From: Nannobrachium achirus
Lineage: Eukaryota; Chordata; Actinopteri; Myctophiformes; Myctophidae
Assembly: GCA_963921795.1 (NCBI GenBank)
Contig: OY997647.1
Coordinates: 66,011,237-66,075,236, forward strand
Reading direction: 5' to 3'
DNA: 64,000 nt
The notes beneath the pieces were generated by a model. That model saw only the letters and a list, made by a program, of their open reading frames with translations. It did not search any database and was not told the origin of the DNA. The position numbers and the translations under genes are program-made. Below are positions 1 to 64,000 of the stretch, piece after piece (the first letter of the stretch is position 1; the number at the start of each line of letters is the position of its first letter).

Positions 1-189
1 CGTTCGTCGGCGTTCGTCGGCCGTTCATGCGGCGGTCCGCGCCTCCGCGGTCGTCTGTCCTCTGCTCCTCTCGTCTCTCTTTTCATTCACGTGCTCCAAT
101 AGTAGGCACTGCACGCAGCAGTGCCTCGTGAACGTTCGTCGGAGGCTCCGTTGATATGCAGTGCTGTCTACTCTGCACTCTGCTCCTGC

Positions 190-300
<111 letters not shown>

Positions 301-368
301 CTCCTCCTCGTCTCGCAAGCCTGACTGACTATACTTTGTCCTATGTGTGTTGCACGGCGAGAATATCT

Positions 369-431
369 GATCTGCAAGCTCACAACGCGTCGCATCCACG
401 AGACAACGTGAGCTTGTAGATCAGCTATTTT
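369..431. repeat. Dispersed hairpin repeat, copy a
   Basis: An inverted repeat whose arms read GATCTGCAAGCTCACAACG and its near complement CGTGAGCTTGTAGATC, separated by a short loop and followed by a GCTATTTT tail. It is one of about ten copies of the same hairpin in the window (best copies at 28325, 31751 and 39228). It looks like the central palindrome of a MITE; no protein or RNA function is implied. Confidence 0.8.
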
Positions 432-886
432 AACCAACGCGGATCATGCTGTGCACGGTTTAGAAACGTCTGCCTTCTAGTGGGGTTCCTTGTACATGTA
501 ACTTTTTGTTTTTTAGAGTATCAAGACAGTAGATTGAAGAAAAATATATTTTTTGCCCTATTACCAAAATCGGAATTGTGTTTTTTGAACAATGTCTTAG
601 TTTTCCCACAACTGCTGTGTAATATATATATTATTTTGTATTGCTATATCAAGTCAATACTGTGTGGGGAATCAATTGGAGTCAAATATTTGTTTTTGAA
701 TATTATGATATTTCACACAATGAGACAATAACATGGTTATTACATGCAGTCCTTCACAATAAGGGTGCAGGAAGACTGATGTTGTGGGCACCTCAATGTT
801 AAGTTGGATGAAATTATTGCTGTGTGTGTTTCTATATAATATGGGTTGAGTCAATAATTTTGACAAATAATAGCATGCAGAAACGT
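432..886. other. Unassigned AT-rich sequence
   Basis: No conserved frame, splice context or recognised repeat was seen. Short frames here have no recognisable similarity. Confidence 0.5.
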
Positions 887-948
887 CTAAACATTTATAT
901 AATATATAAATGTTTAGGTCTATATATATAATATATATATATATAGAC
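887..948. repeat. Two adjacent AT-rich palindromes
   Basis: The stretch from about 887 to 917 is an inverted repeat (CTAAACATTTATAT and its complement). It is followed directly by a second one bounded by GTCTATATATATA and its complement. These are probable cruciform-forming AT palindromes. Confidence 0.8.
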
Positions 949-1009
949 CTTTATATATTTTTTCCCCTTTTTTTTGAATTGCCAAAAGTATAAAAAAAAA
1001 ATATGGTTA

Positions 1010-1166
1010 AAAAAAGAACTAAAAAAGAACTATGTAGTTCATTTTGGGGAACCATGAACTTTAGTTCATAATGGGGAATTATGAACTAAAAATGAACTAG
1101 TTCATTTTAGAAGTTCTGAACTTGAACTTGAACTAGTTCATTTTTAAAGTGAACTTTCCCAACACT
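1010..1166. mobile_element. hAT-type MITE, right end
   Basis: The segment is built of repeated GAACTA/TAGTTC words and ends in TTTCCCAACACTG, the complement of the CAGTGTTGGG terminal repeat of a widespread teleost hAT MITE. The left terminus is not visible, so the element is truncated or very diverged. Confidence 0.65.
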
Positions 1167-1317
1167 GTGTATTGTACTGTATCTTCTGTACTGTACTGTA
1201 CTGTACTGTACCGTACCTTACTGTGCTGTAGTGTACAGTACCTTACTGTATTGTAGTGTACTGTATCTTCTGTACTGTTCTGTGCTGTACCTTACTGTGC
1301 CGTAGTGTACTGTACCT
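1167..1317. repeat. Degenerate (TACTG)n satellite, block 1
   Basis: Pentanucleotide TACTG repeats with many substitutions. The same satellite recurs at 12893-13226, in both places directly beside HEL-A sequence. Confidence 0.9.
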
Positions 1318-1406
1318 TGACTTGGCGGATTGTCTCACCGTCCAAACCGCTGCACAAGGTCGCGCACTGCAGGCACACTTGTCAAAATTGACTCTGTCAA
1401 TTCTAG
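1318..1406 (+). mobile_element. HEL-A 3' end fragment
   Basis: This contains the HEL-A 3' terminus: GGCACACTT at 1372-1380, the hairpin AATTGACTCTGTCAATT and CTAG at 1403-1406. The TACTG satellite cuts it off on the left. It is the first of twelve HEL-A 3' ends. Confidence 0.85.
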
Positions 1407-2425
1407 TTAAGTGTGCCTATGCATAGCATGGGCAGACTTATTGTTATCGCTCATATTTATTTATTTATTTACTTACTTAAGTCTGTCCATACTTTTCCCC
1501 AAAGTTTGGCACGCAACTCCTCCCACAGTTTTTGCACCACACACTCGCGCCATATGTCAAATCGACCGGCTTACTCGGGAATGGTGTGCTATCAAGTTGC
1601 TAAGAGAAAGGTTCTATAGTTTAATTGATATTAATTTATTAGTGAATTAATTTTCCCCATTGACTTATAATGGGAATCGCATTCAATTATTTTTCTCTCG
1701 CAAACCATAGGGGCTACAGTTTCAAGACTTGGAGAGGAGGTTCATAATGATTGTAAGAATTAATCAAAAAATAATGACATCACTCGGCCTCATGGTGGCG
1801 CTATAACGGCCAACTTTACGTTTTGCCCCGTAACTCTTGAACCGTAGGTCGGAAAATGAAAATTCTTTTTTCCCTGGATTCCTTGGGTCAAGACGCATCT
1901 CCCCATATAGGCCACGCCCATTTGCGCCAGGATAGATTTTCCGCCATCTTGAATTTTCTCCAAAACACACTTTTTGCTCCTTTTCCTACATATTTTCTTC
2001 AAATGTCTTAAAAACCGGTACACATGATCTATGAAGCCATGCGATAAACATAGTCAAAGGATATTTCGATAGTCCGTACCGTTCGTTCGTAACGCGCTTC
2101 CAAAGTTAGCGGGAGGGGCCCGTTTCGCAAACGATAGCCATAAATCACAAACAATAGGTCGAGTCAACACTGAATTTCAACCACAGGTCGGGGGTGGCAT
2201 ACTCAACGAATCCCCAAAAGCATTTCCACTTCGACCCCTAGGGGGCGTCACAAACGCGCAAAACGTAACCGTTTCGTGCCAGAACGCGTTTTTCACGGGG
2301 ACCGACCCTCTCACAACGCAACGCGGACGACTCGGCGGACGGTCTCACGGTCCGAACCGCCACACAAGGTCGCGCATTTAGCGCGCTGCAGGCACACTTG
2401 TCAAAATTGACTCTGTCAATTCTAG
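1407..2425 (+). mobile_element. HEL-A monomer 1 (Helentron-like, non-autonomous)
   Basis: Complete 1019-bp monomer. The 5' end has AAGTGTGCC (1409-1417) that can pair with GGGCAGACTT (1430-1439), followed by a TTTA/TTAC microsatellite. The body includes GGTGGCGCTATAAC near 1795 and CCTAGGGGGCGTC near 2238. The 3' end has the complement GGCACACTT, a 7-bp stem hairpin and CTAG at 2422-2425. No Rep or helicase coding is present. Confidence 0.85.
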
Positions 2426-3876
2426 TTAAGTGTGCCTATGCATAGCATGGGCAGACTTATTGTTATCACTCATACTTAAGCCAGACATGGAGACACACAC
2501 ACATGTATTTCCCCAAAGTTTGGCACGCTACTCCTCCCACAGTTTTTGCACCACACACTTGCGCCATATGTCAAATCGACCGGCTTACGCGGGAATCGTG
2601 TGCTATCAACTTGCTAAGAGAAAGGTTCTATAGTTTAATTGATATGAATTTATTAAGAAATTAATTAACCCTTACCTGTCCCCATTGACTTATAATGGGA
2701 ATCGCATTCAATAATTTTTCTCTCGCAAACCATAGGGGCTACAGTTTCAAGACTCAGAGAGGAGGTTCATAATGATTACAAGGAATAAATAAAAAATAAT
2801 AGCGTCATTTGGCCTCATGGTGGCGCTATAACAGCCCAGTGTACGTTTTGGCCTGTAACTGTTGAACCGTAGGTCGGAAAATTAAACTTATTTTTTCCCC
2901 GGATTCCTTGGGCCAAGACGCATCTCCCCATATAGGCCACGCCCATTTGCGCCAGGATAGATTTTCCGCCATCTTGAATTTTCTCCGAAACACACTTTTT
3001 GCTCCTTTTCCTACATATTTTCTTCAAATGTCTTAAAAACCGGTACACGTGATCTATGAAGCCACGCGATAAACATAGTCAAAGGATATTTCGATAGTCT
3101 ATACCGTTCATTCGTAACGTGCTTCCAAAGTTAGCGGGAGGGGCCCGTTTTGCAAACAATAGCCATAAATCACAAACAAAAGGTCCATTCAACACTGAAT
3201 TTCAACCACAGGTCGGGGGTGGCATACTCAACGAATCCCAAAAAGCATTTCCACTTGGCCACATGGTGGCGCTATAACGGACCACTTGCCTCGTAACTCT
3301 TGAACCGTAGGTCGGAGAATTACAATTATTTTTTCCCTGGATTCCTTGGGTCACGACGCATCTCTCCATATAGGATACGCCAATTTGCACATGGGAAGAT
3401 TTTCCGCCATCTTGAATTTTCTCCTAAACACACTTTTTACTCCTTTTCCTACACATTTTCTTCAAATGTCTTAAAAACCGGTACACATGATCTTTAAAGC
3501 CATGCGATAAACATAGTCAAAGGATATCTCGATAATCCGTACCGTTCGTTCGTAACGCGCTTCCAAAGTTAGCGGGAGGGGCCCGTTTTGCTAACAATAG
3601 CCATAAATCACAAACAATAGGTCGAGTCAACACTGAATTTCAACCAAAGGTCGGGGGTGGCATACTCAACGATTCCCCAAAAGCATTTCAACTTCGACCC
3701 CTAGGGGGCGTCACAAACGCGCAAAACGTAACCGTTTCGTGCCAGAACGCGTTTTTCACGGGGACCGACCCTCTCACAACGAAACGCGGACGGTCTCACG
3801 GTCCGAACCGCCGCACAGGGTCGCGCATTTAGCGCGCTGCAGGCACACTTGTCAAAATTGACTCTGTCAATTCTAG
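2426..3876 (+). mobile_element. HEL-A monomer 2 (long form)
   Basis: 1451 bp. It has the same 5' hairpin motif and 3' hairpin+CTAG (3873-3876) as monomer 1. It differs by an internal duplication of about 446 bp: the GGTGGCGCTATAAC block appears at about 2818 and again at about 3264. Confidence 0.85.
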
Positions 3877-5325
3877 TTAAGTGTGCCTATGCATAGCATG
3901 GGACACTTATTGTTCTCGCTCATATTTATTTATTTATTTATGTCTGTCCATACGATTCCCCAAAGTTTGGCACGCTACTCCTCCCACAGTTTTTGCAACA
4001 CACACTCGCGCCATATGTCAAATCGACCGGCTTACTCGGGAATGGTGTGCTATTAAGTTGCTAAGAGAAAGGTTCTATAGTTTAATTGATATTAATTTAT
4101 TAGTGCATTAATTTCTCCCCATTGACTTATAATGGGAATGGCAAAAACTCACATTCAATTAATTTTCTCTCGCAAACCATAGGGCCTACAGTTTCAACAC
4201 TTGGAGAGGAGGTTCATAATGATTTCAAGGATTAAATAAAAAATAATAGTGTCATTTGGCCTCATGGTGGCGCTATAACAGCCCACTTTACGTTTTGGCC
4301 TGTAACTGTTGAACCGTAGGTCGGAAAATGAAAATTCTTTTTTCCCTGGATTCCTTGGGTCAAGACGCATCTCCCGATATAGGCCACGCCCATTTGTGCC
4401 AGGATAGATTTTCCGCCATCTTGAATTTTCTCCAAAACACACTTTTTGTTCCTTTTCCGACATATTTTCTTCAAATTGCACAAAAAACGGTACACATGAT
4501 CTATGAACCCATGCAATGAACATACTCAAGGGATATTGCGATAGTCCATTACGTTCGTTCGTAACGCGCTTCCAAAGTTAGCGGGAGGGGCCCGTTTTGC
4601 AAACAATAGCCATAAATCACAAACAAAAGGTCCAGTCAACACTGAATTTCAACCACAGGTCGGGGGTGGCATACTCAACGATCCCCAAAAGCATTTCCAA
4701 TTGGCCACATGGTGGCGCTATAACGGACCACTTGCCTCGTAACTCTTGAACCATAGGTCGGAGAATTAAAATTATTTTTTCCCTGGATTCCTTGGGTCAC
4801 GACGCATCTCTCCATATAGGACACGCCAATTTGCACATGGGAAGATTTTTCACCATTTCAAATTTTCTCCAAAAGACACTTTTTGCTCCTTTTCCTACAT
4901 ATTTTCTTCAAATGTCTTAAAAACCGGTACACGTGATCTATGAAGCCATGCGATAAACATAGTCAAAGGATATTTCGATAGTCCATACCGTACCTTCGTA
5001 ACGCGCTGCCAAAGTTAGCGGGAGGGGCCCGTTTCGCAAACGATAGCCATAAATCACAAACAATAGGTCGAGTCAACACTGAATTTCAACAGCAGGTCGG
5101 GGGTGGCATACTCAACGAATCCCCAAAAGCATTTCCACTTCGACCCCTAGGGGGCGTCACGAACGCGCGAAACGTAACCGTTTCGTGCCGGAACGCGTTT
5201 TTCACGGGGACCGACCCTCTCACAACGAAACGCAGACAACTTGGCGGATGGTCTCACCGTCCAAACCGCTACACAAGGTCGTGCATTGCAGGCACACTTG
5301 TCAAAATTGACTCTGTCAATTCTAG
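3877..5325 (+). mobile_element. HEL-A monomer 3 (long form)
   Basis: 1449 bp, with CTAG at 5322-5325. The internal duplication has a 445-bp period (block starts at about 4258 and 4703). The 5' end carries AAGTGTGCC. Confidence 0.85.
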
Positions 5326-6275
5326 TATTGACTTTACAAGCGCACTCTCTAAACTTCGGCACGCTACTCCTCCCACAGTTTTTGCACCACACACTCGCGC
5401 CATATGTCAAAACGACCGGCTTACTCGGGAATCGTGTGCTAGTAACTTGCTAAGAGAAAGGTTCTATAGTTTAATTTATATTAATTTATTAGTGAATTAA
5501 TTTTTCCCCATTGATTTATAATGGGACAATGAAAAAAGTCACATTCAAGTATTTTTCTATCGCAAACCATAGGGCCTACAGTTTCAAACCTCGTAGAGCA
5601 GATTCATAATGATTTTAAGAATAAATCGAAAAATAATTACACCATCCATCCTCATGGTGGCGCTATAGCGGCTCACTTTACGTTTTGCCCCGTAACTCTT
5701 GAACCGTAGATCGGAAAATGAAAATTATTTTTTCCCTGGATTCCTTGGGTCAAGACGCATCTCTCCATATAGGCCACGCCCATTTGCGTATGGATAGATT
5801 TTCCGCCATCTTGAATTTTCTCCAAAACACACTTTTTGCTCCTTTTCCTACATATTTTCTTCAAATGTTTTAAAAACCGGTACACATGATCTATGAAGGC
5901 ATGCAATAAACATAGTCAAAGGATATTTCGATAGTCCATACCGTTCGTTCGTAACGGCCTTCCAAAGTTAGCGGGAGGGGCCCGTTTCGCAAACGAGAGC
6001 CATAAATCACAAACAAAAGGTCAAGTCAACACTGAATTTTAACCACGGGTCGCGGGTGGCATACTCAACGTTTCCCCAAAAGCATTTCCACTTCGACCCA
6101 TAGGGGGCGTCACAAACGCGCGAAACGTAACCGTTTCGTGCCAGAACGCGTTTTTCACGGGGACCGACCCTCTCACAACGAAACACGGGCTTGGCGGATT
6201 GTCTCACCGTCCAAACCGCTGCACAAGGTCGCGCACTGCAGGCACACTTGTCAAAATTGACTCTGTCAATTCTAG
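5326..6275 (+). mobile_element. HEL-A monomer 4 (short form, variant 5' end)
   Basis: 950 bp, with CTAG at 6272-6275. The first bases (TATTGACTTTACAAGC) replace the AAGTGTGCC hairpin, a second 5'-end type shared with monomer 11 and, diverged, with monomers 7-9. Confidence 0.85.
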
Positions 6276-7721
6276 TTAAGTGTGCCTATGCATAGCATGG
6301 GCAGACTTATTGTTATCGCTCATATTTACTTAAGTCTGTCCATACTTTTCCCCAAAGTTTGGCACGCTACTCCTCCCACAGTTTTTGCACCACACACTCG
6401 CGCCATATGTCAAATCGACCGGCTTACGCGGGAATCGTGTGCTATCAACTTGCTAAGAGAAAGGTACTATAGTTTAATTGATATGAATTTATTAGTGAAT
6501 TAATTTTCCCCATTGACTTATAATGGGAATCGCATTCAATTATTTTTCTCTCGCAAACCATAGGGGCTACAGTTTCAAGACTTGGAGAGGAGGTTCATAA
6601 TGATGTCAAGGATTAAATAAAAAATAATAGTGTCTTTTGGCCTCATGGTGGCGCTATAACAGCCCACTTTACCTTTTGGCCTGTAACTCTTGAACCATAG
6701 GTCGGAAAATTAAAAATCTTTTTTCCCTGGATTCCTTGGGTCATGACGCATCTCCCCATATAGGCCACGCCCATTTGCGCCAGGATAGATTTTCCGCCAT
6801 CTTGCATTTTCTCCAAAACACACTTTTTACTCCTTTTACAACATATTTTCTTCAAATGGCACAAAAAGCGGTACACATGATCTATGAACCCTTACAATGA
6901 ACATACTCAAGGGATATTTTGATAGTCCATATCGTTCGTTCGTAACGCGCTTCTAAAGTTAGTGGGAGGAGCCCGTTTCGCAAACAATAGCCATAAATCA
7001 CAAACAAAACGTCGAGTCAACACTGAATTTCAACCAAAGGTCAGGGGTGGCATACTCAACGAATCCCCAAAAGCATTTCCACTCGGCCACATGGTGGCGC
7101 TATAACGGACCACTTGCCTCGTAACTCTTGAACCGTAGATCGGAAAATGAAAATTATTTTTTCCCTGGATTCCTTGGGTCAAGACGCATCTCCCCATATA
7201 GGCCCCGCCCATTTGCGTAGGGCTAGATTTTCCGCCATTTTGAATTTTCTCCAAAACACACTTTTTGCTCCTTTTCCCACATATTTTCTTCAAATGTCAC
7301 AAAAAGCGGTACACATGATCTATGAACCCACCCGATGAACCTATTCAAGGGATATTTCGATAGTCCTTACCGTTCGTCCGTAACGCGATTCCAAAGTTAG
7401 CGGGAGGGGCCCGTTTCGCAAACAATAGCCATAAATAACAAACAAAAGGTCGGGTCAACACCGAATTTCACTTAAAGGTCGGGGGTGGCATACTCTACGT
7501 ATCCCGTAAAGCATTTCCACTTCGACCCGTAGGGGGCGTCACAAGCGCGCTAAACGTAACCCTTTCGGGCCAAAACACGTTTTTCACGGGGAACGACCCT
7601 CTCACAATGAAACGCAGACGACTCGGCGGATGGTCTCACGGTCCGAACCGCTGCACGAGGTCGCGCATTTAGCGAGCTGCACTGCAGGCACACTTGTCAA
7701 AATTGACTCTGTCAATTCTAG
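6276..7721 (+). mobile_element. HEL-A monomer 5 (long form)
   Basis: 1446 bp, with CTAG at 7718-7721. The duplicated blocks start at about 6639 and 7085. The 5' end carries AAGTGTGCC. Confidence 0.85.
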
Positions 7722-9125
7722 TGTATGTATGTCCATGCTTTTCCCCAAAGTTTGACACGTTTCACAGACCACAGTTTTTGCGCCACACACTCGCGCCATA
7801 TGTCAAACCGACCGGGTTACTCGGGAATGGTGTGCTAGTAACTTGCTAAGAGAAAGGTTCTATAGTTTAATTGATATTAATTTATTAGTGAATTAATTTT
7901 CCCCCATTGACTTATAATGGGAATGGCAAAAACTCAAATTCAATTATTTGTCTCTCGCAAACCATAGGGGCTAGAGTTTCAAGACTTGGAGAGGAGGTTC
8001 ATAATGATTTCAAGGATTAAATAAAAAATAATAGTGTCATTTGGGCCTCATGGTGGCGCTGTAACAGCCCACTTTACGTTTTGGCCTGTAACTCTTGAAC
8101 CGTAGATCGGAAAATTAAAATTCTTTTTTCCCTGGATTCCTTGGGTCATGACGCATCTCGCCATATAGGCCACGCCCATTTGCGCCAGGATAGATTTTCC
8201 GCCATCTTGAATTTTCTCCAAAACACACTTTTTGCTTATTTTCCTAAATTTTTTCTACAAATGTCACAAAAAGCGGTATACCTGACCTATGAAGCCATGC
8301 AATGAACATACTCAAGGGATATTTTGATCGTCCGTACCGTTCGTTCGTAACGCGCTTCTAAAGTTAGCGGGATGGGCTTGTTTGGCAAACAATAGCCATA
8401 AATCACAAACAAAAGGTCCAGTCAACACTGAATTTCAACCACAGGTCGGGGGTGGCAAACTCAACGAATCCCCAAAAGCATTTCACTTGGCCACATGGTG
8501 GCGCTATAACGGACCACTTGCCTCGTAACTCTTGAACCGTAGGTCGGAGAATTAAAATTATTTTTTCCCTGGATTCCTTGGATCACGACGCATCTCTCCA
8601 TATAGGCCACGCAAATTCGAACACTGCGAGATTTTTCACCATTTTGAATTTTCTCCAAAACACACTTTTTGCTCCTTTTCCTACATATTTTCTTCACATG
8701 TCACGAAAATGGGTACACATGATCTATGAACCCATGCAATGAACATAGTCAAGGGATATTTTGATAGTCCATACCGTTTGTTCGTAACGGGCTTCCAAAT
8801 TTAGCGGGAGGGGCCCGTTTTGCAAACAATAGCCATAAATCACAAACAAAACGTTGAGTCAACACTGAATTTCTACCACAGGTTGCGGGTGGCTTACTCA
8901 ACGAATCCCCAAAAGCATTTCCAATTCGACCCGTAGGGGGCGTCACAAACGCACAAAACGTAACCGTTTCGTGCCAAAACGCATTTTTCACGGGGAACGA
9001 CCCTCTCACAACGAAACACAGACGACTTGCTGGATGGTCTCACAGTCCAAACTGCTGCACGAGGTCGCGCATTTAGCGAGCTGCACTGCAGGCACACTTG
9101 TCAAAATTGACTCTGTCAATTCTAG
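7722..9125 (+). mobile_element. HEL-A monomer 6 (long form)
   Basis: 1404 bp, with CTAG at 9122-9125. The duplicated blocks start at about 8044 and 8489. The 5' end is reduced to TGTATGTATGTCC. Confidence 0.85.
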
Positions 9126-10078
9126 TGTTGACTTTACAAGCGCACTCTCAAAACTTCGGCACGCTACTAGTGCCGCACCATTTACGCCACCCGCGCAATA
9201 TATACATCAAAACGTGCGGCTCGGCCGGGAATGGTGTGCTTGTAACTTTCTTTCCGATCCGCGTTACCATGGCGACGTAATTGGCAAAAAACTACGCTTA
9301 ATTTTCCCCATTGACTTATAATGGGACAATGCAAAAAGTCACATTCAAGTATTTTTCTCTCGCAAACCATAGGGGCTACAGTTTCAAACCTCGGAGAGGA
9401 GATTCATAATGATATTAAGAATGAATCGAAAAATAATTACATCACTCATCCTCATGGTGGCGCTATAAAGGCCCACTTTACGTTTTGCCCCGTAACTCTT
9501 GAACCGTAGATCGGAAAATGAAAAATATTTTTTCCCTGGATTCCTTGGGTCAGGACGCATCTCCCCATATAGGCCACGCCCATTTGCGTAGGGATAGATT
9601 TTCCGCCATCTAGAATTTTCTCCAAAACACACTTTTTGCTCCTTTTCCTACATATTTTCTTCAAATGTCTTAAAAACCGGTACACGTGATCTATGAAGCC
9701 ACGCGATAAACATAGTCAAAGGATATTTCGATAGTCCATACCGTACGTTCGTAACACGCTTCCAAAGTTAGCGGGAGGGGCCCGTTTCGCAAACGATAGC
9801 CATAAATCACAAACGATAGGTCGAGTCAACACTGAATTTCAACCACAGGTCGGGGGTGGCATACTCAACGAATCCCAAAAAGCATTTCCACTTCGACCCC
9901 TAGGGGGCGTCACAAACGCGCGAAACGTAACCGTTTCGTGCCGGAACGCGTTTTTCACGGGGACCGACCCTCTCACAACGAAACACAGACAACTTGCCGG
10001 ATGGTGTCACCGTCCAAACCGCTACACAAGGTCGTGCATTGCAGGCACACTTGTCAAAATTGACTCTGTCAATTCTAG
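9126..10078 (+). mobile_element. HEL-A monomer 7 (short form, diverged 5' part)
   Basis: 953 bp, with CTAG at 10075-10078. The stretch 9165-9300 differs clearly from all other monomers (for example a CCATGGCGACG word), while the rest matches the consensus. This suggests a subfamily or gene conversion. Confidence 0.8.
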
Positions 10079-11044
10079 TGTTGAATCTACAAGCACACTT
10101 TCCCAAAGTTTGGCACGCTACTCCTCCCACAGTTTTTGCACCACACACTCGCGCCATATGTCAAATCGACCGGCTTACTCGGGAATCGTGTGCTAGTAAC
10201 TTGCTAAGAGAAAGGTTCTATAGTTTAATTGATATGAATTTATTAGTGAATTAATTTTCCCCATTGACTTATAATGGGAATGGCAAAAACTCACATTCAA
10301 TTATTTTCCTCTCGCAAACCATAGAGGCTACAGTTTCAAGACTTGGAGAGGAGGTTCATAATGATTTCAAGGATTAAATAAAAAATAATAGTGTCACTTG
10401 GCCTCATGGTGGCGCTATAACAGCCCAGTTTACGTTTTGGCCTGTAACTGTTGAACCGTAGGTCGGAAAATTAAAATTCTTCTTTGCCTGGATTCCTTGG
10501 GTCAAGACGCATCTCTCGATATAGGCCCCGCCCATTTGCGTAGGGATAGATTTTCCGCCATCTTGAATTTTCTCCAAAACACACTTTTTGCTCCTTTTCC
10601 TACATATTTTCTTCAAATGTCTTAAAAACCGGTACACATGATCTATGAAGCCACGCGATAAACACAGTCAAAGGATATTTCGATAGTCCCTACCGTTCGT
10701 TCGTAACGCGCTTCCAAAGTTAGCGGGAGGGGCACGTTTCGCAAACGATAGCCATAAATCACAAACGATAAGTCGAGTCAACACTGAATTTCAACCACAG
10801 GTGGGGAGTGGCATACTCAACGAATCCCCAAAAGCATTTCCACTTCGACCCCTAGGGGGCGTCACAAACGCGCGAAACGTAACCGTTTCGTGCCGGAACG
10901 CGTTTTTCACGGGGACCGACCCTCTCACAACGAAACGCGGACGACTCGGCGGACGGTCTCGCGGTCCAAACCGCCGCACGAGGTCGCGCATTTATGGAGC
11001 TGCACTGCAGGCACACTTGTCAAAATTGACTCTGTCAATTCTAG
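10079..11044 (+). mobile_element. HEL-A monomer 8 (short form)
   Basis: 966 bp, with CTAG at 11041-11044. The 5' end begins TGTTGAATCTACAAGC, identical to monomer 9, so these two look like a recent local duplication. Confidence 0.85.
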
Positions 11045-11996
11045 TGTTGAATCTACAAGCACACTTTCCCAAAGTTTGGCACGCTACTCCTCCCACAGTT
11101 TTTGCACCACACACTCGCGCCATATGTCAAATCGACCGGCTTACACGGGAATCGTGTGCTAGTAAGTTGCTAAGAGAAAGGTTCTATAGTTTAATTGATA
11201 TGAATTTATTAGTGAATTAATTTTCCCCATTGACTTATAATGGGAATCGCAAAAAATCACATTCAATTATTTTTCTCACGCAAACCATAGGGGCTACAGT
11301 TTCAAGACTTGGAGAGGAGGTTCATAATGATTTCAAAGATTAAATAAAAAATAATCGTGTCATTTGGCCTCATGGTGGCGCTATAACAGCCCAGTTTACG
11401 TTTTGGCCTGTAACTGTTGAACCGTAGGTCGGAAAATTAAAATTCTTTTTTACCTGGATTCCTTGGGTCAAGACGCATCTCCTGATATAGGCCACGCCCA
11501 TTTGCGCCAGGATAGATTTTCCGCCATCTTGCATTTTCTCCAAAACACACTTTTTGATCCTTTTCCTACATATTTTCTTCAAATGTCTTAAAAACTGGTA
11601 CACGTGATCTATGAAGCCATGCGATAAACATAGTCAAAGGATATTTCGATAGTCCATACCGTACGTTCGTAACGCGCTTCCAAAGTTAGCGGGAGGGGCC
11701 CGTTTCGCAAACGATAGCCATAAATCACAAACAATAGGTCGAGTCAACACTGAATTTCAACCACAGGTCGGGGGTGGCATACTCAACGAATCCCCAAAAG
11801 CATTTCCACTTCGACCCCTAGGGGGCGTCACAAACGCGCGAAACGTAACCGTTTCGTGCCGGAACGCGTTTTTCACGGGGACCGACCCTCTCACAACGAA
11901 ACACAGACAACTTGGCGGATGGTCTCACCGTCCAAACCGCTACACAAGGTCGTGCATTGCAGGCACACTTGTCAAAATTGACCATGTCAATTCTAG
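11045..11996 (+). mobile_element. HEL-A monomer 9 (short form)
   Basis: 952 bp, with CTAG at 11993-11996. The 3' hairpin loop has changed (GACCATGTC instead of GACTCTGTC), which keeps the outer stem. Confidence 0.85.
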
Positions 11997-12869
11997 TTAA
12001 GTGTGCCTATGCATAGCATGGGCAGACTTATTGTTATCGCTCATATTTATTTACTTAAGTCTGTCCATACTTTTCCCCAAAGTTTGGCACGCTACTCCTC
12101 CCACAGTTTTTGCACCACACACTCGCGCCATATGTCAAATCGACCGGCTTACTCGGGAATGGTGTGCTATCAAGTTGCTAAGAGAAAGGTTCTATAGTTT
12201 AATTGATATTAATTTATTAGTGAATTAATTTTCCCCATTGACTTATAATGGGAATCGCATTCAATTATTTTTCTCTCGCAAACCATAGGGGCTACAGTTT
12301 CAAGACTTGGAGAGGAGGTTCATAATGATTGTAAGAATTAATCAAAAAATAATGACATCACTCGGCCTCATGGTGGCGCTATAACGGCCAACTTTACGTT
12401 TTGCCCCGTAACTCTTGAACCGTAGGTCGGAAAATGAAAATTATTTTTTCCCTGGATTCCTTGGTTCATGACGCATCTCCCCATATAGGCCACGCCCATT
12501 TGCGTATGGATAGATTTTCCGCCATCTTGAATTTTGTCCAAAACACACTTTTTGCTCCTTTTCCTACATATTTTCTTCAAATGTCTTAAAAACCGGTACA
12601 CATGATCTATGAAGCCACGCGATAAACATAGTCAAAGGATATTTCGATAGTCCATACCGTTTGTTCGTAACGCGCTTCCAAAGTTAGCGGGAGGGGCCCG
12701 TTTCACAAACGATAGCCATAAATCACAAACAATAAGTCGAGTCACCACCGAATTTCAACCACAGGTCGGGGGTGGCATACTCAACGAATCCCCAAAAGCA
12801 TTTCCACTTCGACCCCTAGGGGGCGTCACAAACGCGCCAAACGTAACCGTTTCGTGGCAGAACGCGTTT
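11997..12869 (+). mobile_element. HEL-A monomer 10, 3'-truncated
   Basis: The 5' end with AAGTGTGCC and the body match the consensus up to about AACGCGTTT. The sequence then passes into TACTG satellite, so the usual 3' hairpin is missing. Confidence 0.8.
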
Positions 12870-12892
12870 CAGACACAGGCATTGCGATTGAG

Positions 12893-13226
12893 CTGTGCTG
12901 TACTTTACTGCACTGTATTGTACTGTACCGTACCGTACTGTATTGTACTCTGTCTTCTGTACTGTACTGTACTGTACTGTACTGTACTGTACTGTACTGT
13001 ACTGTACTGTACCTTACTCTGCTGTAGTGTACTGTACCTTACTGTATTGTAGTGTACTGTATCTTCTGTACTGTCTGTGCTGTAGCTTACTGTGCTGTAG
13101 TGTACTGTACCTTACCGTACTGTAGTGTGCTGTACCTTACTGTATTGTAGTGTACTGTGTCTTCTGTACTGTACTGTATGGTAGTGTACTGTACTTTTAT
13201 GGTACCGTTCTGTGCCTTACTGTAGT
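12893..13226. repeat. (TACTG)n satellite, block 2
   Basis: TACTG pentamers, with a clean core at 12957-13010 and degenerate flanks. This is the same satellite as at 1167-1317. It sits between two broken HEL-A monomers. Confidence 0.92.
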
Positions 13227-13237
13227 GAACTGTAAAA

Positions 13238-13267
13238 GGGTTAGGGTTAGGGTTAGGGTTAGGGTTA
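13238..13267. repeat. Interstitial telomere-type repeat
   Basis: Five TTAGGG units directly between the TACTG block and the resumed HEL-A sequence. Confidence 0.95.
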
Positions 13268-13539
13268 ATAGGTCGAGTCAACACTGAATTTCAACCACAG
13301 GTCGGGGCTGGCATACTCAACGAATCCCCAAAAGCATTTCCACTTCGACCCCTAGGGGGCGTCACAAACGCGCGAAACGTAACCGTTTCGTGCCAGAACG
13401 CGTTTTTCAGGGGGACCGACCCTCTCAAAACGAAACACGGACGACTCGGCGGACGGTCTCACGGTCCGAACCGCCGCACAAGGTCGCGCATTTAGCGAGC
13501 TGCAGGCACACTTGTCAAAATTGACTCTGTCAATTCTAG
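13268..13539 (+). mobile_element. HEL-A partial monomer, 5'-truncated
   Basis: It restarts at GTCGAGTCAACACTG and runs to the normal hairpin and CTAG (13536-13539). It overlaps in content with the truncated monomer on the left, so this is a junction of two partial copies rather than a simple insertion. Confidence 0.8.
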
Positions 13540-14481
13540 TATTGACTTTACAACCGCACTCTCTAAACTTCGGCACGCTACTCCTCCCACAGTTTTTGCA
13601 CCACACACTCGCGCCATATGTCAAAACGACCGGCTTACTCGGGAATCGTGTGCTAGTAACTTGCTAAGAGAAAGGTTCTATAGTTTAATTGATATTAATT
13701 TATTAGTGAATTAATTTTTCCCCATTGACTTATAATGGGACAATGCAAAAAGTCACATTCAAGTATTTTTCTCTCGCAAACCATAGGGGCTACAGTTTCA
13801 AACCTCGGAGAGGAGATTCATAATGATTTTAAGAATAAATCGAAAAATAATTACACCACTCATCCTCATGGTGGCGCTATAACGGCTCACTTTACGTTTT
13901 GCCCCGTAACTCTTGAACCGTAGATCGGAAAATGAAAATTGTTTTTTCCCTGGATTCCTTGGGTCAAGACGCATCTCCCCATATAGGCCACGCCCATTTG
14001 CGTATGGGTAGATTTTCCGCCATCTTGAATTTTCTCCAAAACACACTTTTTGCTCCTTTTCCCACATATTTTCTTCAAATGTCTTAAAAACCGGTACACA
14101 TGATCTATGCAGCCACGCGATAAACATAGTCAAAGGATATTTTGATAGTCCGTACCGTTCGTTCGTAACGCGCTTCCAAAGTTAGCGGGAGGGGCCCGTT
14201 TCGCAAACGATAGCCATAAATCACAAACAATAGGTCGAGTCAACACTGAATTTCAACCACAGGTCGGGGGTGGCATACTCAACGAATCCCCAAAAGCATT
14301 TCCACTTCGACCCCTAGGGGGCGTCACAAACGCGCGAAACGTAACCGTTTCGTGCCAAAACGCGTTTTTCACGGGGACCGACCCTCTCACAACGAAACGC
14401 AGGCGGTCCGAACCGCCGCACAAGGTCGCGCATTCAGCGCGCTGCAGGCACACTTGTCAAAATTGACTCTGTCAATTCTAG
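13540..14481 (+). mobile_element. HEL-A monomer 11 (last of array)
   Basis: 942 bp, with CTAG at 14478-14481. It starts with the TATTGACTTTACAA type 5' end. HEL-B begins at the next base. Confidence 0.85.
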
Positions 14482-16068
14482 TTTATTGTGGGCTCGCCTA
14501 TAAGGCGAGCACACTTTAGATATTGTCATTATTTACTAGGCAGGCAGTCAGTGCAAGTATCAAAAAACTTCGGTTCCTTTCTACTCCTACATACTTAGTG
14601 AGAAAATGAAAATAAAAACATCAATGTGTTCAGTTTACTGTGGCGAAGTGTGCTATTACTTTTTACAGCAATCGGCCAAATGGTGGCGCTGTAGGAAGCC
14701 TTCGAAAGTGCGATCTTTGAACAGGTATAGCTCATGCTGTGTTATACATACAGCCATGAAACCTGTATACACTTATGCGTCTCCTCATGCCGAACAACTT
14801 TTACCCTTTAACTTTTGACCTCTGACCTTTAGGTCTCCCACAATTCGGAATTATATGAAAAACAGTAAAAATCTATCTCCTCCTGGGATTTTTGCGATAC
14901 GCGCACAAAACTTTTTTCACATGAACTTTGGACCAATACGGTCAAACTAGTCTCGGCGGATTTCTTTTAAAGTGAAATATAATTTTTTAATAATTCAATC
15001 AATATTGCGGTTTTATGCAAATTATTCTTCGGCCTCTAAATCATACATGCAAAGTTACACGTTCATGGCATTTGGCAAAGATGTGGAGGGTTAGTCAAAG
15101 TATCACTGAAACCAATTTTATTCCAATCGGCCAAAGGGGGGCGCTATACGAAGCGTTTGAAAATTCAAACTTCAAACGGGCATAAGTCATGACTCGTTTC
15201 GTTTGAAGACATGCAACTTGTTACACGCGTGCTTTGACTCAAGCGGAAGACATCTGTGTCGTTGTTAAGTAAGCTCCGCCCTTCGATTTTCCGCCATTTT
15301 GAGCAGTTTGTAAAACGCGTAAATCCGCTTTTATTCTGGAATTTTCGCTCCACGTGCACAACACTTTTTTTACGTGAACTTTGGACCGATATCTAAAGAT
15401 CTGTCAGATCGGATTTCTTTAAAATTGAAACATGCTTTTTTAAATACATTCAATGAATATTGCAGTTTTATGCAAATTATTCTTCTGCCTCTAAATCATA
15501 CATGCAAAGTAACATGTTCATGGCATTTGGCAAAGATGTAGAGTGTTAGTCCAAATATCACTAAAACCAATCTTACCCCAATTGGCCAAAGGGGGGCGCT
15601 ATATCATTTTGAGCAGTTTGTGAAACGCTTAAACCCGTTAGGATTTTTTTTTTGTGCAATTTGCATGACACTTTCTACACACAATCTAAGGACCTTTATC
15701 TAATATGCCTATGAAGTGCACACACACAAAAAATAATAATAATGAATATAGCTGCAAGCAGCGATAAAGTGGCCAAAGCCAAAAACACCTCAAATCATGA
15801 ACACAGCCTGCAATGTGCGTGAAATCTTGCAAACACATTCCCAATAGGTCAAGGAACAGATACCACCCTTCTTACATTGGCCTGTTATAGCGCCACCAGC
15901 GGGTCAACTTTTGCACAACACATTTTTGGAACAAAATGGACCAATCTTTGACGTCAGTAACGTCAAAGAGAGCACTGCCTGCGATCTTGACATTTTGTAC
16001 TTTTATAGCCATTGTTTTCTGGCTTGAAGCGAGCCCACAATTGTTTCGAAGGAACAATATTTTTCTAG
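14482..16068 (+). mobile_element. HEL-B monomer 1 (Helentron-like, non-autonomous)
   Basis: 1587 bp. 5' end: GTGGGCTCGCC (14488-14498) pairs with GGCGAGCACAC (14504-14514) across a 5-base loop. Body: three diverged subrepeats, each with a GGCCAAA..GGCGCTRTA block (about 14656, 15123 and 15577), and one TATAGCGCCACC in the opposite sense near 15885. 3' end: GCGAGCCCAC (16029-16038), the hairpin ATTGTTTCGAAGGAACAAT, then T-rich sequence and CTAG at 16065-16068. Confidence 0.85.
15947..15967. promoter_or_regulatory. CRE-like palindrome in HEL-B monomers
   Basis: A perfect TGACGTCA octamer followed four bases later by a second ACGTCA half site, together an inverted repeat. The same block is in every HEL-B copy (for example 17499-17519, and near 19039, 20617, 22143, 23685 and 63842). 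TGACGTCA is the known CREB/ATF site. Use by the host is inference only. Confidence 0.4.
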
Positions 16069-17620
16069 TTATTTATCTATCAGGCAGGCAGGCAGTCATA
16101 TCAAGTATCAAAAAACTTCGGTTCCTTTCTACTCCTACATACTTAGTGAGAAAATGAAAATAAAAACATCAATGTGTTCAGTTTACAGTGGCGAAGTGTG
16201 CTATTACTTTTTACAGCAATCGGCCAAATGGTGGCGCTGTAGGAAGCCTTCGAAAGTGCGAACTTTGAACAGGTATAGCTCATGCTGTGTTATACATACA
16301 GCCATGAAACCTGTATACACTTATGCGTCTCCTCATGCCGAACAACTTTTACCCTCTAACTTTTGACCTCTGACCTTTAGGTCTCCCACATTTCGGAATT
16401 ATATGAAAAACAGTAAAAATCTATCTCCTCCTGGGTTTTTTTTGTTACGCGCACAAAACTTTTTTCACATGAACTTTGGACCAATACGGTCAGATTTATC
16501 TTGGTGGATTTCTTTTAAAGTGAAATATCATTTTTTAATAATTCAATCAATATTGCGGTTTTATGCAAATTATTCTTCGGCCTCTAAATCATATATGCAA
16601 AGTTACACATTCATGGCATTTGGCAAAGATGTGGAGGGTTAGTCAAAGTATCACTGAAACCAATTTTATTCCAATCGGCCAAAGGGGGGCGCTATACGAA
16701 GCGTTTGAAAATTCAAACTTCAAACGGGCATAAGTCATGACTCGTTTCATTTGAAGACATGCAACTTGTTACACGCGTGCTTTGACTCAAGCGGAAGACA
16801 TCTGTGTCGTTGTTAAGTAAGCTCCGCCCTTTGATTTTCCGCCATTTTGAGCAGTTTGTAAAACGCGTAAACCCGCTTTTATTCTGGAATTTTCGCTCCA
16901 CGTGCACAAAACTTTTTTTACGTGAACTTTGGACCGATATCTAAAGATCTGTCAGATCGGATTTCTTTAACATTGAAACATGCTTTTTTAAATAATTCAA
17001 ACAATATTGCATTTTTATGCAAATTATTCTTCTGCCTCTAAAACATACATGCAAAGTCACATTTTCATGACAAAATAGTGTAGAGGGTTAGTTCAAATAT
17101 CACTGAAACCAATCTTACCCCAAATGGCCAAAGGGGGGCGCTATATAATTTTGAGCAGTTTGTAAAACGCTTAAACCCGTTTTTATTCTAGGATTTTTTT
17201 TTGCAATTTGCATGAAACATTCTACACGCAATCTAAGGACCTTTAGCTAACATGCCTATGAAGTGCACACAAAAAAATTATAAAATAATAATAATAAATA
17301 TAGCTGCAAGCAGCGATAAAGTGTCCAAAGCCAAAAACACCTCAAATCATGAACACAGCCTGGGATGTGCGTGAAATCTTGCAAGCACATTCCCAATAGG
17401 TCAAGGAACAGATACCAACCTTCTCACATTGGCCTGTTATAGCGCCACCAGCGGGTCAACTTTTGCACAACACATTTTTGGAACAAAATGGACCAATCTT
17501 TGACGTCAGTAACGTCAAAGAGAGCACTGCCTGCGATCTTGACATTTTGTGCTTTTATAGCCATTGTTTTCCGGCTTGAAGCGAGCCCACTATTGTTTCG
17601 AAGGAACAATATTTTTCTAG
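16069..17620 (+). mobile_element. HEL-B monomer 2
   Basis: 1552 bp, ending in hairpin and CTAG (17617-17620). The 5' GCTCGCC hairpin is absent, replaced by a short TTATCTATCAGGCAGGCAGG tract. The body is colinear with monomer 1. Confidence 0.85.
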
Positions 17621-19159
17621 TTTATCTATCAGGCAGTCATATAGTAGACGGGAACTTCGGTTCCTTTCTACTCCTACATACTTAGTGAGAAAATGAAAAT
17701 AAAAACATCAATGTGTTCAGCTTACAGTGGTGAAGTGTGCTATTACTTTTTACAGCAATCGGCCAAATGGTGGCGCTGTAGGAAGCCTTCGAAAGTGCGA
17801 TCTTTGAACAGGTATAGCTCATGCTGTGTTTGAGGTACAGCCATGAAACCTGTATACACTTATGCGTCTCCTCATGCCGAACAACTTTTACCCTCTAACT
17901 TTTGACCTCTGACCTTTAGGTCTCCCACAATTCGGAATTATATGAAAAACAGTAAAAATCTATCTCCTCCTGGGATTTTCGCGATACGCGCATAAAACTT
18001 TTTTCACATGAACTTTGGACCAATGCGGTCAAACTAATCTCGGCGGATTTCTTTTAAAGTGAAATATAATTTTTTAATAATTCAATCAATAGTGCGGTTT
18101 TATGCAAATTATTCTTCGGCCTCTAAATCATACATGCAAAGTTACACGTTCATGGCATTTGGCAAAGATGTGGAGGGTTAGTCAAAGTATCACTGAAACC
18201 AATTTTATTCCAATCGGCCAAAGGGGGGCGCTATACGAAGCGTCTGAAAATTCAAACTTCAAACGGGCATAAGTCATGACTCGTTTCGTTCGAAGACATG
18301 CAACTTGTTACACGCGTGCTTTGACTCAAGCGGAAGACATCTGTGTCGTTGTTAAGTAAGCTCCGCCCTTTGATTTTCCGCCATTTTGAGCAGTTTGTAA
18401 AACGCGTAAACCCGCTTTTATTCTGGAATTTTCGCGTCACGTGCACAAAACTTTTTTTACGTGAACTTTGGACCGATATCTAAAGATCTGTCAGATCGGA
18501 TTTCTTTAACATTGAAACATGCTTTTTTAAATAATTCAAACAATATTGCATTTTTATGCAAATTATTCTTCTGCCTCTAAAACATACATGCAAAGTCACA
18601 TTTTCATGACAAAATAGTGTAGAGGGTTAGTTCAAATATCACTGAAACCAATCTTACCCCAAATGGCCAAAGGGGGGCGCTATATAATTTTGAGCAGTTT
18701 GTAAAACGCTTAAACCCGTTTTTATTCTAGGATTTTTTTTTGCAATTTGCATGAAACATTCTACACGCAATCTAAGGACCTTTATCTAACATGCCTATGA
18801 AGTGCACACAAAAAAATTATAAAATAATAATAATAAATATAGCTGCAAGCAGCGATAAAGTGTCCAAAGCCAAAAACACCTCAAATCATGAACACAGCCT
18901 GGGATGTGCGTGAAATCTTGCAAGCACATTCCCAATAGGTCAAGGAACAGATACCAACCTTCTCACATTGGCCTGTTATAGCGCCACCAGCGGGTCAACT
19001 TTTGCACAACACATTTTTGGAACAAAATGGACCAATCTTTGACGTCAGTAACGTCAAAGAGAGCACTGCCTGCGATCTTGACATTTTGTGCTTTTATAGC
19101 CATTGTTTTCCGGCTTGAAGCGAGCCCACTATTGTTTCGAAGGAACAATATTTTTCTAG
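17621..19159 (+). mobile_element. HEL-B monomer 3
   Basis: 1539 bp, with CTAG at 19156-19159. Its 5' end is the short TTATCTATCAGGCAG type. Confidence 0.85.
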
Positions 19160-20737
19160 TTGTGGGCTCGCCAGTACCTGGCGAGCACACTTTAGATATT
19201 GTCATTATTTATTTATTTATAAGTAGACGGGATTTTCGGTTCCTTTCTACTCCTACATACTTAGTGAGAAAATGAAAATAAAAACATCAATGTGTTCAGT
19301 TTACAGTGGCGAAGTGTGCTATTATTTTCTATAGCAATCTGCCAAATGGTGGCGCTGTAGGAAGCCTTCGAAAGTGCGATCTTTGAACAGGTATAGCTCA
19401 TGCTGTGTTATACATACAGCCATGAAACCTGTATACACTTATGCGTCTCCTCATGCCGAACAACTTTTACCCTCTAACTTTTGACCTCTGACCTTTAGGT
19501 CTCCCACAATTCAGAATTATATGAAAAACAGTAAAAATCTATCTCCTCCTGGGATTTTCGCGTCAAGTGCACAAAACTTTTTTCACATGAACTTTGGACC
19601 AATACCTATACAGTCTATGTGGTGAGAAGTTTGTACGTTAAACCATTAATTTTTAATAATTCAATTCATATTGCGGTTTTATGCAAATTATTATTCTGCC
19701 TCTAAATCAAACATGCAAAGTGTTACTTTCATGGCATTTGGCAAACATGTAGAGGGTTAGTCCAAATATCACTGAAACCAATCTTATTCCAATTGGCCAA
19801 AGGGGGGCGCTATACGAAGCGTTTGAAAATTCAAACTTCAAACGGGCATAAGTCTTGACTCGTTTCGTTTGAAGACATGCAACTTGTTACACGCGTGCTT
19901 TGACTCAAGCGGAAGACATATGTGTCGTTGTTAAGTAAGCTCCGCCCTTCGATTTTCCGCCAATTTGAGCAGTTTGTAAAACGCGTAAACCCGCTTTTAT
20001 TCTGGAATTTTCGCGTCACGTGCACAAAACTTTTTTTACGTGAACTTTGGACCGATATCTAAAGATCTGTCAGATCGGATTTCTTTAACATTGAAACATG
20101 CTTTTTTAAATAATTCAAACAATATTGCATTTTTATGCAAATTATTCTTCTGCCTCTAAAACATACATGCAAAGTCACATTTTCATGACAAAATAGTATA
20201 GAGGGTTAGTTCAAATATCACTGAAACCAATCTTACCCCAAATGGCCAAAGGGGGGCGCTATATAATTTTGAGCAGTTTGTAAAACACTTAAACCCGTTT
20301 TTATTCTAGGATTATTTTTGCAATTTGCATGAAACATTCTACACGCAATCTAAGGACCTTTATCTAACATGCCTATGAAGTGCACACAAAAAAATTATAA
20401 AATAATAATAATAAATATAGCTGCAAGCAGCGATAAAGTGTCCAAAGCCAAAAACACCTCAAATCATGAACACAGCCTGGGATGTGCGTGAAATCTTGCA
20501 AGCACATTCCCAATAGGTCAAGGAACAGATACCAACCTTCTCACATTGGCCTGTTATAGCGCCACCAGCGGGTCAACTTTTGCACAACACATTTTTGGAA
20601 CAAAATGGACCAATCTTTGACGTCAGTAACGTCAAAGAGAGCACTGCCTGCGATCTTGACATTTTGTGCTTTTATAGCCATTGTTTTCTGGCTTGAAGCG
20701 AGCCCACAATTGTTTCGAAGGAACAATATTTTTCTAG
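19160..20737 (+). mobile_element. HEL-B monomer 4 (intact 5' hairpin)
   Basis: 1578 bp, with CTAG at 20734-20737. The 5' end has GTGGGCTCGCC pairing with GGCGAGCACAC around a longer loop that itself extends the stem (CCAG/CTGG), so the stem is retained while the loop differs from monomer 1. Confidence 0.85.
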
Positions 20738-22263
20738 TGACAATATCTAACCGTCATATCAAGTTCTCCTCAAAACTTCGGTTCCTTTCTACTCCTACAT
20801 ACTTAGTGAGAAAATGAAAATAAAAACATCAATGTGTTCAGCTTACTGTGGCGACGTGTGCTATTACTTTTTACAGCAATCGGCCAAATGGTGGCGCTGT
20901 AGGAAGCCTTCGAAAGTGCGAACTTTGAACAGGTATAGCTCATGCTCTGTTATACGTACAGCCATGAAACCTGTATACACGTATGCGTCTCCTCATGCCG
21001 AACAACTTTTACGCTCTGACTTTTGACCTCTGACCTTTAGATCCCTCAGAATTTGGAATTATATGAAAAACAGTAAAAATCTATCTCCTCCTGGGATCTT
21101 TGCGATACGCGCATGAAACTTTTTTCACATGAACTTTGGACCAATACGGTCAAACTAGTCTCGGCGGATTTCTTTTAAAGTGAAATATATTTTATTAATA
21201 ATTCAATCAATGTTGCGGTTTTATGCAAATTATTCTTCGGCCTCTAAATCATACATGCAAAGTTACACGTTCATGGCATTTGGCAAAGATGTGGAGGGTT
21301 AGTCAAAGTATCACTGAAACCAATTTTATTCCAATCGGCCAAAGGGGGGCGCTATACGAAGCGTTTGAAAATCCAAACTTCAAACGGGCATAAGTCATGA
21401 CTCGTTTCGTTTGAAGACATGCAACTTGTTACACGCGTGCTTTGACTCAAGCGGAAGACATCTGTGTCGTTGTTAAGTAAGCTCCGCCCTTCAATTTTCC
21501 GCCATTTTGAGCAGTTTGTAAAACGCGTAAACCCGCTATTATTCTGGAATTTTCGCGTCACGTGCACAAAACCTTTTTTACGTGAACTTTGGACCGATAT
21601 CTAAAGATCTGTCAGATCGGATTTCTTTAACATTGAAACATGCTTTTTTAAATAATTCAAACAATATTGCATTTTTATGCAAATTATTCTTCTGCCTCTA
21701 AATCATACATGCAAAGTCACATTTTCATGGCATTTGGCAAAGATGTAGAGTGTTAGTCCAAATATCACTAAAACCAATCTTACCCCAATTGGCCAAAGGG
21801 GGGCGCTATATCATTTTGAGCAGTTTGTGAAACGCTTAAACCCGTTAGGATTTATTTTTGCAATTTGCATGAAACATTCTACACACAATCTAAGGACCTT
21901 TATCTAAAGTGCACACACAAAAAAAAAATAATAATAATGAATATAGCTGCAAGCAGCGATAAAGTGGCCAAAGCCAAAAACACCTCAAATCATGAACACA
22001 GCCTGCAATGTGCGTGAAATCTTGCAAGCACATTCCCAATAGGTCAAGGAGCAGATACCACCCTTCTTACATTGGCCTGTTATAGCGCCACCAGCGGGTC
22101 AACTTTTGCACAACACATTTTTGGAACAAAATGGACCAATCTTTGACGTCAGTAACGTCAAAGAGAGCACTGCCTGCGATCTTGACATTTTGTACTTTTA
22201 TAGCCATTGTTTTCTGGCTTGAAGCGAGCCCACAATTGTTTCGAAGGAACAATATTTTTCTAG
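20738..22263 (+). mobile_element. HEL-B monomer 5 (inverted scrap at 5' end)
   Basis: 1526 bp, with CTAG at 22260-22263. It starts TGACAATATCTAA, the reverse complement of the TTAGATATTGTCA that normally follows the 5' hairpin, so a small piece of the 5' region is inverted here. Confidence 0.82.
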
Positions 22264-23804
22264 TTTATCTATCAGGCAGGCAGGCAATCAGTAGACGGGA
22301 TTTCGGTTCCTTTCTACTCCTACATACTTAGTGAGAAAATGAAAATAAAAACATCAATGTGTGCAGTTTACAGTGGCGAAGTGTGCTATTATTTTTTACA
22401 GCAATCGGCCAAATGGTGGCGCTGTAGGAAGCCTTCGAAAGTGCGAACTTTGAACAGGTATAGCTCATGCTGTGTTTAAGGTAAAGCCATGAAACCTGTA
22501 TACACTTATGCGTCTCCTCATGCCGAACAACTTTTACCCTCTAACTTTTGACCTCTGACCTTTAGGTCTCCCACAATTCGGAATTATATGAAAAACAGTA
22601 AAAATCTATCTCCTCCTGGGATTTTTGCGTTACGCGCATGAAACTTTTTTCACATGAAATTTGAACCTATATCTTCACAGTCTATGTGGTGAGAAGTTTG
22701 TACGTTAAATAATGATTTTTTAATAATTCAATGTATATTGCGGTTTTATGCAAATTATTCTTCGGCCTCTAAATCATACATGCAAAGTTACACATTCATG
22801 GCATTTGGCAAAGATGTAGAGGGTTAGTCAAAGTATCACTGAAACCAATTTTATTCCAATCGGCCAAAGGGGGGCGCTATACGAAGCATTTGAAAATTCA
22901 AACTTCAAACGGGCATAAGTCATGACTCGTTTCGTTTGAAGACATGCAACTTGTTACACGCGTGCTTTGACTCAAGCAGAAGACATCTGTGTCGTTGTTA
23001 AGTAAGCTCCGCCCTAAGATTTTCCGCCATTTTGAGCAGTTTGTAAAACGCGTAAACCCACTTTAATTCTGGAATTGTCGCGTCAGGTGCACAAAACTTT
23101 TTTTACGTGAACTTTGGACCGATATCTAAAGATCTGTCAGATCGGATTTCTTTAAAATTGAAACATGCTTTTTTAATAATTCAATCAATATTGCATTTTT
23201 ATGCAAATTATTCTTCTTCCTCTAAAACATACATGCAAAGTCACATTTTCATGACAAAATAGTGTAGAGGGTTAGTTCAAATATCACTGAAACCAATCTT
23301 ACCCCAAATGGCCAAAGGGGGGCGCTATATAATTTTGAGCGTTTTGTAAAACGCTTAAACCCGTTTTTATTCTAGGATTTTTTTTGCAATTTGCATGAAA
23401 CATTCTACACGCAATCTAAGGACCTTTATCTAACATGCCTATGAAGTGCACACAAAAAATAAAATAAAATAATAATAATAAATATAGCTGCAAGCAGCAA
23501 TAAAGTGGCCAAAGCCAAAAACACCTCAAATCATGAACACAGCCTGGGATGTGCGTGAAATCTTGCAAGCACATTCCCAATATGTCAAGGAACAGATACC
23601 AACCTTCTCACATTGGCCTGTCATAGCGCCACCAGCGGGTCAACTTTTGCATAACACATTTTTGGAACAAAATGGACCAATCTTTGACGTCAGTAACGTC
23701 AAAGAGAGCACTGCCTGCGATCTTGACATGTTGTGCTTTTATAGCCATTGTTTTCTGGCTTGAAGCGAGCCCACAATTGTTTCGAAGGAACAATATTTTT
23801 CTAG
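22264..23804 (+). mobile_element. HEL-B monomer 6 (last of array)
   Basis: 1541 bp, with CTAG at 23801-23804. The array ends here and the next sequence is a left-truncated hAT MITE. Confidence 0.85.
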
Positions 23805-23811
23805 TATTATA

Positions 23812-24010
23812 ATTTATATCTGCAAAGTAACTAGTAACTAAAGTTTTCAAAAATTGTAGTGGGGTAAAAGTACAATATTTGGAACCGAGATTTAGTGAAG
23901 TAGAAGTAAAAGTATTGGAAATTGGAACTACTCAAGTAAAGTACAAATAGCTCAAAAGTGTACTTAAGTACATTACTTAAGTAAATGTACTTAGTTACTT
24001 TACACCACTG
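23812..24010. mobile_element. hAT-type MITE, left-truncated
   Basis: It contains the characteristic stretch of repeated AAGTAC/GTACTT words of a common teleost MITE and ends TTACTTTACACCACTG. The left terminal repeat is missing where HEL-B ends. Confidence 0.7.
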
Positions 24011-24026
24011 CATCTTCTGTAAAGCA

Positions 24027-24116
24027 TTACCCCGAATTAGAGTTCGGAAAGCTGCACGTCGTAAAGTTGGAACTCTCAGACAAAAGGTTTGGTGGTCGGA
24101 GACAGTATGGACAGGC
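24027..24116 (+). pseudogene. Orphan coding-like fragment, copy 1
   Basis: About 90 bases that resemble 60649-60740 at the nucleotide level and in one reading frame. Here the frame reads PELEFGKLHVV, then LSDKRFGGRRQY. The other copy reads PEFEFGKLHIG, then LSDERFSGRRQY. The product is unknown to me. The left flank is a MITE end and the right side has no continuing frame of note, so it is a scrap of a gene or of an unrecognised element. Confidence 0.35.
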
Positions 24117-24350
24117 CTTTAAGTTAAGGCATAAGAGCTGATACTTAGGACAATAAAAATGACCATGTACTCAAGATCCGGCCAGGACATACCTAGAGTT
24201 ATGTTTATAATTTTATCTTTGATTCAAAATCAGAATTTGTGTATGCTCTTGGGAAAAGGGCATACAGCTTTCCCCATGTCATCATGTATATTAAATATTC
24301 AAGGTATTGCTTCAAACCTTTTTTTGTTTCTTTTTTCCTTCTTTTTTCCC
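24117..24350. other. Unassigned sequence
   Basis: Nothing recognisable apart from a T-rich stretch at about 24320-24350. Confidence 0.4.
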
Positions 24351-24405
24351 TCACAATGCGTCGTGGGGCAACGCATTGTGAGCTTGTAGATCTGCTGTTT
24401 TCAAG
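24351..24405. repeat. Dispersed hairpin repeat, copy b
   Basis: TCACAATGCGTCG is followed by its complement and by GTGAGCTTGTAGATCTGCT. This is half of the longer hairpin seen at 28325. Confidence 0.75.
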
Positions 24406-24641
24406 GGATTTGTATACATTTTATAGATTTGAAAACATTTTAAATGGGACATTATGCACAATGAATACTTTCTAATTTTGGTACTTTACGTTGCTCCCCA
24501 GTTTGGCCTTGTGCCCCTCCAAAAAATGGCATTACCCGAGGCCACAGTGGCCTTAAAAGAGATATGGGCCTTTTGCAATAAGAGCTCCCACCAAACCTCT
24601 CCTGAAACTCACAATCAGTGGTGGGAAAAGTAGGCTACTCT

Positions 24642-24658
24642 ACCCTAACCCTAACCCT
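24642..24658. repeat. Short CCCTAA tract
   Basis: Two to three telomere-type repeats in CCCTAA orientation. Confidence 0.7.
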
Positions 24659-25308
24659 TTGTATTTCAAAGTATCAATACCACAATACAGAGACAGAAAA
24701 AGACGGTCATTGATACACAAATACATTAAAAGCCTCAAATTGCAACTCAAGATTCTTTAATATGTTGAATCTAGAGTTGCAACACCAACCATTGACAGCC
24801 CATGCATCTCAAACATGGCAACCTCTTAAAATGCACTGTCCCTTTAAGGGTGGCCATTTTGACTGCAAACAGCTTTGGCCAGAATTTGAGTGTTTGTTGT
24901 GTACCTGGAAGCATGAGGTGTTTTGAGTTGATCTCCACCGGGTAATCCAGTGGGAGCCTTGAATCTACTGACTGGGTATGTTTTGGTATTTTGTTGTATT
25001 TTAGTCATGCTGCTATATGTTGTGTAATGTAATGAATCTGTATTGAGGGGTAACCATATGTAGGCTAGTATGCTATCTGTTGTAGAAGGACAACTAACCA
25101 ACCTAACCTAGCCTACTACTTTTCACTGTTTTTCCAACCTTGCCCATAGTAGGCCTATATAGACTGGCTTTTATCAGATTGTGTTTGTTGTGCTAAGGGC
25201 ATATTGCATGGTTTGGATTCTGTTTGCTGTAGTTACTTAAATTACTTTATTTGATGTTGGTTTTGTGTTATATTTTAATTTGATGAGTTTATTTGCTGTG
25301 TATGTTTA
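24659..25308. other. Unassigned sequence
   Basis: No recognised repeat or gene. Short frames only. Confidence 0.4.
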
Positions 25309-25316
25309 GTTTAGAG

Positions 25317-25510
25317 CAGTGGTTCTCAACCTGTGGGCACAGGGGTAGTCTCAGATGTGCAGCATTGTTTTCTCTTTCAACAGTAAACAAACCAACATAA
25401 AGTTTAAGTGTATGGAGGGTATCTGCACATTTCTAAAGTGACTATTTAAGGACCCCGGTTAAAATATGATTATTCTGGGGGTCACGGCCTGAAAAGGTTG
25501 AGAACCCCTG
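25317..25510. mobile_element. hAT MITE with intact 8-bp target duplication
   Basis: 194 bp with ends CAGTGGTTCTCAACC and GGTTGAGAACCCCTG, flanked on both sides by GTTTAGAG (25309-25316 and 25511-25518). Perfect 8-bp target duplications are typical of hAT transposition. There is no coding sequence. Confidence 0.93.
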
Positions 25511-25741
25511 GTTTAGAGAGGACCCAGTAGTCCCTGAAGCCTTCACATCCACTTTTAGCATCATGATTTCCCACAGATATAATAAACCCTTTTCCCTTCA
25601 GTATTTTAACATTCTTTTTCTACATAAACTTGACATAACTTTTGTTACATCAGCCTCTGGTTCTGTTCATTCTGAACCCATACCTAATAGACCAGGGGCC
25701 GGAAGCCTTTTTGACATTAAGTGCCATGTTTCTATGTTCTT

Positions 25742-25817
25742 GATAGTCAGTGTGCCATGTCAACATTTAGTTTAATTATGATAGTCAGTGTGCCATGTCA
25801 ACATTATGTTTAATTAT
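25742..25817. repeat. 2 x 38-bp tandem repeat
   Basis: Two near-identical copies beginning GATAGTCAGTGTGCCATG at 25742 and 25780, inside what looks like an old hAT-type remnant. Confidence 0.85.
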
Positions 25818-25996
25818 GACACCACATCAAAGTGGCATATATCCAATTGACATACTCTCTCACACTTCTGCCAGTGTGCCAGACTGCCAGTGATCACCCT
25901 CCACTGTGCCAATAGCCCCTTTTCCACCAGAACTTTCAGGACCCTGAACTTTTTTTTTTGAGCGGTGCAAACCGCTCCTATACGTGGCTGTGCGTG

Positions 25997-26197
25997 TGTC
26001 TGTAGCCTTTTTCCTCAGCGTTTTGCCATAGCAAAATGTGTGTACATAGCATCATGTTTGTCTAGTGATGTCATATGTCGTATGTCTGTAGCCTTTTTCC
26101 TCAGCGTTTTGCCATAGCAAAATGTGTACATAGCATCATGTTTGTCTAGTGATGTCATATGTCGTATGTCTGTAGCCTTTTTCCTCAGCGTTTTGCC
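25997..26197. repeat. 84-86-bp minisatellite in unit 1
   Basis: Starts of TGTCTGTAGCCTTTTTCC at 25997, 26083 and 26167. Copy number varies between units: three starts in units 1 and 3, two in unit 2 and two in the partial unit 4. Confidence 0.9.
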
Positions 26198-26676
26198 TGT
26201 ACATCCTAGACTCAAATCCTAGTCTGAAGATGTTATGCAAGCACGACCACCGCTCACTTCACATTGGGTGTGATTTTCTTTTTCTTTTTTGGTTTTGTTT
26301 CCATTGTGTAAGACCCGGTTCCAGCTGAGGTTCCTGGAACCGTTTTTAGGTCCTGCTCCTGAGGTAGAACTAAACTTTAGTTCTGGGAACCTACGGGAGG
26401 GGGCAGCAGCGCTGCTGCTCTTTTTTTGGACCTTCCCGGTTAGTTCTGGTTATATGGAAACGTAAACGTTCTGGGTTGGCCTCATGTTGGCACCGTGCCT
26501 ATATGCACAGCAGCCATTCTGGAGAGAAGTTGGTTGTCTTACTTCCTTCACATGTGTTACTAATGATACTAATGAAGGCTCCAAACAGAGTCTGTACCAA
26601 TACTAATGAAGGCTTCAAAAAGAGTCGGGTGCTGATATTGTTGATATGTTGGCTCACTGGAAACACTCTGCTACAC

Positions 26677-26851
26677 CATTGGGTCTCAAAGTGTGGTCCA
26701 CAGACCCTCATGGTTCCTTGGGGGTCCCAAATGACCCCTTAAAAGGTGTGTAACTCAGAGTGTACAAATGGAACCAATTTGACCTGTTTGGTTCCATTTG
26801 TACATTTAGTTATTATGGGGGTCTTTGAAATAAAAGGTTTGAGAACCACTG
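26677..26851. mobile_element. hAT MITE inside unit 1
   Basis: 175 bp. The ends are CATTGGGTCTCAAAG and GGTTTGAGAACCACTG. The flanks TGCTACAC and TGCTACAT are an 8-bp target duplication with one change. It is present in unit 2 at about 30107-30280. In unit 3 it is split by the TTAA element inserted at 34138. Confidence 0.9.
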
Positions 26852-26939
26852 TGCTACATGAAATGGAACAGAGCCTTCATGGATATCATTGGTAACACCT
26901 TTGAAGGAAGTGAGAAGAGACCCAACTTTTCTCCTATAT

Positions 26940-27575
26940 AGGCCAGTCAATCCTGACCCAAAAGAAATTGCAATAGTAATGGTTCAAGGTTTTTTATGAT
27001 CCTTAGGGTCATCCAAATAACAAAGTTGTGAATTATATATTTAGTGGATCAAGGTGAATTCAGGGGGTTCACATTTGGGTCCATTCACTTACTATACAGG
27101 AGAAAAAAAGACACCCCAAAAAGTAGCATGTGAGGGGTCTAACTAGGGGTTTTTCATGATTCTGAATCCATTGCAAGCATTTGTTTTGCACGAAAAAAAT
27201 TCCTCAGGCTAAAAACGGACACCACAAAACTATGGTTTAGTGATGAGTCATCACTTTTCTGGGGTCAACTCCGTTTTGTGGTGTCAGTTTTTAACCCGAC
27301 GCATGTTTTTTTTGTGCAAAACAAATGCTTGCAATGGATTCAGAATCATGAAAAAACCCTAGTCTGACCCCTCACATGCTACTTAAAGAAGATTTTTTTG
27401 GGGTGTCTTTTTTCCCCCCTGTATAGTAAGTGAAGGGACCCAAACTTGAACCCCCTGAATTTACCTTGATTCACTAAATAATAATTCAGAAATTTTAATA
27501 TGTAATTTGGATGACCCCAAGGATCATAAAAAACCTTGAACCATTACTATTGCAATTTCTTAGATTGACTGGCCT
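26940..27575. repeat. Long palindrome P1 (unit 1)
   Basis: Inverted repeat of about 636 bp. The outer ends are AGGCCAGTCAATC and GATTGACTGGCCT. The arms are roughly 300 bases and run to an apex with almost no loop, AGTGATGAGTCATCACT, with TGAGTCA at 27244-27250. It has MITE-like form with no coding. The core words TAGCATGTGAGGGGTC and CAAGCATTTGTTTTGCAC are shared with P2 and P3. Confidence 0.9.
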
Positions 27576-27897
27576 AATATGTCTGCAGTGCATAACCATA
27601 GAGCCTATTGGGGAACTCTACCTTGTTCAGTTACATTATCCAGCATAAACAGTGTATGGTTAAAGTTGCACTCCACACATCCAAAGTGTGGTTTAATTCT
27701 CAGAAAAAAAAAAAAGAATATCTGATCAATAAAACTACATGGTGATAATTTTTCCCCCACCCCTAAAGATTTTCCTAAATTAACTTTATGGGATCTCAAA
27801 CTTTGCCCCTCGTGAATTATGGGCTCAAATGTTCTGTGCAAACCTTTTGAAAAATGACTGCATGTGTTGAAAATCTGCCACATTATGTTTTTACATT

Positions 27898-27914
27898 GAT
27901 CTACAAGCTCACAG
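27898..27914. repeat. Half of the dispersed hairpin
   Basis: GATCTACAAGCTCACAG without a facing arm. It is repeated at the same place in units 2 and 3. Confidence 0.7.
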
Positions 27915-27965
27915 TTCTGGCACAATTCCAATGTCCTCCCTAAGCCCTGTTGACTCACTGACTAA

Positions 27966-28230
27966 AGGAGTAGTTCACCCCAAATGACTTTTTTTCTATT
28001 GATTACTCATGCCATGGAGACTTGAGTTCAATAATATTTTTTTGTATAATAATAATAATAATATAATATATATATATATAATATGTATCTTTTGCTTTGT
28101 GGAATCAATTGGGGTACATTTACTGAAATCTATTTTTTATCTTAGGAATGCAAAACATATTGAACTCAAGTGAAGTCTCCATGGCATGAGTAATCAATAG
28201 AACAAGTCATTTTGGGGGTGAACTACTCCT
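27966..28230. mobile_element. TTAA-type MITE
   Basis: 265 bp with inverted ends AGGAGTAGTTCACCCC and GGGGGTGAACTACTCCT, flanked by CTAA on the left and TTAA on the right. The inner palindrome words CATGCCATGGAGACTT and AAGTCTCCATGGCATG are also present, around an AT-rich centre. Copies are at 31392-31656 and 38851-39133. TTAA targets fit Kolobok or piggyBac-like elements. Confidence 0.8.
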
Positions 28231-28234
28231 TTAA

Positions 28235-28324
28235 AGCTGCATGAAACCCAAAATCACTTGTTCGATAAATATATATTATATAAATGTGTCACTTGTGATA
28301 GGGAGCAATGGCCAATATATAGCC
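28235..28324. mobile_element. Second TTAA-associated repeat fragment
   Basis: It starts at the same TTAA as the MITE on its left. Its opening words (CATGAAAC, CAAAATCACTT, ATAAATATATATTA, CACTTGTGATAG) recur at 58086-58165 after another TTAA, so this is the left part of a separate repeat family. Confidence 0.65.
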
Positions 28325-28377
28325 GATCTACAAGCTCACAACGCCTCGTGCTGCTAGGCATTGTGAGCTTGTAGATC
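28325..28377. repeat. Dispersed hairpin repeat, copy c (best copy)
   Basis: GATCTACAAGCTCACAACGCC and GGCATTGTGAGCTTGTAGATC-type arms around a loop of about ten bases. It is followed by GCTATTTTTGGC. The identical sequence is at 31751-31803 and 39228-39280. Confidence 0.92.
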
Positions 28378-28469
28378 TGCTATTTTTGGCTAACGTTCTC
28401 AGAATATCGACACTATAGGGTTCAAGTGGTTAATATATAAAAAAAAAAAAACGGTTTCTATCACTCATA

Positions 28470-28522
28470 GATTTGGAGGACCCCCTGTAGTAACTTTGAG
28501 GACCCCCTGTTGAAGACCCCTG
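28470..28522. mobile_element. hAT-type right end
   Basis: Two repeats of GAGGACCCCCTGT are followed by TTGAAGACCCCTG, the complement of a CAGGGGTCTTCAA-like hAT terminus. Together with the hairpin at 28325 it probably forms one MITE. The left end is not identified. Confidence 0.55.
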
Positions 28523-28690
28523 CTATAGGCAACACACTATTGTATTCAGTCCAAGAATGTTTTGCTAGCAAAGTGAAAACCTGTTTTTTGTAAACTTTTT
28601 GAGTGATGTTATCCAGGTTGTAAGGTTAAGCTGTTGGTCATGTTGGTCAGTTCCACACTTGCAATTTCACAGAATTGCAACTTTCTAACT

Positions 28691-29304
28691 TAGCCCGGCA
28701 GCTACGGTCAGTTCTTTTAGAAGAATTGTTCACTTTGTGTACAAGCACCAAATTTTCCTCTGGATCTACTTTTTCCAAAAAGCAAGTTAGCCACTCAATT
28801 AAAAACAAATAGGGTTGGGGTCCCATTGACTTTACAGTAAAATAATACAAAAAAATAAATCTGCTTCAAATAGCATGTGAGGGGTCAAACGTTTTTCATG
28901 GTGCTGAATCCATTGTAAGCATCTGTTTTGCACAAAAAACATTCCTTGGGCTAGAAAGGCCACCACAAAACTATGGTTTAGTGATGAGTCATCACTTTTC
29001 ACCGTGGTTTTCACGCTTTTGTGGGGGCCTTTCTAGCCCAAGGAATGTTTTTCGTGCAAAACTAATGCTTGCATTGGATTCAGGCTCATGAAAAACCCCT
29101 AGTTTGACCCCTCAATTTCTACTTAAAGCAGATTTATTTTGTTGTATTATTTTACTGTATAGAAAGTCAATGGGACCCCAACCCTATTTGTTTTTAATTG
29201 AGTGGCTAACTTGCTTTTCGGAAAAGTAGGTCCAGAGGAAACTTTGTGCAACATTTGGTGCTTGTATCACAAAGTGAACAATTATCTCAGTAGAGGCCGG
29301 GCTA
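28691..29304. repeat. Long palindrome P2 (unit 1)
   Basis: About 614-bp inverted repeat from TAGCCCGGC to GCCGGGCTA, with the apex AGTGATGAGTCATCACT (TGAGTCA at 28985-28991). The inner part resembles P1. The outer arms, for example GTTCACTTTGTG and CACAAAGTGAAC, do not. Confidence 0.9.
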
Positions 29305-30368
29305 TAGAAATACTGTTCCTACGGAACAGTGCTCGCCTGTAACACCATGTATGGGCACAAAGATCTATACCCTCTGGCTGTTCCTCATTGGCCAAGGGCC
29401 CTGCCTTTTTACTGTCGGTACAAAGGCAGTGTCTTAAGTCATTTTGAGAAGACGGATAGATTACCTAATTCTTGAGCGGTGCAAACCGCTCCTATAAGTG
29501 GCTGTGCGTGTGTCTGTAGCCTTTTTCCTCAGCGTTTTGCCATAGCAAAATGTGTGTACGTAGCATCATGTTTGTCTAGTGATGTCATATGTCGTATGTC
29601 TGTAGCCTTTTTCCTCAGCGTTTTGCCTGTACATCCTAGACTCAAATCCTAGTCTGAAGATGTTATGCAAGCACGACCACCGCTCACTTCACATTGGGTG
29701 TGATTTTCTTTTTCTTTTTTGGTTTTGTTTCCATTGTGTAAGACCCGGTTCCAGCTGAGGTTCCTGGAACCGTTTTTAGGTCCTGCTCCTGAGGTAGAAC
29801 TAAACTTTAGTTCTGGGAACCTACGGGAGGGGGCAGCAGCGCTGCTGCTCTTTTTTTGGACCTTCCCGGTTAGTTCTGGTTATATGGAAACGTAAACGTT
29901 CTGGGTTGGCCTCATGTTGGCACCGTGCCTATATGCACAGCAGCCATTCTGGAGAGAAGTTGGTTGTCTTACTTCCTTCACATGTGTTACTAATGATACT
30001 AATGAAGGCTCCAAACAGAGTCTGTACCAATACTAATGAAGGCTTCAAAAAGAGTCGGGTGCTGATATTGTTGATATGTTGGCTCACTGGAAACACTCTG
30101 CTACACCATTGGGTCTCAAAGTGTGGTCCACAGACCCTCATGGTTCCTTGGGGGTCCAAATGACCCCTTAAAAGGTGTGTAACTCAGAGTGTACAAATGG
30201 AACCAATTGGACCTGTTTGGTTCCATTTGTACATTTAGTTATTATGGGGGTCTTTGAAATAAAAGGTTTGAGAACCACTGTGCTACATGAAATGGAACAG
30301 AGCCTTCATGGAGATCATTGGTAACACCTTTGAAGGAAGTGAGAAGAGACCCAACTTTTCTCCTATAT

Positions 30369-31001
30369 AGGCCAGTCAATCCTGACCCAAAAGAAATTGC
30401 AATAGTAATGGTTCAAGGTTTTTTATGATCCTTAGGGTCATCCAAATAACAAAGTTGTGAATTATATATTTAGTGGATCAAGGTGAATTCAGGGGGTTCA
30501 CATTTGGGTCCATTCACTTACTATACAGGAGAAAAAAAGACACCCCAAAAAGTAGCATGTGAGGGGTCTAACTAGGGGTTTTTCATGATTCTGAATCCAT
30601 TGCAAGCATTTGTTTCGCACGAAAAAAATTCCTCAGGCTAAAAACGGACACCACAAAACTATGGTTTAGTGATGAGTCATCACTTCTCTGGGGTCAACTC
30701 CATTTTGTGGTCAGTTTTTAACCCGACGCATGTTTTTTTGTGCAAAACAAATGCTTGCAATGGATTCGGAATCATGAAAAAACCCTAGTCTGACCCCTCA
30801 CATGCTACTTAAAGAAGATTTTTTTGGGGTGTCTTTTTTCCCCCCTGTATAGTAAGTGAAGGGACCCAAACTTGAACCCCCTGAATTTACCTTGATTCAC
30901 TAAATAATAATTCAGAAATTTTAATATGAAATTTGGATGACCCCAAGGATCATAAAAAACCTTGAACCATTACTATTGCAATTTCTTAGATTGACTGGCC
31001 T
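30369..31001. repeat. Long palindrome P1 (unit 2)
   Basis: Same as the unit 1 copy, with the apex TGAGTCA at 30673-30679. Confidence 0.9.
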
Positions 31002-32112
31002 AATATGTCTGCAGTGCATAACCATAGAGCCTATTGGGGAACTCTACCTTGTTCAGTTACATTATCCAGCATAAACAGTGTATGGTTAAAGTTGCACTCC
31101 ACACATCCAAAGTGTGGTTTAATTCTCAGAAAAAAAAAAAAGAATATCTGATCAATAAAACTACATGGTGATAATTTTTCCCCCACCCCTAAAGATTTTC
31201 CTAAATTAACTTTATGGGATCTCAAACTTTGCCCCTCGTGAATTATGGGCTCAAATGTTCTGTGCAAACCTTTTGAAAAATGACTGCATGTGTTGAAAAT
31301 CTGCCACATTATGTTTTTACATTGATCTACAAGCTCACAGTTCTGGCACAATTCCAATGTCCTCCCTAAGCCCTGTTGACTCACTGACTAAAGGAGTAGT
31401 TCACCCCAAATGACTTTTTTTCTATTGATTACTCATGCCATGGAGACTTGAGTTCAATAATATTTTTTTGTATAATAATAATAATAATATAATATATATA
31501 TATATAATATGTATCTTTTGCTTTGTGGAATCAATTGGGGTACATTTACTGAAATCTATTTTTTATCTTAGGAATGCAAAACATATTGAACTCAAGTGAA
31601 GTCTCCATGGCATGAGTAATCAATAGAACAAGTCATTTTGGGGGTGAACTACTCCTTTAAAGCTGCATGAAACCCAAAATCACTTGTTCGATAAATATAT
31701 ATTATATAAATGTGTCACTTGTGATAGGGAGCAATGGCCAATATATAGCCGATCTACAAGCTCACAACGCCTCGTGCTGCTAGGCATTGTGAGCTTGTAG
31801 ATCTGCTATTTTTGGCTAACGTTCTCAGAATATCGACACTATAGGGTTCAAGTGGTTAATATAAAAAAAAAAACGGTTTCTATCACTCATAGATTTGGAG
31901 GACCCCCTGTAGTAACTTTGAGGACCCCCTGTTGAAGACCCCTGCTATAGGCAACACACTATTGTATTCAGTCCAAGAATGTTTTGCTAGCAAAGTGAAA
32001 ACCTGTTTTTTGTAAACTTTTTGAGTGATGTTATCCTGGTTGTAAGGTTAAGCTGTTGGTCATGTTGGTCAGTTCCACACTTGCAATTTCACAGAATTGC
32101 AACTTTCTAACT

Positions 32113-33187
32113 TAGCCCGGCAGCTACGGTCAGTTCTTTTAGAAGAATTGTTCACTTTGTGTACAAGCACCACATTTTCCTCTGGATCTACTTTTTCCAA
32201 AAAGCAAGTTAGCCACTCAATTAAAAACAAATAGGGTTGGGGTCCCATTGACTTTACAGTAAAATAATACAAAAAAATAAATCTGCTTCAAATAGCATGT
32301 GAGGGGTCAAACGTTTTTCATGGTGCTGAATCCATTGTAAGCATCTGTTTTGCACAAAAAACATTCCTTGGGCTAGAAAGGCCACCACAAAACTATGGTT
32401 TAGTGATGAGTCATCACTTTTCACCGTGGTTTTCACGCTTTTGTGGGGGCCTTTCTAGCCCAAGGAATGTTTTTCGTGCAAAACTAATGCTTGCATTGGA
32501 TTCAGGCTCATGAAAAACCCCTAGTTTGACCCCTCAATTTCTACTTAAAGCAGATTTATTTTGTTGTATTATTTTACTGTATAGAAAGTCAATGGGACCC
32601 CAACCCTATTTGTTTTTAGAAAACAGAGGGTAACATCTGTTTGGCTGTAGAGTAAAAATCTCCCACACAAGGTGCTCTTTGGTAGTCAGGTGACAAAATT
32701 GATTTCCAAAAAAGTTAGACCAAGGGTTAGGGTTATTTTAGGGCTAATGCATAGCAAGAAATATAAAAAAGCACCTACGCGTTGCGGCACAATGCCTTCT
32801 TCAGGGTGACTAAGCAAAACAGTTGAACAAACATGGCTTTTATAGGAAACAGGATATGACATCACAAAATCATACAGGTTGACTAGGAGGCTAAAACCAT
32901 GCCAGGACAAAGTGTAGACTTATACAATATGAAAACCTACCCAAAACAACTTTAAGACACCAAAAAAGAAACAAGAAAAAACAAAAATAATCAGTTTACA
33001 ATGACTGGAAATCCCTTAACAGACCAAACAATTATAAAAAAGGTGAATAATCTATTTCCTCATTTCCTATTTGTTTTTAATTGAGTGGCTAACTTGCTTT
33101 TCGGAAAAGTAGGTCCAGAGGAAACTTTGTGCAACATTTGGTGCTTGTATCACAAAGTGAACAATTATCTCAGTAGAGGCCGGGCTA
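32113..33187. repeat. Long palindrome P2 (unit 2), interrupted
   Basis: Same as the unit 1 copy, with the apex TGAGTCA at 32407-32413. The right arm is split by the retroposon at 32619. Confidence 0.9.
32619..33065 (-). mobile_element. Retroposon-like insertion with 14-bp target duplication
   Basis: 447 bp present only in unit 2. CCTATTTGTTTTTA occurs at 32605-32618 and again at 33066-33079, a 14-bp target duplication as made by LINE-type target-primed reverse transcription. The minus strand carries CACCCTGAAGAAGGCATT followed by a CGCAACGCG word, like the region beyond the pol gene of some fish retroelements. The family assignment is uncertain. No long open frame remains. Confidence 0.75.
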
Positions 33188-34699
33188 TAGAAATACTGTT
33201 CCTACGGAACAGTGCTCGCCTGTAACACCATGTATGGGCACAAAGATCTATACCCTCTGGCTGTTCCTCATTGGCCAAGGGCCCTGCCTTTTTACTGTCG
33301 GTACAAAGGCAGTGTCTTAAGTCATTTTGAGAAGACGGATAGATTACCTAATTCTTGAGCGGTGCAAACCGCTCCTATAAGTGGCTGTGCGTGTGTCTGT
33401 AGCCTTTTTCCTCAGCGTTTTGCCATAGTAAAATGTGTGTACGTAGCATCATGTTTGTCTAGTGATGTCATATGTCGTATGTCTGTAGCCTTTTTCCTCA
33501 GCGTTTTGCCATAGCAAAATGTGTGTACATAGCATCATGTTTGTCTAGTGATGTCATATGTCGTATGTCTGTAGCCTTTTTCCTCAGCGTTTTGCCTGTA
33601 CATCCTAGACTCAAATCCTAGTCTGAAGATGTTATGCAAGCACGACCACCGCTCACTTCACATTGGGTGTGATTTTCTTTTTCTTTTTTGGTTTTGTTTC
33701 CATTGTGTAAGACCCGGTTCCAGCTGAGGTTCCTGGAACCGTTTTTAGGTCCTGCTCCTGAGGTAGAACTAAACTTTAGTTCTGGGAACCTACGGGAGGG
33801 GGCAGCAGCGCTGCTGCTCTTTTTTTGGACCTTCCCGGTTAGTTCTGGTTATATGGAAACGTAAACGTTCTGGGTTGGCCTCATGGTGGCACCGTGCCTA
33901 TATGCACAGCAGCCATTCTGGAGAGAAGTTGGTTGTCTTACTTCCTTCACATGTGTTACTAATGATACTAATGAAGGCTCCAAACAGAGTCTGTACCAAT
34001 ACTTATGAAGGCTTCAAAAAGAGTCGGGTGCTGATATTGTTGATATGTTGGCTCACTGGAAACACTCTGCTACACCATTGGGTCTCAAAGTGTGGTCCAC
34101 AGACCCTCATGGTTCCTTGGGGGTCCCAAATGACCCCTTAACTCTTTTACTGCCACAGAATTGAACAAAAAGCTCAATCCACTGCCAGCTAAATTGAGAA
34201 TTGTCGCTCATCTTTGAAGGCCTACTGGAGAAATTTGGTTTCGACTATAAAGACAACAATTATATGGCAACGAAGAATAGAATGTCTACTTTGCAACAGA
34301 AAAAGATTTCGAGTTTTTATCTTGTTCTGTTCATTAGCTAGAAGCTGCAGAATGTGGCCTAAAAACAGCTCTTTGAGAACATAAAGCTGAGAAAAATGCA
34401 TTTTTGTGAAGAATACATTTTCAGGCAGAAATCTCTCTTTAGCCTTTTATTGTTGGCTTCAGTAACATCACACCTATGATCAGTGGTTGTTTACAAACAA
34501 ATTCAAAAAAATAAAAACAAGAAAAAGTGTCTTTTTACACACTTTTAGTGTGTAAGAGAAGTAAGAGCAGTAGTAAGAGCAGTGCAGAACATTGACACAG
34601 TGACATGAGCTTCAGCCTGAATCCTGCTTCAGCTTTCAGGGTTCTCTTTATCTCACTGTGACACTACTGTGACACTACATGTCTACAGTACAGAGTGTA

Positions 34700-34744
34700 T
34701 ATGTGTGTGTGCGTGCGTGCGTGCGTGCGTGCGTGCGTGTGTGT
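34700..34744. repeat. (GTGC)n/(GT)n microsatellite
   Basis: GTGT units followed by eight GTGC-type tetramers. Confidence 0.9.
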
Positions 34745-34908
34745 CATTCAGCCTGCACAGGGCCTGGGGCTCCATTCTGTTTCACTCCAGCCAGGCTCCT
34801 CCGGAAGGGCTCCACCGGGTCTGCTGAACTCGTACACGAGCCCATGGTCGATCTGTAAATTATACAAATACACAATTACTATAAAATACATGAAAAATAG
34901 TACACCTT

Positions 34909-34945
34909 CAAGCTCACAACGCGTCACAGCAGAATGCGTGGAGGT
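34909..34945. repeat. Dispersed hairpin, partial copy
   Basis: CAAGCTCACAACGCGTCAC with a weak facing arm (GAATGCGTGGAGGTTGG). Confidence 0.5.
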
Positions 34946-35031
34946 TGGGGGCCTACTATTTTCATCAAAAGGCCGTTTTAGAAATGTCAACCCCTGCCTC
35001 TCTAACATTCTATGCACTTCCTGCTTACCAC

Positions 35032-35036
<5 letters not shown>

Positions 35037-35070
<34 letters not shown>
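35037..35070. repeat. (TA)n microsatellite
   Basis: Seventeen TA units. Confidence 0.95.
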
Positions 35071-35073
<3 letters not shown>

Positions 35074-35530
35074 ATTATGTAAAAACAGCATTCATGGTCT
35101 GGAGAGGGCACTTTTTACAGATGGATAAAAGGGCAGGGGCTCAAGCCCCCTTTGATGTCTATGTGAGCATGTGCATGGTGCTAAGTCTGATTTACAGAAA
35201 AAAGTTTGTTTTTCCACGATGTGGAAATGAAGAAGTAGGCTCATCATCATCGTCGACTCATCATCTAAAATCATAGCCAGGAAAATATCAAATAGTTTAT
35301 ATCTAAACAAATCAATTTACAATTTTGACATTTAGCAAATGACTTACAATAAGTTCATATATAACATAAAATGCAGTTATAGTAAATAGTTACCATGCAT
35401 TTACTGTCACAGTGAAATTCCCTTTATACCCTGTATACCTATATAAAATGTCACAATGCAACATAGCTCTGTTTACACAAAGCTGTACTCCCTCCAACTG
35501 TATATATGTTCCCCATTTTCAACAGTTTTT

Positions 35531-35676
35531 GCCAGACCCATGAAATGGGTAGGCCTACATAAGCAAATGTCTGTCCGGGTTTTCTATATAAAGGGTATAT
35601 ATGATGATGACATGATGATGACATGCCTACAAAAGGCATGATGTCATAAATGATGATGACAGACAGGGGGTCTGGC
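35531..35676. mobile_element. 146-bp MITE, GCCAGACCC ends (copy 1)
   Basis: It runs from GCCAGACCCATG to GGGGGTCTGGC, with inner palindromes (ATGCCTACAAAAGGCAT) and TGATGA repeats. It lies inside the TTAA element and faces an inverted copy at 35940. Confidence 0.75.
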
Positions 35677-35699
35677 ACAACCAGGTTGACCTGGTCTAG

Positions 35700-35775
35700 T
35701 TATTTGTAACACTTGCTTTGGCAATGTAAACGTATGTTTTCTCATGCCAATAAAGCTCCTTTGAATTGAACTGAA
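35700..35775 (+). mobile_element. Non-LTR retrotransposon 3' tail-like sequence
   Basis: CTTTGGCAATGTAAACG, followed by CATGCCAATAAAGC and a TTGAATTGAACTGA tail, resembles the 3' ends of several fish LINE families, with an AATAAA signal and short A-rich repeats. Only the tail is present, and the clade is not determined. Confidence 0.5.
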
Positions 35776-35921
35776 AAGCTACATCATCAGCTACTGATGA
35801 TGATGATGATGATGATGATGACGATAAAAAGAAACCTCTCCCTCTCTCTCACACACACACGCATCGTACGCACGCACACACAAACTAAGCCAATAAATCC
35901 TAAATTCCCATCAAACTAGAC

Positions 35922-36095
35922 CAGGTCAACCTGGTTGTGCCAGACCCCCTGTCTGTCATCATCATTTATGACATCATGCCTTTTGTAGGCATGTCATCAT
36001 CATGTCATCATCATATATACCCTTTATATAGAAAACCCGGACAGACAGACAGACCGACATTTGCTTATGTAGGCCTACCCATTTCATGGGTCTGG
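35922..36095. mobile_element. GCCAGACCC-end MITE, inverted copy 2
   Basis: Reverse complement of 35530-35699, including about 25 bases beyond the GGGTCTGGC end. The two copies form a 170-bp-arm foldback with a loop of about 220 bases. Confidence 0.85.
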
Positions 36096-36459
36096 CAATA
36101 ATCCTAGTAGGCTGTGCAGTGCACGTACACTACACGCGGTACGTGCACGCGCGTGATAGGAACTCCACGTGTGTCCTGAGTAGCGACAAAAACAAACCAA
36201 GCACGTGGATCCTAACTGCTTGGATCAAGTTACTGATCCGGTCCGGATACGGAAACATTTCTTGCATGTATGTGTACGTGTAAATAGCCGGATGCAGTAG
36301 GCGGGCTCTAGACCGGATCCCAATGTCGGAGTGGCAACACGTCGCAATGGAAAACCGTTACCCTATCTCACTGATCACTGACCATCCCCCCATCCCAGGC
36401 TTCCAGTTCCACACGGATGCTCTGTTATCACACAGTATACAACTATATACAGTATACAA

Positions 36460-36783
36460 CTATACAATACATACATGCACTGGATTGGAAGTCTTACTTT
36501 GGACAGTAGGATCGTGGCCTCTGTTCTCCGAGGGGTCTCTACGCGGAAGCCATTCTTCATTGGCCAAATCGCCCAGTTCGTCTGTCTCTTCGCGGCGGTG
36601 GCGGCGGTACATGGGTCTCTGCTGCTGCGGCGATGTGAGCCCCCGGGCGGGGGGATCCATCCTACACGGGGGTCGAGCTCCGTCGGGATCGGTTTCCACA
36701 ATATCACGAGGCTCTTGATCCACTTCTGGACCCCGGTTCTTCGCGACTGGCACCATCTTCAATCTTTTTATCTTCAATACCAA
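36460..36783 (-). CDS. Candidate GC-rich exon of unknown protein inside the TTAA element
   Basis: A 107-codon open frame on the minus strand in the only GC-rich part of the element. It is polar, with RRHRREETDELGDLANEEW near the middle. The sequence CAAAGTAAGA at 36492-36500 (read on the minus strand) is a good splice-donor match right after codons for DPTVQ. An overlapping minus frame at 36704-37039 encodes a strongly acidic run (DDDHDDDDDEEEKK). An acidic N-terminal region near one end is where a piggyBac-type transposase gene could start, but no transposase motif is recognised. A captured host exon or chance are alternatives. Low certainty. Confidence 0.25.
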   Translation of the reverse strand: MVLKIKRLKMVPVAKNRGPEVDQEPRDIVETDPDGARPPCRMDPPARGLTSPQQQRPMYRRHRREETDELGDLANEEWLPRRDPSENRGHDPTVQSKTSNPVHVCIV

Positions 36784-37214
36784 CGGCTACAGTGATCTTT
36801 TTCTCTTCTTCATCATCATCATCATCATGATCATCATCACGACCACCACCACCATTCGTGGGCGCTGCCTGGTCCTGAGTCACCAACGCGGGTAGGTTTG
36901 TAATCCTAATTCTAACAAAGTTTGTTTCTATCCGTGGATCTGCTCTGCTGCTGGCTGCTGCTCCGGCCAGGGGGGGAGGGTCGCACTTCGGCGGAATGAT
37001 ACCAGCAAGTTGAGGCTGAGTTGGCCTAATACATCTCAATATTCTAGTACTGCTAAATACTACTACCTACTACAATTACTATACTACTAATACTATAAAA
37101 CAACTGATTTCCGACAAAATGATCGCTTTTACCAACGTTTCTCTCTCTCTTTCTCTACTAACAGCCCGATGCATAAAACAATATAGTCCCTCAGTCAAGG
37201 CTGCTAGCAGCTAG

Positions 37215-37389
37215 CAGTGGCGTCAGTTCAGAACAAGCTAAGGTATGGCAACATGACTGGTGTCTGGTGAAGACACCAGTCATGTTGCCATACCTTAGCA
37301 ACAGGCACGATGAAAAGTACATTTTTATTATTTCCCCCTGTCAAGGTATGGCAGCTGCATACCCCTGCCATACCCAATTGACGCCCCTG
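37215..37389. mobile_element. hAT MITE with 28-bp perfect internal hairpin
   Basis: The ends CAGTGGCGTCA and TGACGCCCCTG face each other. Inside, 37238-37265 and 37271-37298 are perfect 28-bp inverted arms around a 5-base loop. The flanks (GCAGCTAG, GCAGGCGC) share only four bases, so the target duplication is unclear. Confidence 0.75.
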
Positions 37390-37826
37390 GCAGGCGCAGA
37401 GTCGCTCTGGGCAGGCGGAGCCAGGACAGTCTGTTTACTTTTTTTTTTTATGAACGGTTTCCGGCTGTCCTCAAAACGACACCACGACCAATTATGCATT
37501 CAAAAGTTGCGCAAGGACGTCTTTTATCATAATCCATAAAAAACATCAAACGAACGAACGGCCGTATTGGCCCTACTCGACCTCAAGAATTGGGGCGAAC
37601 AGGAACGTTCAAAGCAGTATAAGAGTTAAAAGGTGTGTAACTCAGAGTGTACAAATGGAACCAATTTGACCTGTTTGGTTCCATTTGTACATTTAGTTAT
37701 TATGGGGGTCCTTGAAATAAAAGGTTTGAGAACCACTGTGCTACATGAAATGGAACAGAGCCTTCATGGAGATCATTGGTAACACCTTTGAAGGAAGTGA
37801 GAAGAGACCCAACTTTTCTCCTATAT

Positions 37827-38460
37827 AGGCCAGTCAATCCTGACCCAAAAGAAATTGCAATAGTAATGGTTCAAGGTTTTTTATGATCCTTAGGGTCATC
37901 CAAATAACAAAGTTGTGAATTATATATTTAGTGGATCAAGGTGAATTCAGGGGGTTCACATTTGGGTCCATTCACTTACTATACAGGAGAAAAAAGACAC
38001 CCCAAAAAGTAGCATGTGAGGGGTCTAACTAGGGGTTTTTCATGATTCTGAATCCATTGCAAGCATTTGTTTTGCACGAAAAAATTCCTCAGGCTAAAAA
38101 CGGACACCACAAAACTATGGTTTAGTGATGAGTCATCACTTTTCTGGGGTCAACTCCGTTTTGTGGTGTCAGTTTTTAACCCGACGCATGTTTTTTTTGT
38201 GCAAAACAAATGCTTGCAATGGATTCAGAATCATGAAAAAACCCTAGTCTGACCCCTCACATGCTACTTAAAGAAGATTTTTTTGGGGTGTCTTTTTTTC
38301 CCCCTGTATAGTAAGTGAAGGGACCCAAACTTGAACCCCCTGAATTTACCTTGATTCACTAAATAATAATTCAGAAATTTTAATATGTAATTTGGATGAC
38401 CCCAAGGATCATAAAAAACCTTGAACCATTACTATTGCAATTTCTTAGATTGACTGGCCT
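37827..38460. repeat. Long palindrome P1 (unit 3)
   Basis: Same structure as in units 1 and 2, with the apex TGAGTCA at 38129-38135. Confidence 0.9.
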
Positions 38461-39591
38461 AATATGTCTGCAGTGCATAACCATAGAGCCTATTGGGGAA
38501 CTCTACCTTGTTCAGTTACATTATCCAGCATAAACAGTGTATGGTTAAAGTTGCACTCCACACATCCAAAGTGTGGTTTAATTCTCAGAAAAAAAAAAAA
38601 GAATATCTGATCAATAAAACTACATGGTGATAATTTTCCCCCCACCCCTAAAGATTTTCCTAAATGAACTTTATGGGATCTCAAACTTTGCCCCTCGTGA
38701 ATTATGGGCTCAAATGTTCTGTGCAAACCTTTTGAAAAATGACTGCATGTGTTGAAAATCTGCCACATTATGTTTTTACATTGATCTACAAGCTCACAGT
38801 TCTGGCACAATTCCAATGTCCTCCCTAAGCCCTGTTGACTCACTGACTAAAGGAGTAGTTCACCCCAAATGACTTTTTTTCTATTGATTACTCATGCCAT
38901 GGAGACTTGAGTTCAATAATATTGTTTTGTATAAGGGTAATAATAATATAATATATATATATATATATATATAATATGTATCTTTTGCTTTGTGGAATCA
39001 ATTGGGGTACATTTACTGAAATCTATTTTTTATCTTAGGAATGCAAAACATACAAAAACATATTGAACTCAAGTGAAGTCTCCATGGCATGAGTAATCAA
39101 TAGAACAAGTCATTTTGGGGGTGAACTACTCCTTTAAAGCTGCATGGAACCCAAAATCACTTGTTCGATAAATATATATTATATAAATGTGTCACTTGTG
39201 ATAGGGAGCAATGGCCAATATATAGCCGATCTACAAGCTCACAACGCCTCGTGCTGCTAGGCATTGTGAGCTTGTAGATCTGCTATTTTTGGCTAACGTT
39301 CTCAGAATATCGACACTATAGGGTTCAAGTGGTTAATATATAAAAATAAAAATAAACGGTTTCTATCACTCATAGATTTGGAGGACCCCCTGTAGTAACT
39401 TTGAGGACCCCCTGTTGAAGACCCCTGCTATAGGCAACACACTATTGTATTCAGTCCAAGAATGTTTTGCTAGCAAAGTGAAAACCTGTTTTTTGTAAAC
39501 TTTTTGAGTGATGTTATCCAGGTTGTAAGGTTAAGCTGTTGGTCATGTTGGTCAGTTCCACACTTGCAATTTCCCAGAATTGCAACTTTCT

Positions 39592-40196
39592 AACTACGGT
39601 CAGTTCTTTTAGAAGAATTGTTCACTTTGTGTACAAGCACCACATTTTCCTCTGGATCTACTTTTTCCAAAAAGCAAGTTAGCCACTCAATTAAAAACAA
39701 ATAGGGTTGGGGTCCCATTGACTTTACAGTAAAATAATACAAAAAAATAAATCTGCTTCAAATAGCATGTGAGGGGTCAAACGTTTTTCATGGTGCTGAA
39801 TCCATTGTAAGCATCTGTTTTGCACAAAAAACATTCCTTGGGCTAGAAAGGCCACCACAAAACTATGGTTTAGTGATGAGTCATCACTTTTCACCGTGGT
39901 TTTCACGCTTTTGTGGGGGCCTTTCTAGCCCAAGGAATGTTTCTCGTGCAAAACAAATGCTTGCATTGGATTCAGGCTCATGAAAAACCCCTAGTTTGAC
40001 CCCTCAATTTCTACTTAAAGCAGATTTATTTTGTTGTATTATTTTACTGTATAGAAAGTCAATGGGACCCCAACCCTATTTGTTTTTAATTGAGTGGCTA
40101 ACTTGCTTTTCGGATAAGTAGGTCCAGAGGAAACTTTGTGCAACATTTGGTGCTTGTATCACAAAGTGAACAATTATCTCAGTAGAGGCCGGGCTA
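39592..40196. repeat. Long palindrome P2 (unit 3)
   Basis: As in unit 1, but the left outer end has lost TAGCCCGGCAG. The apex TGAGTCA is at 39877-39883. Confidence 0.88.
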
Positions 40197-40365
40197 TAGA
40201 AATACTGTTCCTACGGAACAGTGCTCGCCTGTAACACCATGTATGGGCACAAAGATCTATACCCTCTGGCTGTTCCTCATTGGCCAAGGGCCCTGCCTTT
40301 TTACTGTCGGTACAAAGGCAGTGTCTTAAGTCATTTTGAGAAGACGGATGGATTACCTAATTCTT

Positions 40366-40607
40366 GAGCGGTGCAAACCGCTCCTATAAGTGGCTGTGCG
40401 TGTGTCTGTAGCCTTTTTCCTCAGCGTTTTGCCATAGTAAAATGTGTGTACGTAGCATCATGTTTGTCTAGTGATGTCATATGTCGTATGTCTGTAGCCT
40501 TTTTCCTCAGGGTTTTGCCATAGCAAAACGTGTGTGTGTGTAGCATAGCCTGTACATCCTAGACTTAAATCCTAGTCTGAAGATGTTATGAAAGCACGAC
40601 CACCGCT
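40366..40607. repeat. Partial unit 4 of the composite repeat
   Basis: It starts with GAGCGGTGCAAACCGCTC, carries two minisatellite copies and stops at GACCACCGCTCAC, where the 34-bp minisatellite begins. Confidence 0.88.
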
Positions 40608-40618
40608 CACTTTTTTTT

Positions 40619-40719
40619 AGGAGAACTTGACTGATAGATTACGTCATTTTTGAGGAGAAATTGACTGATAGATTACGTCATTTTTGAGGAGAAATTGACT
40701 GATAGATTACGTCATTTCT
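40619..40719. repeat. 3 x 34-bp minisatellite
   Basis: Units start AGGAGAA near 40619, 40653 and 40687 and each contains ATTACGTCATTT. A fourth partial unit lies at about 40778-40800. Confidence 0.9.
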
Positions 40720-40802
40720 TCAAAGATCTACCTTTTGGCTGTACCTCATTGGCTAAGGGCCCTGCCTTTGTACTGTCGAGGAGAACTTGACTGATAGATA
40801 AA

Positions 40803-40975
40803 CTAGACCAGGTCAACCTGGTTGTGCCAGACCCCCTGTCTGTCATCATCATTTATGACATCATGCCTTTTGTAGGCATGTCATCATCATGTCATCATCA
40901 TATATACCCTTTATATAGAAAACCCGGACAGACATTTGCTTATGTAGGCCTACCCATTTCATGGGTCTGGCAATA
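40803..40975. mobile_element. GCCAGACCC-end MITE, copy 3
   Basis: Same orientation and nearly the same sequence as 35922-36095, including the non-MITE flank ACTAGACCAGGTCAACCTGG. It sits at the right edge of the 3.5-kb array. Confidence 0.85.
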
Positions 40976-40994
40976 ATGAAGATAACATACGTGT

Positions 40995-41050
40995 GCGAGC
41001 CCACAATTAGTGTGGTTGTCCCGCAGGGCAACACACTATTGTTCCCTGCG
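40995..41050. repeat. Hairpin with HEL-B-like arm
   Basis: GCGAGCCCACAATT, identical to the start of the HEL-B 3' terminus, leads into a different hairpin at 41003-41042 (ACAATTAGTGTG...CACACTATTGT, loop GCA). It is probably the terminus of a fourth rolling-circle-like family. No CTAG follows. Confidence 0.5.
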
Positions 41051-41686
41051 TTTTTACTCATCATCCCGTGTAACTTTCAGCCAATAAGACATCACAATCT
41101 CCCCATATATACCTTGTTATCGTGGGCATCTCATGGCCCTTATATATTGTATGCCTCAATATTATGACGGCACCCTTTAGATTTATACCAGGTCACATTT
41201 ATTGATGGTGACGTCACCAAGACTGCTTAACAAATTCATCATACATTGACTTTGTCTCAATTTCAAACAATCAAAATGATAGAAATGGTAAAATAAACAG
41301 TGAACTTAGAGTTGAAGCATCTGACAAGAGAAAGTGCTGTTCAGTGTGTCCTACAACAGCAGACAGGAAGACAGACTGCTTGCAGGAAGTGCAAGAAGCT
41401 TGTATGTGCCTCACATGCAGTCCGTGTTTGTGAAGCATGTGCTTCCTAGTGTATATACGTACAAGTGTACATTCATATCTGACATTAATGTCTGTTCCCA
41501 TGTTCACATATGTGTTCAGCTCTTATTTTACATGAATTTCAGCTATCAGTAAAAACACCTAGCTCTTTCAGTGTTTAATGTGATATAGCAAAGCATAAAT
41601 GCAAACATTTACCATAGGCCTATATATCATATGAATTGTTTGGAATTAAGACAAAGTCATTGTATGGTGATGATTTGTTAAGTAAA
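41051..41686. other. Unassigned sequence
   Basis: No recognised repeat or gene. Short frames lack similarity that I can identify. Confidence 0.4.
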
Positions 41687-41830
41687 AATCACACCCAATG
41701 TGAAGTGAGCGGTGGTCGTGCCTCAATTGGTAATTGGTGATGTAATACAGGCTAAACACACATGCACATTGCTATGGCAAAACGCTGAGGAAAATGCATT
41801 GCTATGGCAAAGCGCTGAGGAAAAGTGGCT
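41687..41830. repeat. Inverted relative of the composite-repeat edge
   Basis: ATCACACCCAATGTGAAG, GTGAGCGGTGGTCGTGC and two GCTATGGCAAARCGCTGAGG words are the reverse complement of the parts at 26000-26275. The long body between them is missing here. Confidence 0.8.
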
Positions 41831-42235
41831 ATACAGATAGGTCTAGTTATGATGAGCTACTTTCGGGCAAGAAATTGTGATTATTGTGAGGTGATTATTT
41901 TTCTAAATGTTGGAGTTTGGAAGCACTCGTCTTCAATAACGCAAGGTCTTGCTGTCTCCATTATGTGCAATTTAGAACCAGGTGGTACACAGGAGCGCTG
42001 AGTGATTTCCCACGAGCACTTCCAACACTTCAAAAAAATAATTACCAGCACCACGGTCGGATCAAACAAACACTTTGCAGATAGAAAGACATTCTAGCTT
42101 TCCATACAGATCAGATAGCACCTTTCTGTTTGGATGTATGGGCGTCTTGTTCAGACTGAAACAAAACAATCCCACTCCAATCTGGATACAACATCACATT
42201 TGTGCTGTCAGTGTGGAACACGGCCAAAGTGGTTC

Positions 42236-42500
42236 TCAAACTGTGTTTCCAGGGGGTCCCCAGGGCCAGGGGGGTGACATGGTATCAGAATCACTTTAAC
42301 CACTTAAAACCTTACGGTATATATACACAGTACATTGGCTATTTGAGAATATCCCATCTGCAAGCTCACAAAGCGCTGCAATGCAAGATTGTAGATCTGC
42401 CAATTTTCCAGGCTTGAACATTTTAGAATGTGTCTGAAAGCTTCCTTTTAAACACAAATATTTCATGTGGATCGCTGGCCCACAAGAGTTTCAGATTTGG
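42236..42500. mobile_element. Degenerate hAT-type MITE holding a hairpin copy
   Basis: The left end AGTGGTTCTCAAACTG is followed by GGGGGTCCCC words. CATCTGCAAGCTCACAAAG at about 42355 and ATTGTAGATCTGCC at about 42390 are the dispersed hairpin. The context CACTTTAACCACTTAAAACC resembles the flank of the hairpin at 28325, supporting one family. The right end is unclear (GGGGTCCTTAATG near 42500). Confidence 0.55.
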
Positions 42501-42905
42501 GGTCCTTAATGAATGAATGAATTAATCCTTAATTGGTCAAATGCACTGAGATGGTTGTGACTGTAGGTCGCTATTTAGTATGAAAACCTCCAGCCCATGT
42601 CCTTCCGTTCGTCTGTCTGTCAGTCACACCTCGTGCTTTTCTGAGAAAACAATGATGTTGCAAATGAATGGCCAAGACATAATGAATTGCACTGACCTGT
42701 TCTGACATCAATGATGCAAATGTTCCATGCCAGACAATTTAAATCATTGATCAGAATTATTTGTGACAATTAATGGTAAAATGTGATAATGGTGACACAG
42801 TCCTGTCAGTGACCACCAGGTTATGATGATGATGATGATGCTAACAATAACAAAATGTCACCCTGTTAGCCGACACGACTCAAACGCTTATGTCTTCTTT
42901 CTTTT
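42501..42905. other. Unassigned sequence with a (GAT)n run
   Basis: A short GATGAT repeat lies near 42824-42840. A CTGTAGGTCGCTATTTAG word at about 42562 resembles 58523-58540, hinting at another old repeat. Confidence 0.4.
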
Positions 42906-42917
42906 TTGTCTTTACAG

Positions 42918-43229
42918 AACATGAAGTTGACAAGAAGAAGTCATCTGTACGGTGGAGATAACCCGGAAGTGGTGTTAGGACGACGACCGGAGCGGCATTT
43001 TGCCATTACAGGGTCCACATACACAAGGGTTGAATACAGCACTGCTCAACTGTCACTCAACTGTCACTCGGCAGTGATGGACACTAACCAATGGGAGAGA
43101 CCTAAACGCTGGTATAAGAACTGGCACTTTGTTGAGACTCCTATCAGCCGCTCAAGAGTCAAAGTTCAAAGGTACAGCAGGAATTACATCTGTACAAAGC
43201 AGAGATCCACTCTTTACAAATCCTACTGA
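42918..43229 (+). CDS. Candidate 3'-terminal exon, unknown product
   Basis: A pyrimidine-rich tract ending TTTACAG at 42911-42917 is a good splice acceptor. The frame stays open from it for 103 codons to TGA at 43227-43229. The peptide starts NMKLTRRSHLYGG and ends RSTLYKSY, is basic (RRPERH, RPKRWYKNWH) and has no recognised domain, signal peptide or membrane segment. No upstream exon was found. An AATAAA at 43791 follows a telomere-type tract and a T run and looks like part of a repeat tail, so it does not prove a transcript end. Chance is a real alternative. Confidence 0.25.
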   Translation, partial: NMKLTRRSHLYGGDNPEVVLGRRPERHFAITGSTYTRVEYSTAQLSLNCHSAVMDTNQWERPKRWYKNWHFVETPISRSRVKVQRYSRNYICTKQRSTLYKSY

Positions 43230-43666
43230 GTGGCCGCAGCCAGAGCAAGGAGGATGTGCCACTACAGAGCGAATAAGATGTATCCACTACACCCGAGGAT
43301 GCCCTTAGAGATGGAGATCTGGAGATCTCTCTCCAACCGTGGATTGGTCTGCGTGGGAGGACGGGAGGATTCCTCCGTGCCGACGGTCTGGTCTTCTGTG
43401 GTTTCGTGCCCGTTGACCTTGTTGCCCGCCGGATGTTTCCTCTGAACACGGCTCTTGCTAGGACCCCCATTTAGGGCTGTCACAATTATGATGTCTGAAT
43501 TGATGATTCTCGCAAGGCTCTGGACCTGCATCTCCCCACGGCCGCCTCTCTAGTGGGTAACGTTCGTTCGTTCGGTCGTTCGTATAGAATATAATTGTGA
43601 CAAGCCCTAATATTTCCTTTACCTTCGCTGGATGTGTGCTTGGGATGCTGACTGGCTGGGTCAGCA

Positions 43667-43691
43667 TTAGGGTTTAGGGTTAGGGTTAGGG
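43667..43691. repeat. Interstitial telomere-type repeat
   Basis: Four TTAGGG-like units, one with an extra T. A run of 17 Ts follows at about 43724. Confidence 0.9.
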
Positions 43692-43779
43692 ACATATTGG
43701 TAAACCCGGGTCCTGGACCTGGTCTTTTTTTTTTTTTTTTGCGTTGTTGGGGTGGGTGGTTTCAACATGATATCAACTA

Positions 43780-43865
43780 TAATGACATGGCAATAAAGTT
43801 ATTGAATCTTGAATCAAATAATATCAAACAATGCTTTACTGGCATATATTCCTCTTTGGCCATAG
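43780..43865. repeat. Direct repeat with LINE-like tail words
   Basis: GGCAATAAAGTTATTGAATC precedes AATATCAAACAATGCTTTAC and TGGCATATATTCCTCTTTGG. The second part returns at 44606-44657, just before the foldback. Confidence 0.6.
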
Positions 43866-44299
43866 ATCCCTACTGCTTTGCATCGTAAGCCATAAGATGA
43901 CTAGAACTCAAAGTCGAAGAAGAACCATCTGTGGAAGCTGTCAGCAAATACGTTTGACCCCTGAATGATCTACTGGAATGAAAATGGCCATAGATATCCG
44001 ACAGAGACAGTATGGATCAGCTGTTCTCAGCAAATCCAAGTCTGGACCCAAACTATGGAAGTGCACATGGAAACAATCACGGTTGCCGTCCCAAATGTCT
44101 CACATCACCCGCAACCCCCTTTCAACATAACCCCATAACCCCCTTTTTGATCTTGCAGAATTGCACAACGCCGACTGGAAAAATACATTGTACATACTGT
44201 GTACTTAGAAGACCTCAAGAATCTTCCGGCCCTATGAATTCAGCCCGTCATGCAATTTTAACAAATGGAAGACCGGTCTTTTTTAAAAGTACATTATAT

Positions 44300-45460
44300 T
44301 TAACGGTTAGCCCTCAACTACCAGTACCAGCCATTGCGCAACTGTGCAAGAAGAAGTTTTGTCACTTTAGGATTATATGATTTTATTTTTGCGTTTGCGC
44401 AACTGTGCGAATGCATTCTGCATTGTGTAGCTGAGGTCATTTAACTGTTAGCCCTCACCTACCAGCCATTGCGCAACTGTGCAAGAGGCATTTTTAGGCC
44501 TCCATTACATTAGCATCATCTTTTCAAACCTGTAATTAAATCCAATTTGACTACTGCAATGTCATTTGGCACAACAGACCTTGGACTGGCTTTATGTTAA
44601 GCTTAAATCGCAAATAATATCAAACAATGCTTTACTGGCATATATTACTCTTTGGTATGGGTGTTACATTGTGCAGTGAAGAAGCTTGTGTGGCTCTTCT
44701 GGGTCAAACAACAGTCTCTACAGGCCCATGGGCTCTGTATCTCTACATTTGATGTTTAGCTGTAACCCCAGTCCTTGTGTTAGCAGTTGAAGTTCCCTGC
44801 ATAGATGGCAGGTGAAGGTACGACTGGGAGTGGCGATTCACATTGTCATGTGTCTTCAACAGATCGGCTTCCACCACCTCCTTCTAACACCTCTTTCTAA
44901 CAACACCTCCTTCTAACACCTCTTTCTAACACCACCTCCTTCTAACCCCTATTTCTAACACCACCTTCTAACACCAGCTCCTAACACAACCTCCTTCCAT
45001 GAGGTCTTAGTGGTGGTGGTGGAAGCTGATCTGTAGAAGATGCATGCAATGTGAACTCGCCACTCCAACTGGTACTTGCACTTGCCATCTATGTAGGGGA
45101 CTTCAACTGCTAACACAAGGATTGGGGTTACAGCTAAACATCAAATGTAGAGATACAGAGCCCATGGGCCTCTAGCGGCTGTTGTTTGACCCAAAAGAGC
45201 CCCCAAGCTTCTTCACTGCACAATGCAACACCCATACCAACCCAGAAATGGCCTATGCTGTGTGTCGGCAAAGGAAATAATTTGTGTAGCTGAGGTAATT
45301 TAACTGTTAGCCCTCACCTACCAGCCATTGCGCAACTGTGTACAAGCGGCATTTTAGTAATTTAGGCCTCCATTACTTAGTGAACAATGTTTTGCGGTTG
45401 TGCAATTGTGCAATTGCGTTCTAAATTTGTGTAGCTGAGATAATTTAACTGTTAGCCTGT
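44300..45460. repeat. Dispersed direct repeat around the foldback
   Basis: The phrase GTTAGCCCTCACCTACCAG followed by CCATTGCGCAACTGTG occurs near 44309, 44448 and 45306, with a remnant near 45430. It flanks the foldback on both sides. Confidence 0.75.
44652..45240. repeat. 589-bp foldback with minisatellite loop
   Basis: The arms 44652-44880 and 45010-45240 are inverted copies with modest divergence (for example AGCTGTAACCCCAGTCC and its complement). The loop 44881-45009 is a CTTCTAACACCACCTC-type minisatellite. It has the form of a foldback element; no terminal target duplication was found. Confidence 0.85.
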
Positions 45461-46201
45461 TTAACTGTTATGGAGGTGGACTATTTTGGACTGTTAGATG
45501 TGAAGCAGCGTTGTGCTACTGTGAAAGGGTGCAGAGTTCTGTTCACATGCCTCTCGGCCAGAGCAGTACATCTGGAAGTAGCACACACATTGGACAATGA
45601 TTCTTGCCCGAACGCTATCCGTCACTTTCTGTGCAGACGAGGTAAGTATCCATCATGCGTTCTGATAATCAAACTAATCAAATGTGGCCTTCTGTGAGTT
45701 GCAAAAAACCCTTCATCAGTGGAACCAGCTGAAGATCCGGGACACACTCGTGATGCAAAAAGCAATACAGTGGCTGTTCAATCCTCCTGTCAGGTCTCAC
45801 TGTGTTCAATCCACCTGCCAGGTATCACTTTGGAGGGATCTGGGAGTGAGAGATTTGTTCTGTGAGGAAAATAATAATGTTCTGAAGGAGCAAACGATCA
45901 ACATTGAACGTTTATGAACATGGTTTTGTGCAGTGGAACCAATATTTAATGACGACCACTTACCAAGTCATCAGATGATCCTACAGATCTTGTGCCACTG
46001 ACTTCTAACAACTATTGCTAATGAAGGAACAGACTGTCATGCCACTTGGACCGTTCACAACGGATGCACACTAAAGTTGGAAGCAAGTGAAGTGTCTTGC
46101 TGACTTGTTTTGGAAGAGCTGGAGTGGTGCACCGGCTTCGACTGCTCTCTTCGCATTCAACCGGACTTTATCACCGTTTTTCAGACGTTTGAATGCAGAG
46201 A

Positions 46202-46242
46202 GTATCCACAGGGTATCCACAAAGTATCCACGGGGTATCCAG
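46202..46242. repeat. GTATCCAC minisatellite
   Basis: Four copies of an 11-12-base unit. Related words recur at 46760-46795. Confidence 0.85.
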
Positions 46243-46296
46243 TTTCACGTGCACTTTGAAGTACGCATGCGCCGATATCTGTCGCCTCGAATATTA

Positions 46297-46370
46297 TTCC
46301 CCTCAGGGGAATCGAACCCAAACCGTGGGTTTGTTGCATCCGTGCTCTACTGACTGAGCTAATGAACGGA
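46297..46370 (-). tRNA. tRNA-like sequence (pseudogene or SINE head)
   Basis: On the minus strand TAGCTCAGTCAGTAGAG matches a pol III A box with a foldable D arm (GCTC/GAGC), and GGTTCGATTCC at 46308-46318 matches the B box at normal spacing. The anticodon and acceptor stems do not pair and no anticodon can be assigned, so it is not a working tRNA gene. Confidence 0.6.
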
Positions 46371-47000
46371 TGATGTGACTCCTTTTTTGTGCATTTTTCT
46401 TTGACGTGGATAGTGGGGTAGACGTGGATAGTGAGGGACTGAATATTTACTATTCTGTCCATAACGGCACATATCTCGGTAACGCGGCTGAGTGGGATTG
46501 GGCGCCGTTCCCACCGCTCGTCGCGGCAACTCGGCTCGCTAGCACTCGCCTCGGTGGCGACTCACGGGGGTCATCGGCGCCCAATACCGCGCCGCTCCGT
46601 CAGGGTCTGTGGCGTGGAGCGTTACACCGGGGAACAGAGAATCAATGACATCTGGTTCGATGCTGGGATTCAGCTCTGTTTTTATTATTTGGCACCTCTG
46701 AGGTTGACCACTAGATGTCGACATTTTATTACTAATATCTCTGCATTGGTGAGATATTGGATACCCAGTATCCAGTATCCATGGATACCTCTGCACTGAA
46801 GCGTCTGAAAGCACGTGATTATGTCGCATTAAGTGCGTTGATATCATTCGAAACAGGTGCAGTAGTCACACAGATGATACCTGATGCAAAGGGGATGCAA
46901 AGGGGCTTGTCAGATGTGTGCAGGACAATACAAAGACAAACCACACTGGAAAGATCTGTGGACAAGCTGTGCCTCATCTGTGAGACAGCCACATAAGTTT

Positions 47001-47290
47001 ATTGTTTTTATTGTTTTTCAGCTTCCTTGAAATCTCATGTACATGAATGTTTGAATGGATATGTGTAAATATGATACATTTTAAATATTTATCTTATTGT
47101 TACCATGTTGTATACACATATATCGTTATATTATCTGTTTCATGTTGTCTCGTCGGAGTTTGTCTTTTCTTGTCACCCCTCCCCATGTGTTCTGTCCTGT
47201 GTACCCCCCTCCCCTGTGTGTCCCCCACTCTTGGCCTGCACCTTGTCGTGGTGAGTGGGCTTTAAACCAAGACAGGCCATTTAAACACCT
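47001..47290. other. Unassigned AT- then C-rich sequence
   Basis: It lies directly after the BEL/Pao stop and could include remains of its 3' LTR, but no repeat partner is in the window to test this. Confidence 0.35.
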
Positions 47291-47765
47291 TGTCTCCACC
47301 AGCCGAATGCAGGGGGATAGTATGTTTTCGCCCCTGTCTGTCTGTGCGTCCTTCCTCCAAGTTTGTTACCAGCTAATCTCCGGCACCGTTGGCCCGGTAG
47401 CTGCCGAAATGAGCGCACACACTCCCTGGATGCCAATTCAGAACCTCTGCCCCACATTTTTCAAATGTCCCTGTTCTAGCGCCACCATGAGGCCGATGAT
47501 TGCAAAACACATTTCTGTACACTACTCCTACAGATTTCGTCCAAGAATCACGCAAATCGGTAGACAGTACTCTACAGTAATGTGATTGACACAGACCTGT
47601 CTGATTGTCCATATTCCATCCCGATTGGCTGATATTGGCTTTCAAAGTTTGTAAGATTAGTCCATTTTGGACAAAATGCCTCATCACAAACGCAGGGTGC
47701 AATTAACATGAAATCGCGCACACACGTTCCCACTCGGCCGAGGAAGAAATGCCACTACAAATTTT
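47291..47765 (+). mobile_element. HEL-C 5' fragment
   Basis: It begins GTCTCCACCAGCCGAA (47292 on), with GGGGGATAG as the pairing arm at 47312-47320 and the GTATGTTTTC word. It then continues colinear with 56206-56740 (TAGCGCCACC at about 47479, and CCCACTCGGCCGAGGAAGAA). It is cut off before the TTAA MITE. Confidence 0.82.
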
Positions 47766-47786
47766 TATTTTGAGTTAACTCATTAA

Positions 47787-48206
47787 CACTCGGGTGACTG
47801 AAAATAAAAAACTACCACTCTGACTGCATTTATAGGTCAAATTGACAGGTAAATTCTCTCCCTTTTTGCAACACCTCCTCCCCTGCTGCCAGTGGGGGTT
47901 CTATTGTCTGTTGTTCTATTGACAATAGAACCCCCGCTGGCAGCAGGGGAAGAGGTGTTGCTCTACTGGGCAAAAGATTTAAAGAATTTACCTGTCAATT
48001 TGACCTATAAATGCAGTCAGAGTGGTATAAATGTATATTATTTCATACTTAGGAAATGTTTCAGAAGGGGAAAAAAAAACGAGAACATATATCTTGAGTA
48101 TTTAGGAAAAGTCATGGAAGGGGAAATTTCTGAGACCTTCACGGGGAGAGTTATTGCACTTTGCAATCTCAAAATCGGCCAAAATGACCTGTTAGTCACC
48201 CATGTG
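47787..48206. mobile_element. TTAA MITE with long internal palindrome
   Basis: 420 bp between TTAA at 47783-47786 and 48207-48210. The ends are CACTCGGGTGACT and its partner AGTCACCCATGTG. The arms 47813-47908 and 47921-48026 form a hairpin with a 12-base loop. A 116-codon frame at 47892-48242 runs through the palindrome and past the element end. It is judged fortuitous. Confidence 0.82.
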
Positions 48207-48210
48207 TTAA

Positions 48211-48300
48211 GTGCCTATCCCGGGTATACCCGGGCAAAATAAAAGGCTGCACAAAGTGCCTATCCCGGGTTGGCCCGGAATATTTACTGTAAATACAGTA
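48211..48300. repeat. CCCGGG palindromic doublet
   Basis: GTGCCTATCCCGGGT occurs twice (48211 and 48260). The first is part of the palindrome TATCCCGGGTATACCCGGG. Confidence 0.7.
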
Positions 48301-49256
48301 AAGTTGTTTATCCTTACCGTGGGGTCTGTTCTGTCCATTGAACATCGGTAATGGCGGCGGTTTGTTTACAACCCAAGTTGTGAAAATCCTCCATGGAAAC
48401 CCATTGACCTTGCAACAAAGAAGCCTCATTATCTCGAATAAATACATTTTGATCCCAAGGCTGGCATTTTTCACTACAAAATAGGACTCCAATGTTGGCT
48501 GTCTGCTGGGTGCCACCATTTTGGTGGCTTTCTAAACTACATCTGGGTTGAGGTGGGAAAAAGTAAAGTGACCCAAAATTTGCAGATTTTCATCCCGGCT
48601 TTTCAAAAAGAGCGGAAGCCTATGGGAGGAAGTCTGGGAGCTCTGCACCCCTTCATCCCTTCAAAATAATGGGCACTATTACATATTGACGCAAGAACAC
48701 TGTATTCATTACTAACCTTCCAGCAATAGAAAGCTTGCAGTTTCTATTAGCTGGGATTCTCCATCAATGATGTCACTGGCAGGCGGGTTTATGAAGTGTC
48801 CACAGCCCTCCTCTGAGACACAGACAGGGTAGATAAAAATGGCACCATGTTATAATGAGCATTAGTGAGGACTAATTAATCTATATGAAGATAGGTTGAC
48901 AAGGATAGGTTGGACTCATGAGCATTGTTGTCTGCCTACTGTAGATGTGTAAAACATAATAAAGGAAAGACTTAACTATAACCTTATGCCATCAAGACTA
49001 TGTTTCTATATATTGTGACTATAATGTACAATTTTTCGTTATTCCTTTGTTAAGTTTATAATTTGGATACTGTGAATGTAAACCCAAAAGAGGACTTGTA
49101 AACAGACATCATAGTAATTCATTTAATAATTGAGTGCAAACTTTGAGGAGCCTATTTGAATTGTAGCCCACAATGTGTTTGTGTACAGAAATCATAAAGC
49201 TACAGGAACTCTGTGCTCACTTCTAGCTTCCGTCAGTAAAGCTGATGCATTGTGGT
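48301..49256. other. Unassigned sequence
   Basis: No recognised element or gene was seen. Confidence 0.4.
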
Positions 49257-49258
49257 TG

Positions 49259-49326
49259 ATAGTTATGAGAATCAAAGAAAGAGAAAGAAACAAAGTTATG
49301 AGAATCAAAGAAAGAGAAAGAAACAA
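49259..49326. repeat. 2 x 33-bp minisatellite and purine tract
   Basis: Two copies of GTTATGAGAATCAAAG with an AAAGAGAAAGAAACAA tail, then GA-rich sequence and a run of 12 Gs near 49359. Confidence 0.88.
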
Positions 49327-49502
49327 AAGTGTGAGAGGGGGAGAGAGAGACAGAGAGAGGGGGGGGGGGGTGGTTGTGTTTTTATTGGTGCGATCGGAAC
49401 GTTTTTTATTTACACTTAGGGATTTTGGCCATAGGTCATACAACCATAATGTTTTCCTGGGAAGGTCAGCAGCCTAGAGCTAATGACTTGTTTAATCCAT
49501 TA

Positions 49503-49504
<2 letters not shown>

Positions 49505-49590
<86 letters not shown>
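49505..49590. repeat. (AC)n microsatellite
   Basis: About 43 AC units. Confidence 0.97.
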
Positions 49591-49593
<3 letters not shown>

Positions 49594-49599
49594 CACGCA

Positions 49600-50530
49600 G
49601 GCACATGCACGTGCATACAGTATACATGCATGCATGCACAGTTTCATTAATACATTTGGGGCAAACAATAGGTCCCTTTTGTTTATAACTTGTATTGTTT
49701 TATTTGTAAAATGTGTGTAGTGCATTGTGCAACTTTATAGAGATCATAAAGCTACAGGAAAACTGTGGTCTGGTCACTTCTATCTATAGTGACTGTCAGT
49801 ACAGCCTACACATACAAAAAACCACAGAGCCTAGCAGAGAAGAGCTGATGTTGTCAGGGCTGCAGAGACCATTACAGGAGCAGGTGCTCAGGGACAGTGA
49901 GGGCACATGCTATATTTTAAACACTATGCAACATCATTTATAGCATTATAACCTGTTGTTCCATTACATTACATTACTGAAAGTAACTTGGAAACTTAAA
50001 GTGAATGTTTTTCTTTTTTAAATGATAAAGTTTCTACTGCTAAATAAGTTAAAATTCAACTTCCCTTAGGGGACCCTGTGACAGCTGCTGAAAAGCTGGG
50101 ATCCACAACCTCATCCAGGCCTTACTTAGTTTAGTGAGGGGTTTGTGAACAGTCCAGGACACCCTGTCCAGTCTCCTCATAGGAACCAACTGTAACCTCT
50201 GTGTCCCTGCACTGCTGTCAAAGTTCACCTGCTGCTAAACACTGAGCACTGAGCAGTATACTGTTCATAGTGGATACTGATTGTTGCCATCATGCCAAAA
50301 GCGTGGCAGAGACTATGTTTTCACCCCTGTCCATCAGTGTGTGTCCGCGTGTCTGTCTGTCTGTCTGTCTATCCACTCAGTGAGAAGGCAGGGTCTATGT
50401 TATTGAGCCAGGCTAACTCTAACCAATTTGACAGAAAAGCATTGTTTCCAGCATACACCTGACTGTCAGACTTTACATCTGGCTTTGTCTGTCCTGCAAA
50501 TTGGCCAAGCTTTGCAGGGAATTTAATGAA
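49600..50530. other. Mostly unassigned; one HEL-C-like scrap
   Basis: ACTATGTTTTCACCCCTGTC at about 50312, followed by a GTCTGTCT run, resembles the start of HEL-C but lacks its 5' hairpin. The rest is unrecognised. Confidence 0.4.
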
Positions 50531-50539
50531 ATTAAATTA

Positions 50540-50770
50540 TCTCATAAAAGGCACTGCTCACTTCACTCCGGGTGTGATTTTTTTCAGGAGCTTATTGAGC
50601 GGTGCTAACTGCTAACCGCTCCTACATTTGGCTTTGTCTGTTTGTCGAGACTCAGAGCACCTGATTGGCTCACTTCACTGCCTGCACGGCCAGGGTCACT
50701 TGGCTTGCGGGACTCAAAGCTAATTCATAAATAGCACTGCTCACTTCCCACTGGGTGGGATTTTGACTCC
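50540..50770. repeat. Relative of the GAGCGGT element
   Basis: GAGCGGTGCTAACTGCTAAC with CGCTCCTACATTTGGC near 50598, plus two CACTGCTCACTTC..GGGTGKGATTTT words at about 50552 and 50732, match the edge of the 3.5-kb repeat in diverged form. Confidence 0.65.
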
Positions 50771-50821
50771 TGGATGTCTTACAACCATCACCATTATGGA
50801 CCCAATAACCTGGAAAGCCCC

Positions 50822-50987
<166 letters not shown>

Positions 50988-51010
50988 ATCCATGCAGACT
51001 CAATGTATTG

Positions 51011-51025
51011 CCACTAGAGGGCAGT
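51011..51025 (+). promoter_or_regulatory. Candidate CTCF-type site
   Basis: GCCACTAGAGGGCAG agrees with the vertebrate CTCF core. The same phrase is also common in fish SINE tails, so binding is unproven. Confidence 0.3.
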
Positions 51026-51232
51026 AAAAGATGGGAGAACCAGCTCTTGGGAAGCTCTCCTGTCTGTTTAAATGGCTGGAGACAATGCACTGGAGATCTC
51101 TACTGTATACACACCTGTGTCACCTCAAGATCTCAGGATAGGGACCTACCCAATACCTCCCTAGAGGAGCCTCTTGTTGGTTATATGAGCAGGAGAGCGG
51201 AGTTTAGCCTTGGCCAGGAGGAGGAGATGGGC

Positions 51233-51260
<28 letters not shown>
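51233..51260. repeat. (TG)n microsatellite
   Basis: About 14 TG units ending in GCGCGC. Confidence 0.95.
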
Positions 51261-51265
<5 letters not shown>

Positions 51266-51310
51266 TCTAGCTGTCTTATTGTTTTTCTCTCACACTAGCA
51301 GATCTCTGTA

Positions 51311-51940
51311 AAAGCTCACAAGTAGGGGTGTAACGATATAGTAACTGTATCGAAATATCGTTTTAAACTTAAAAAATCGAAGTATATCGAAATGAAAACA
51401 GCTAAAATCGAATCGTATCGTTTTATTTTGTATCGTATCGAATCGGCAGTGCAAAGAATCGATTGTATCGATACTACCTACTTGTGCATTGTATTCAGCA
51501 TTTTTAAGAAGAAAAAATTAAAAGTAGGGGTTTAATTACTTTTCCTTTCCATATAGCTACACTGGTCTATCGATAAATGTGTGTAATCTCAGGGTTCATG
51601 TCGAAGTGCAGGTTTGTCAATATACAATGTCCATGTATTTGCTAGATAATCACTGTGTTTACTTATTTATATCCATAATAATACATGTTTCCATTAAAAA
51701 CCTGCACTATCCACACCTTTCACACAGATTTAATGTCTTTGCTAAATAGTTACAATATCGATTTTAAATCATTGAATCGAATCGTATCGTTACACCATGA
51801 ATGAACCAATATCGTCCATGTATCGTATCGTCAACCATGTATCGTGATATGTATCGAATCGCTATTCAAATGTATCGTTACACCCCTACTCACAAGGCAT
51901 CACATCACGGCAAGTTGTGAGCGTGATCTGCAATTTTCAA
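51311..51940. repeat. Dispersed hairpin copy split by a hAT MITE
   Basis: AAGCTCACAAG on the left and CTCACAAGGCATC followed by GTTGTGAGC on the right rebuild one hairpin copy once the MITE at 51323-51888 and one target duplication are discounted. Confidence 0.75.
51323..51888. mobile_element. hAT MITE (TAGGGGTGTAACGATA ends)
   Basis: 566 bp with inverted ends TAGGGGTGTAACGATA and TATCGTTACACCCCTA-like sequence. The flanks CTCACAAG at 51315-51322 and 51889-51896 are a perfect 8-bp target duplication. The inside is full of ATCGTATCG words. No coding. Confidence 0.93.
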
Positions 51941-52250
51941 ATAGCCAGTGTTAGAGTTGTTAAAGAGATTTTTCAAACTATACTAATCCAGGACGAGTGT
52001 TTTTGAATCTATCGTGATCGTGATTAAAATGGAATTTGAAGTTACAATGGGGTTTGTATAGGAAGGGCGCTTGTCAGATAAAATGTGTATCAAACATCTA
52101 AATACTGAATCTAGCAACTTAAAAGCTGTCTGTGGTGCTCACAAAAGCCTGAGTAGACGTTAACAATGGCCCCAAACATGTTTGAAAGTGAAATATCCCT
52201 TTAATATCTAAATTATTTGGATGTTTCTCTCTTACACAGATTGTGCATTA

Positions 52251-52392
52251 CATTCACCCATTCATACACCGATGGCAGAGGAAACCATGCAAGGCACCAA
52301 CTTGCTCACCGGTAGCAAATAGAGGTTCAGTGTCTTGCTCAAGGACTCTTCTACACGAACTCAGAGGCAACCCTACTCCTGAGCCACCTACA
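52251..52392 (-). mobile_element. tRNA-derived SINE remnant
   Basis: On the minus strand GGTGGCTCAGGAGTAGGG is a decayed A-box region, and CCTTGAGCAAGACACTGAAC is the body phrase of a very common teleost SINE. GATGGCAGAGG and CATTCACCCATTC words on the plus strand complete the match. The B box is eroded. Confidence 0.75.
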
Positions 52393-52494
52393 CAACATAA
52401 TTTGTGTCACCTAAGGCCAACTGTGTCCGAAAAGTTGGACCATCATGTCTTATTCTGTGTTTTAAAGTACATTCCCAAATGAATAATTGGCCGC

Positions 52495-52765
52495 AGACCC
52501 CCATCTGAAGGAGGTTGTGCCAGGGACCCCCATAAAATATTTGTGTTGCTAAAATGTTTCACTTTTTTTAAATAGCAGAGCTATAAGTGTGTGGTGTGTT
52601 GTGAGCTAGTAGGTGGGCTATTTTCAAATAGCCCATGTACAATATTTTATAGTGGTTAAAAGGATTGTGATGCTATATTCACTCATTTTGTTGGGAACCC
52701 ACTGGAATTTATCAAGAACCCCTGGGGGTCCTCGGACCCCACATCTGAAAACCACATACTAACAA
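52495..52765. mobile_element. Very degenerate hAT-type MITE
   Basis: GACCCCCAT words near 52497 and GGGGGTCCTCGGACCCC near 52725, with a TTGTGAGCTAGTAGGTGGGC hairpin remnant between, give the same layout as 42236-42500. Confidence 0.45.
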
Positions 52766-52779
52766 ATGTTAGTACTAAA

Positions 52780-52836
52780 CAAGCTCAAAATGCATCATCA
52801 TTCGTTGTGAGCTTGAGTAGGTCAGCTATTCTCAAC
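52780..52836. repeat. Dispersed hairpin, diverged copy
   Basis: CAAGCTCAAAATGCATCATC faces ATTCGTTGTGAGCTTGAGTA. Confidence 0.75.
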
Positions 52837-52964
52837 ATATTCTAGGCATGTGACAAGTTAAGCATTGCATGCTTTTAAAGTGCACCTGCTATAGTCTATA
52901 CGGTGAACCGTTTATACTGATGTATATTTTAGACAATATAATGTTATGTTCAATTGATATAGAT

Positions 52965-53337
52965 CAATGGTTTTCAACCCTTTTCATATCAAGGCCCATT
53001 ACATATTCTGCATTTGAGCCATGGGCCAGGCTCCTCTCAGACCCAAAACGTGGAAAATGTTGTTATCACTGGATAAGATAACATAAATATAAACAAATAT
53101 AGAATAAATAAAATAAAAACAATCTACATTCCCTTAAGTAATGCATTACTCAAGGGAATTAATTTAACAGTAATTAAATTATTGAGAGGGTAACATGAAA
53201 CCAAATGGACCTGTAAGGGTTTCATTTTATGGTTAAAGATCCATATGGTTACCAACTATGCATCATTTAGCTGAGGACCACCTAGGACCCCCTCAAGGAC
53301 CACTGGTGGTCCCTGGACCACTGGTTGAAATCTACTG
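52965..53337. mobile_element. hAT MITE with perfect target duplication
   Basis: 373 bp with ends CAATGGTTTTCAACC and GGTTGAAATCTACTG. ATATAGAT flanks both sides (52957-52964 and 53338-53345). No coding. Confidence 0.92.
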
Positions 53338-53965
53338 ATATAGATTATTAATAGAGAGATAACAACACAGATTGTACACTATAGCCGTATTTTGAATAAA
53401 ACAGAGACAGTGTGTCTGCATCTGTCTCTGTCTGTCTGTCTACAAAGAGATAGAAAGAGTAAGTACAACTACTTGGACATAGTTCTAAAAAATACAAAAA
53501 TAAATCACACATTTTAACAACGGCAAACTATAACACTATGCGCCAGCAGTTTTCATGTGGAGGGGTCTTTTTTTCTGAGGGAAAACTGATGACAAAAAGA
53601 TAAAAAAGAGAGAAGTAGTCTTGAAGTAGGGCTAAGTTACAGAAGTGGTCAATTTTATCATCAACACTTCATGTCATGGAGGAACTGGAAAACAGAATTT
53701 GAATTACAGCAGCCCTCATATTTGATGTTCGAAAATATAATAAATTAATGAAAATTGATTCGTCAATCAAAAAATACAAATAAATACAGTCAAATAAATA
53801 GAAATGAAAAGGATTGATAATCTAAGGCAAGACATTTATAATATATTTGACAAACCAGTATTGTACTCATGCTGTGTACAGGCATGTACCCACTTCGATG
53901 ATTATTTCGGTAGGGTTGCAGCCTAACAAGGTTGAGAGCATACTGCATACTGTGAACTATTTTCA

Positions 53966-54070
53966 CTAGTTTGGGTCCCAATAGAGATTATATTTTTCTA
54001 CTAGTTTGGGTCCCAATAGAGATTATATTTTTCTACTAGTTTGGGTCCCAATAGAGATTATATTTTTCTT
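53966..54070. repeat. 3 x 35-bp minisatellite
   Basis: CTAGTTTGGGTCCCAATAG starts at 53966, 54001 and 54036. Copy B has a single diverged unit. Confidence 0.95.
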
Positions 54071-54149
54071 CTGGGTCTTGAGATAAAAGGTTTGGGCACT
54101 GCTTATACAGCACCTATATATATATATATATATATAGCACATTTGTGCA

Positions 54150-54589
54150 AAAATACCCTCCATGTACACACTCCTTAAACAGAGACGCCTTCGCTGGATG
54201 GGTCATTTGTGCCGTATGGAGGATGGCAGAATCCCTAAAGACCTCCTTTATGGAGAGCTTGTTTTGGGAAAGTACCACGAGGGCGGCCACAGCTACGATA
54301 CAAAGATCTATGTAAGAGAGACCTAAAAGCCACACACATCCACACAACCATATGGGAAGCCTCAGTTAAAAACAGAGACACCTGGAGGCTTGAAACCCAG
54401 AAGGGCCTTCAGAGGTTTGAAGAACACCTGCTGCTTCAATGGGACGAGAAGAGGGCCCACAGAAGGACGAACCAGGCTGAAAGACCTGCCACCTCTTTCA
54501 TCTGTGAGCTGTGTCAGAAGGACTGCCACTCCGATGTTGGACTCTACAGTCACAAGAGGAGCTGCTCCAGCCAAAACCAGAAGCGCTGA
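54150..54589 (+). pseudogene. LINE pol gene, C-terminal end (5'-truncated)
   Basis: The frame reads LLKQRRLRWMGHLCRMEDG and PKDLLYGELVLGK, then shifts at about 54273. It continues open from 54275 (PRGRPQLRYKDLCKRDLK, then WEASVKNRDTWR) to TGA at 54587-54589. The end has a zinc-binding-like module, CELCQKDC and GLYSHKRSC. The RLRWxGHxxRM and YGEL-GKRxxGxxxxRYKD order is known from the C-terminus of several non-LTR retrotransposon reverse transcriptases. The clade is not assigned. One frameshift and loss of the 5' part make it dead. Confidence 0.8.
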
Positions 54590-55529
54590 TCCAATGGTTC
54601 TACTGCTAAATACAACCATTAGGGGTATCTAAACAAAGCCAAACCAGTAGAGAACCTCTAAAGAATCATACATGGGCTGAACAGGTTATTTGTTACAGCA
54701 GTGGCGCTACATGTGATCACCAAGGATTCAGCCGGGGGACTGCAACATTATATTTATTTCATTTGATAATGTGCCTCTCATGGCACTGTTTATTTATCAT
54801 CCCAAGCTGATGATAGCTTGGGATGGCTCAGTACTGCTTTGGCCTGGGTGCCAGCCTGTTCGCTCTGTTCCACGATTAGTTTTGACTCTCCGCATCACTG
54901 TCTGGAAATGATTCAGTTGACTTGTATTTCAGGAAGCAAGTTGTGACGTACACAACACACTATAACACTATGCGCCAGCAGTTTTCATGTGGAGGGGACT
55001 TTCTTTTCTTCTTTAAGATAGAAAGATGGAAAACTGATGACAAAAAATAAAAAAGAGAGAAGTTGGCTAAGTTACAGAAGTGGTCAATTTTATCATCAAC
55101 ACTTCATGTCATGGACGGACTGGAAAACAGAATTTGAATTACAGCGGCCCTGATATATTTGTTGTTCAAAAATAATAATAATAAATTAATGAAAATGTAT
55201 CCCTCAATCAAAAAATACAAATAAATACAGTCAAATAAATAGAAATTAAAGGCATTGCTAATCTATAAGGCAAGACACCTATATTATATTTGACAAACCA
55301 GTATTGTACTGCTGTGCACAGACGCATGACACTCTTTGACACCTCTTGCTTTTCTCACGTTATGGGAGGATAAAAGTGAGTCGTTTACAGAAGTGGTCAA
55401 TTTTATCGTCAACATCACGTTGAAGTTGTTGACCAGCAGTCTCACACTAATCATGTTGTGCTGAATAAGGCTAAACGTGGATCTCTGGCCAGTAGAGGAA
55501 CTTGTTTTGGTGCTACAGTATGCAGCCTT

Positions 55530-55617
55530 GGTTCTCAACCTGTGGTTCATGGTGTTTGGGTTCTCAACCTGTGGTTCATGGTGTTTGGGTTCTCAACCTG
55601 TGGTTCATGGTGTTTGG
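55530..55617. repeat. 3 x 29-bp minisatellite
   Basis: GGTTCTCAACCTGTGGTTC starts at 55530, 55559 and 55588. The unit resembles a hAT terminal repeat, so a MITE end has been amplified in tandem. Confidence 0.93.
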
Positions 55618-55730
55618 GGCGGTCCCCAGATGACAGTGAAGAGACAATTTAAAGGGGAAGACCACCCATTTTCAATATTGAAATATGTCATTACTATACC
55701 TTAGAGGAGTTATGTGGAAATAGAATAAAA

Positions 55731-55747
55731 GGGTTAGGGTTAGGGTT
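55731..55747. repeat. Short TTAGGG tract
   Basis: Nearly three telomere-type units. Confidence 0.85.
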
Positions 55748-56204
55748 CCCCGTTCTTTGTTGCCTAGAACTGGAGGATTGATTTTGGGGTTTGTATTGTA
55801 AAGTACAATGTGTGATGTCATCAAGTTGTGGCTTATCAAAGCAGGGGGGTTCCCCCACTTCGATGATTATTTCGGTATGGTCTCAGCCTAAAAAGGTTGA
55901 GAACCACTGCATACAGCACTGTGAGCTATGTTCACTAGTTGGGGTCCCAGGTATAGACAAAATATTTTTCTTCTGGGTCTCGAGCCAAATGGTTTGGGCA
56001 CTGCTTATACAGCACCTACATATAGCACATTAGTCAAATGGTTCTACTGCTACATAAAACCATTAGGGGTGTCTAAACAAAGCCAAACCAGTAGAGAACC
56101 CCTACTAAAGAATCATACACGGGCTGAACAGGTTCTTTGTACAGCAGTGGCGCTGGGATCACCAACGATTCTGCCGGGGGACTGCAACGTTATATTTATT
56201 TCAT

Positions 56205-57384
56205 TGTCTCCACCAGCCGAAGGCATGGGGGAGAGTATGTTTTCCCCTCTGTCCGTGTGTCCGTGCGTGCGTGTGTCCGTGCGTGCGTGTGTCCGTGCGT
56301 GCGTCCCTTCGTGCGTGCGTCCGTCCGTCCGTGTCCTCGCAGTTTGTGTGCACCTAATCTCAGTCGCCATTGGCCCGGTCACTGCCAAAGTAAGCACACT
56401 CATTCCCTGGATGCCAATCTACAACCTCTGCCCTATACTTTTCAAATGGGCCTTTTCTAGCGCCAACTAGTGGCCGATGTTCGCGAAACACATTTCTGTG
56501 CACTACTCTTACAGATTTTGTCCAAAAAACCTACAAATCGGTAGGCAGTATCTCGACAGTCATGTGATCGACACGGATCTGTCCGATTTTGCATATTCCA
56601 TCCCGATTGGCTAAGATTGGCTTCCAAAGTTTGTAGGATTGAGCCATTTTGAACAAAATGCCTCAAATCCCAAACGCAAAGTACAATTATCATGAAATCG
56701 CGCACACACGTTCCCACTAGGTCGAGGAAGAAATGCCACTTAAAATATTTCTAAATCAGCCTCATGGTGGCGCTATAACAGGCCGATTTGTGGTTTTACC
56801 TATAACTCCACCGATTAGATTCAAACTTTGTAAGCACACTCCCTAGAGGCTAAGGATAAACCTTTGCCCTGCATTTTTCACATCAGCCTTTTATAGCGCC
56901 ACCTTTGGGCCGACTTATGTAAAACACATTTTTGGATATTACTCCTTCAGATTTTCTCCAAAAATCACGCAAATCGGTACACAGTATCTCTATAGTCATG
57001 TGATCAAGTCTGATCCATCTGAAATTTCATATTCCATCCTGATTGGCTAATATTAGCTTCCAAAGTTTGCAGGATTGCTCTGTTTTTGAACAAAATGCCT
57101 CAAATCATCAACGCAGCTTGCCATTACCGTGAAATTTGCCACACATATTCCCACTATGTCAAGGAACAAATGCTACCCTTTTCCCTTTTATAGCGCCACC
57201 AGCAGGTAGACTTTAGCAAAACACATTTTTGGAACACAATGCTTCAAATCATCATTCCGATTTCCATGAAAGGTCTAAGGTGAAGAACATATGCCACCCT
57301 TTTTACATTGGCCTATTATACAGTAGTACCACCAGGACGCCTGGCCTGGTGGAGACCTGTGCTCGGAAGAGCACTGCTTCTAGT
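56205..57384 (+). mobile_element. HEL-C element, full length (Helentron-like)
   Basis: About 1180 bp. 5' end: GTCTCCACC (56206-56214) can pair with GGGGGAGAG (56227-56235), followed by a GTCCGTGCGTGC microsatellite. Body: blocks with TAGCGCCA or GGTGGCGCTATA near 56459, 56766, 56891 and 57189. 3' end: GGTGGAGAC (57348-57356), the hairpin GTGCTCGGAAGAGCAC (57359-57374), TGCTT, then CTAG (57380-57383). Copy A of the duplication has the empty site at 54761-54764. No coding. Confidence 0.9.
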
Positions 57385-57567
57385 TTGATAATGTGCCTCT
57401 CATCGCACTGTTTATTTATCATCCCAAGCTTATCTACTGCTCCATGGCTCAGTACTGCTTTGGCCCACCGATCTTACTCCAGGCCAGACTTCCCGATTGC
57501 CATTCTACATCAGATTATTAGATTTTGATTGAATGTGAAACGTGCTTTTAGCTTTTATTGTCTTTTC

Positions 57568-57661
57568 CAGGGTTGCTCAAAGTGGGTGCCGTGACACCAG
57601 TCAAAAGGTGCCTACAGTACTTTGATAATAATTTACTAACATCCCTTATAAAATGATCAAT
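57568..57661 (+). mobile_element. hAT transposon 5' end
   Basis: CAGGGTTGCTCAAAGTGG resembles a hAT terminal repeat and lies directly upstream of the BED-finger frame, in the order expected for a hAT transposon. No 3' end was found. Confidence 0.55.
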
Positions 57662-57823
57662 ATGTTTAAATGCAGGCCTCCCACCACATATTCCCCGGTA
57701 TGCAAGATCTGCAGGATCTTATTATACAGTACCAACAAATTTGCAAGGCACATTAAAACAAAGCATCCAGGAAACAAATCCAAAGTCTCCAGAGTAAGCT
57801 ATATGAAGAGACTGAAATCATAA
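57662..57823 (+). pseudogene. BED-type zinc finger, fragment of a hAT transposase
   Basis: A 53-codon frame from ATG to TAA. Residues 13-45 have the form C-x2-C, a hydrophobic stretch, then NKFARHIKTKHPG, that is C-x2-C...H-x4-H as in BED fingers, which bind DNA at the N-terminus of hAT transposases and ZBED proteins. A full transposase is about 600 residues and only the finger remains here. The stop follows RLKS, and no dimerisation or catalytic region is seen downstream. A host ZBED-like exon is less likely given the hAT end beside it. Confidence 0.55.
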
Positions 57824-57830
57824 AATGGAT

Positions 57831-58080
57831 TTGAGCGAACGTATGATTTCAACTATGTCTGTTCATTTGATTGTTGTGGTCTCCATCATCATCTTAATAA
57901 CTGCACTCTGCACTCGAGGTGCCAACTTGCGCCTGACGTACAAGCAGGCCACACATGGCCACGAGGTGTGCACTGCTGGCCTCATTGGATGTTAATGAAG
58001 ACATTACCAAGAACGCTCGTATAACCAAACTCTGCGGACATCACCAATGGCATCACCAGGAATGCTGGTCCCTCATTGCT
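57831..58080. other. Unassigned sequence
   Basis: Nothing recognised. Confidence 0.4.
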
Positions 58081-58081
58081 G

Positions 58082-58560
58082 TTAAAGAGTCATGAAACAC
58101 AAAATCACTTTTTCTATAAATATATATTAGCAATGAGCCACTTGTGATAGAGAGCAGTGATATGGTTCATTTTGCCCATAGGCTTGTGGTTTCAGAGCTT
58201 TCTGCTGTCTCTGTAGCTATTTCTGTGAACTTCCGGTTTCTGTGTAGAAAAGAAATCTTTGGCGCCACTCATTAAATATTAGCTCATTCTGTTTTATTTC
58301 TGTGACGTGACGTAGGCATATCTAATTAATATTAACGTTTGTTTTATATAGAGTCGTATCGGGGGGGGGGGGGGGGGGGCTCGGTTTCACTCTATGCTAC
58401 TTTCAGCTAGAGAACAGAGCCAGGGACTCCGTCAACAGAACGCTCAAAGTTACACTGTGGTGTAATTTCTGCTGGGTCATCATTTCACAAAAGCTATGCA
58501 TTTTATAATTATTGCGACCGTAGGTCACAGTTAACTATGAAAACCGTCACATCCTGTCAG
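58082..58560. mobile_element. TTAA-associated repeat with G19 tract
   Basis: It starts TTAAAGAGTCATGAAAC, matching 28231-28320 for about 80 bases. Further on are a run of 19 Gs (58361-58379) and a GCGACCGTAGGTCAC word related to 42562. The right limit is unknown. Confidence 0.5.
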
Positions 58561-58630
58561 TAACGCCTGTCAGAGGCCGGGGTAACGACTCGATGTCTAT
58601 ATCTGACCTATGACATCACATTGCTGTGAC

Positions 58631-59012
58631 TATAGGGGTGGGCACGGTAACCGCAATACCGCCGTTCCACGGTAATGTAACGCATACCGTGGTGTCCGGT
58701 TCCTTACCGCGGTAATATATATATATATATAAAAAAGCATCTCCCCCCAAATAATATATAGGCTATACAGAGCACGCAAGTGGAGCGGGGCTATTTTTTT
58801 TATTGAGAACGAATGAGTTCCCACCTTTTAATGCAAACCCCATTATACCTGGTTTTGGACCCGTTTTGACCATCTGTTGGAGTCTGTAGAACCAACCATG
58901 TGCTGTGCGATTCGGGACAATTTGGCCTCGGCTTCAATTAGTATTCAGGATACCGTCGGTAATGGAAAGACAAATATTGCTGTAGATGCATTTCAATACC
59001 GCCCCACCCCTA
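58631..59012. mobile_element. hAT MITE (TATAGGGGTGGGC ends)
   Basis: 382 bp. The ends TAGGGGTGGGCACGGTA and TACCGCCCCACCCCTA face each other. The flanks GCTGTGAC and GTTGTGAC differ by one base of eight. An inner ACCGCGGTAA palindrome and an AT run are present. Confidence 0.88.
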
Positions 59013-59331
59013 GTTGTGACATCACATTGTGAGATCACATTCCGTCCTTGTCCCTTGTATGCCCATATATAGAGATCCCTGATGTTATCAATATTAAGCC
59101 CATAGCTTGGAATGCCCATATATGGGCACATTGTGTGAGTCTATAACATAAGACATCTATGATGTCAGACGTCAGTCATATCCATATTTGGGAAAATATT
59201 TTGTCCTCATTTTGTCCAACTTGAACAACCAACCGCAAATGAATTCCGTCCTGTGCGAATTCCGTCCTTTTTGCCCTTATAGGCGTCTTACTGGTTTTAT
59301 ATTGTTTGTACAACAAAGCATATTTAAACAT

Positions 59332-59420
59332 GAGGGCATACCAAAATAAAAGAGGAAGAGAGGTAACATAAGTTACAGTAAATGTGAGGGCAGAACATAC
59401 CAAAATAAAAGAGGAAGAGG
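59332..59420. repeat. Local direct repeat
   Basis: TACCAAAATAAAAGAGGAAG occurs twice (about 59339 and 59398) after GAGGGCA. Confidence 0.8.
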
Positions 59421-59531
59421 CATAGGGATAAAAGAAAGACAACACTTCTCGTTTGTTCAGTGCGTTGTGAGGAGTCGGACCAGGGGCAACTACCTGCAAT
59501 ATGACTTAGACTTAGAGTCATTAATGTAGAC

Positions 59532-59813
59532 ATGGCTGAGGACGAGGACGAACCAGATTATGAAAACTTTGAGCTCCAAGAGCTGGACGATGACCGTGAT
59601 AACGGCTACGAGGAGGTTGGGACCAAGACTACGCCTACAGCTCAGGACACCGATTCCCAGAAGATACCAAATCAAGCCTGGGATGACAGAGTCATCTTAC
59701 CTCTATGTTTTGGGGTCCAAGAGTTAATGAAGCTCAGAATGCATCCTGATGTTGTAGATCGTCTATTTTCTGTTTTTATGTACAACATTGTTGTTCAACA
59801 AAGTATACAATAG
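59532..59813 (+). CDS. Candidate acidic first exon, unknown product
   Basis: An ATG preceded in frame by TGA (about 59508) opens a 93-codon frame. The first 53 residues are hydrophilic and very acidic (MAEDEDEPDYENF, QELDDDRDNGYEEV) with two Tyr-based motifs, YENF and YEEV, then a Thr/Gln-rich stretch and AWDDR. Such starts occur in cytosolic or membrane adaptor proteins, but I do not recognise the family. From about 59729 the frame runs into a decayed copy of the dispersed hairpin repeat (AGCTCAGAATGCATC, TTGTAGATCGTCTATTTT), so the C-terminal third is repeat-derived and the true exon, if any, ends earlier. No strong donor was found. Confidence 0.3.
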   Translation: MAEDEDEPDYENFELQELDDDRDNGYEEVGTKTTPTAQDTDSQKIPNQAWDDRVILPLCFGVQELMKLRMHPDVVDRLFSVFMYNIVVQQSIQ

Positions 59814-59829
59814 GCTTCATCAATTTATT

Positions 59830-60235
59830 TAATTAGATGCTAATTTAAAAATATATAAATATTCGATTAATGAATCAAATAATGGCTAAGAAAATAATCA
59901 ATCAAACCTAATGATAAGTAAAAATATATCTAAAAAAAGAAAAGAAAAGAAAATCCCTAAAAAAATATATTTTAACTCGCTATGGAGAAAAGTTTTTGTT
60001 CAAAATTTCAGCTTTTTCTTTTACACACCTCCAAAAACAAGAGTGTAGAGAAGGGTAATCTGGTGCTCAAAACAACAGAACAATTATCTGCACATTGTCC
60101 TCAAATGCAAGAAACTTGAATGGGACAACAATGTTTCAGTCATTAGTCATCAGTTTCATCAGTTTATCTTAGAGGTGAAGGTCTAATGAACCAAAATGAA
60201 AAACACACAACAACCATTTTAAATAGGGAAAATAG
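59830..60235. other. Unassigned AT-rich sequence
   Basis: Nothing recognised. Confidence 0.4.
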
Positions 60236-60275
60236 CTGATCTACAAGCTCACAACGTGTCACACGCCGTGATACT
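60236..60275. repeat. Dispersed hairpin, partial copy
   Basis: GCTGATCTACAAGCTCACAA with a reduced second arm. Confidence 0.7.
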
Positions 60276-60432
60276 TGTACATGGGATATTTTCAATATTT
60301 TGGAAATTTCATGAAATTATTAAACTTGACTTGTGGTTAAACAATTTTTTTTATTTTGCATTATAATATAAACAAATTACAGAATTATAAAAGTGCATTT
60401 TAACAGCTGTTTTATCAGTCAATAAAACAAAC

Positions 60433-60835
60433 TTGGACATCATCAGTGTTGTTTCCCGGAGTCACTGGGTGTTTCGAGTTTTGCAACCAACCCCCTCCTC
60501 CAGCCAGGCGACCCGACCGAGGCTGAACAGACCCCGACCTGTGTCCAAGTGTCTCTTGGGCTTAAAGGCTGTCCATGCTGTCTCTGAGCACCGAACCTTT
60601 CGTCAGAACTCGGAAAGGTCCTGTTCAGCTACCAAATGACGTCACTGAAAATTATTACCCGGAATTTGAGTTCGGAAAGCTGCACATCGGAAAGTCTCAA
60701 CTCTCAGACGAAAGGTTTAGTGGTCGGAGACAGTATCATAGTCACAGACAGGCTGATCCACAGCAGACCCACTGTACAGGTTGGCACTGTGGATCGCCTC
60801 CTGCGTCTGACCAGAAGTGACTTCTGTGCATTCTA
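60433..60835 (+). pseudogene. Orphan coding-like fragment, copy 2
   Basis: This GC-rich stretch contains the frame PEFEFGKLHIG then LSDERFSGRRQY (60649-60740), conserved with 24027-24116. Frames before and after switch repeatedly (MDIISVVSRSHWVF; TVQVGTVDRLLRLTRSD), each ending within 100 codons. Either a pseudogene with indels or several short exons. No family recognised. Confidence 0.3.
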
Positions 60836-60839
60836 GAGG

Positions 60840-61303
60840 TTATTCTGCATGTATTTGAATATGTGGCGCAACATTCTTTACTTGCCCTTAATTGGTGTAC
60901 CTTGGGCACAAAATGTAGATCACTGGAATAAACAAGAGATTAAACATGTATTTACAACAGCAACTGCAATATATTTTTAAACTAGAAACTGGATCACACA
61001 ATAATGTTACTGCAGTTGCTGAGTTCATACATGTTTGCTGTTAACTCTTAACAGCATTGCTATGTTAGATATACAGATGGATTTAGGTTATAGTTTTTTG
61101 TTATAACCAGCTAAAATGAATAGTTATAAACACAATCAAGAAAGATAAAGCATAGTTCAAAGTGACATGTGTAATGTTCTTACCAAAAACCCACCTTTTA
61201 GTTAAATTATACAATATTACGTATATTTGTTTGTTGTCGTTTTTGATTATAATGATTTTTACCCTGTTTTCGGGATTCTGTCAATGAATTCCTCCCTCTG
61301 TGC
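60840..61303. other. Unassigned AT-rich sequence
   Basis: Nothing recognised. Confidence 0.4.
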
Positions 61304-61516
61304 TGACTCACATAGTGCCTCCATACCACCCAGCCTATTAGGAGTGTGTTATTAAATTACTCACATAGTGCCTCCATACCACCCAGCCTATTAGGAGTGT
61401 GTTATTAAATTACTCACATAGTGCCTCCATACCACCCAGCCTATTAGGAGTGTGTTATTAAATGACTCACATAGTGCCTCCATACCACCCAGCCTATTAG
61501 GAGTGTGTTATTAAAT
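61304..61516. repeat. 4 x 53-bp minisatellite
   Basis: Units of ACTCACATAGTGCCTCC to GTGTGTTATTAAAT start at about 61305, 61358, 61411 and 61464, with almost no differences. Confidence 0.96.
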
Positions 61517-61795
61517 GTATATGCCTGGCAAGCTGATTGCACCATGAACTCAATAGACTCCGTGGTGAACTGTTACTTTATCCCTGCACCACCGGAGCTC
61601 ATGTATAAATAAAACAAATATTATACATCACTTTTTGTTTGTTGCTATGTAACATTTTGCCTTTTTGAGAGAAATGACAGCAAAGCTCTCCAGATTAAAT
61701 AAAAGTCTTTGAGGTGCACAGCTCGATGATGACACGAAAGTGAGGAAATAGCCAGCACACAATGAATGTCCTTTTCACATTATTTACCTCTCATG

Positions 61796-62478
61796 GACGG
61801 ATACCAGAACACTTGCCCCAAAACACACGCCTTGTAGTGGGAGAAATATGTAACAAAAAAAGGCAAATGTGTTCACTTCCGGCAGAAAGCGTGAAAATTT
61901 GCACCTAGGGGTATTTTTGTGCGCTGAATTCAAAAATTGACGGTCCCAAGCACTTTTCCCATGGGATCTGGTGGCTCTCATTCACTTACCATACTAGGGA
62001 AAAAAGACCCCCCAAAAAATCTTCTTCAAGTAGCATGTGAGGGGTCAAACTAGGTGTTTTTCGGGATTCTGAATCCATTGCAAGCATTTGTTTTGCACGG
62101 AAAACATTCCTTTCCGAGAAATGGACACAACAAAACTTTGAAAAGTGATGACTCATCACTAAACCATAGTTTGTGGGGTCCATTTCTTCCCCAAGGAATG
62201 TTTTTTGTGCAAAACAAATGCTTGGAATGGATTCAGAATCATGAAAACCCCCTAGATAGACCCCTCACATGCTACCTAAAGAAGATTTTTGGGGGGTCTT
62301 TTTTTCCTAACCATAACCCTATGGTAAGTGAATGAGAGAAAAGTGAATTTGAGAAAAGTGCTTGGGACCGTCAATTTTTGAATTCAGCGCACAAAAATAC
62401 CCCTAGGTGCAAATTTTCACGCTTTCTGCCGGAAGTGAACACCTTTTTCACATATTTCTCCCACTATTGGGCGTCTAT
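61796..62478. repeat. Long palindrome P3
   Basis: About 680 bp with outer arms such as GTGGGAGAAATATGT, CACTTCCGGCAGAAAG and AATTGACGGTCCCAAGC and their complements. The apex is AGTGATGACTCATCACT (TGACTCA at 62149-62155). The inner core resembles P1 and P2. The outer arms are unrelated to theirs. Confidence 0.9.
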
Positions 62479-62521
62479 CCGGTGGAACAGTCTCTGCCTG
62501 GTATTCCTAAATGTAACCTCT

Positions 62522-62796
62522 TTAAAGACCTAGTGAAATGAAAAATACGTTTTTCACACTTTTAGAGCTTATCCTTGGTAATCATATGGGCATTCCTAAC
62601 ACTGGATGCCAAAAATATAAAAAAAAACAATAAACCATTTTTGTATATTTTTATATCAAAGGTCCATAAAAGGAAAACAAACAGAAACGTGCTGCGTGAT
62701 GAAATAGACAGACTTTTTGAATATAAATGAACCTTTGATTACATTCACCTGTTTGATTTTAATTGCTGGTATTCCTCCAAACACAGCTGTTTTTAA
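62522..62796. mobile_element. TTAA-associated repeat fragment
   Basis: TTTAAAGACCTAGTGAAATG has the form of a common teleost TTAA-flanked repeat start. It is cut by the HEL-B fragment on the right. Confidence 0.45.
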
Positions 62797-63962
62797 TTAA
62801 GGCGAGCACACTCTAGATATTGTCATTATTTATTGTGGGCTCGCCTATAAGGCGAATCGATCTCCTCCTGGGATTTTCGCGTTACGCGCATGAAACTTTT
62901 TTCACATGAACTTTGGACCAATACGGTCAAACTTTTTTTAATAATTCAATCAATATTGCGGTTTTATGCTAATTATTCTTCATACATGCAAAGTTACACG
63001 TTCATGGCATTTGGCAAAGATGTGGAGGGTTAGTCAAAGTATCACTGAAACCAATTTTATTCCAATCGGCCAAAGGGGGGCGCTATACGAAGCGTTTGAA
63101 AATTCAAACTTCAAACGGGCATAAGTCATGACTCGTTTCGTTTGAAGACATGCAACTTGTTACACGCGTGCTTTGACTTGAGCGGAAGACATCTGTGTCT
63201 TTGTTAAGTAAGCTCCGCCCTTCGATTTTCCGCCATTTTGAGCAGTTTGTAAAACGCGTAAACCCGCTTTTATTCTGGAATTTTCGCTCCACGTGCACAA
63301 AACTTTTTTTACGTGAACTTTGGACCGATATCTAAAGATCTGTCAGATCGGATTTCTTTAAAATTGAAACATGCTTTTTAAAATAAATTCAATGAATATT
63401 GCAGTTTTATGCAAATTATTCTTCTGCCTCTAAATCATACATGCAAAGTAACATGTTCATGGCATTTGGCAAAGATGTAGAGTGTTAATCCAAATATCAC
63501 TAAAACCAATCTTACCCCAATTGGCCAAAGGGGGGCGCTATATCATTTTGAGCAGTTTGTGAAACGCTTAAACCCGTTAGGATTTTTTTTTTTTTATATG
63601 CCTTTGAAGTGCACACACACAAAACAATTATAATAATGAATATAGCTGCAAGCAGCGATAAAGTGGCCAAAGCCAAAAACACCTCAAATCATGAACACAG
63701 CCTGCAATGTGCGTGAAATCTTACAAGCACATTCCCAATAGGTCAAGGAACAGATACCACCCTTCTTACATTGGCCTGTTATAGCGCCACCAGCAGGTCA
63801 ACTTTTGCACAACACATTTTTGGAACAAAATGGACCAATCTTTGACGTCAGTAACGTCAAAGAGAGCACTGCCTGCGATCTTGACATTTTGTACTTTTAT
63901 AGCCATTGTTTTCTGGCTTGAAGCGAGCCCACAATTGTTTCGAAGGAACAATATTTTTCTAG
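62797..63962 (+). mobile_element. HEL-B solitary copy, internally deleted
   Basis: It starts with two successive 5' modules (GGCGAGCACACTCTAGATAT, then GTGGGCTCGCCTATAAGGCG), jumps into the body at TCTCCTCCTGGGATTTTCGC, and ends with the normal hairpin and CTAG at 63959-63962. It is closest to HEL-B monomer 1 (shared GTTAGGATTTTT and CAATGAATATTGC variants). It lies 39 kb from the array. Confidence 0.85.
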
Positions 63963-64000
63963 TTATAGGCTAAATGTAGTCCATGTATGGGCAACTGGCG

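Follow-up and report, generated by a model that had tools for sequence, protein, structure and literature searches.

Five repeat families in the genome of Nannobrachium achirus, HEL-A, HEL-B, HEL-C, HEL-D and HEL-E, are, judging from their sequences, very probably Helentrons, that is, rolling-circle transposons of the Helitron2 group, represented here mostly by short non-autonomous copies, and nested self-insertion in HEL-A, HEL-B and, probably, HEL-D would, under this reading, give rise to arrays, with the remnants then multiplied by exchange or as passengers. The stretch of DNA that was analysed, hereinafter the window, consists of 64,000 nucleotides (contig OY997647.1, positions 66,011,237 to 66,075,236) and contains HEL-A, HEL-B, HEL-C and an additional family with the same end design, HEL-E; HEL-D is a further family with this design that lies outside the window (locus L049).

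The end sequences and the common layout that a first-pass annotation reported for HEL-A, HEL-B and HEL-C are indeed present: TT and a terminal sequence, X, are followed by an imperfect 5' partner of X, and the 3' end consists of a second partner, X', a hairpin and CTAG, after which comes T. A de novo scan of the window for this design (TT-X ... X' + hairpin + CTAG|T) yielded 19 pairs of X and a 3' end at 17 distinct 3' ends, some X being matched to two successive 3' ends, and all matches belong to families A, B, C and E; there were none in the reversed window or in the reversed loci from L009 on. The elements had been taken to run from X to CTAG, and the CTAG end holds, but the start lies two bases earlier, at TT; apart from these two bases, the ends do not extend past CTAG or ahead of X. 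T directly follows CTAG in 19 of 20 HEL-C copies (the only family for which dispersed copies were sampled, the 20 being the first listed on C1 among the 5,371 exact 3' ends), and in HEL-A the base after CTAG is other than T at one place only. The TT may belong to the element or stem from duplication of 2 bp of the target, the one nested empty-site comparison being ambiguous.

The exact hairpin occurs in the window 11 times for HEL-A, seven times for HEL-B and once for HEL-C, and the patterns searched for are far more frequent than in shuffled sequence (17 matches compared with a mean of 0.72 for GGCACACTT, 11 and 0.04 for GCGAGCCCAC, 3 and 0.17 for GGTGGAGAC, 23 and 0.00 for TATAGCGCCACC). Across the whole genome, exact matches number 2,017 for the HEL-A hairpin and 5,623, 5,371 and 3,279 for the 3' ends of HEL-B, HEL-C and HEL-E, respectively; the backwards controls gave 0.

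Hairpin and pattern matches delineate a head-to-tail HEL-A array on the forward strand (1372..14481), whose first stretch (1372-1406) is the 3' terminus of a preceding unit. X is present in only 5 of the 11 units that start in this array: the complete units, from TT-X to CTAG, occupy 1407-2425, 2426-3876, 3877-5325, 6276-7721 and 11997-13539, and the X-less units 5326-6275, 7722-9125, 9126-10078, 10079-11044, 11045-11996 and 13540-14481. Directly 3' of it and on the same strand lies a HEL-B array (14486..23804) with two complete units (14486-16068 and 19160-20737) and four X-less ones (16069-17620, 17621-19159, 20738-22263 and 22264-23804); a HEL-B copy beyond the array is also on the forward strand (62833..63962). 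HEL-C contributes one element, from TT-GTCTCCACC to CTAG (56204..57383, forward), and a 5' end made up of X and its 5' partner (47290..47325, forward), for which a 3' end was looked for and not found. The design scan identified HEL-E as a short element with X GCCAGACCC, X' GGGTCTGGC, the hairpin ACCAGGTTGACCTGGT and CTAG (35529..35699, forward), with two more copies on the reverse strand (35916..36098 and 40803..40973).

The pairing of the ends is asymmetric. In all five families, X folds with nearby bases into a 5' hairpin that is imperfect in each, and X' at the 3' end matches X perfectly in A, C, D and E and at 10 of 11 bases in B. These asymmetric terminal inverted repeats, with X at the 5' end and X' ahead of a 3' hairpin whose stem is 6-7 bp or more, are found in A, B, C and E in the window and in D at L049. 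The computed duplex of X with its 3' partner is stronger than that with the 5' partner in five of five families, these energies leaving out the enzyme and the remainder of the strand. X at the 5' end would fold on its imperfect neighbour and, following the published endpoint model, the stronger X' would capture it at the end of replication and mark the stop. For Helitron2 elements with asymmetric terminal inverted repeats, the available part of the account by Bao and Jurka (2013, PMC3627910) describes a 5' repeat that pairs with nearby bases, a subterminal 3' repeat just before the hairpin and a T at the 5' end, all shared with the HEL families, as well as a RepHel gene sometimes in the opposite orientation, a proposed endpoint switch and compensatory changes between related elements. 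The stronger 3' pairing is not among the features given in that part, which reports insertion after TTTT and no arrays like those of HEL. The covariation put forward in the first-pass annotation rests on differences between families; within HEL-C there is hardly any variation, X being exact in 16 and X' in all 20 of the 20 copies. The body motif that had been proposed as common to the families is present, but HEL-A and HEL-B carry it in opposite orientations with respect to their ends.

An autonomous partner with the same termini, which the first-pass annotation had suggested looking for, is represented by a 28,576-bp (28.6-kb) unit that is flanked by HEL-A ends on both sides and carries an open Rep-PIF1-endonuclease frame of 2,642 aa with the DUF6570, Helitron_like_N, PIF1 and Exo_endo_phos domains; in a relaxed scan of this unit, all CTAG and hairpin ends detected were of the A type. 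For HEL-B and HEL-D, the link to other Rep-Hel-EN lineages is through the 3' ends only, which are located, respectively, 8.5 kb and 3.9 kb past an endonuclease-bearing frame (3,116 aa in the HEL-B lineage). The endonucleases show 58% (D) and 54-55% (B lineage) identity to that of HEL-A, and the proposal of one Rep/helicase type for all families is not supported; A, B and D appear to associate with different lineages, and each family may own its enzyme. No HEL-C partner was found in L047-L054, where the only C end is one X-like match in L052, and the termini of the 2,758-aa (L047), 2,950-aa (L050) and 3,025-aa (L054) lineages were looked for and not found. The 2,950-aa lineage was considered as a second HEL-B partner and rejected: the HEL-B tail in L050 is a separate fragment, ∼95% identical to the L048 element, that has lost CTAG.

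Together, the inverted partners at both ends and the linked Rep-PIF1-endonuclease support the original assignment of these repeats to Helentron/Helitron2 elements with asymmetric terminal inverted repeats. That they are canonical Helitron1 elements instead is highly improbable: the hairpin followed by CTAG, which is a Helitron1 trait (3' hairpin and CTRR), is present in all five families, termination at CTAG|T and insertion at A|T resemble Helitron1 as well, and two other Rep lineages (L051 and L052) are followed by a hairpin and CTAG|T, but the 5' ends are TT-X rather than TC, inverted partners occur at both ends, and the endonuclease is part of the A-, B- and D-linked frames. Helentrons and their relatives HINE and DINE-1, as characterized in the available part of Thomas et al. 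(2014, PMC4067079), encode a Rep-helicase-endonuclease protein, have subterminal inverted repeats and a 3' palindrome, insert at TT without a clear duplication and have short non-autonomous partners, with a reversed frame in one family. The HEL families share the protein, the inverted repeats, the palindrome, the short partners and the one family with a reversed frame; CTAG directly terminates the HEL elements, as in the proto-Helentron (5' TT, 3' CTAG) and unlike the other Helentrons described there, and, also unlike those, HEL-A and HEL-B are found mainly in polar arrays.

Polar arrays account for 92 of 100 sampled 3' ends in A and 74 of 100 in B; C and E are dispersed, with 14 and 4 of 100 sampled 3' ends, respectively, in such arrays. 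New copies of A, B and probably D would, as their sequence contexts suggest, prefer A|TT sites immediately interior to a resident copy's 5' hairpin, and the head-to-tail order would follow, since the orientation of each insertion is set by the T strand. Nested insertion of this kind should leave bodyless 5' stubs at the 5' edge of the array and X-less remnants downstream. Ladders of such stubs, predicted on this basis, were then found at four of the five B array edges read (the fifth, L079, has no intact stub) and at the 5' edge of the HEL-A array on C1. There are 720 exact junctions of the B pad, the segment just inside the 5' hairpin, with X, and every one of the 11 located on C1 below 42.4 Mb is at an array 5' edge. 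The breakpoints and loop types differ along the ladders, A and B stubs occur mixed, and HEL-A arrays are found inside B pads. The 13 HEL-A junctions that contain a gap all hold pad-like T/A letters.

Random 5' truncation is not supported as the origin of the X-less units: the 14 distinct X-less HEL-A starts are all confined to a narrow zone, 24-33 bp upstream of a body anchor, with the eight complete starts 74-94 bp upstream of it. The commonest X-less start stands directly behind CTAG in 411 of 412 places, so that no unsplit ancestor of this type is seen and its spread needs more than nested insertion. In the single array read whole, there are five stubs but two X-less units. Rolling-circle concatemers, which would form when Rep runs on through the 3' end and would insert in one event as a dimer or longer product, with the exact CTAG|TT-X joints being circle-type junctions, appear unlikely as the general source of the arrays: HEL-A has 1,089 exact CTAG-TT-X junctions compared with only 13 with 3-32 bases in between, and X-less units behind CTAG would fit readily into the second position of dimers, but adjacent HEL-A units in the window have diverged from one another and represent different types (58-96% identity over the last 650 bp), with no identical copies, and the stub ladders and the A arrays within B pads are left unexplained. 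Somewhat less likely still is ordinary satellite amplification, whereby a few insertions would yield arrays through unequal crossing-over and conversion. In the C1 array, the spacing triplet 950-949-952 bp is found three times (shuffle mean 0.03), which points to segmental duplication, and arrays on several chromosomes have X-less types in common; this process, however, provides no source for mixed A and B stubs or for ladders in which breakpoints and loop types vary, and C and E, likewise with thousands of copies, lack polar arrays. Nested self-insertion, which we favor, would be supplemented by later exchange between arrays, and the X-less remnants would multiply by unequal exchange or travel as passengers of read-through dimers.

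The insertion contexts are non-random as well. The base preceding TT is A in 15 of 16 B and 9 of 13 C contexts, compared with a 24% background; two D contexts are not A|TT, and three of seven A contexts are G|TT array junctions. A|TT sites immediately interior to the 5' hairpin occur in A, B and D, are rare in HEL-C (2 of 12 copies) and are absent from the HEL-E copies read, a correlation with array formation that spans five families, with few copies for D and E; the TTTATTTA form is found in only three of five A and two of three B copies. It is conceivable, although we put this forward tentatively, that the 5' hairpin together with the A|TT-rich pad is a self-addressing landing site that draws later copies of its own family and of other Helentron families to A|TT sites ∼45 bp inside the 5' end, always in one orientation. 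A transposon that is otherwise dispersed would thereby turn into a polar satellite-like array, preceded by stubs and followed by X-less units; arrays with giant autonomous copies would be among these, and the pad-less C and E would stay dispersed. The X-less units would then amount to a second life form that cannot initiate by itself and exists only behind the CTAG of another copy.

Precedents exist for parts of this picture. In the available part of the study of FoHeli in Fusarium (Chellapan et al. 2016, PMC5148889), asymmetric terminal inverted repeats, hairpins and multiple 5' termini are described, as in the HEL families, with the multiple termini explained by self-insertion, and joined ends of circles were obtained by PCR; the copies with multiple termini are few there, whereas in HEL the stub junctions at the edges of arrays number in the hundreds, units that lack X lie downstream, and the families nest within each other. 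Satellites linked to Helitrons and Helentrons, with Helentron-type elements tied to tandem repeats, are reported for the Pacific oyster (PMC8268682), but those covered in the available part are mostly short repeats within an element, whereas in the HEL arrays the repeat unit is the whole element.

The stop point and the landing site of rolling-circle transposons are, in our view, still argued largely from end sequences. In the Nannobrachium achirus genome, five families have a common end design and three of them are tied to enzyme lineages; the stronger 3' than 5' pairing fits an endpoint switch, hundreds of stub junctions record landing events, and the origin of transposon-derived arrays becomes testable in this genome.

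In the HEL-A, HEL-B and HEL-C repeats, a TT, which may be the element's own or a 2-bp target duplication, stands before a 5'-terminal arm (X), which has an imperfectly complementary partner nearby; the repeats end with a 3' partner of X (X'), a hairpin and CTAG. All the hairpins, X and X' that the first-pass annotation had named for these families are present where it placed them, and its class, Helentron/Helitron2, is right: the HEL families are almost certainly Helentrons, and their end design is already known. A scan for the design only (TT, a 9-mer, the complement of the 9-mer ahead of a hairpin, CTAG and T) recovered all three families in the window along with an additional one, HEL-E (35529-35699, 35916-36098 and 40803-40973; 171-183 bp), with the same ends. 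The 17 distinct 3' ends in the window give 19 X/3'-end pairs, and the reversed controls (the window and the loci from L009 onward) give none. In the genome (1.66 Gb, 564 contigs), HEL-E has ∼3279 exact 3' ends, for the most part dispersed; a fifth family, HEL-D, adjoins a further Rep lineage on chromosome C9. The letters of the hairpin can change while X' stays, as seen in an A-like end on chromosome C2 (C2:5441501-5442300), where an unrelated hairpin, AAAATTTCTTCGAAATTTT, lies between the A-type X' and CTAG. Downstream of two other Rep lineages (L051 and L052), there are Helitron1-like ends, each a GC-rich hairpin with a GAA loop and then CTAG|T.

CTAG is followed by T at all places but one for the 2017 exact HEL-A hairpins in the genome, and in 19 of 20 HEL-C copies. 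The base preceding TT-X is A, against a background share of 24%, in 15/16 distinct HEL-B contexts (these include junctions with bodyless 5' ends, so that not all are host insertions), 9/13 of HEL-C, 2/3 of HEL-E and 4/7 of HEL-A, the other three HEL-A contexts having G, as at CTAG|TT junctions; neither of the two HEL-D contexts is A|TT, and one lacks the TT. At a locus where HEL-A is nested in HEL-B (L044), the empty HEL-B sequence is matched on the assumption of an element TT...CTAG that entered at A|T; a T run makes the match ambiguous. The 20 HEL-C copies were selected by exact hairpin and CTAG, with no part played by X', and X' is exact in all of them; X is found within 1.5 kb exactly in 16, with one mismatch in one and not at all in three, and both the sequence of the 5' partner and its spacing differ among copies. 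Six of these copies have common flanks, which probably reflects amplification of a single nested insertion.

In all five families, X forms the stronger duplex with the 3' X'. With DNA parameters for isolated duplexes, the energies for the 3' X' and the 5' partner, respectively, are -12.1 and -9.0 kcal/mol in HEL-A, -16.6 and -14.9 in HEL-B, -11.9 and -8.1 in HEL-C, -16.8 and -12.1 in HEL-D, and -14.0 and -7.6 in HEL-E; for the entire 5' hairpins, the folding energies in the same family order are -9.1, -14.6, -8.9, -12.0 and -6.9. This bias is in line with the endpoint proposal of Bao and Jurka (PMC3627910), in which X would quit the 5' hairpin and pair with the 3' arm when replication gets to the end of the element, a switch that we infer. 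The short-unit bodies of HEL-A and HEL-D are 82-88% identical, and their X and X' differ by matching inserted blocks, as would be expected of paired arms.

In the window, HEL-A and HEL-B form head-to-tail arrays (1372-14481 and 14486-23804, respectively). Among the first 100 C1 places in the matches listed for each family, 92 HEL-A, 74 HEL-B, 14 HEL-C and 4 HEL-E 3' ends have a same-strand neighbor within 3.2 kb, compared with 0.6-1.5 expected under uniform placement, with 82 of the 100 HEL-A places coming from one array. Adjacent pairs in these samples are on the same and opposite strands in 81 and 0 cases for HEL-A, 55 and 2 for HEL-B, 7 and 5 for HEL-C, and 2 and 4 for HEL-E, so that polarity is special to HEL-A and HEL-B. 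HEL-D ends are also head to tail at C9:8226451-8235450; the Rep spacing on C9 is ∼27 kb. In this HEL-D array, one unit without X opens on a perfectly paired hairpin whose sequence is different, TGTTTAATCGC-TCCA-GGCGATTAAACA, and which may be the 5' terminus of a further family.

Just inside the 5' hairpin lies a ‘pad' with A|TT sites, seen in all copies read of HEL-A (5), HEL-B (3) and HEL-D (1), and absent in 10 of 12 HEL-C and all three HEL-E copies. If copies insert at A|TT in this pad, 5' stubs without a body are expected at the 5' edge of an array, and seven such edges were read to look for stubs. Stubs precede the complete unit at four of five HEL-B edges (5, 1, 3 and 1 stubs), and the remaining one (L079) has no intact X; the C1 HEL-A array starts with three HEL-B stubs and one HEL-A stub, and the seventh stretch (L081) is still within an array. 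Simple slippage is an unlikely source of these ladders because the stubs break at different A|TT sites, their hairpin loops vary and HEL-A comes after HEL-B. The genome contains 720 copies of one exact form of the HEL-B pad-to-X junction. In the part of C1 below 42.4 Mb, 11 such junctions are grouped at 6 loci, and at every locus an array follows, its first exact 3' end lying 1.6-2.7 kb further 3'. The 242-kb C1 HEL-A array, with four Rep frames, has HEL-B stubs on one side and an X-less HEL-B unit on the other and apparently sits inside a HEL-B pad. The window has a like order, HEL-A array then HEL-B array, and to the left of its HEL-A array there is no HEL-B stub but a simple repeat. Pad-directed nesting is, on balance, a reasonably probable main builder of the arrays.

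Many units lack X: 6 of 11 HEL-A units and 4 of 6 HEL-B array units in the window. X-less HEL-A units start 24-33 bp ahead of the body anchor at 14/14 distinct places, and complete ones 74-94 bp ahead at 8/8 (from 17 non-canonical and 9 canonical rows, minus two HEL-B junctions and one overlapping-locus duplicate of each kind). HEL-A unit junctions are exactly CTAG-TT-X in 1089 cases; in 13 others, 3-32 bases of pad-like T/A sequence separate the two units. The X-less start TRTTGAMTYTACAAGC, found on at least three chromosomes among the matches listed, occurs 412 times, 411 of these directly behind CTAG, so that X-less units appear not to move alone; they would then have to spread by copying inside arrays and from one array to another, or be carried behind a complete copy. 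This association counts against nested insertion as the sole engine. The one array read whole has 5 stubs versus 2 X-less units, and one spacing triplet is seen three times in the C1 array. A HEL-A unit stretch rich in CTGTA repeats contains five telomere-like AGGGTT hexamers (13237-13267).

Helitron_like_N is found at at least 150 places in the genome, four of them in 2615-2668-aa frames inside the C1 HEL-A array. An autonomous partner, for which the first-pass annotation had suggested a search, exists for HEL-A: the unit C1:14,679,232-14,707,807 is bounded by the HEL-A X and by X'-hairpin-CTAG, and has a 2642-aa open frame with DUF6570, Helitron_like_N, PIF1 and a C-terminal Exo_endo_phos. 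Between its 3' end and its Rep frame, this 28.6-kb unit has a ∼14.6-kb stretch in which no stop-to-stop frame is longer than 123 aa. The Rep frame is oriented opposite to the direction given by the ends, as in Helitron-1_DR (PMC3627910) and one Drosophila Helentron (PMC4067079); in Fusarium, a reversed frame has been explained by nested insertion (PMC5148889). Reading of the 3' side places a HEL-B 3' end ∼8.5 kb beyond the endonuclease of a 3116-aa frame on C9, and a HEL-D 3' end ∼3.9 kb beyond that of a 2349-aa frame; the similarity of the former element to the short HEL-B unit is confined to the final 94 bp and a single short module. The proposal that one Rep/helicase type serves all families is not supported: the design is common but the enzymes are not one, given endonuclease identities to HEL-A of 58% for HEL-D, 54-55% for the HEL-B lineage members on C9 and C12, 89% for a 2758-aa lineage and 34% for a 2950-aa lineage. 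The window contains 23 occurrences of the body motif TATAGCGCCACC, whose strand with respect to the element ends is opposite in HEL-A and HEL-B. The motif lies ∼100 bp ahead of the Rep frame in the autonomous HEL-A unit, where the nearby stretch has 72-78% identity to parts of the HEL-C unit and 75% to a HEL-B segment; our guess is that this region is a promoter-side module common to the families.

Self-insertion and multiple 5' termini have been published for Fusarium elements (PMC5148889). In the portions of the Helentron literature covered here, there is no description of stub ladders, X-less remnants, the pad correlation or cross-family nesting at such scale; against these sources, the anatomy of the arrays is a novel variation on published self-insertion.
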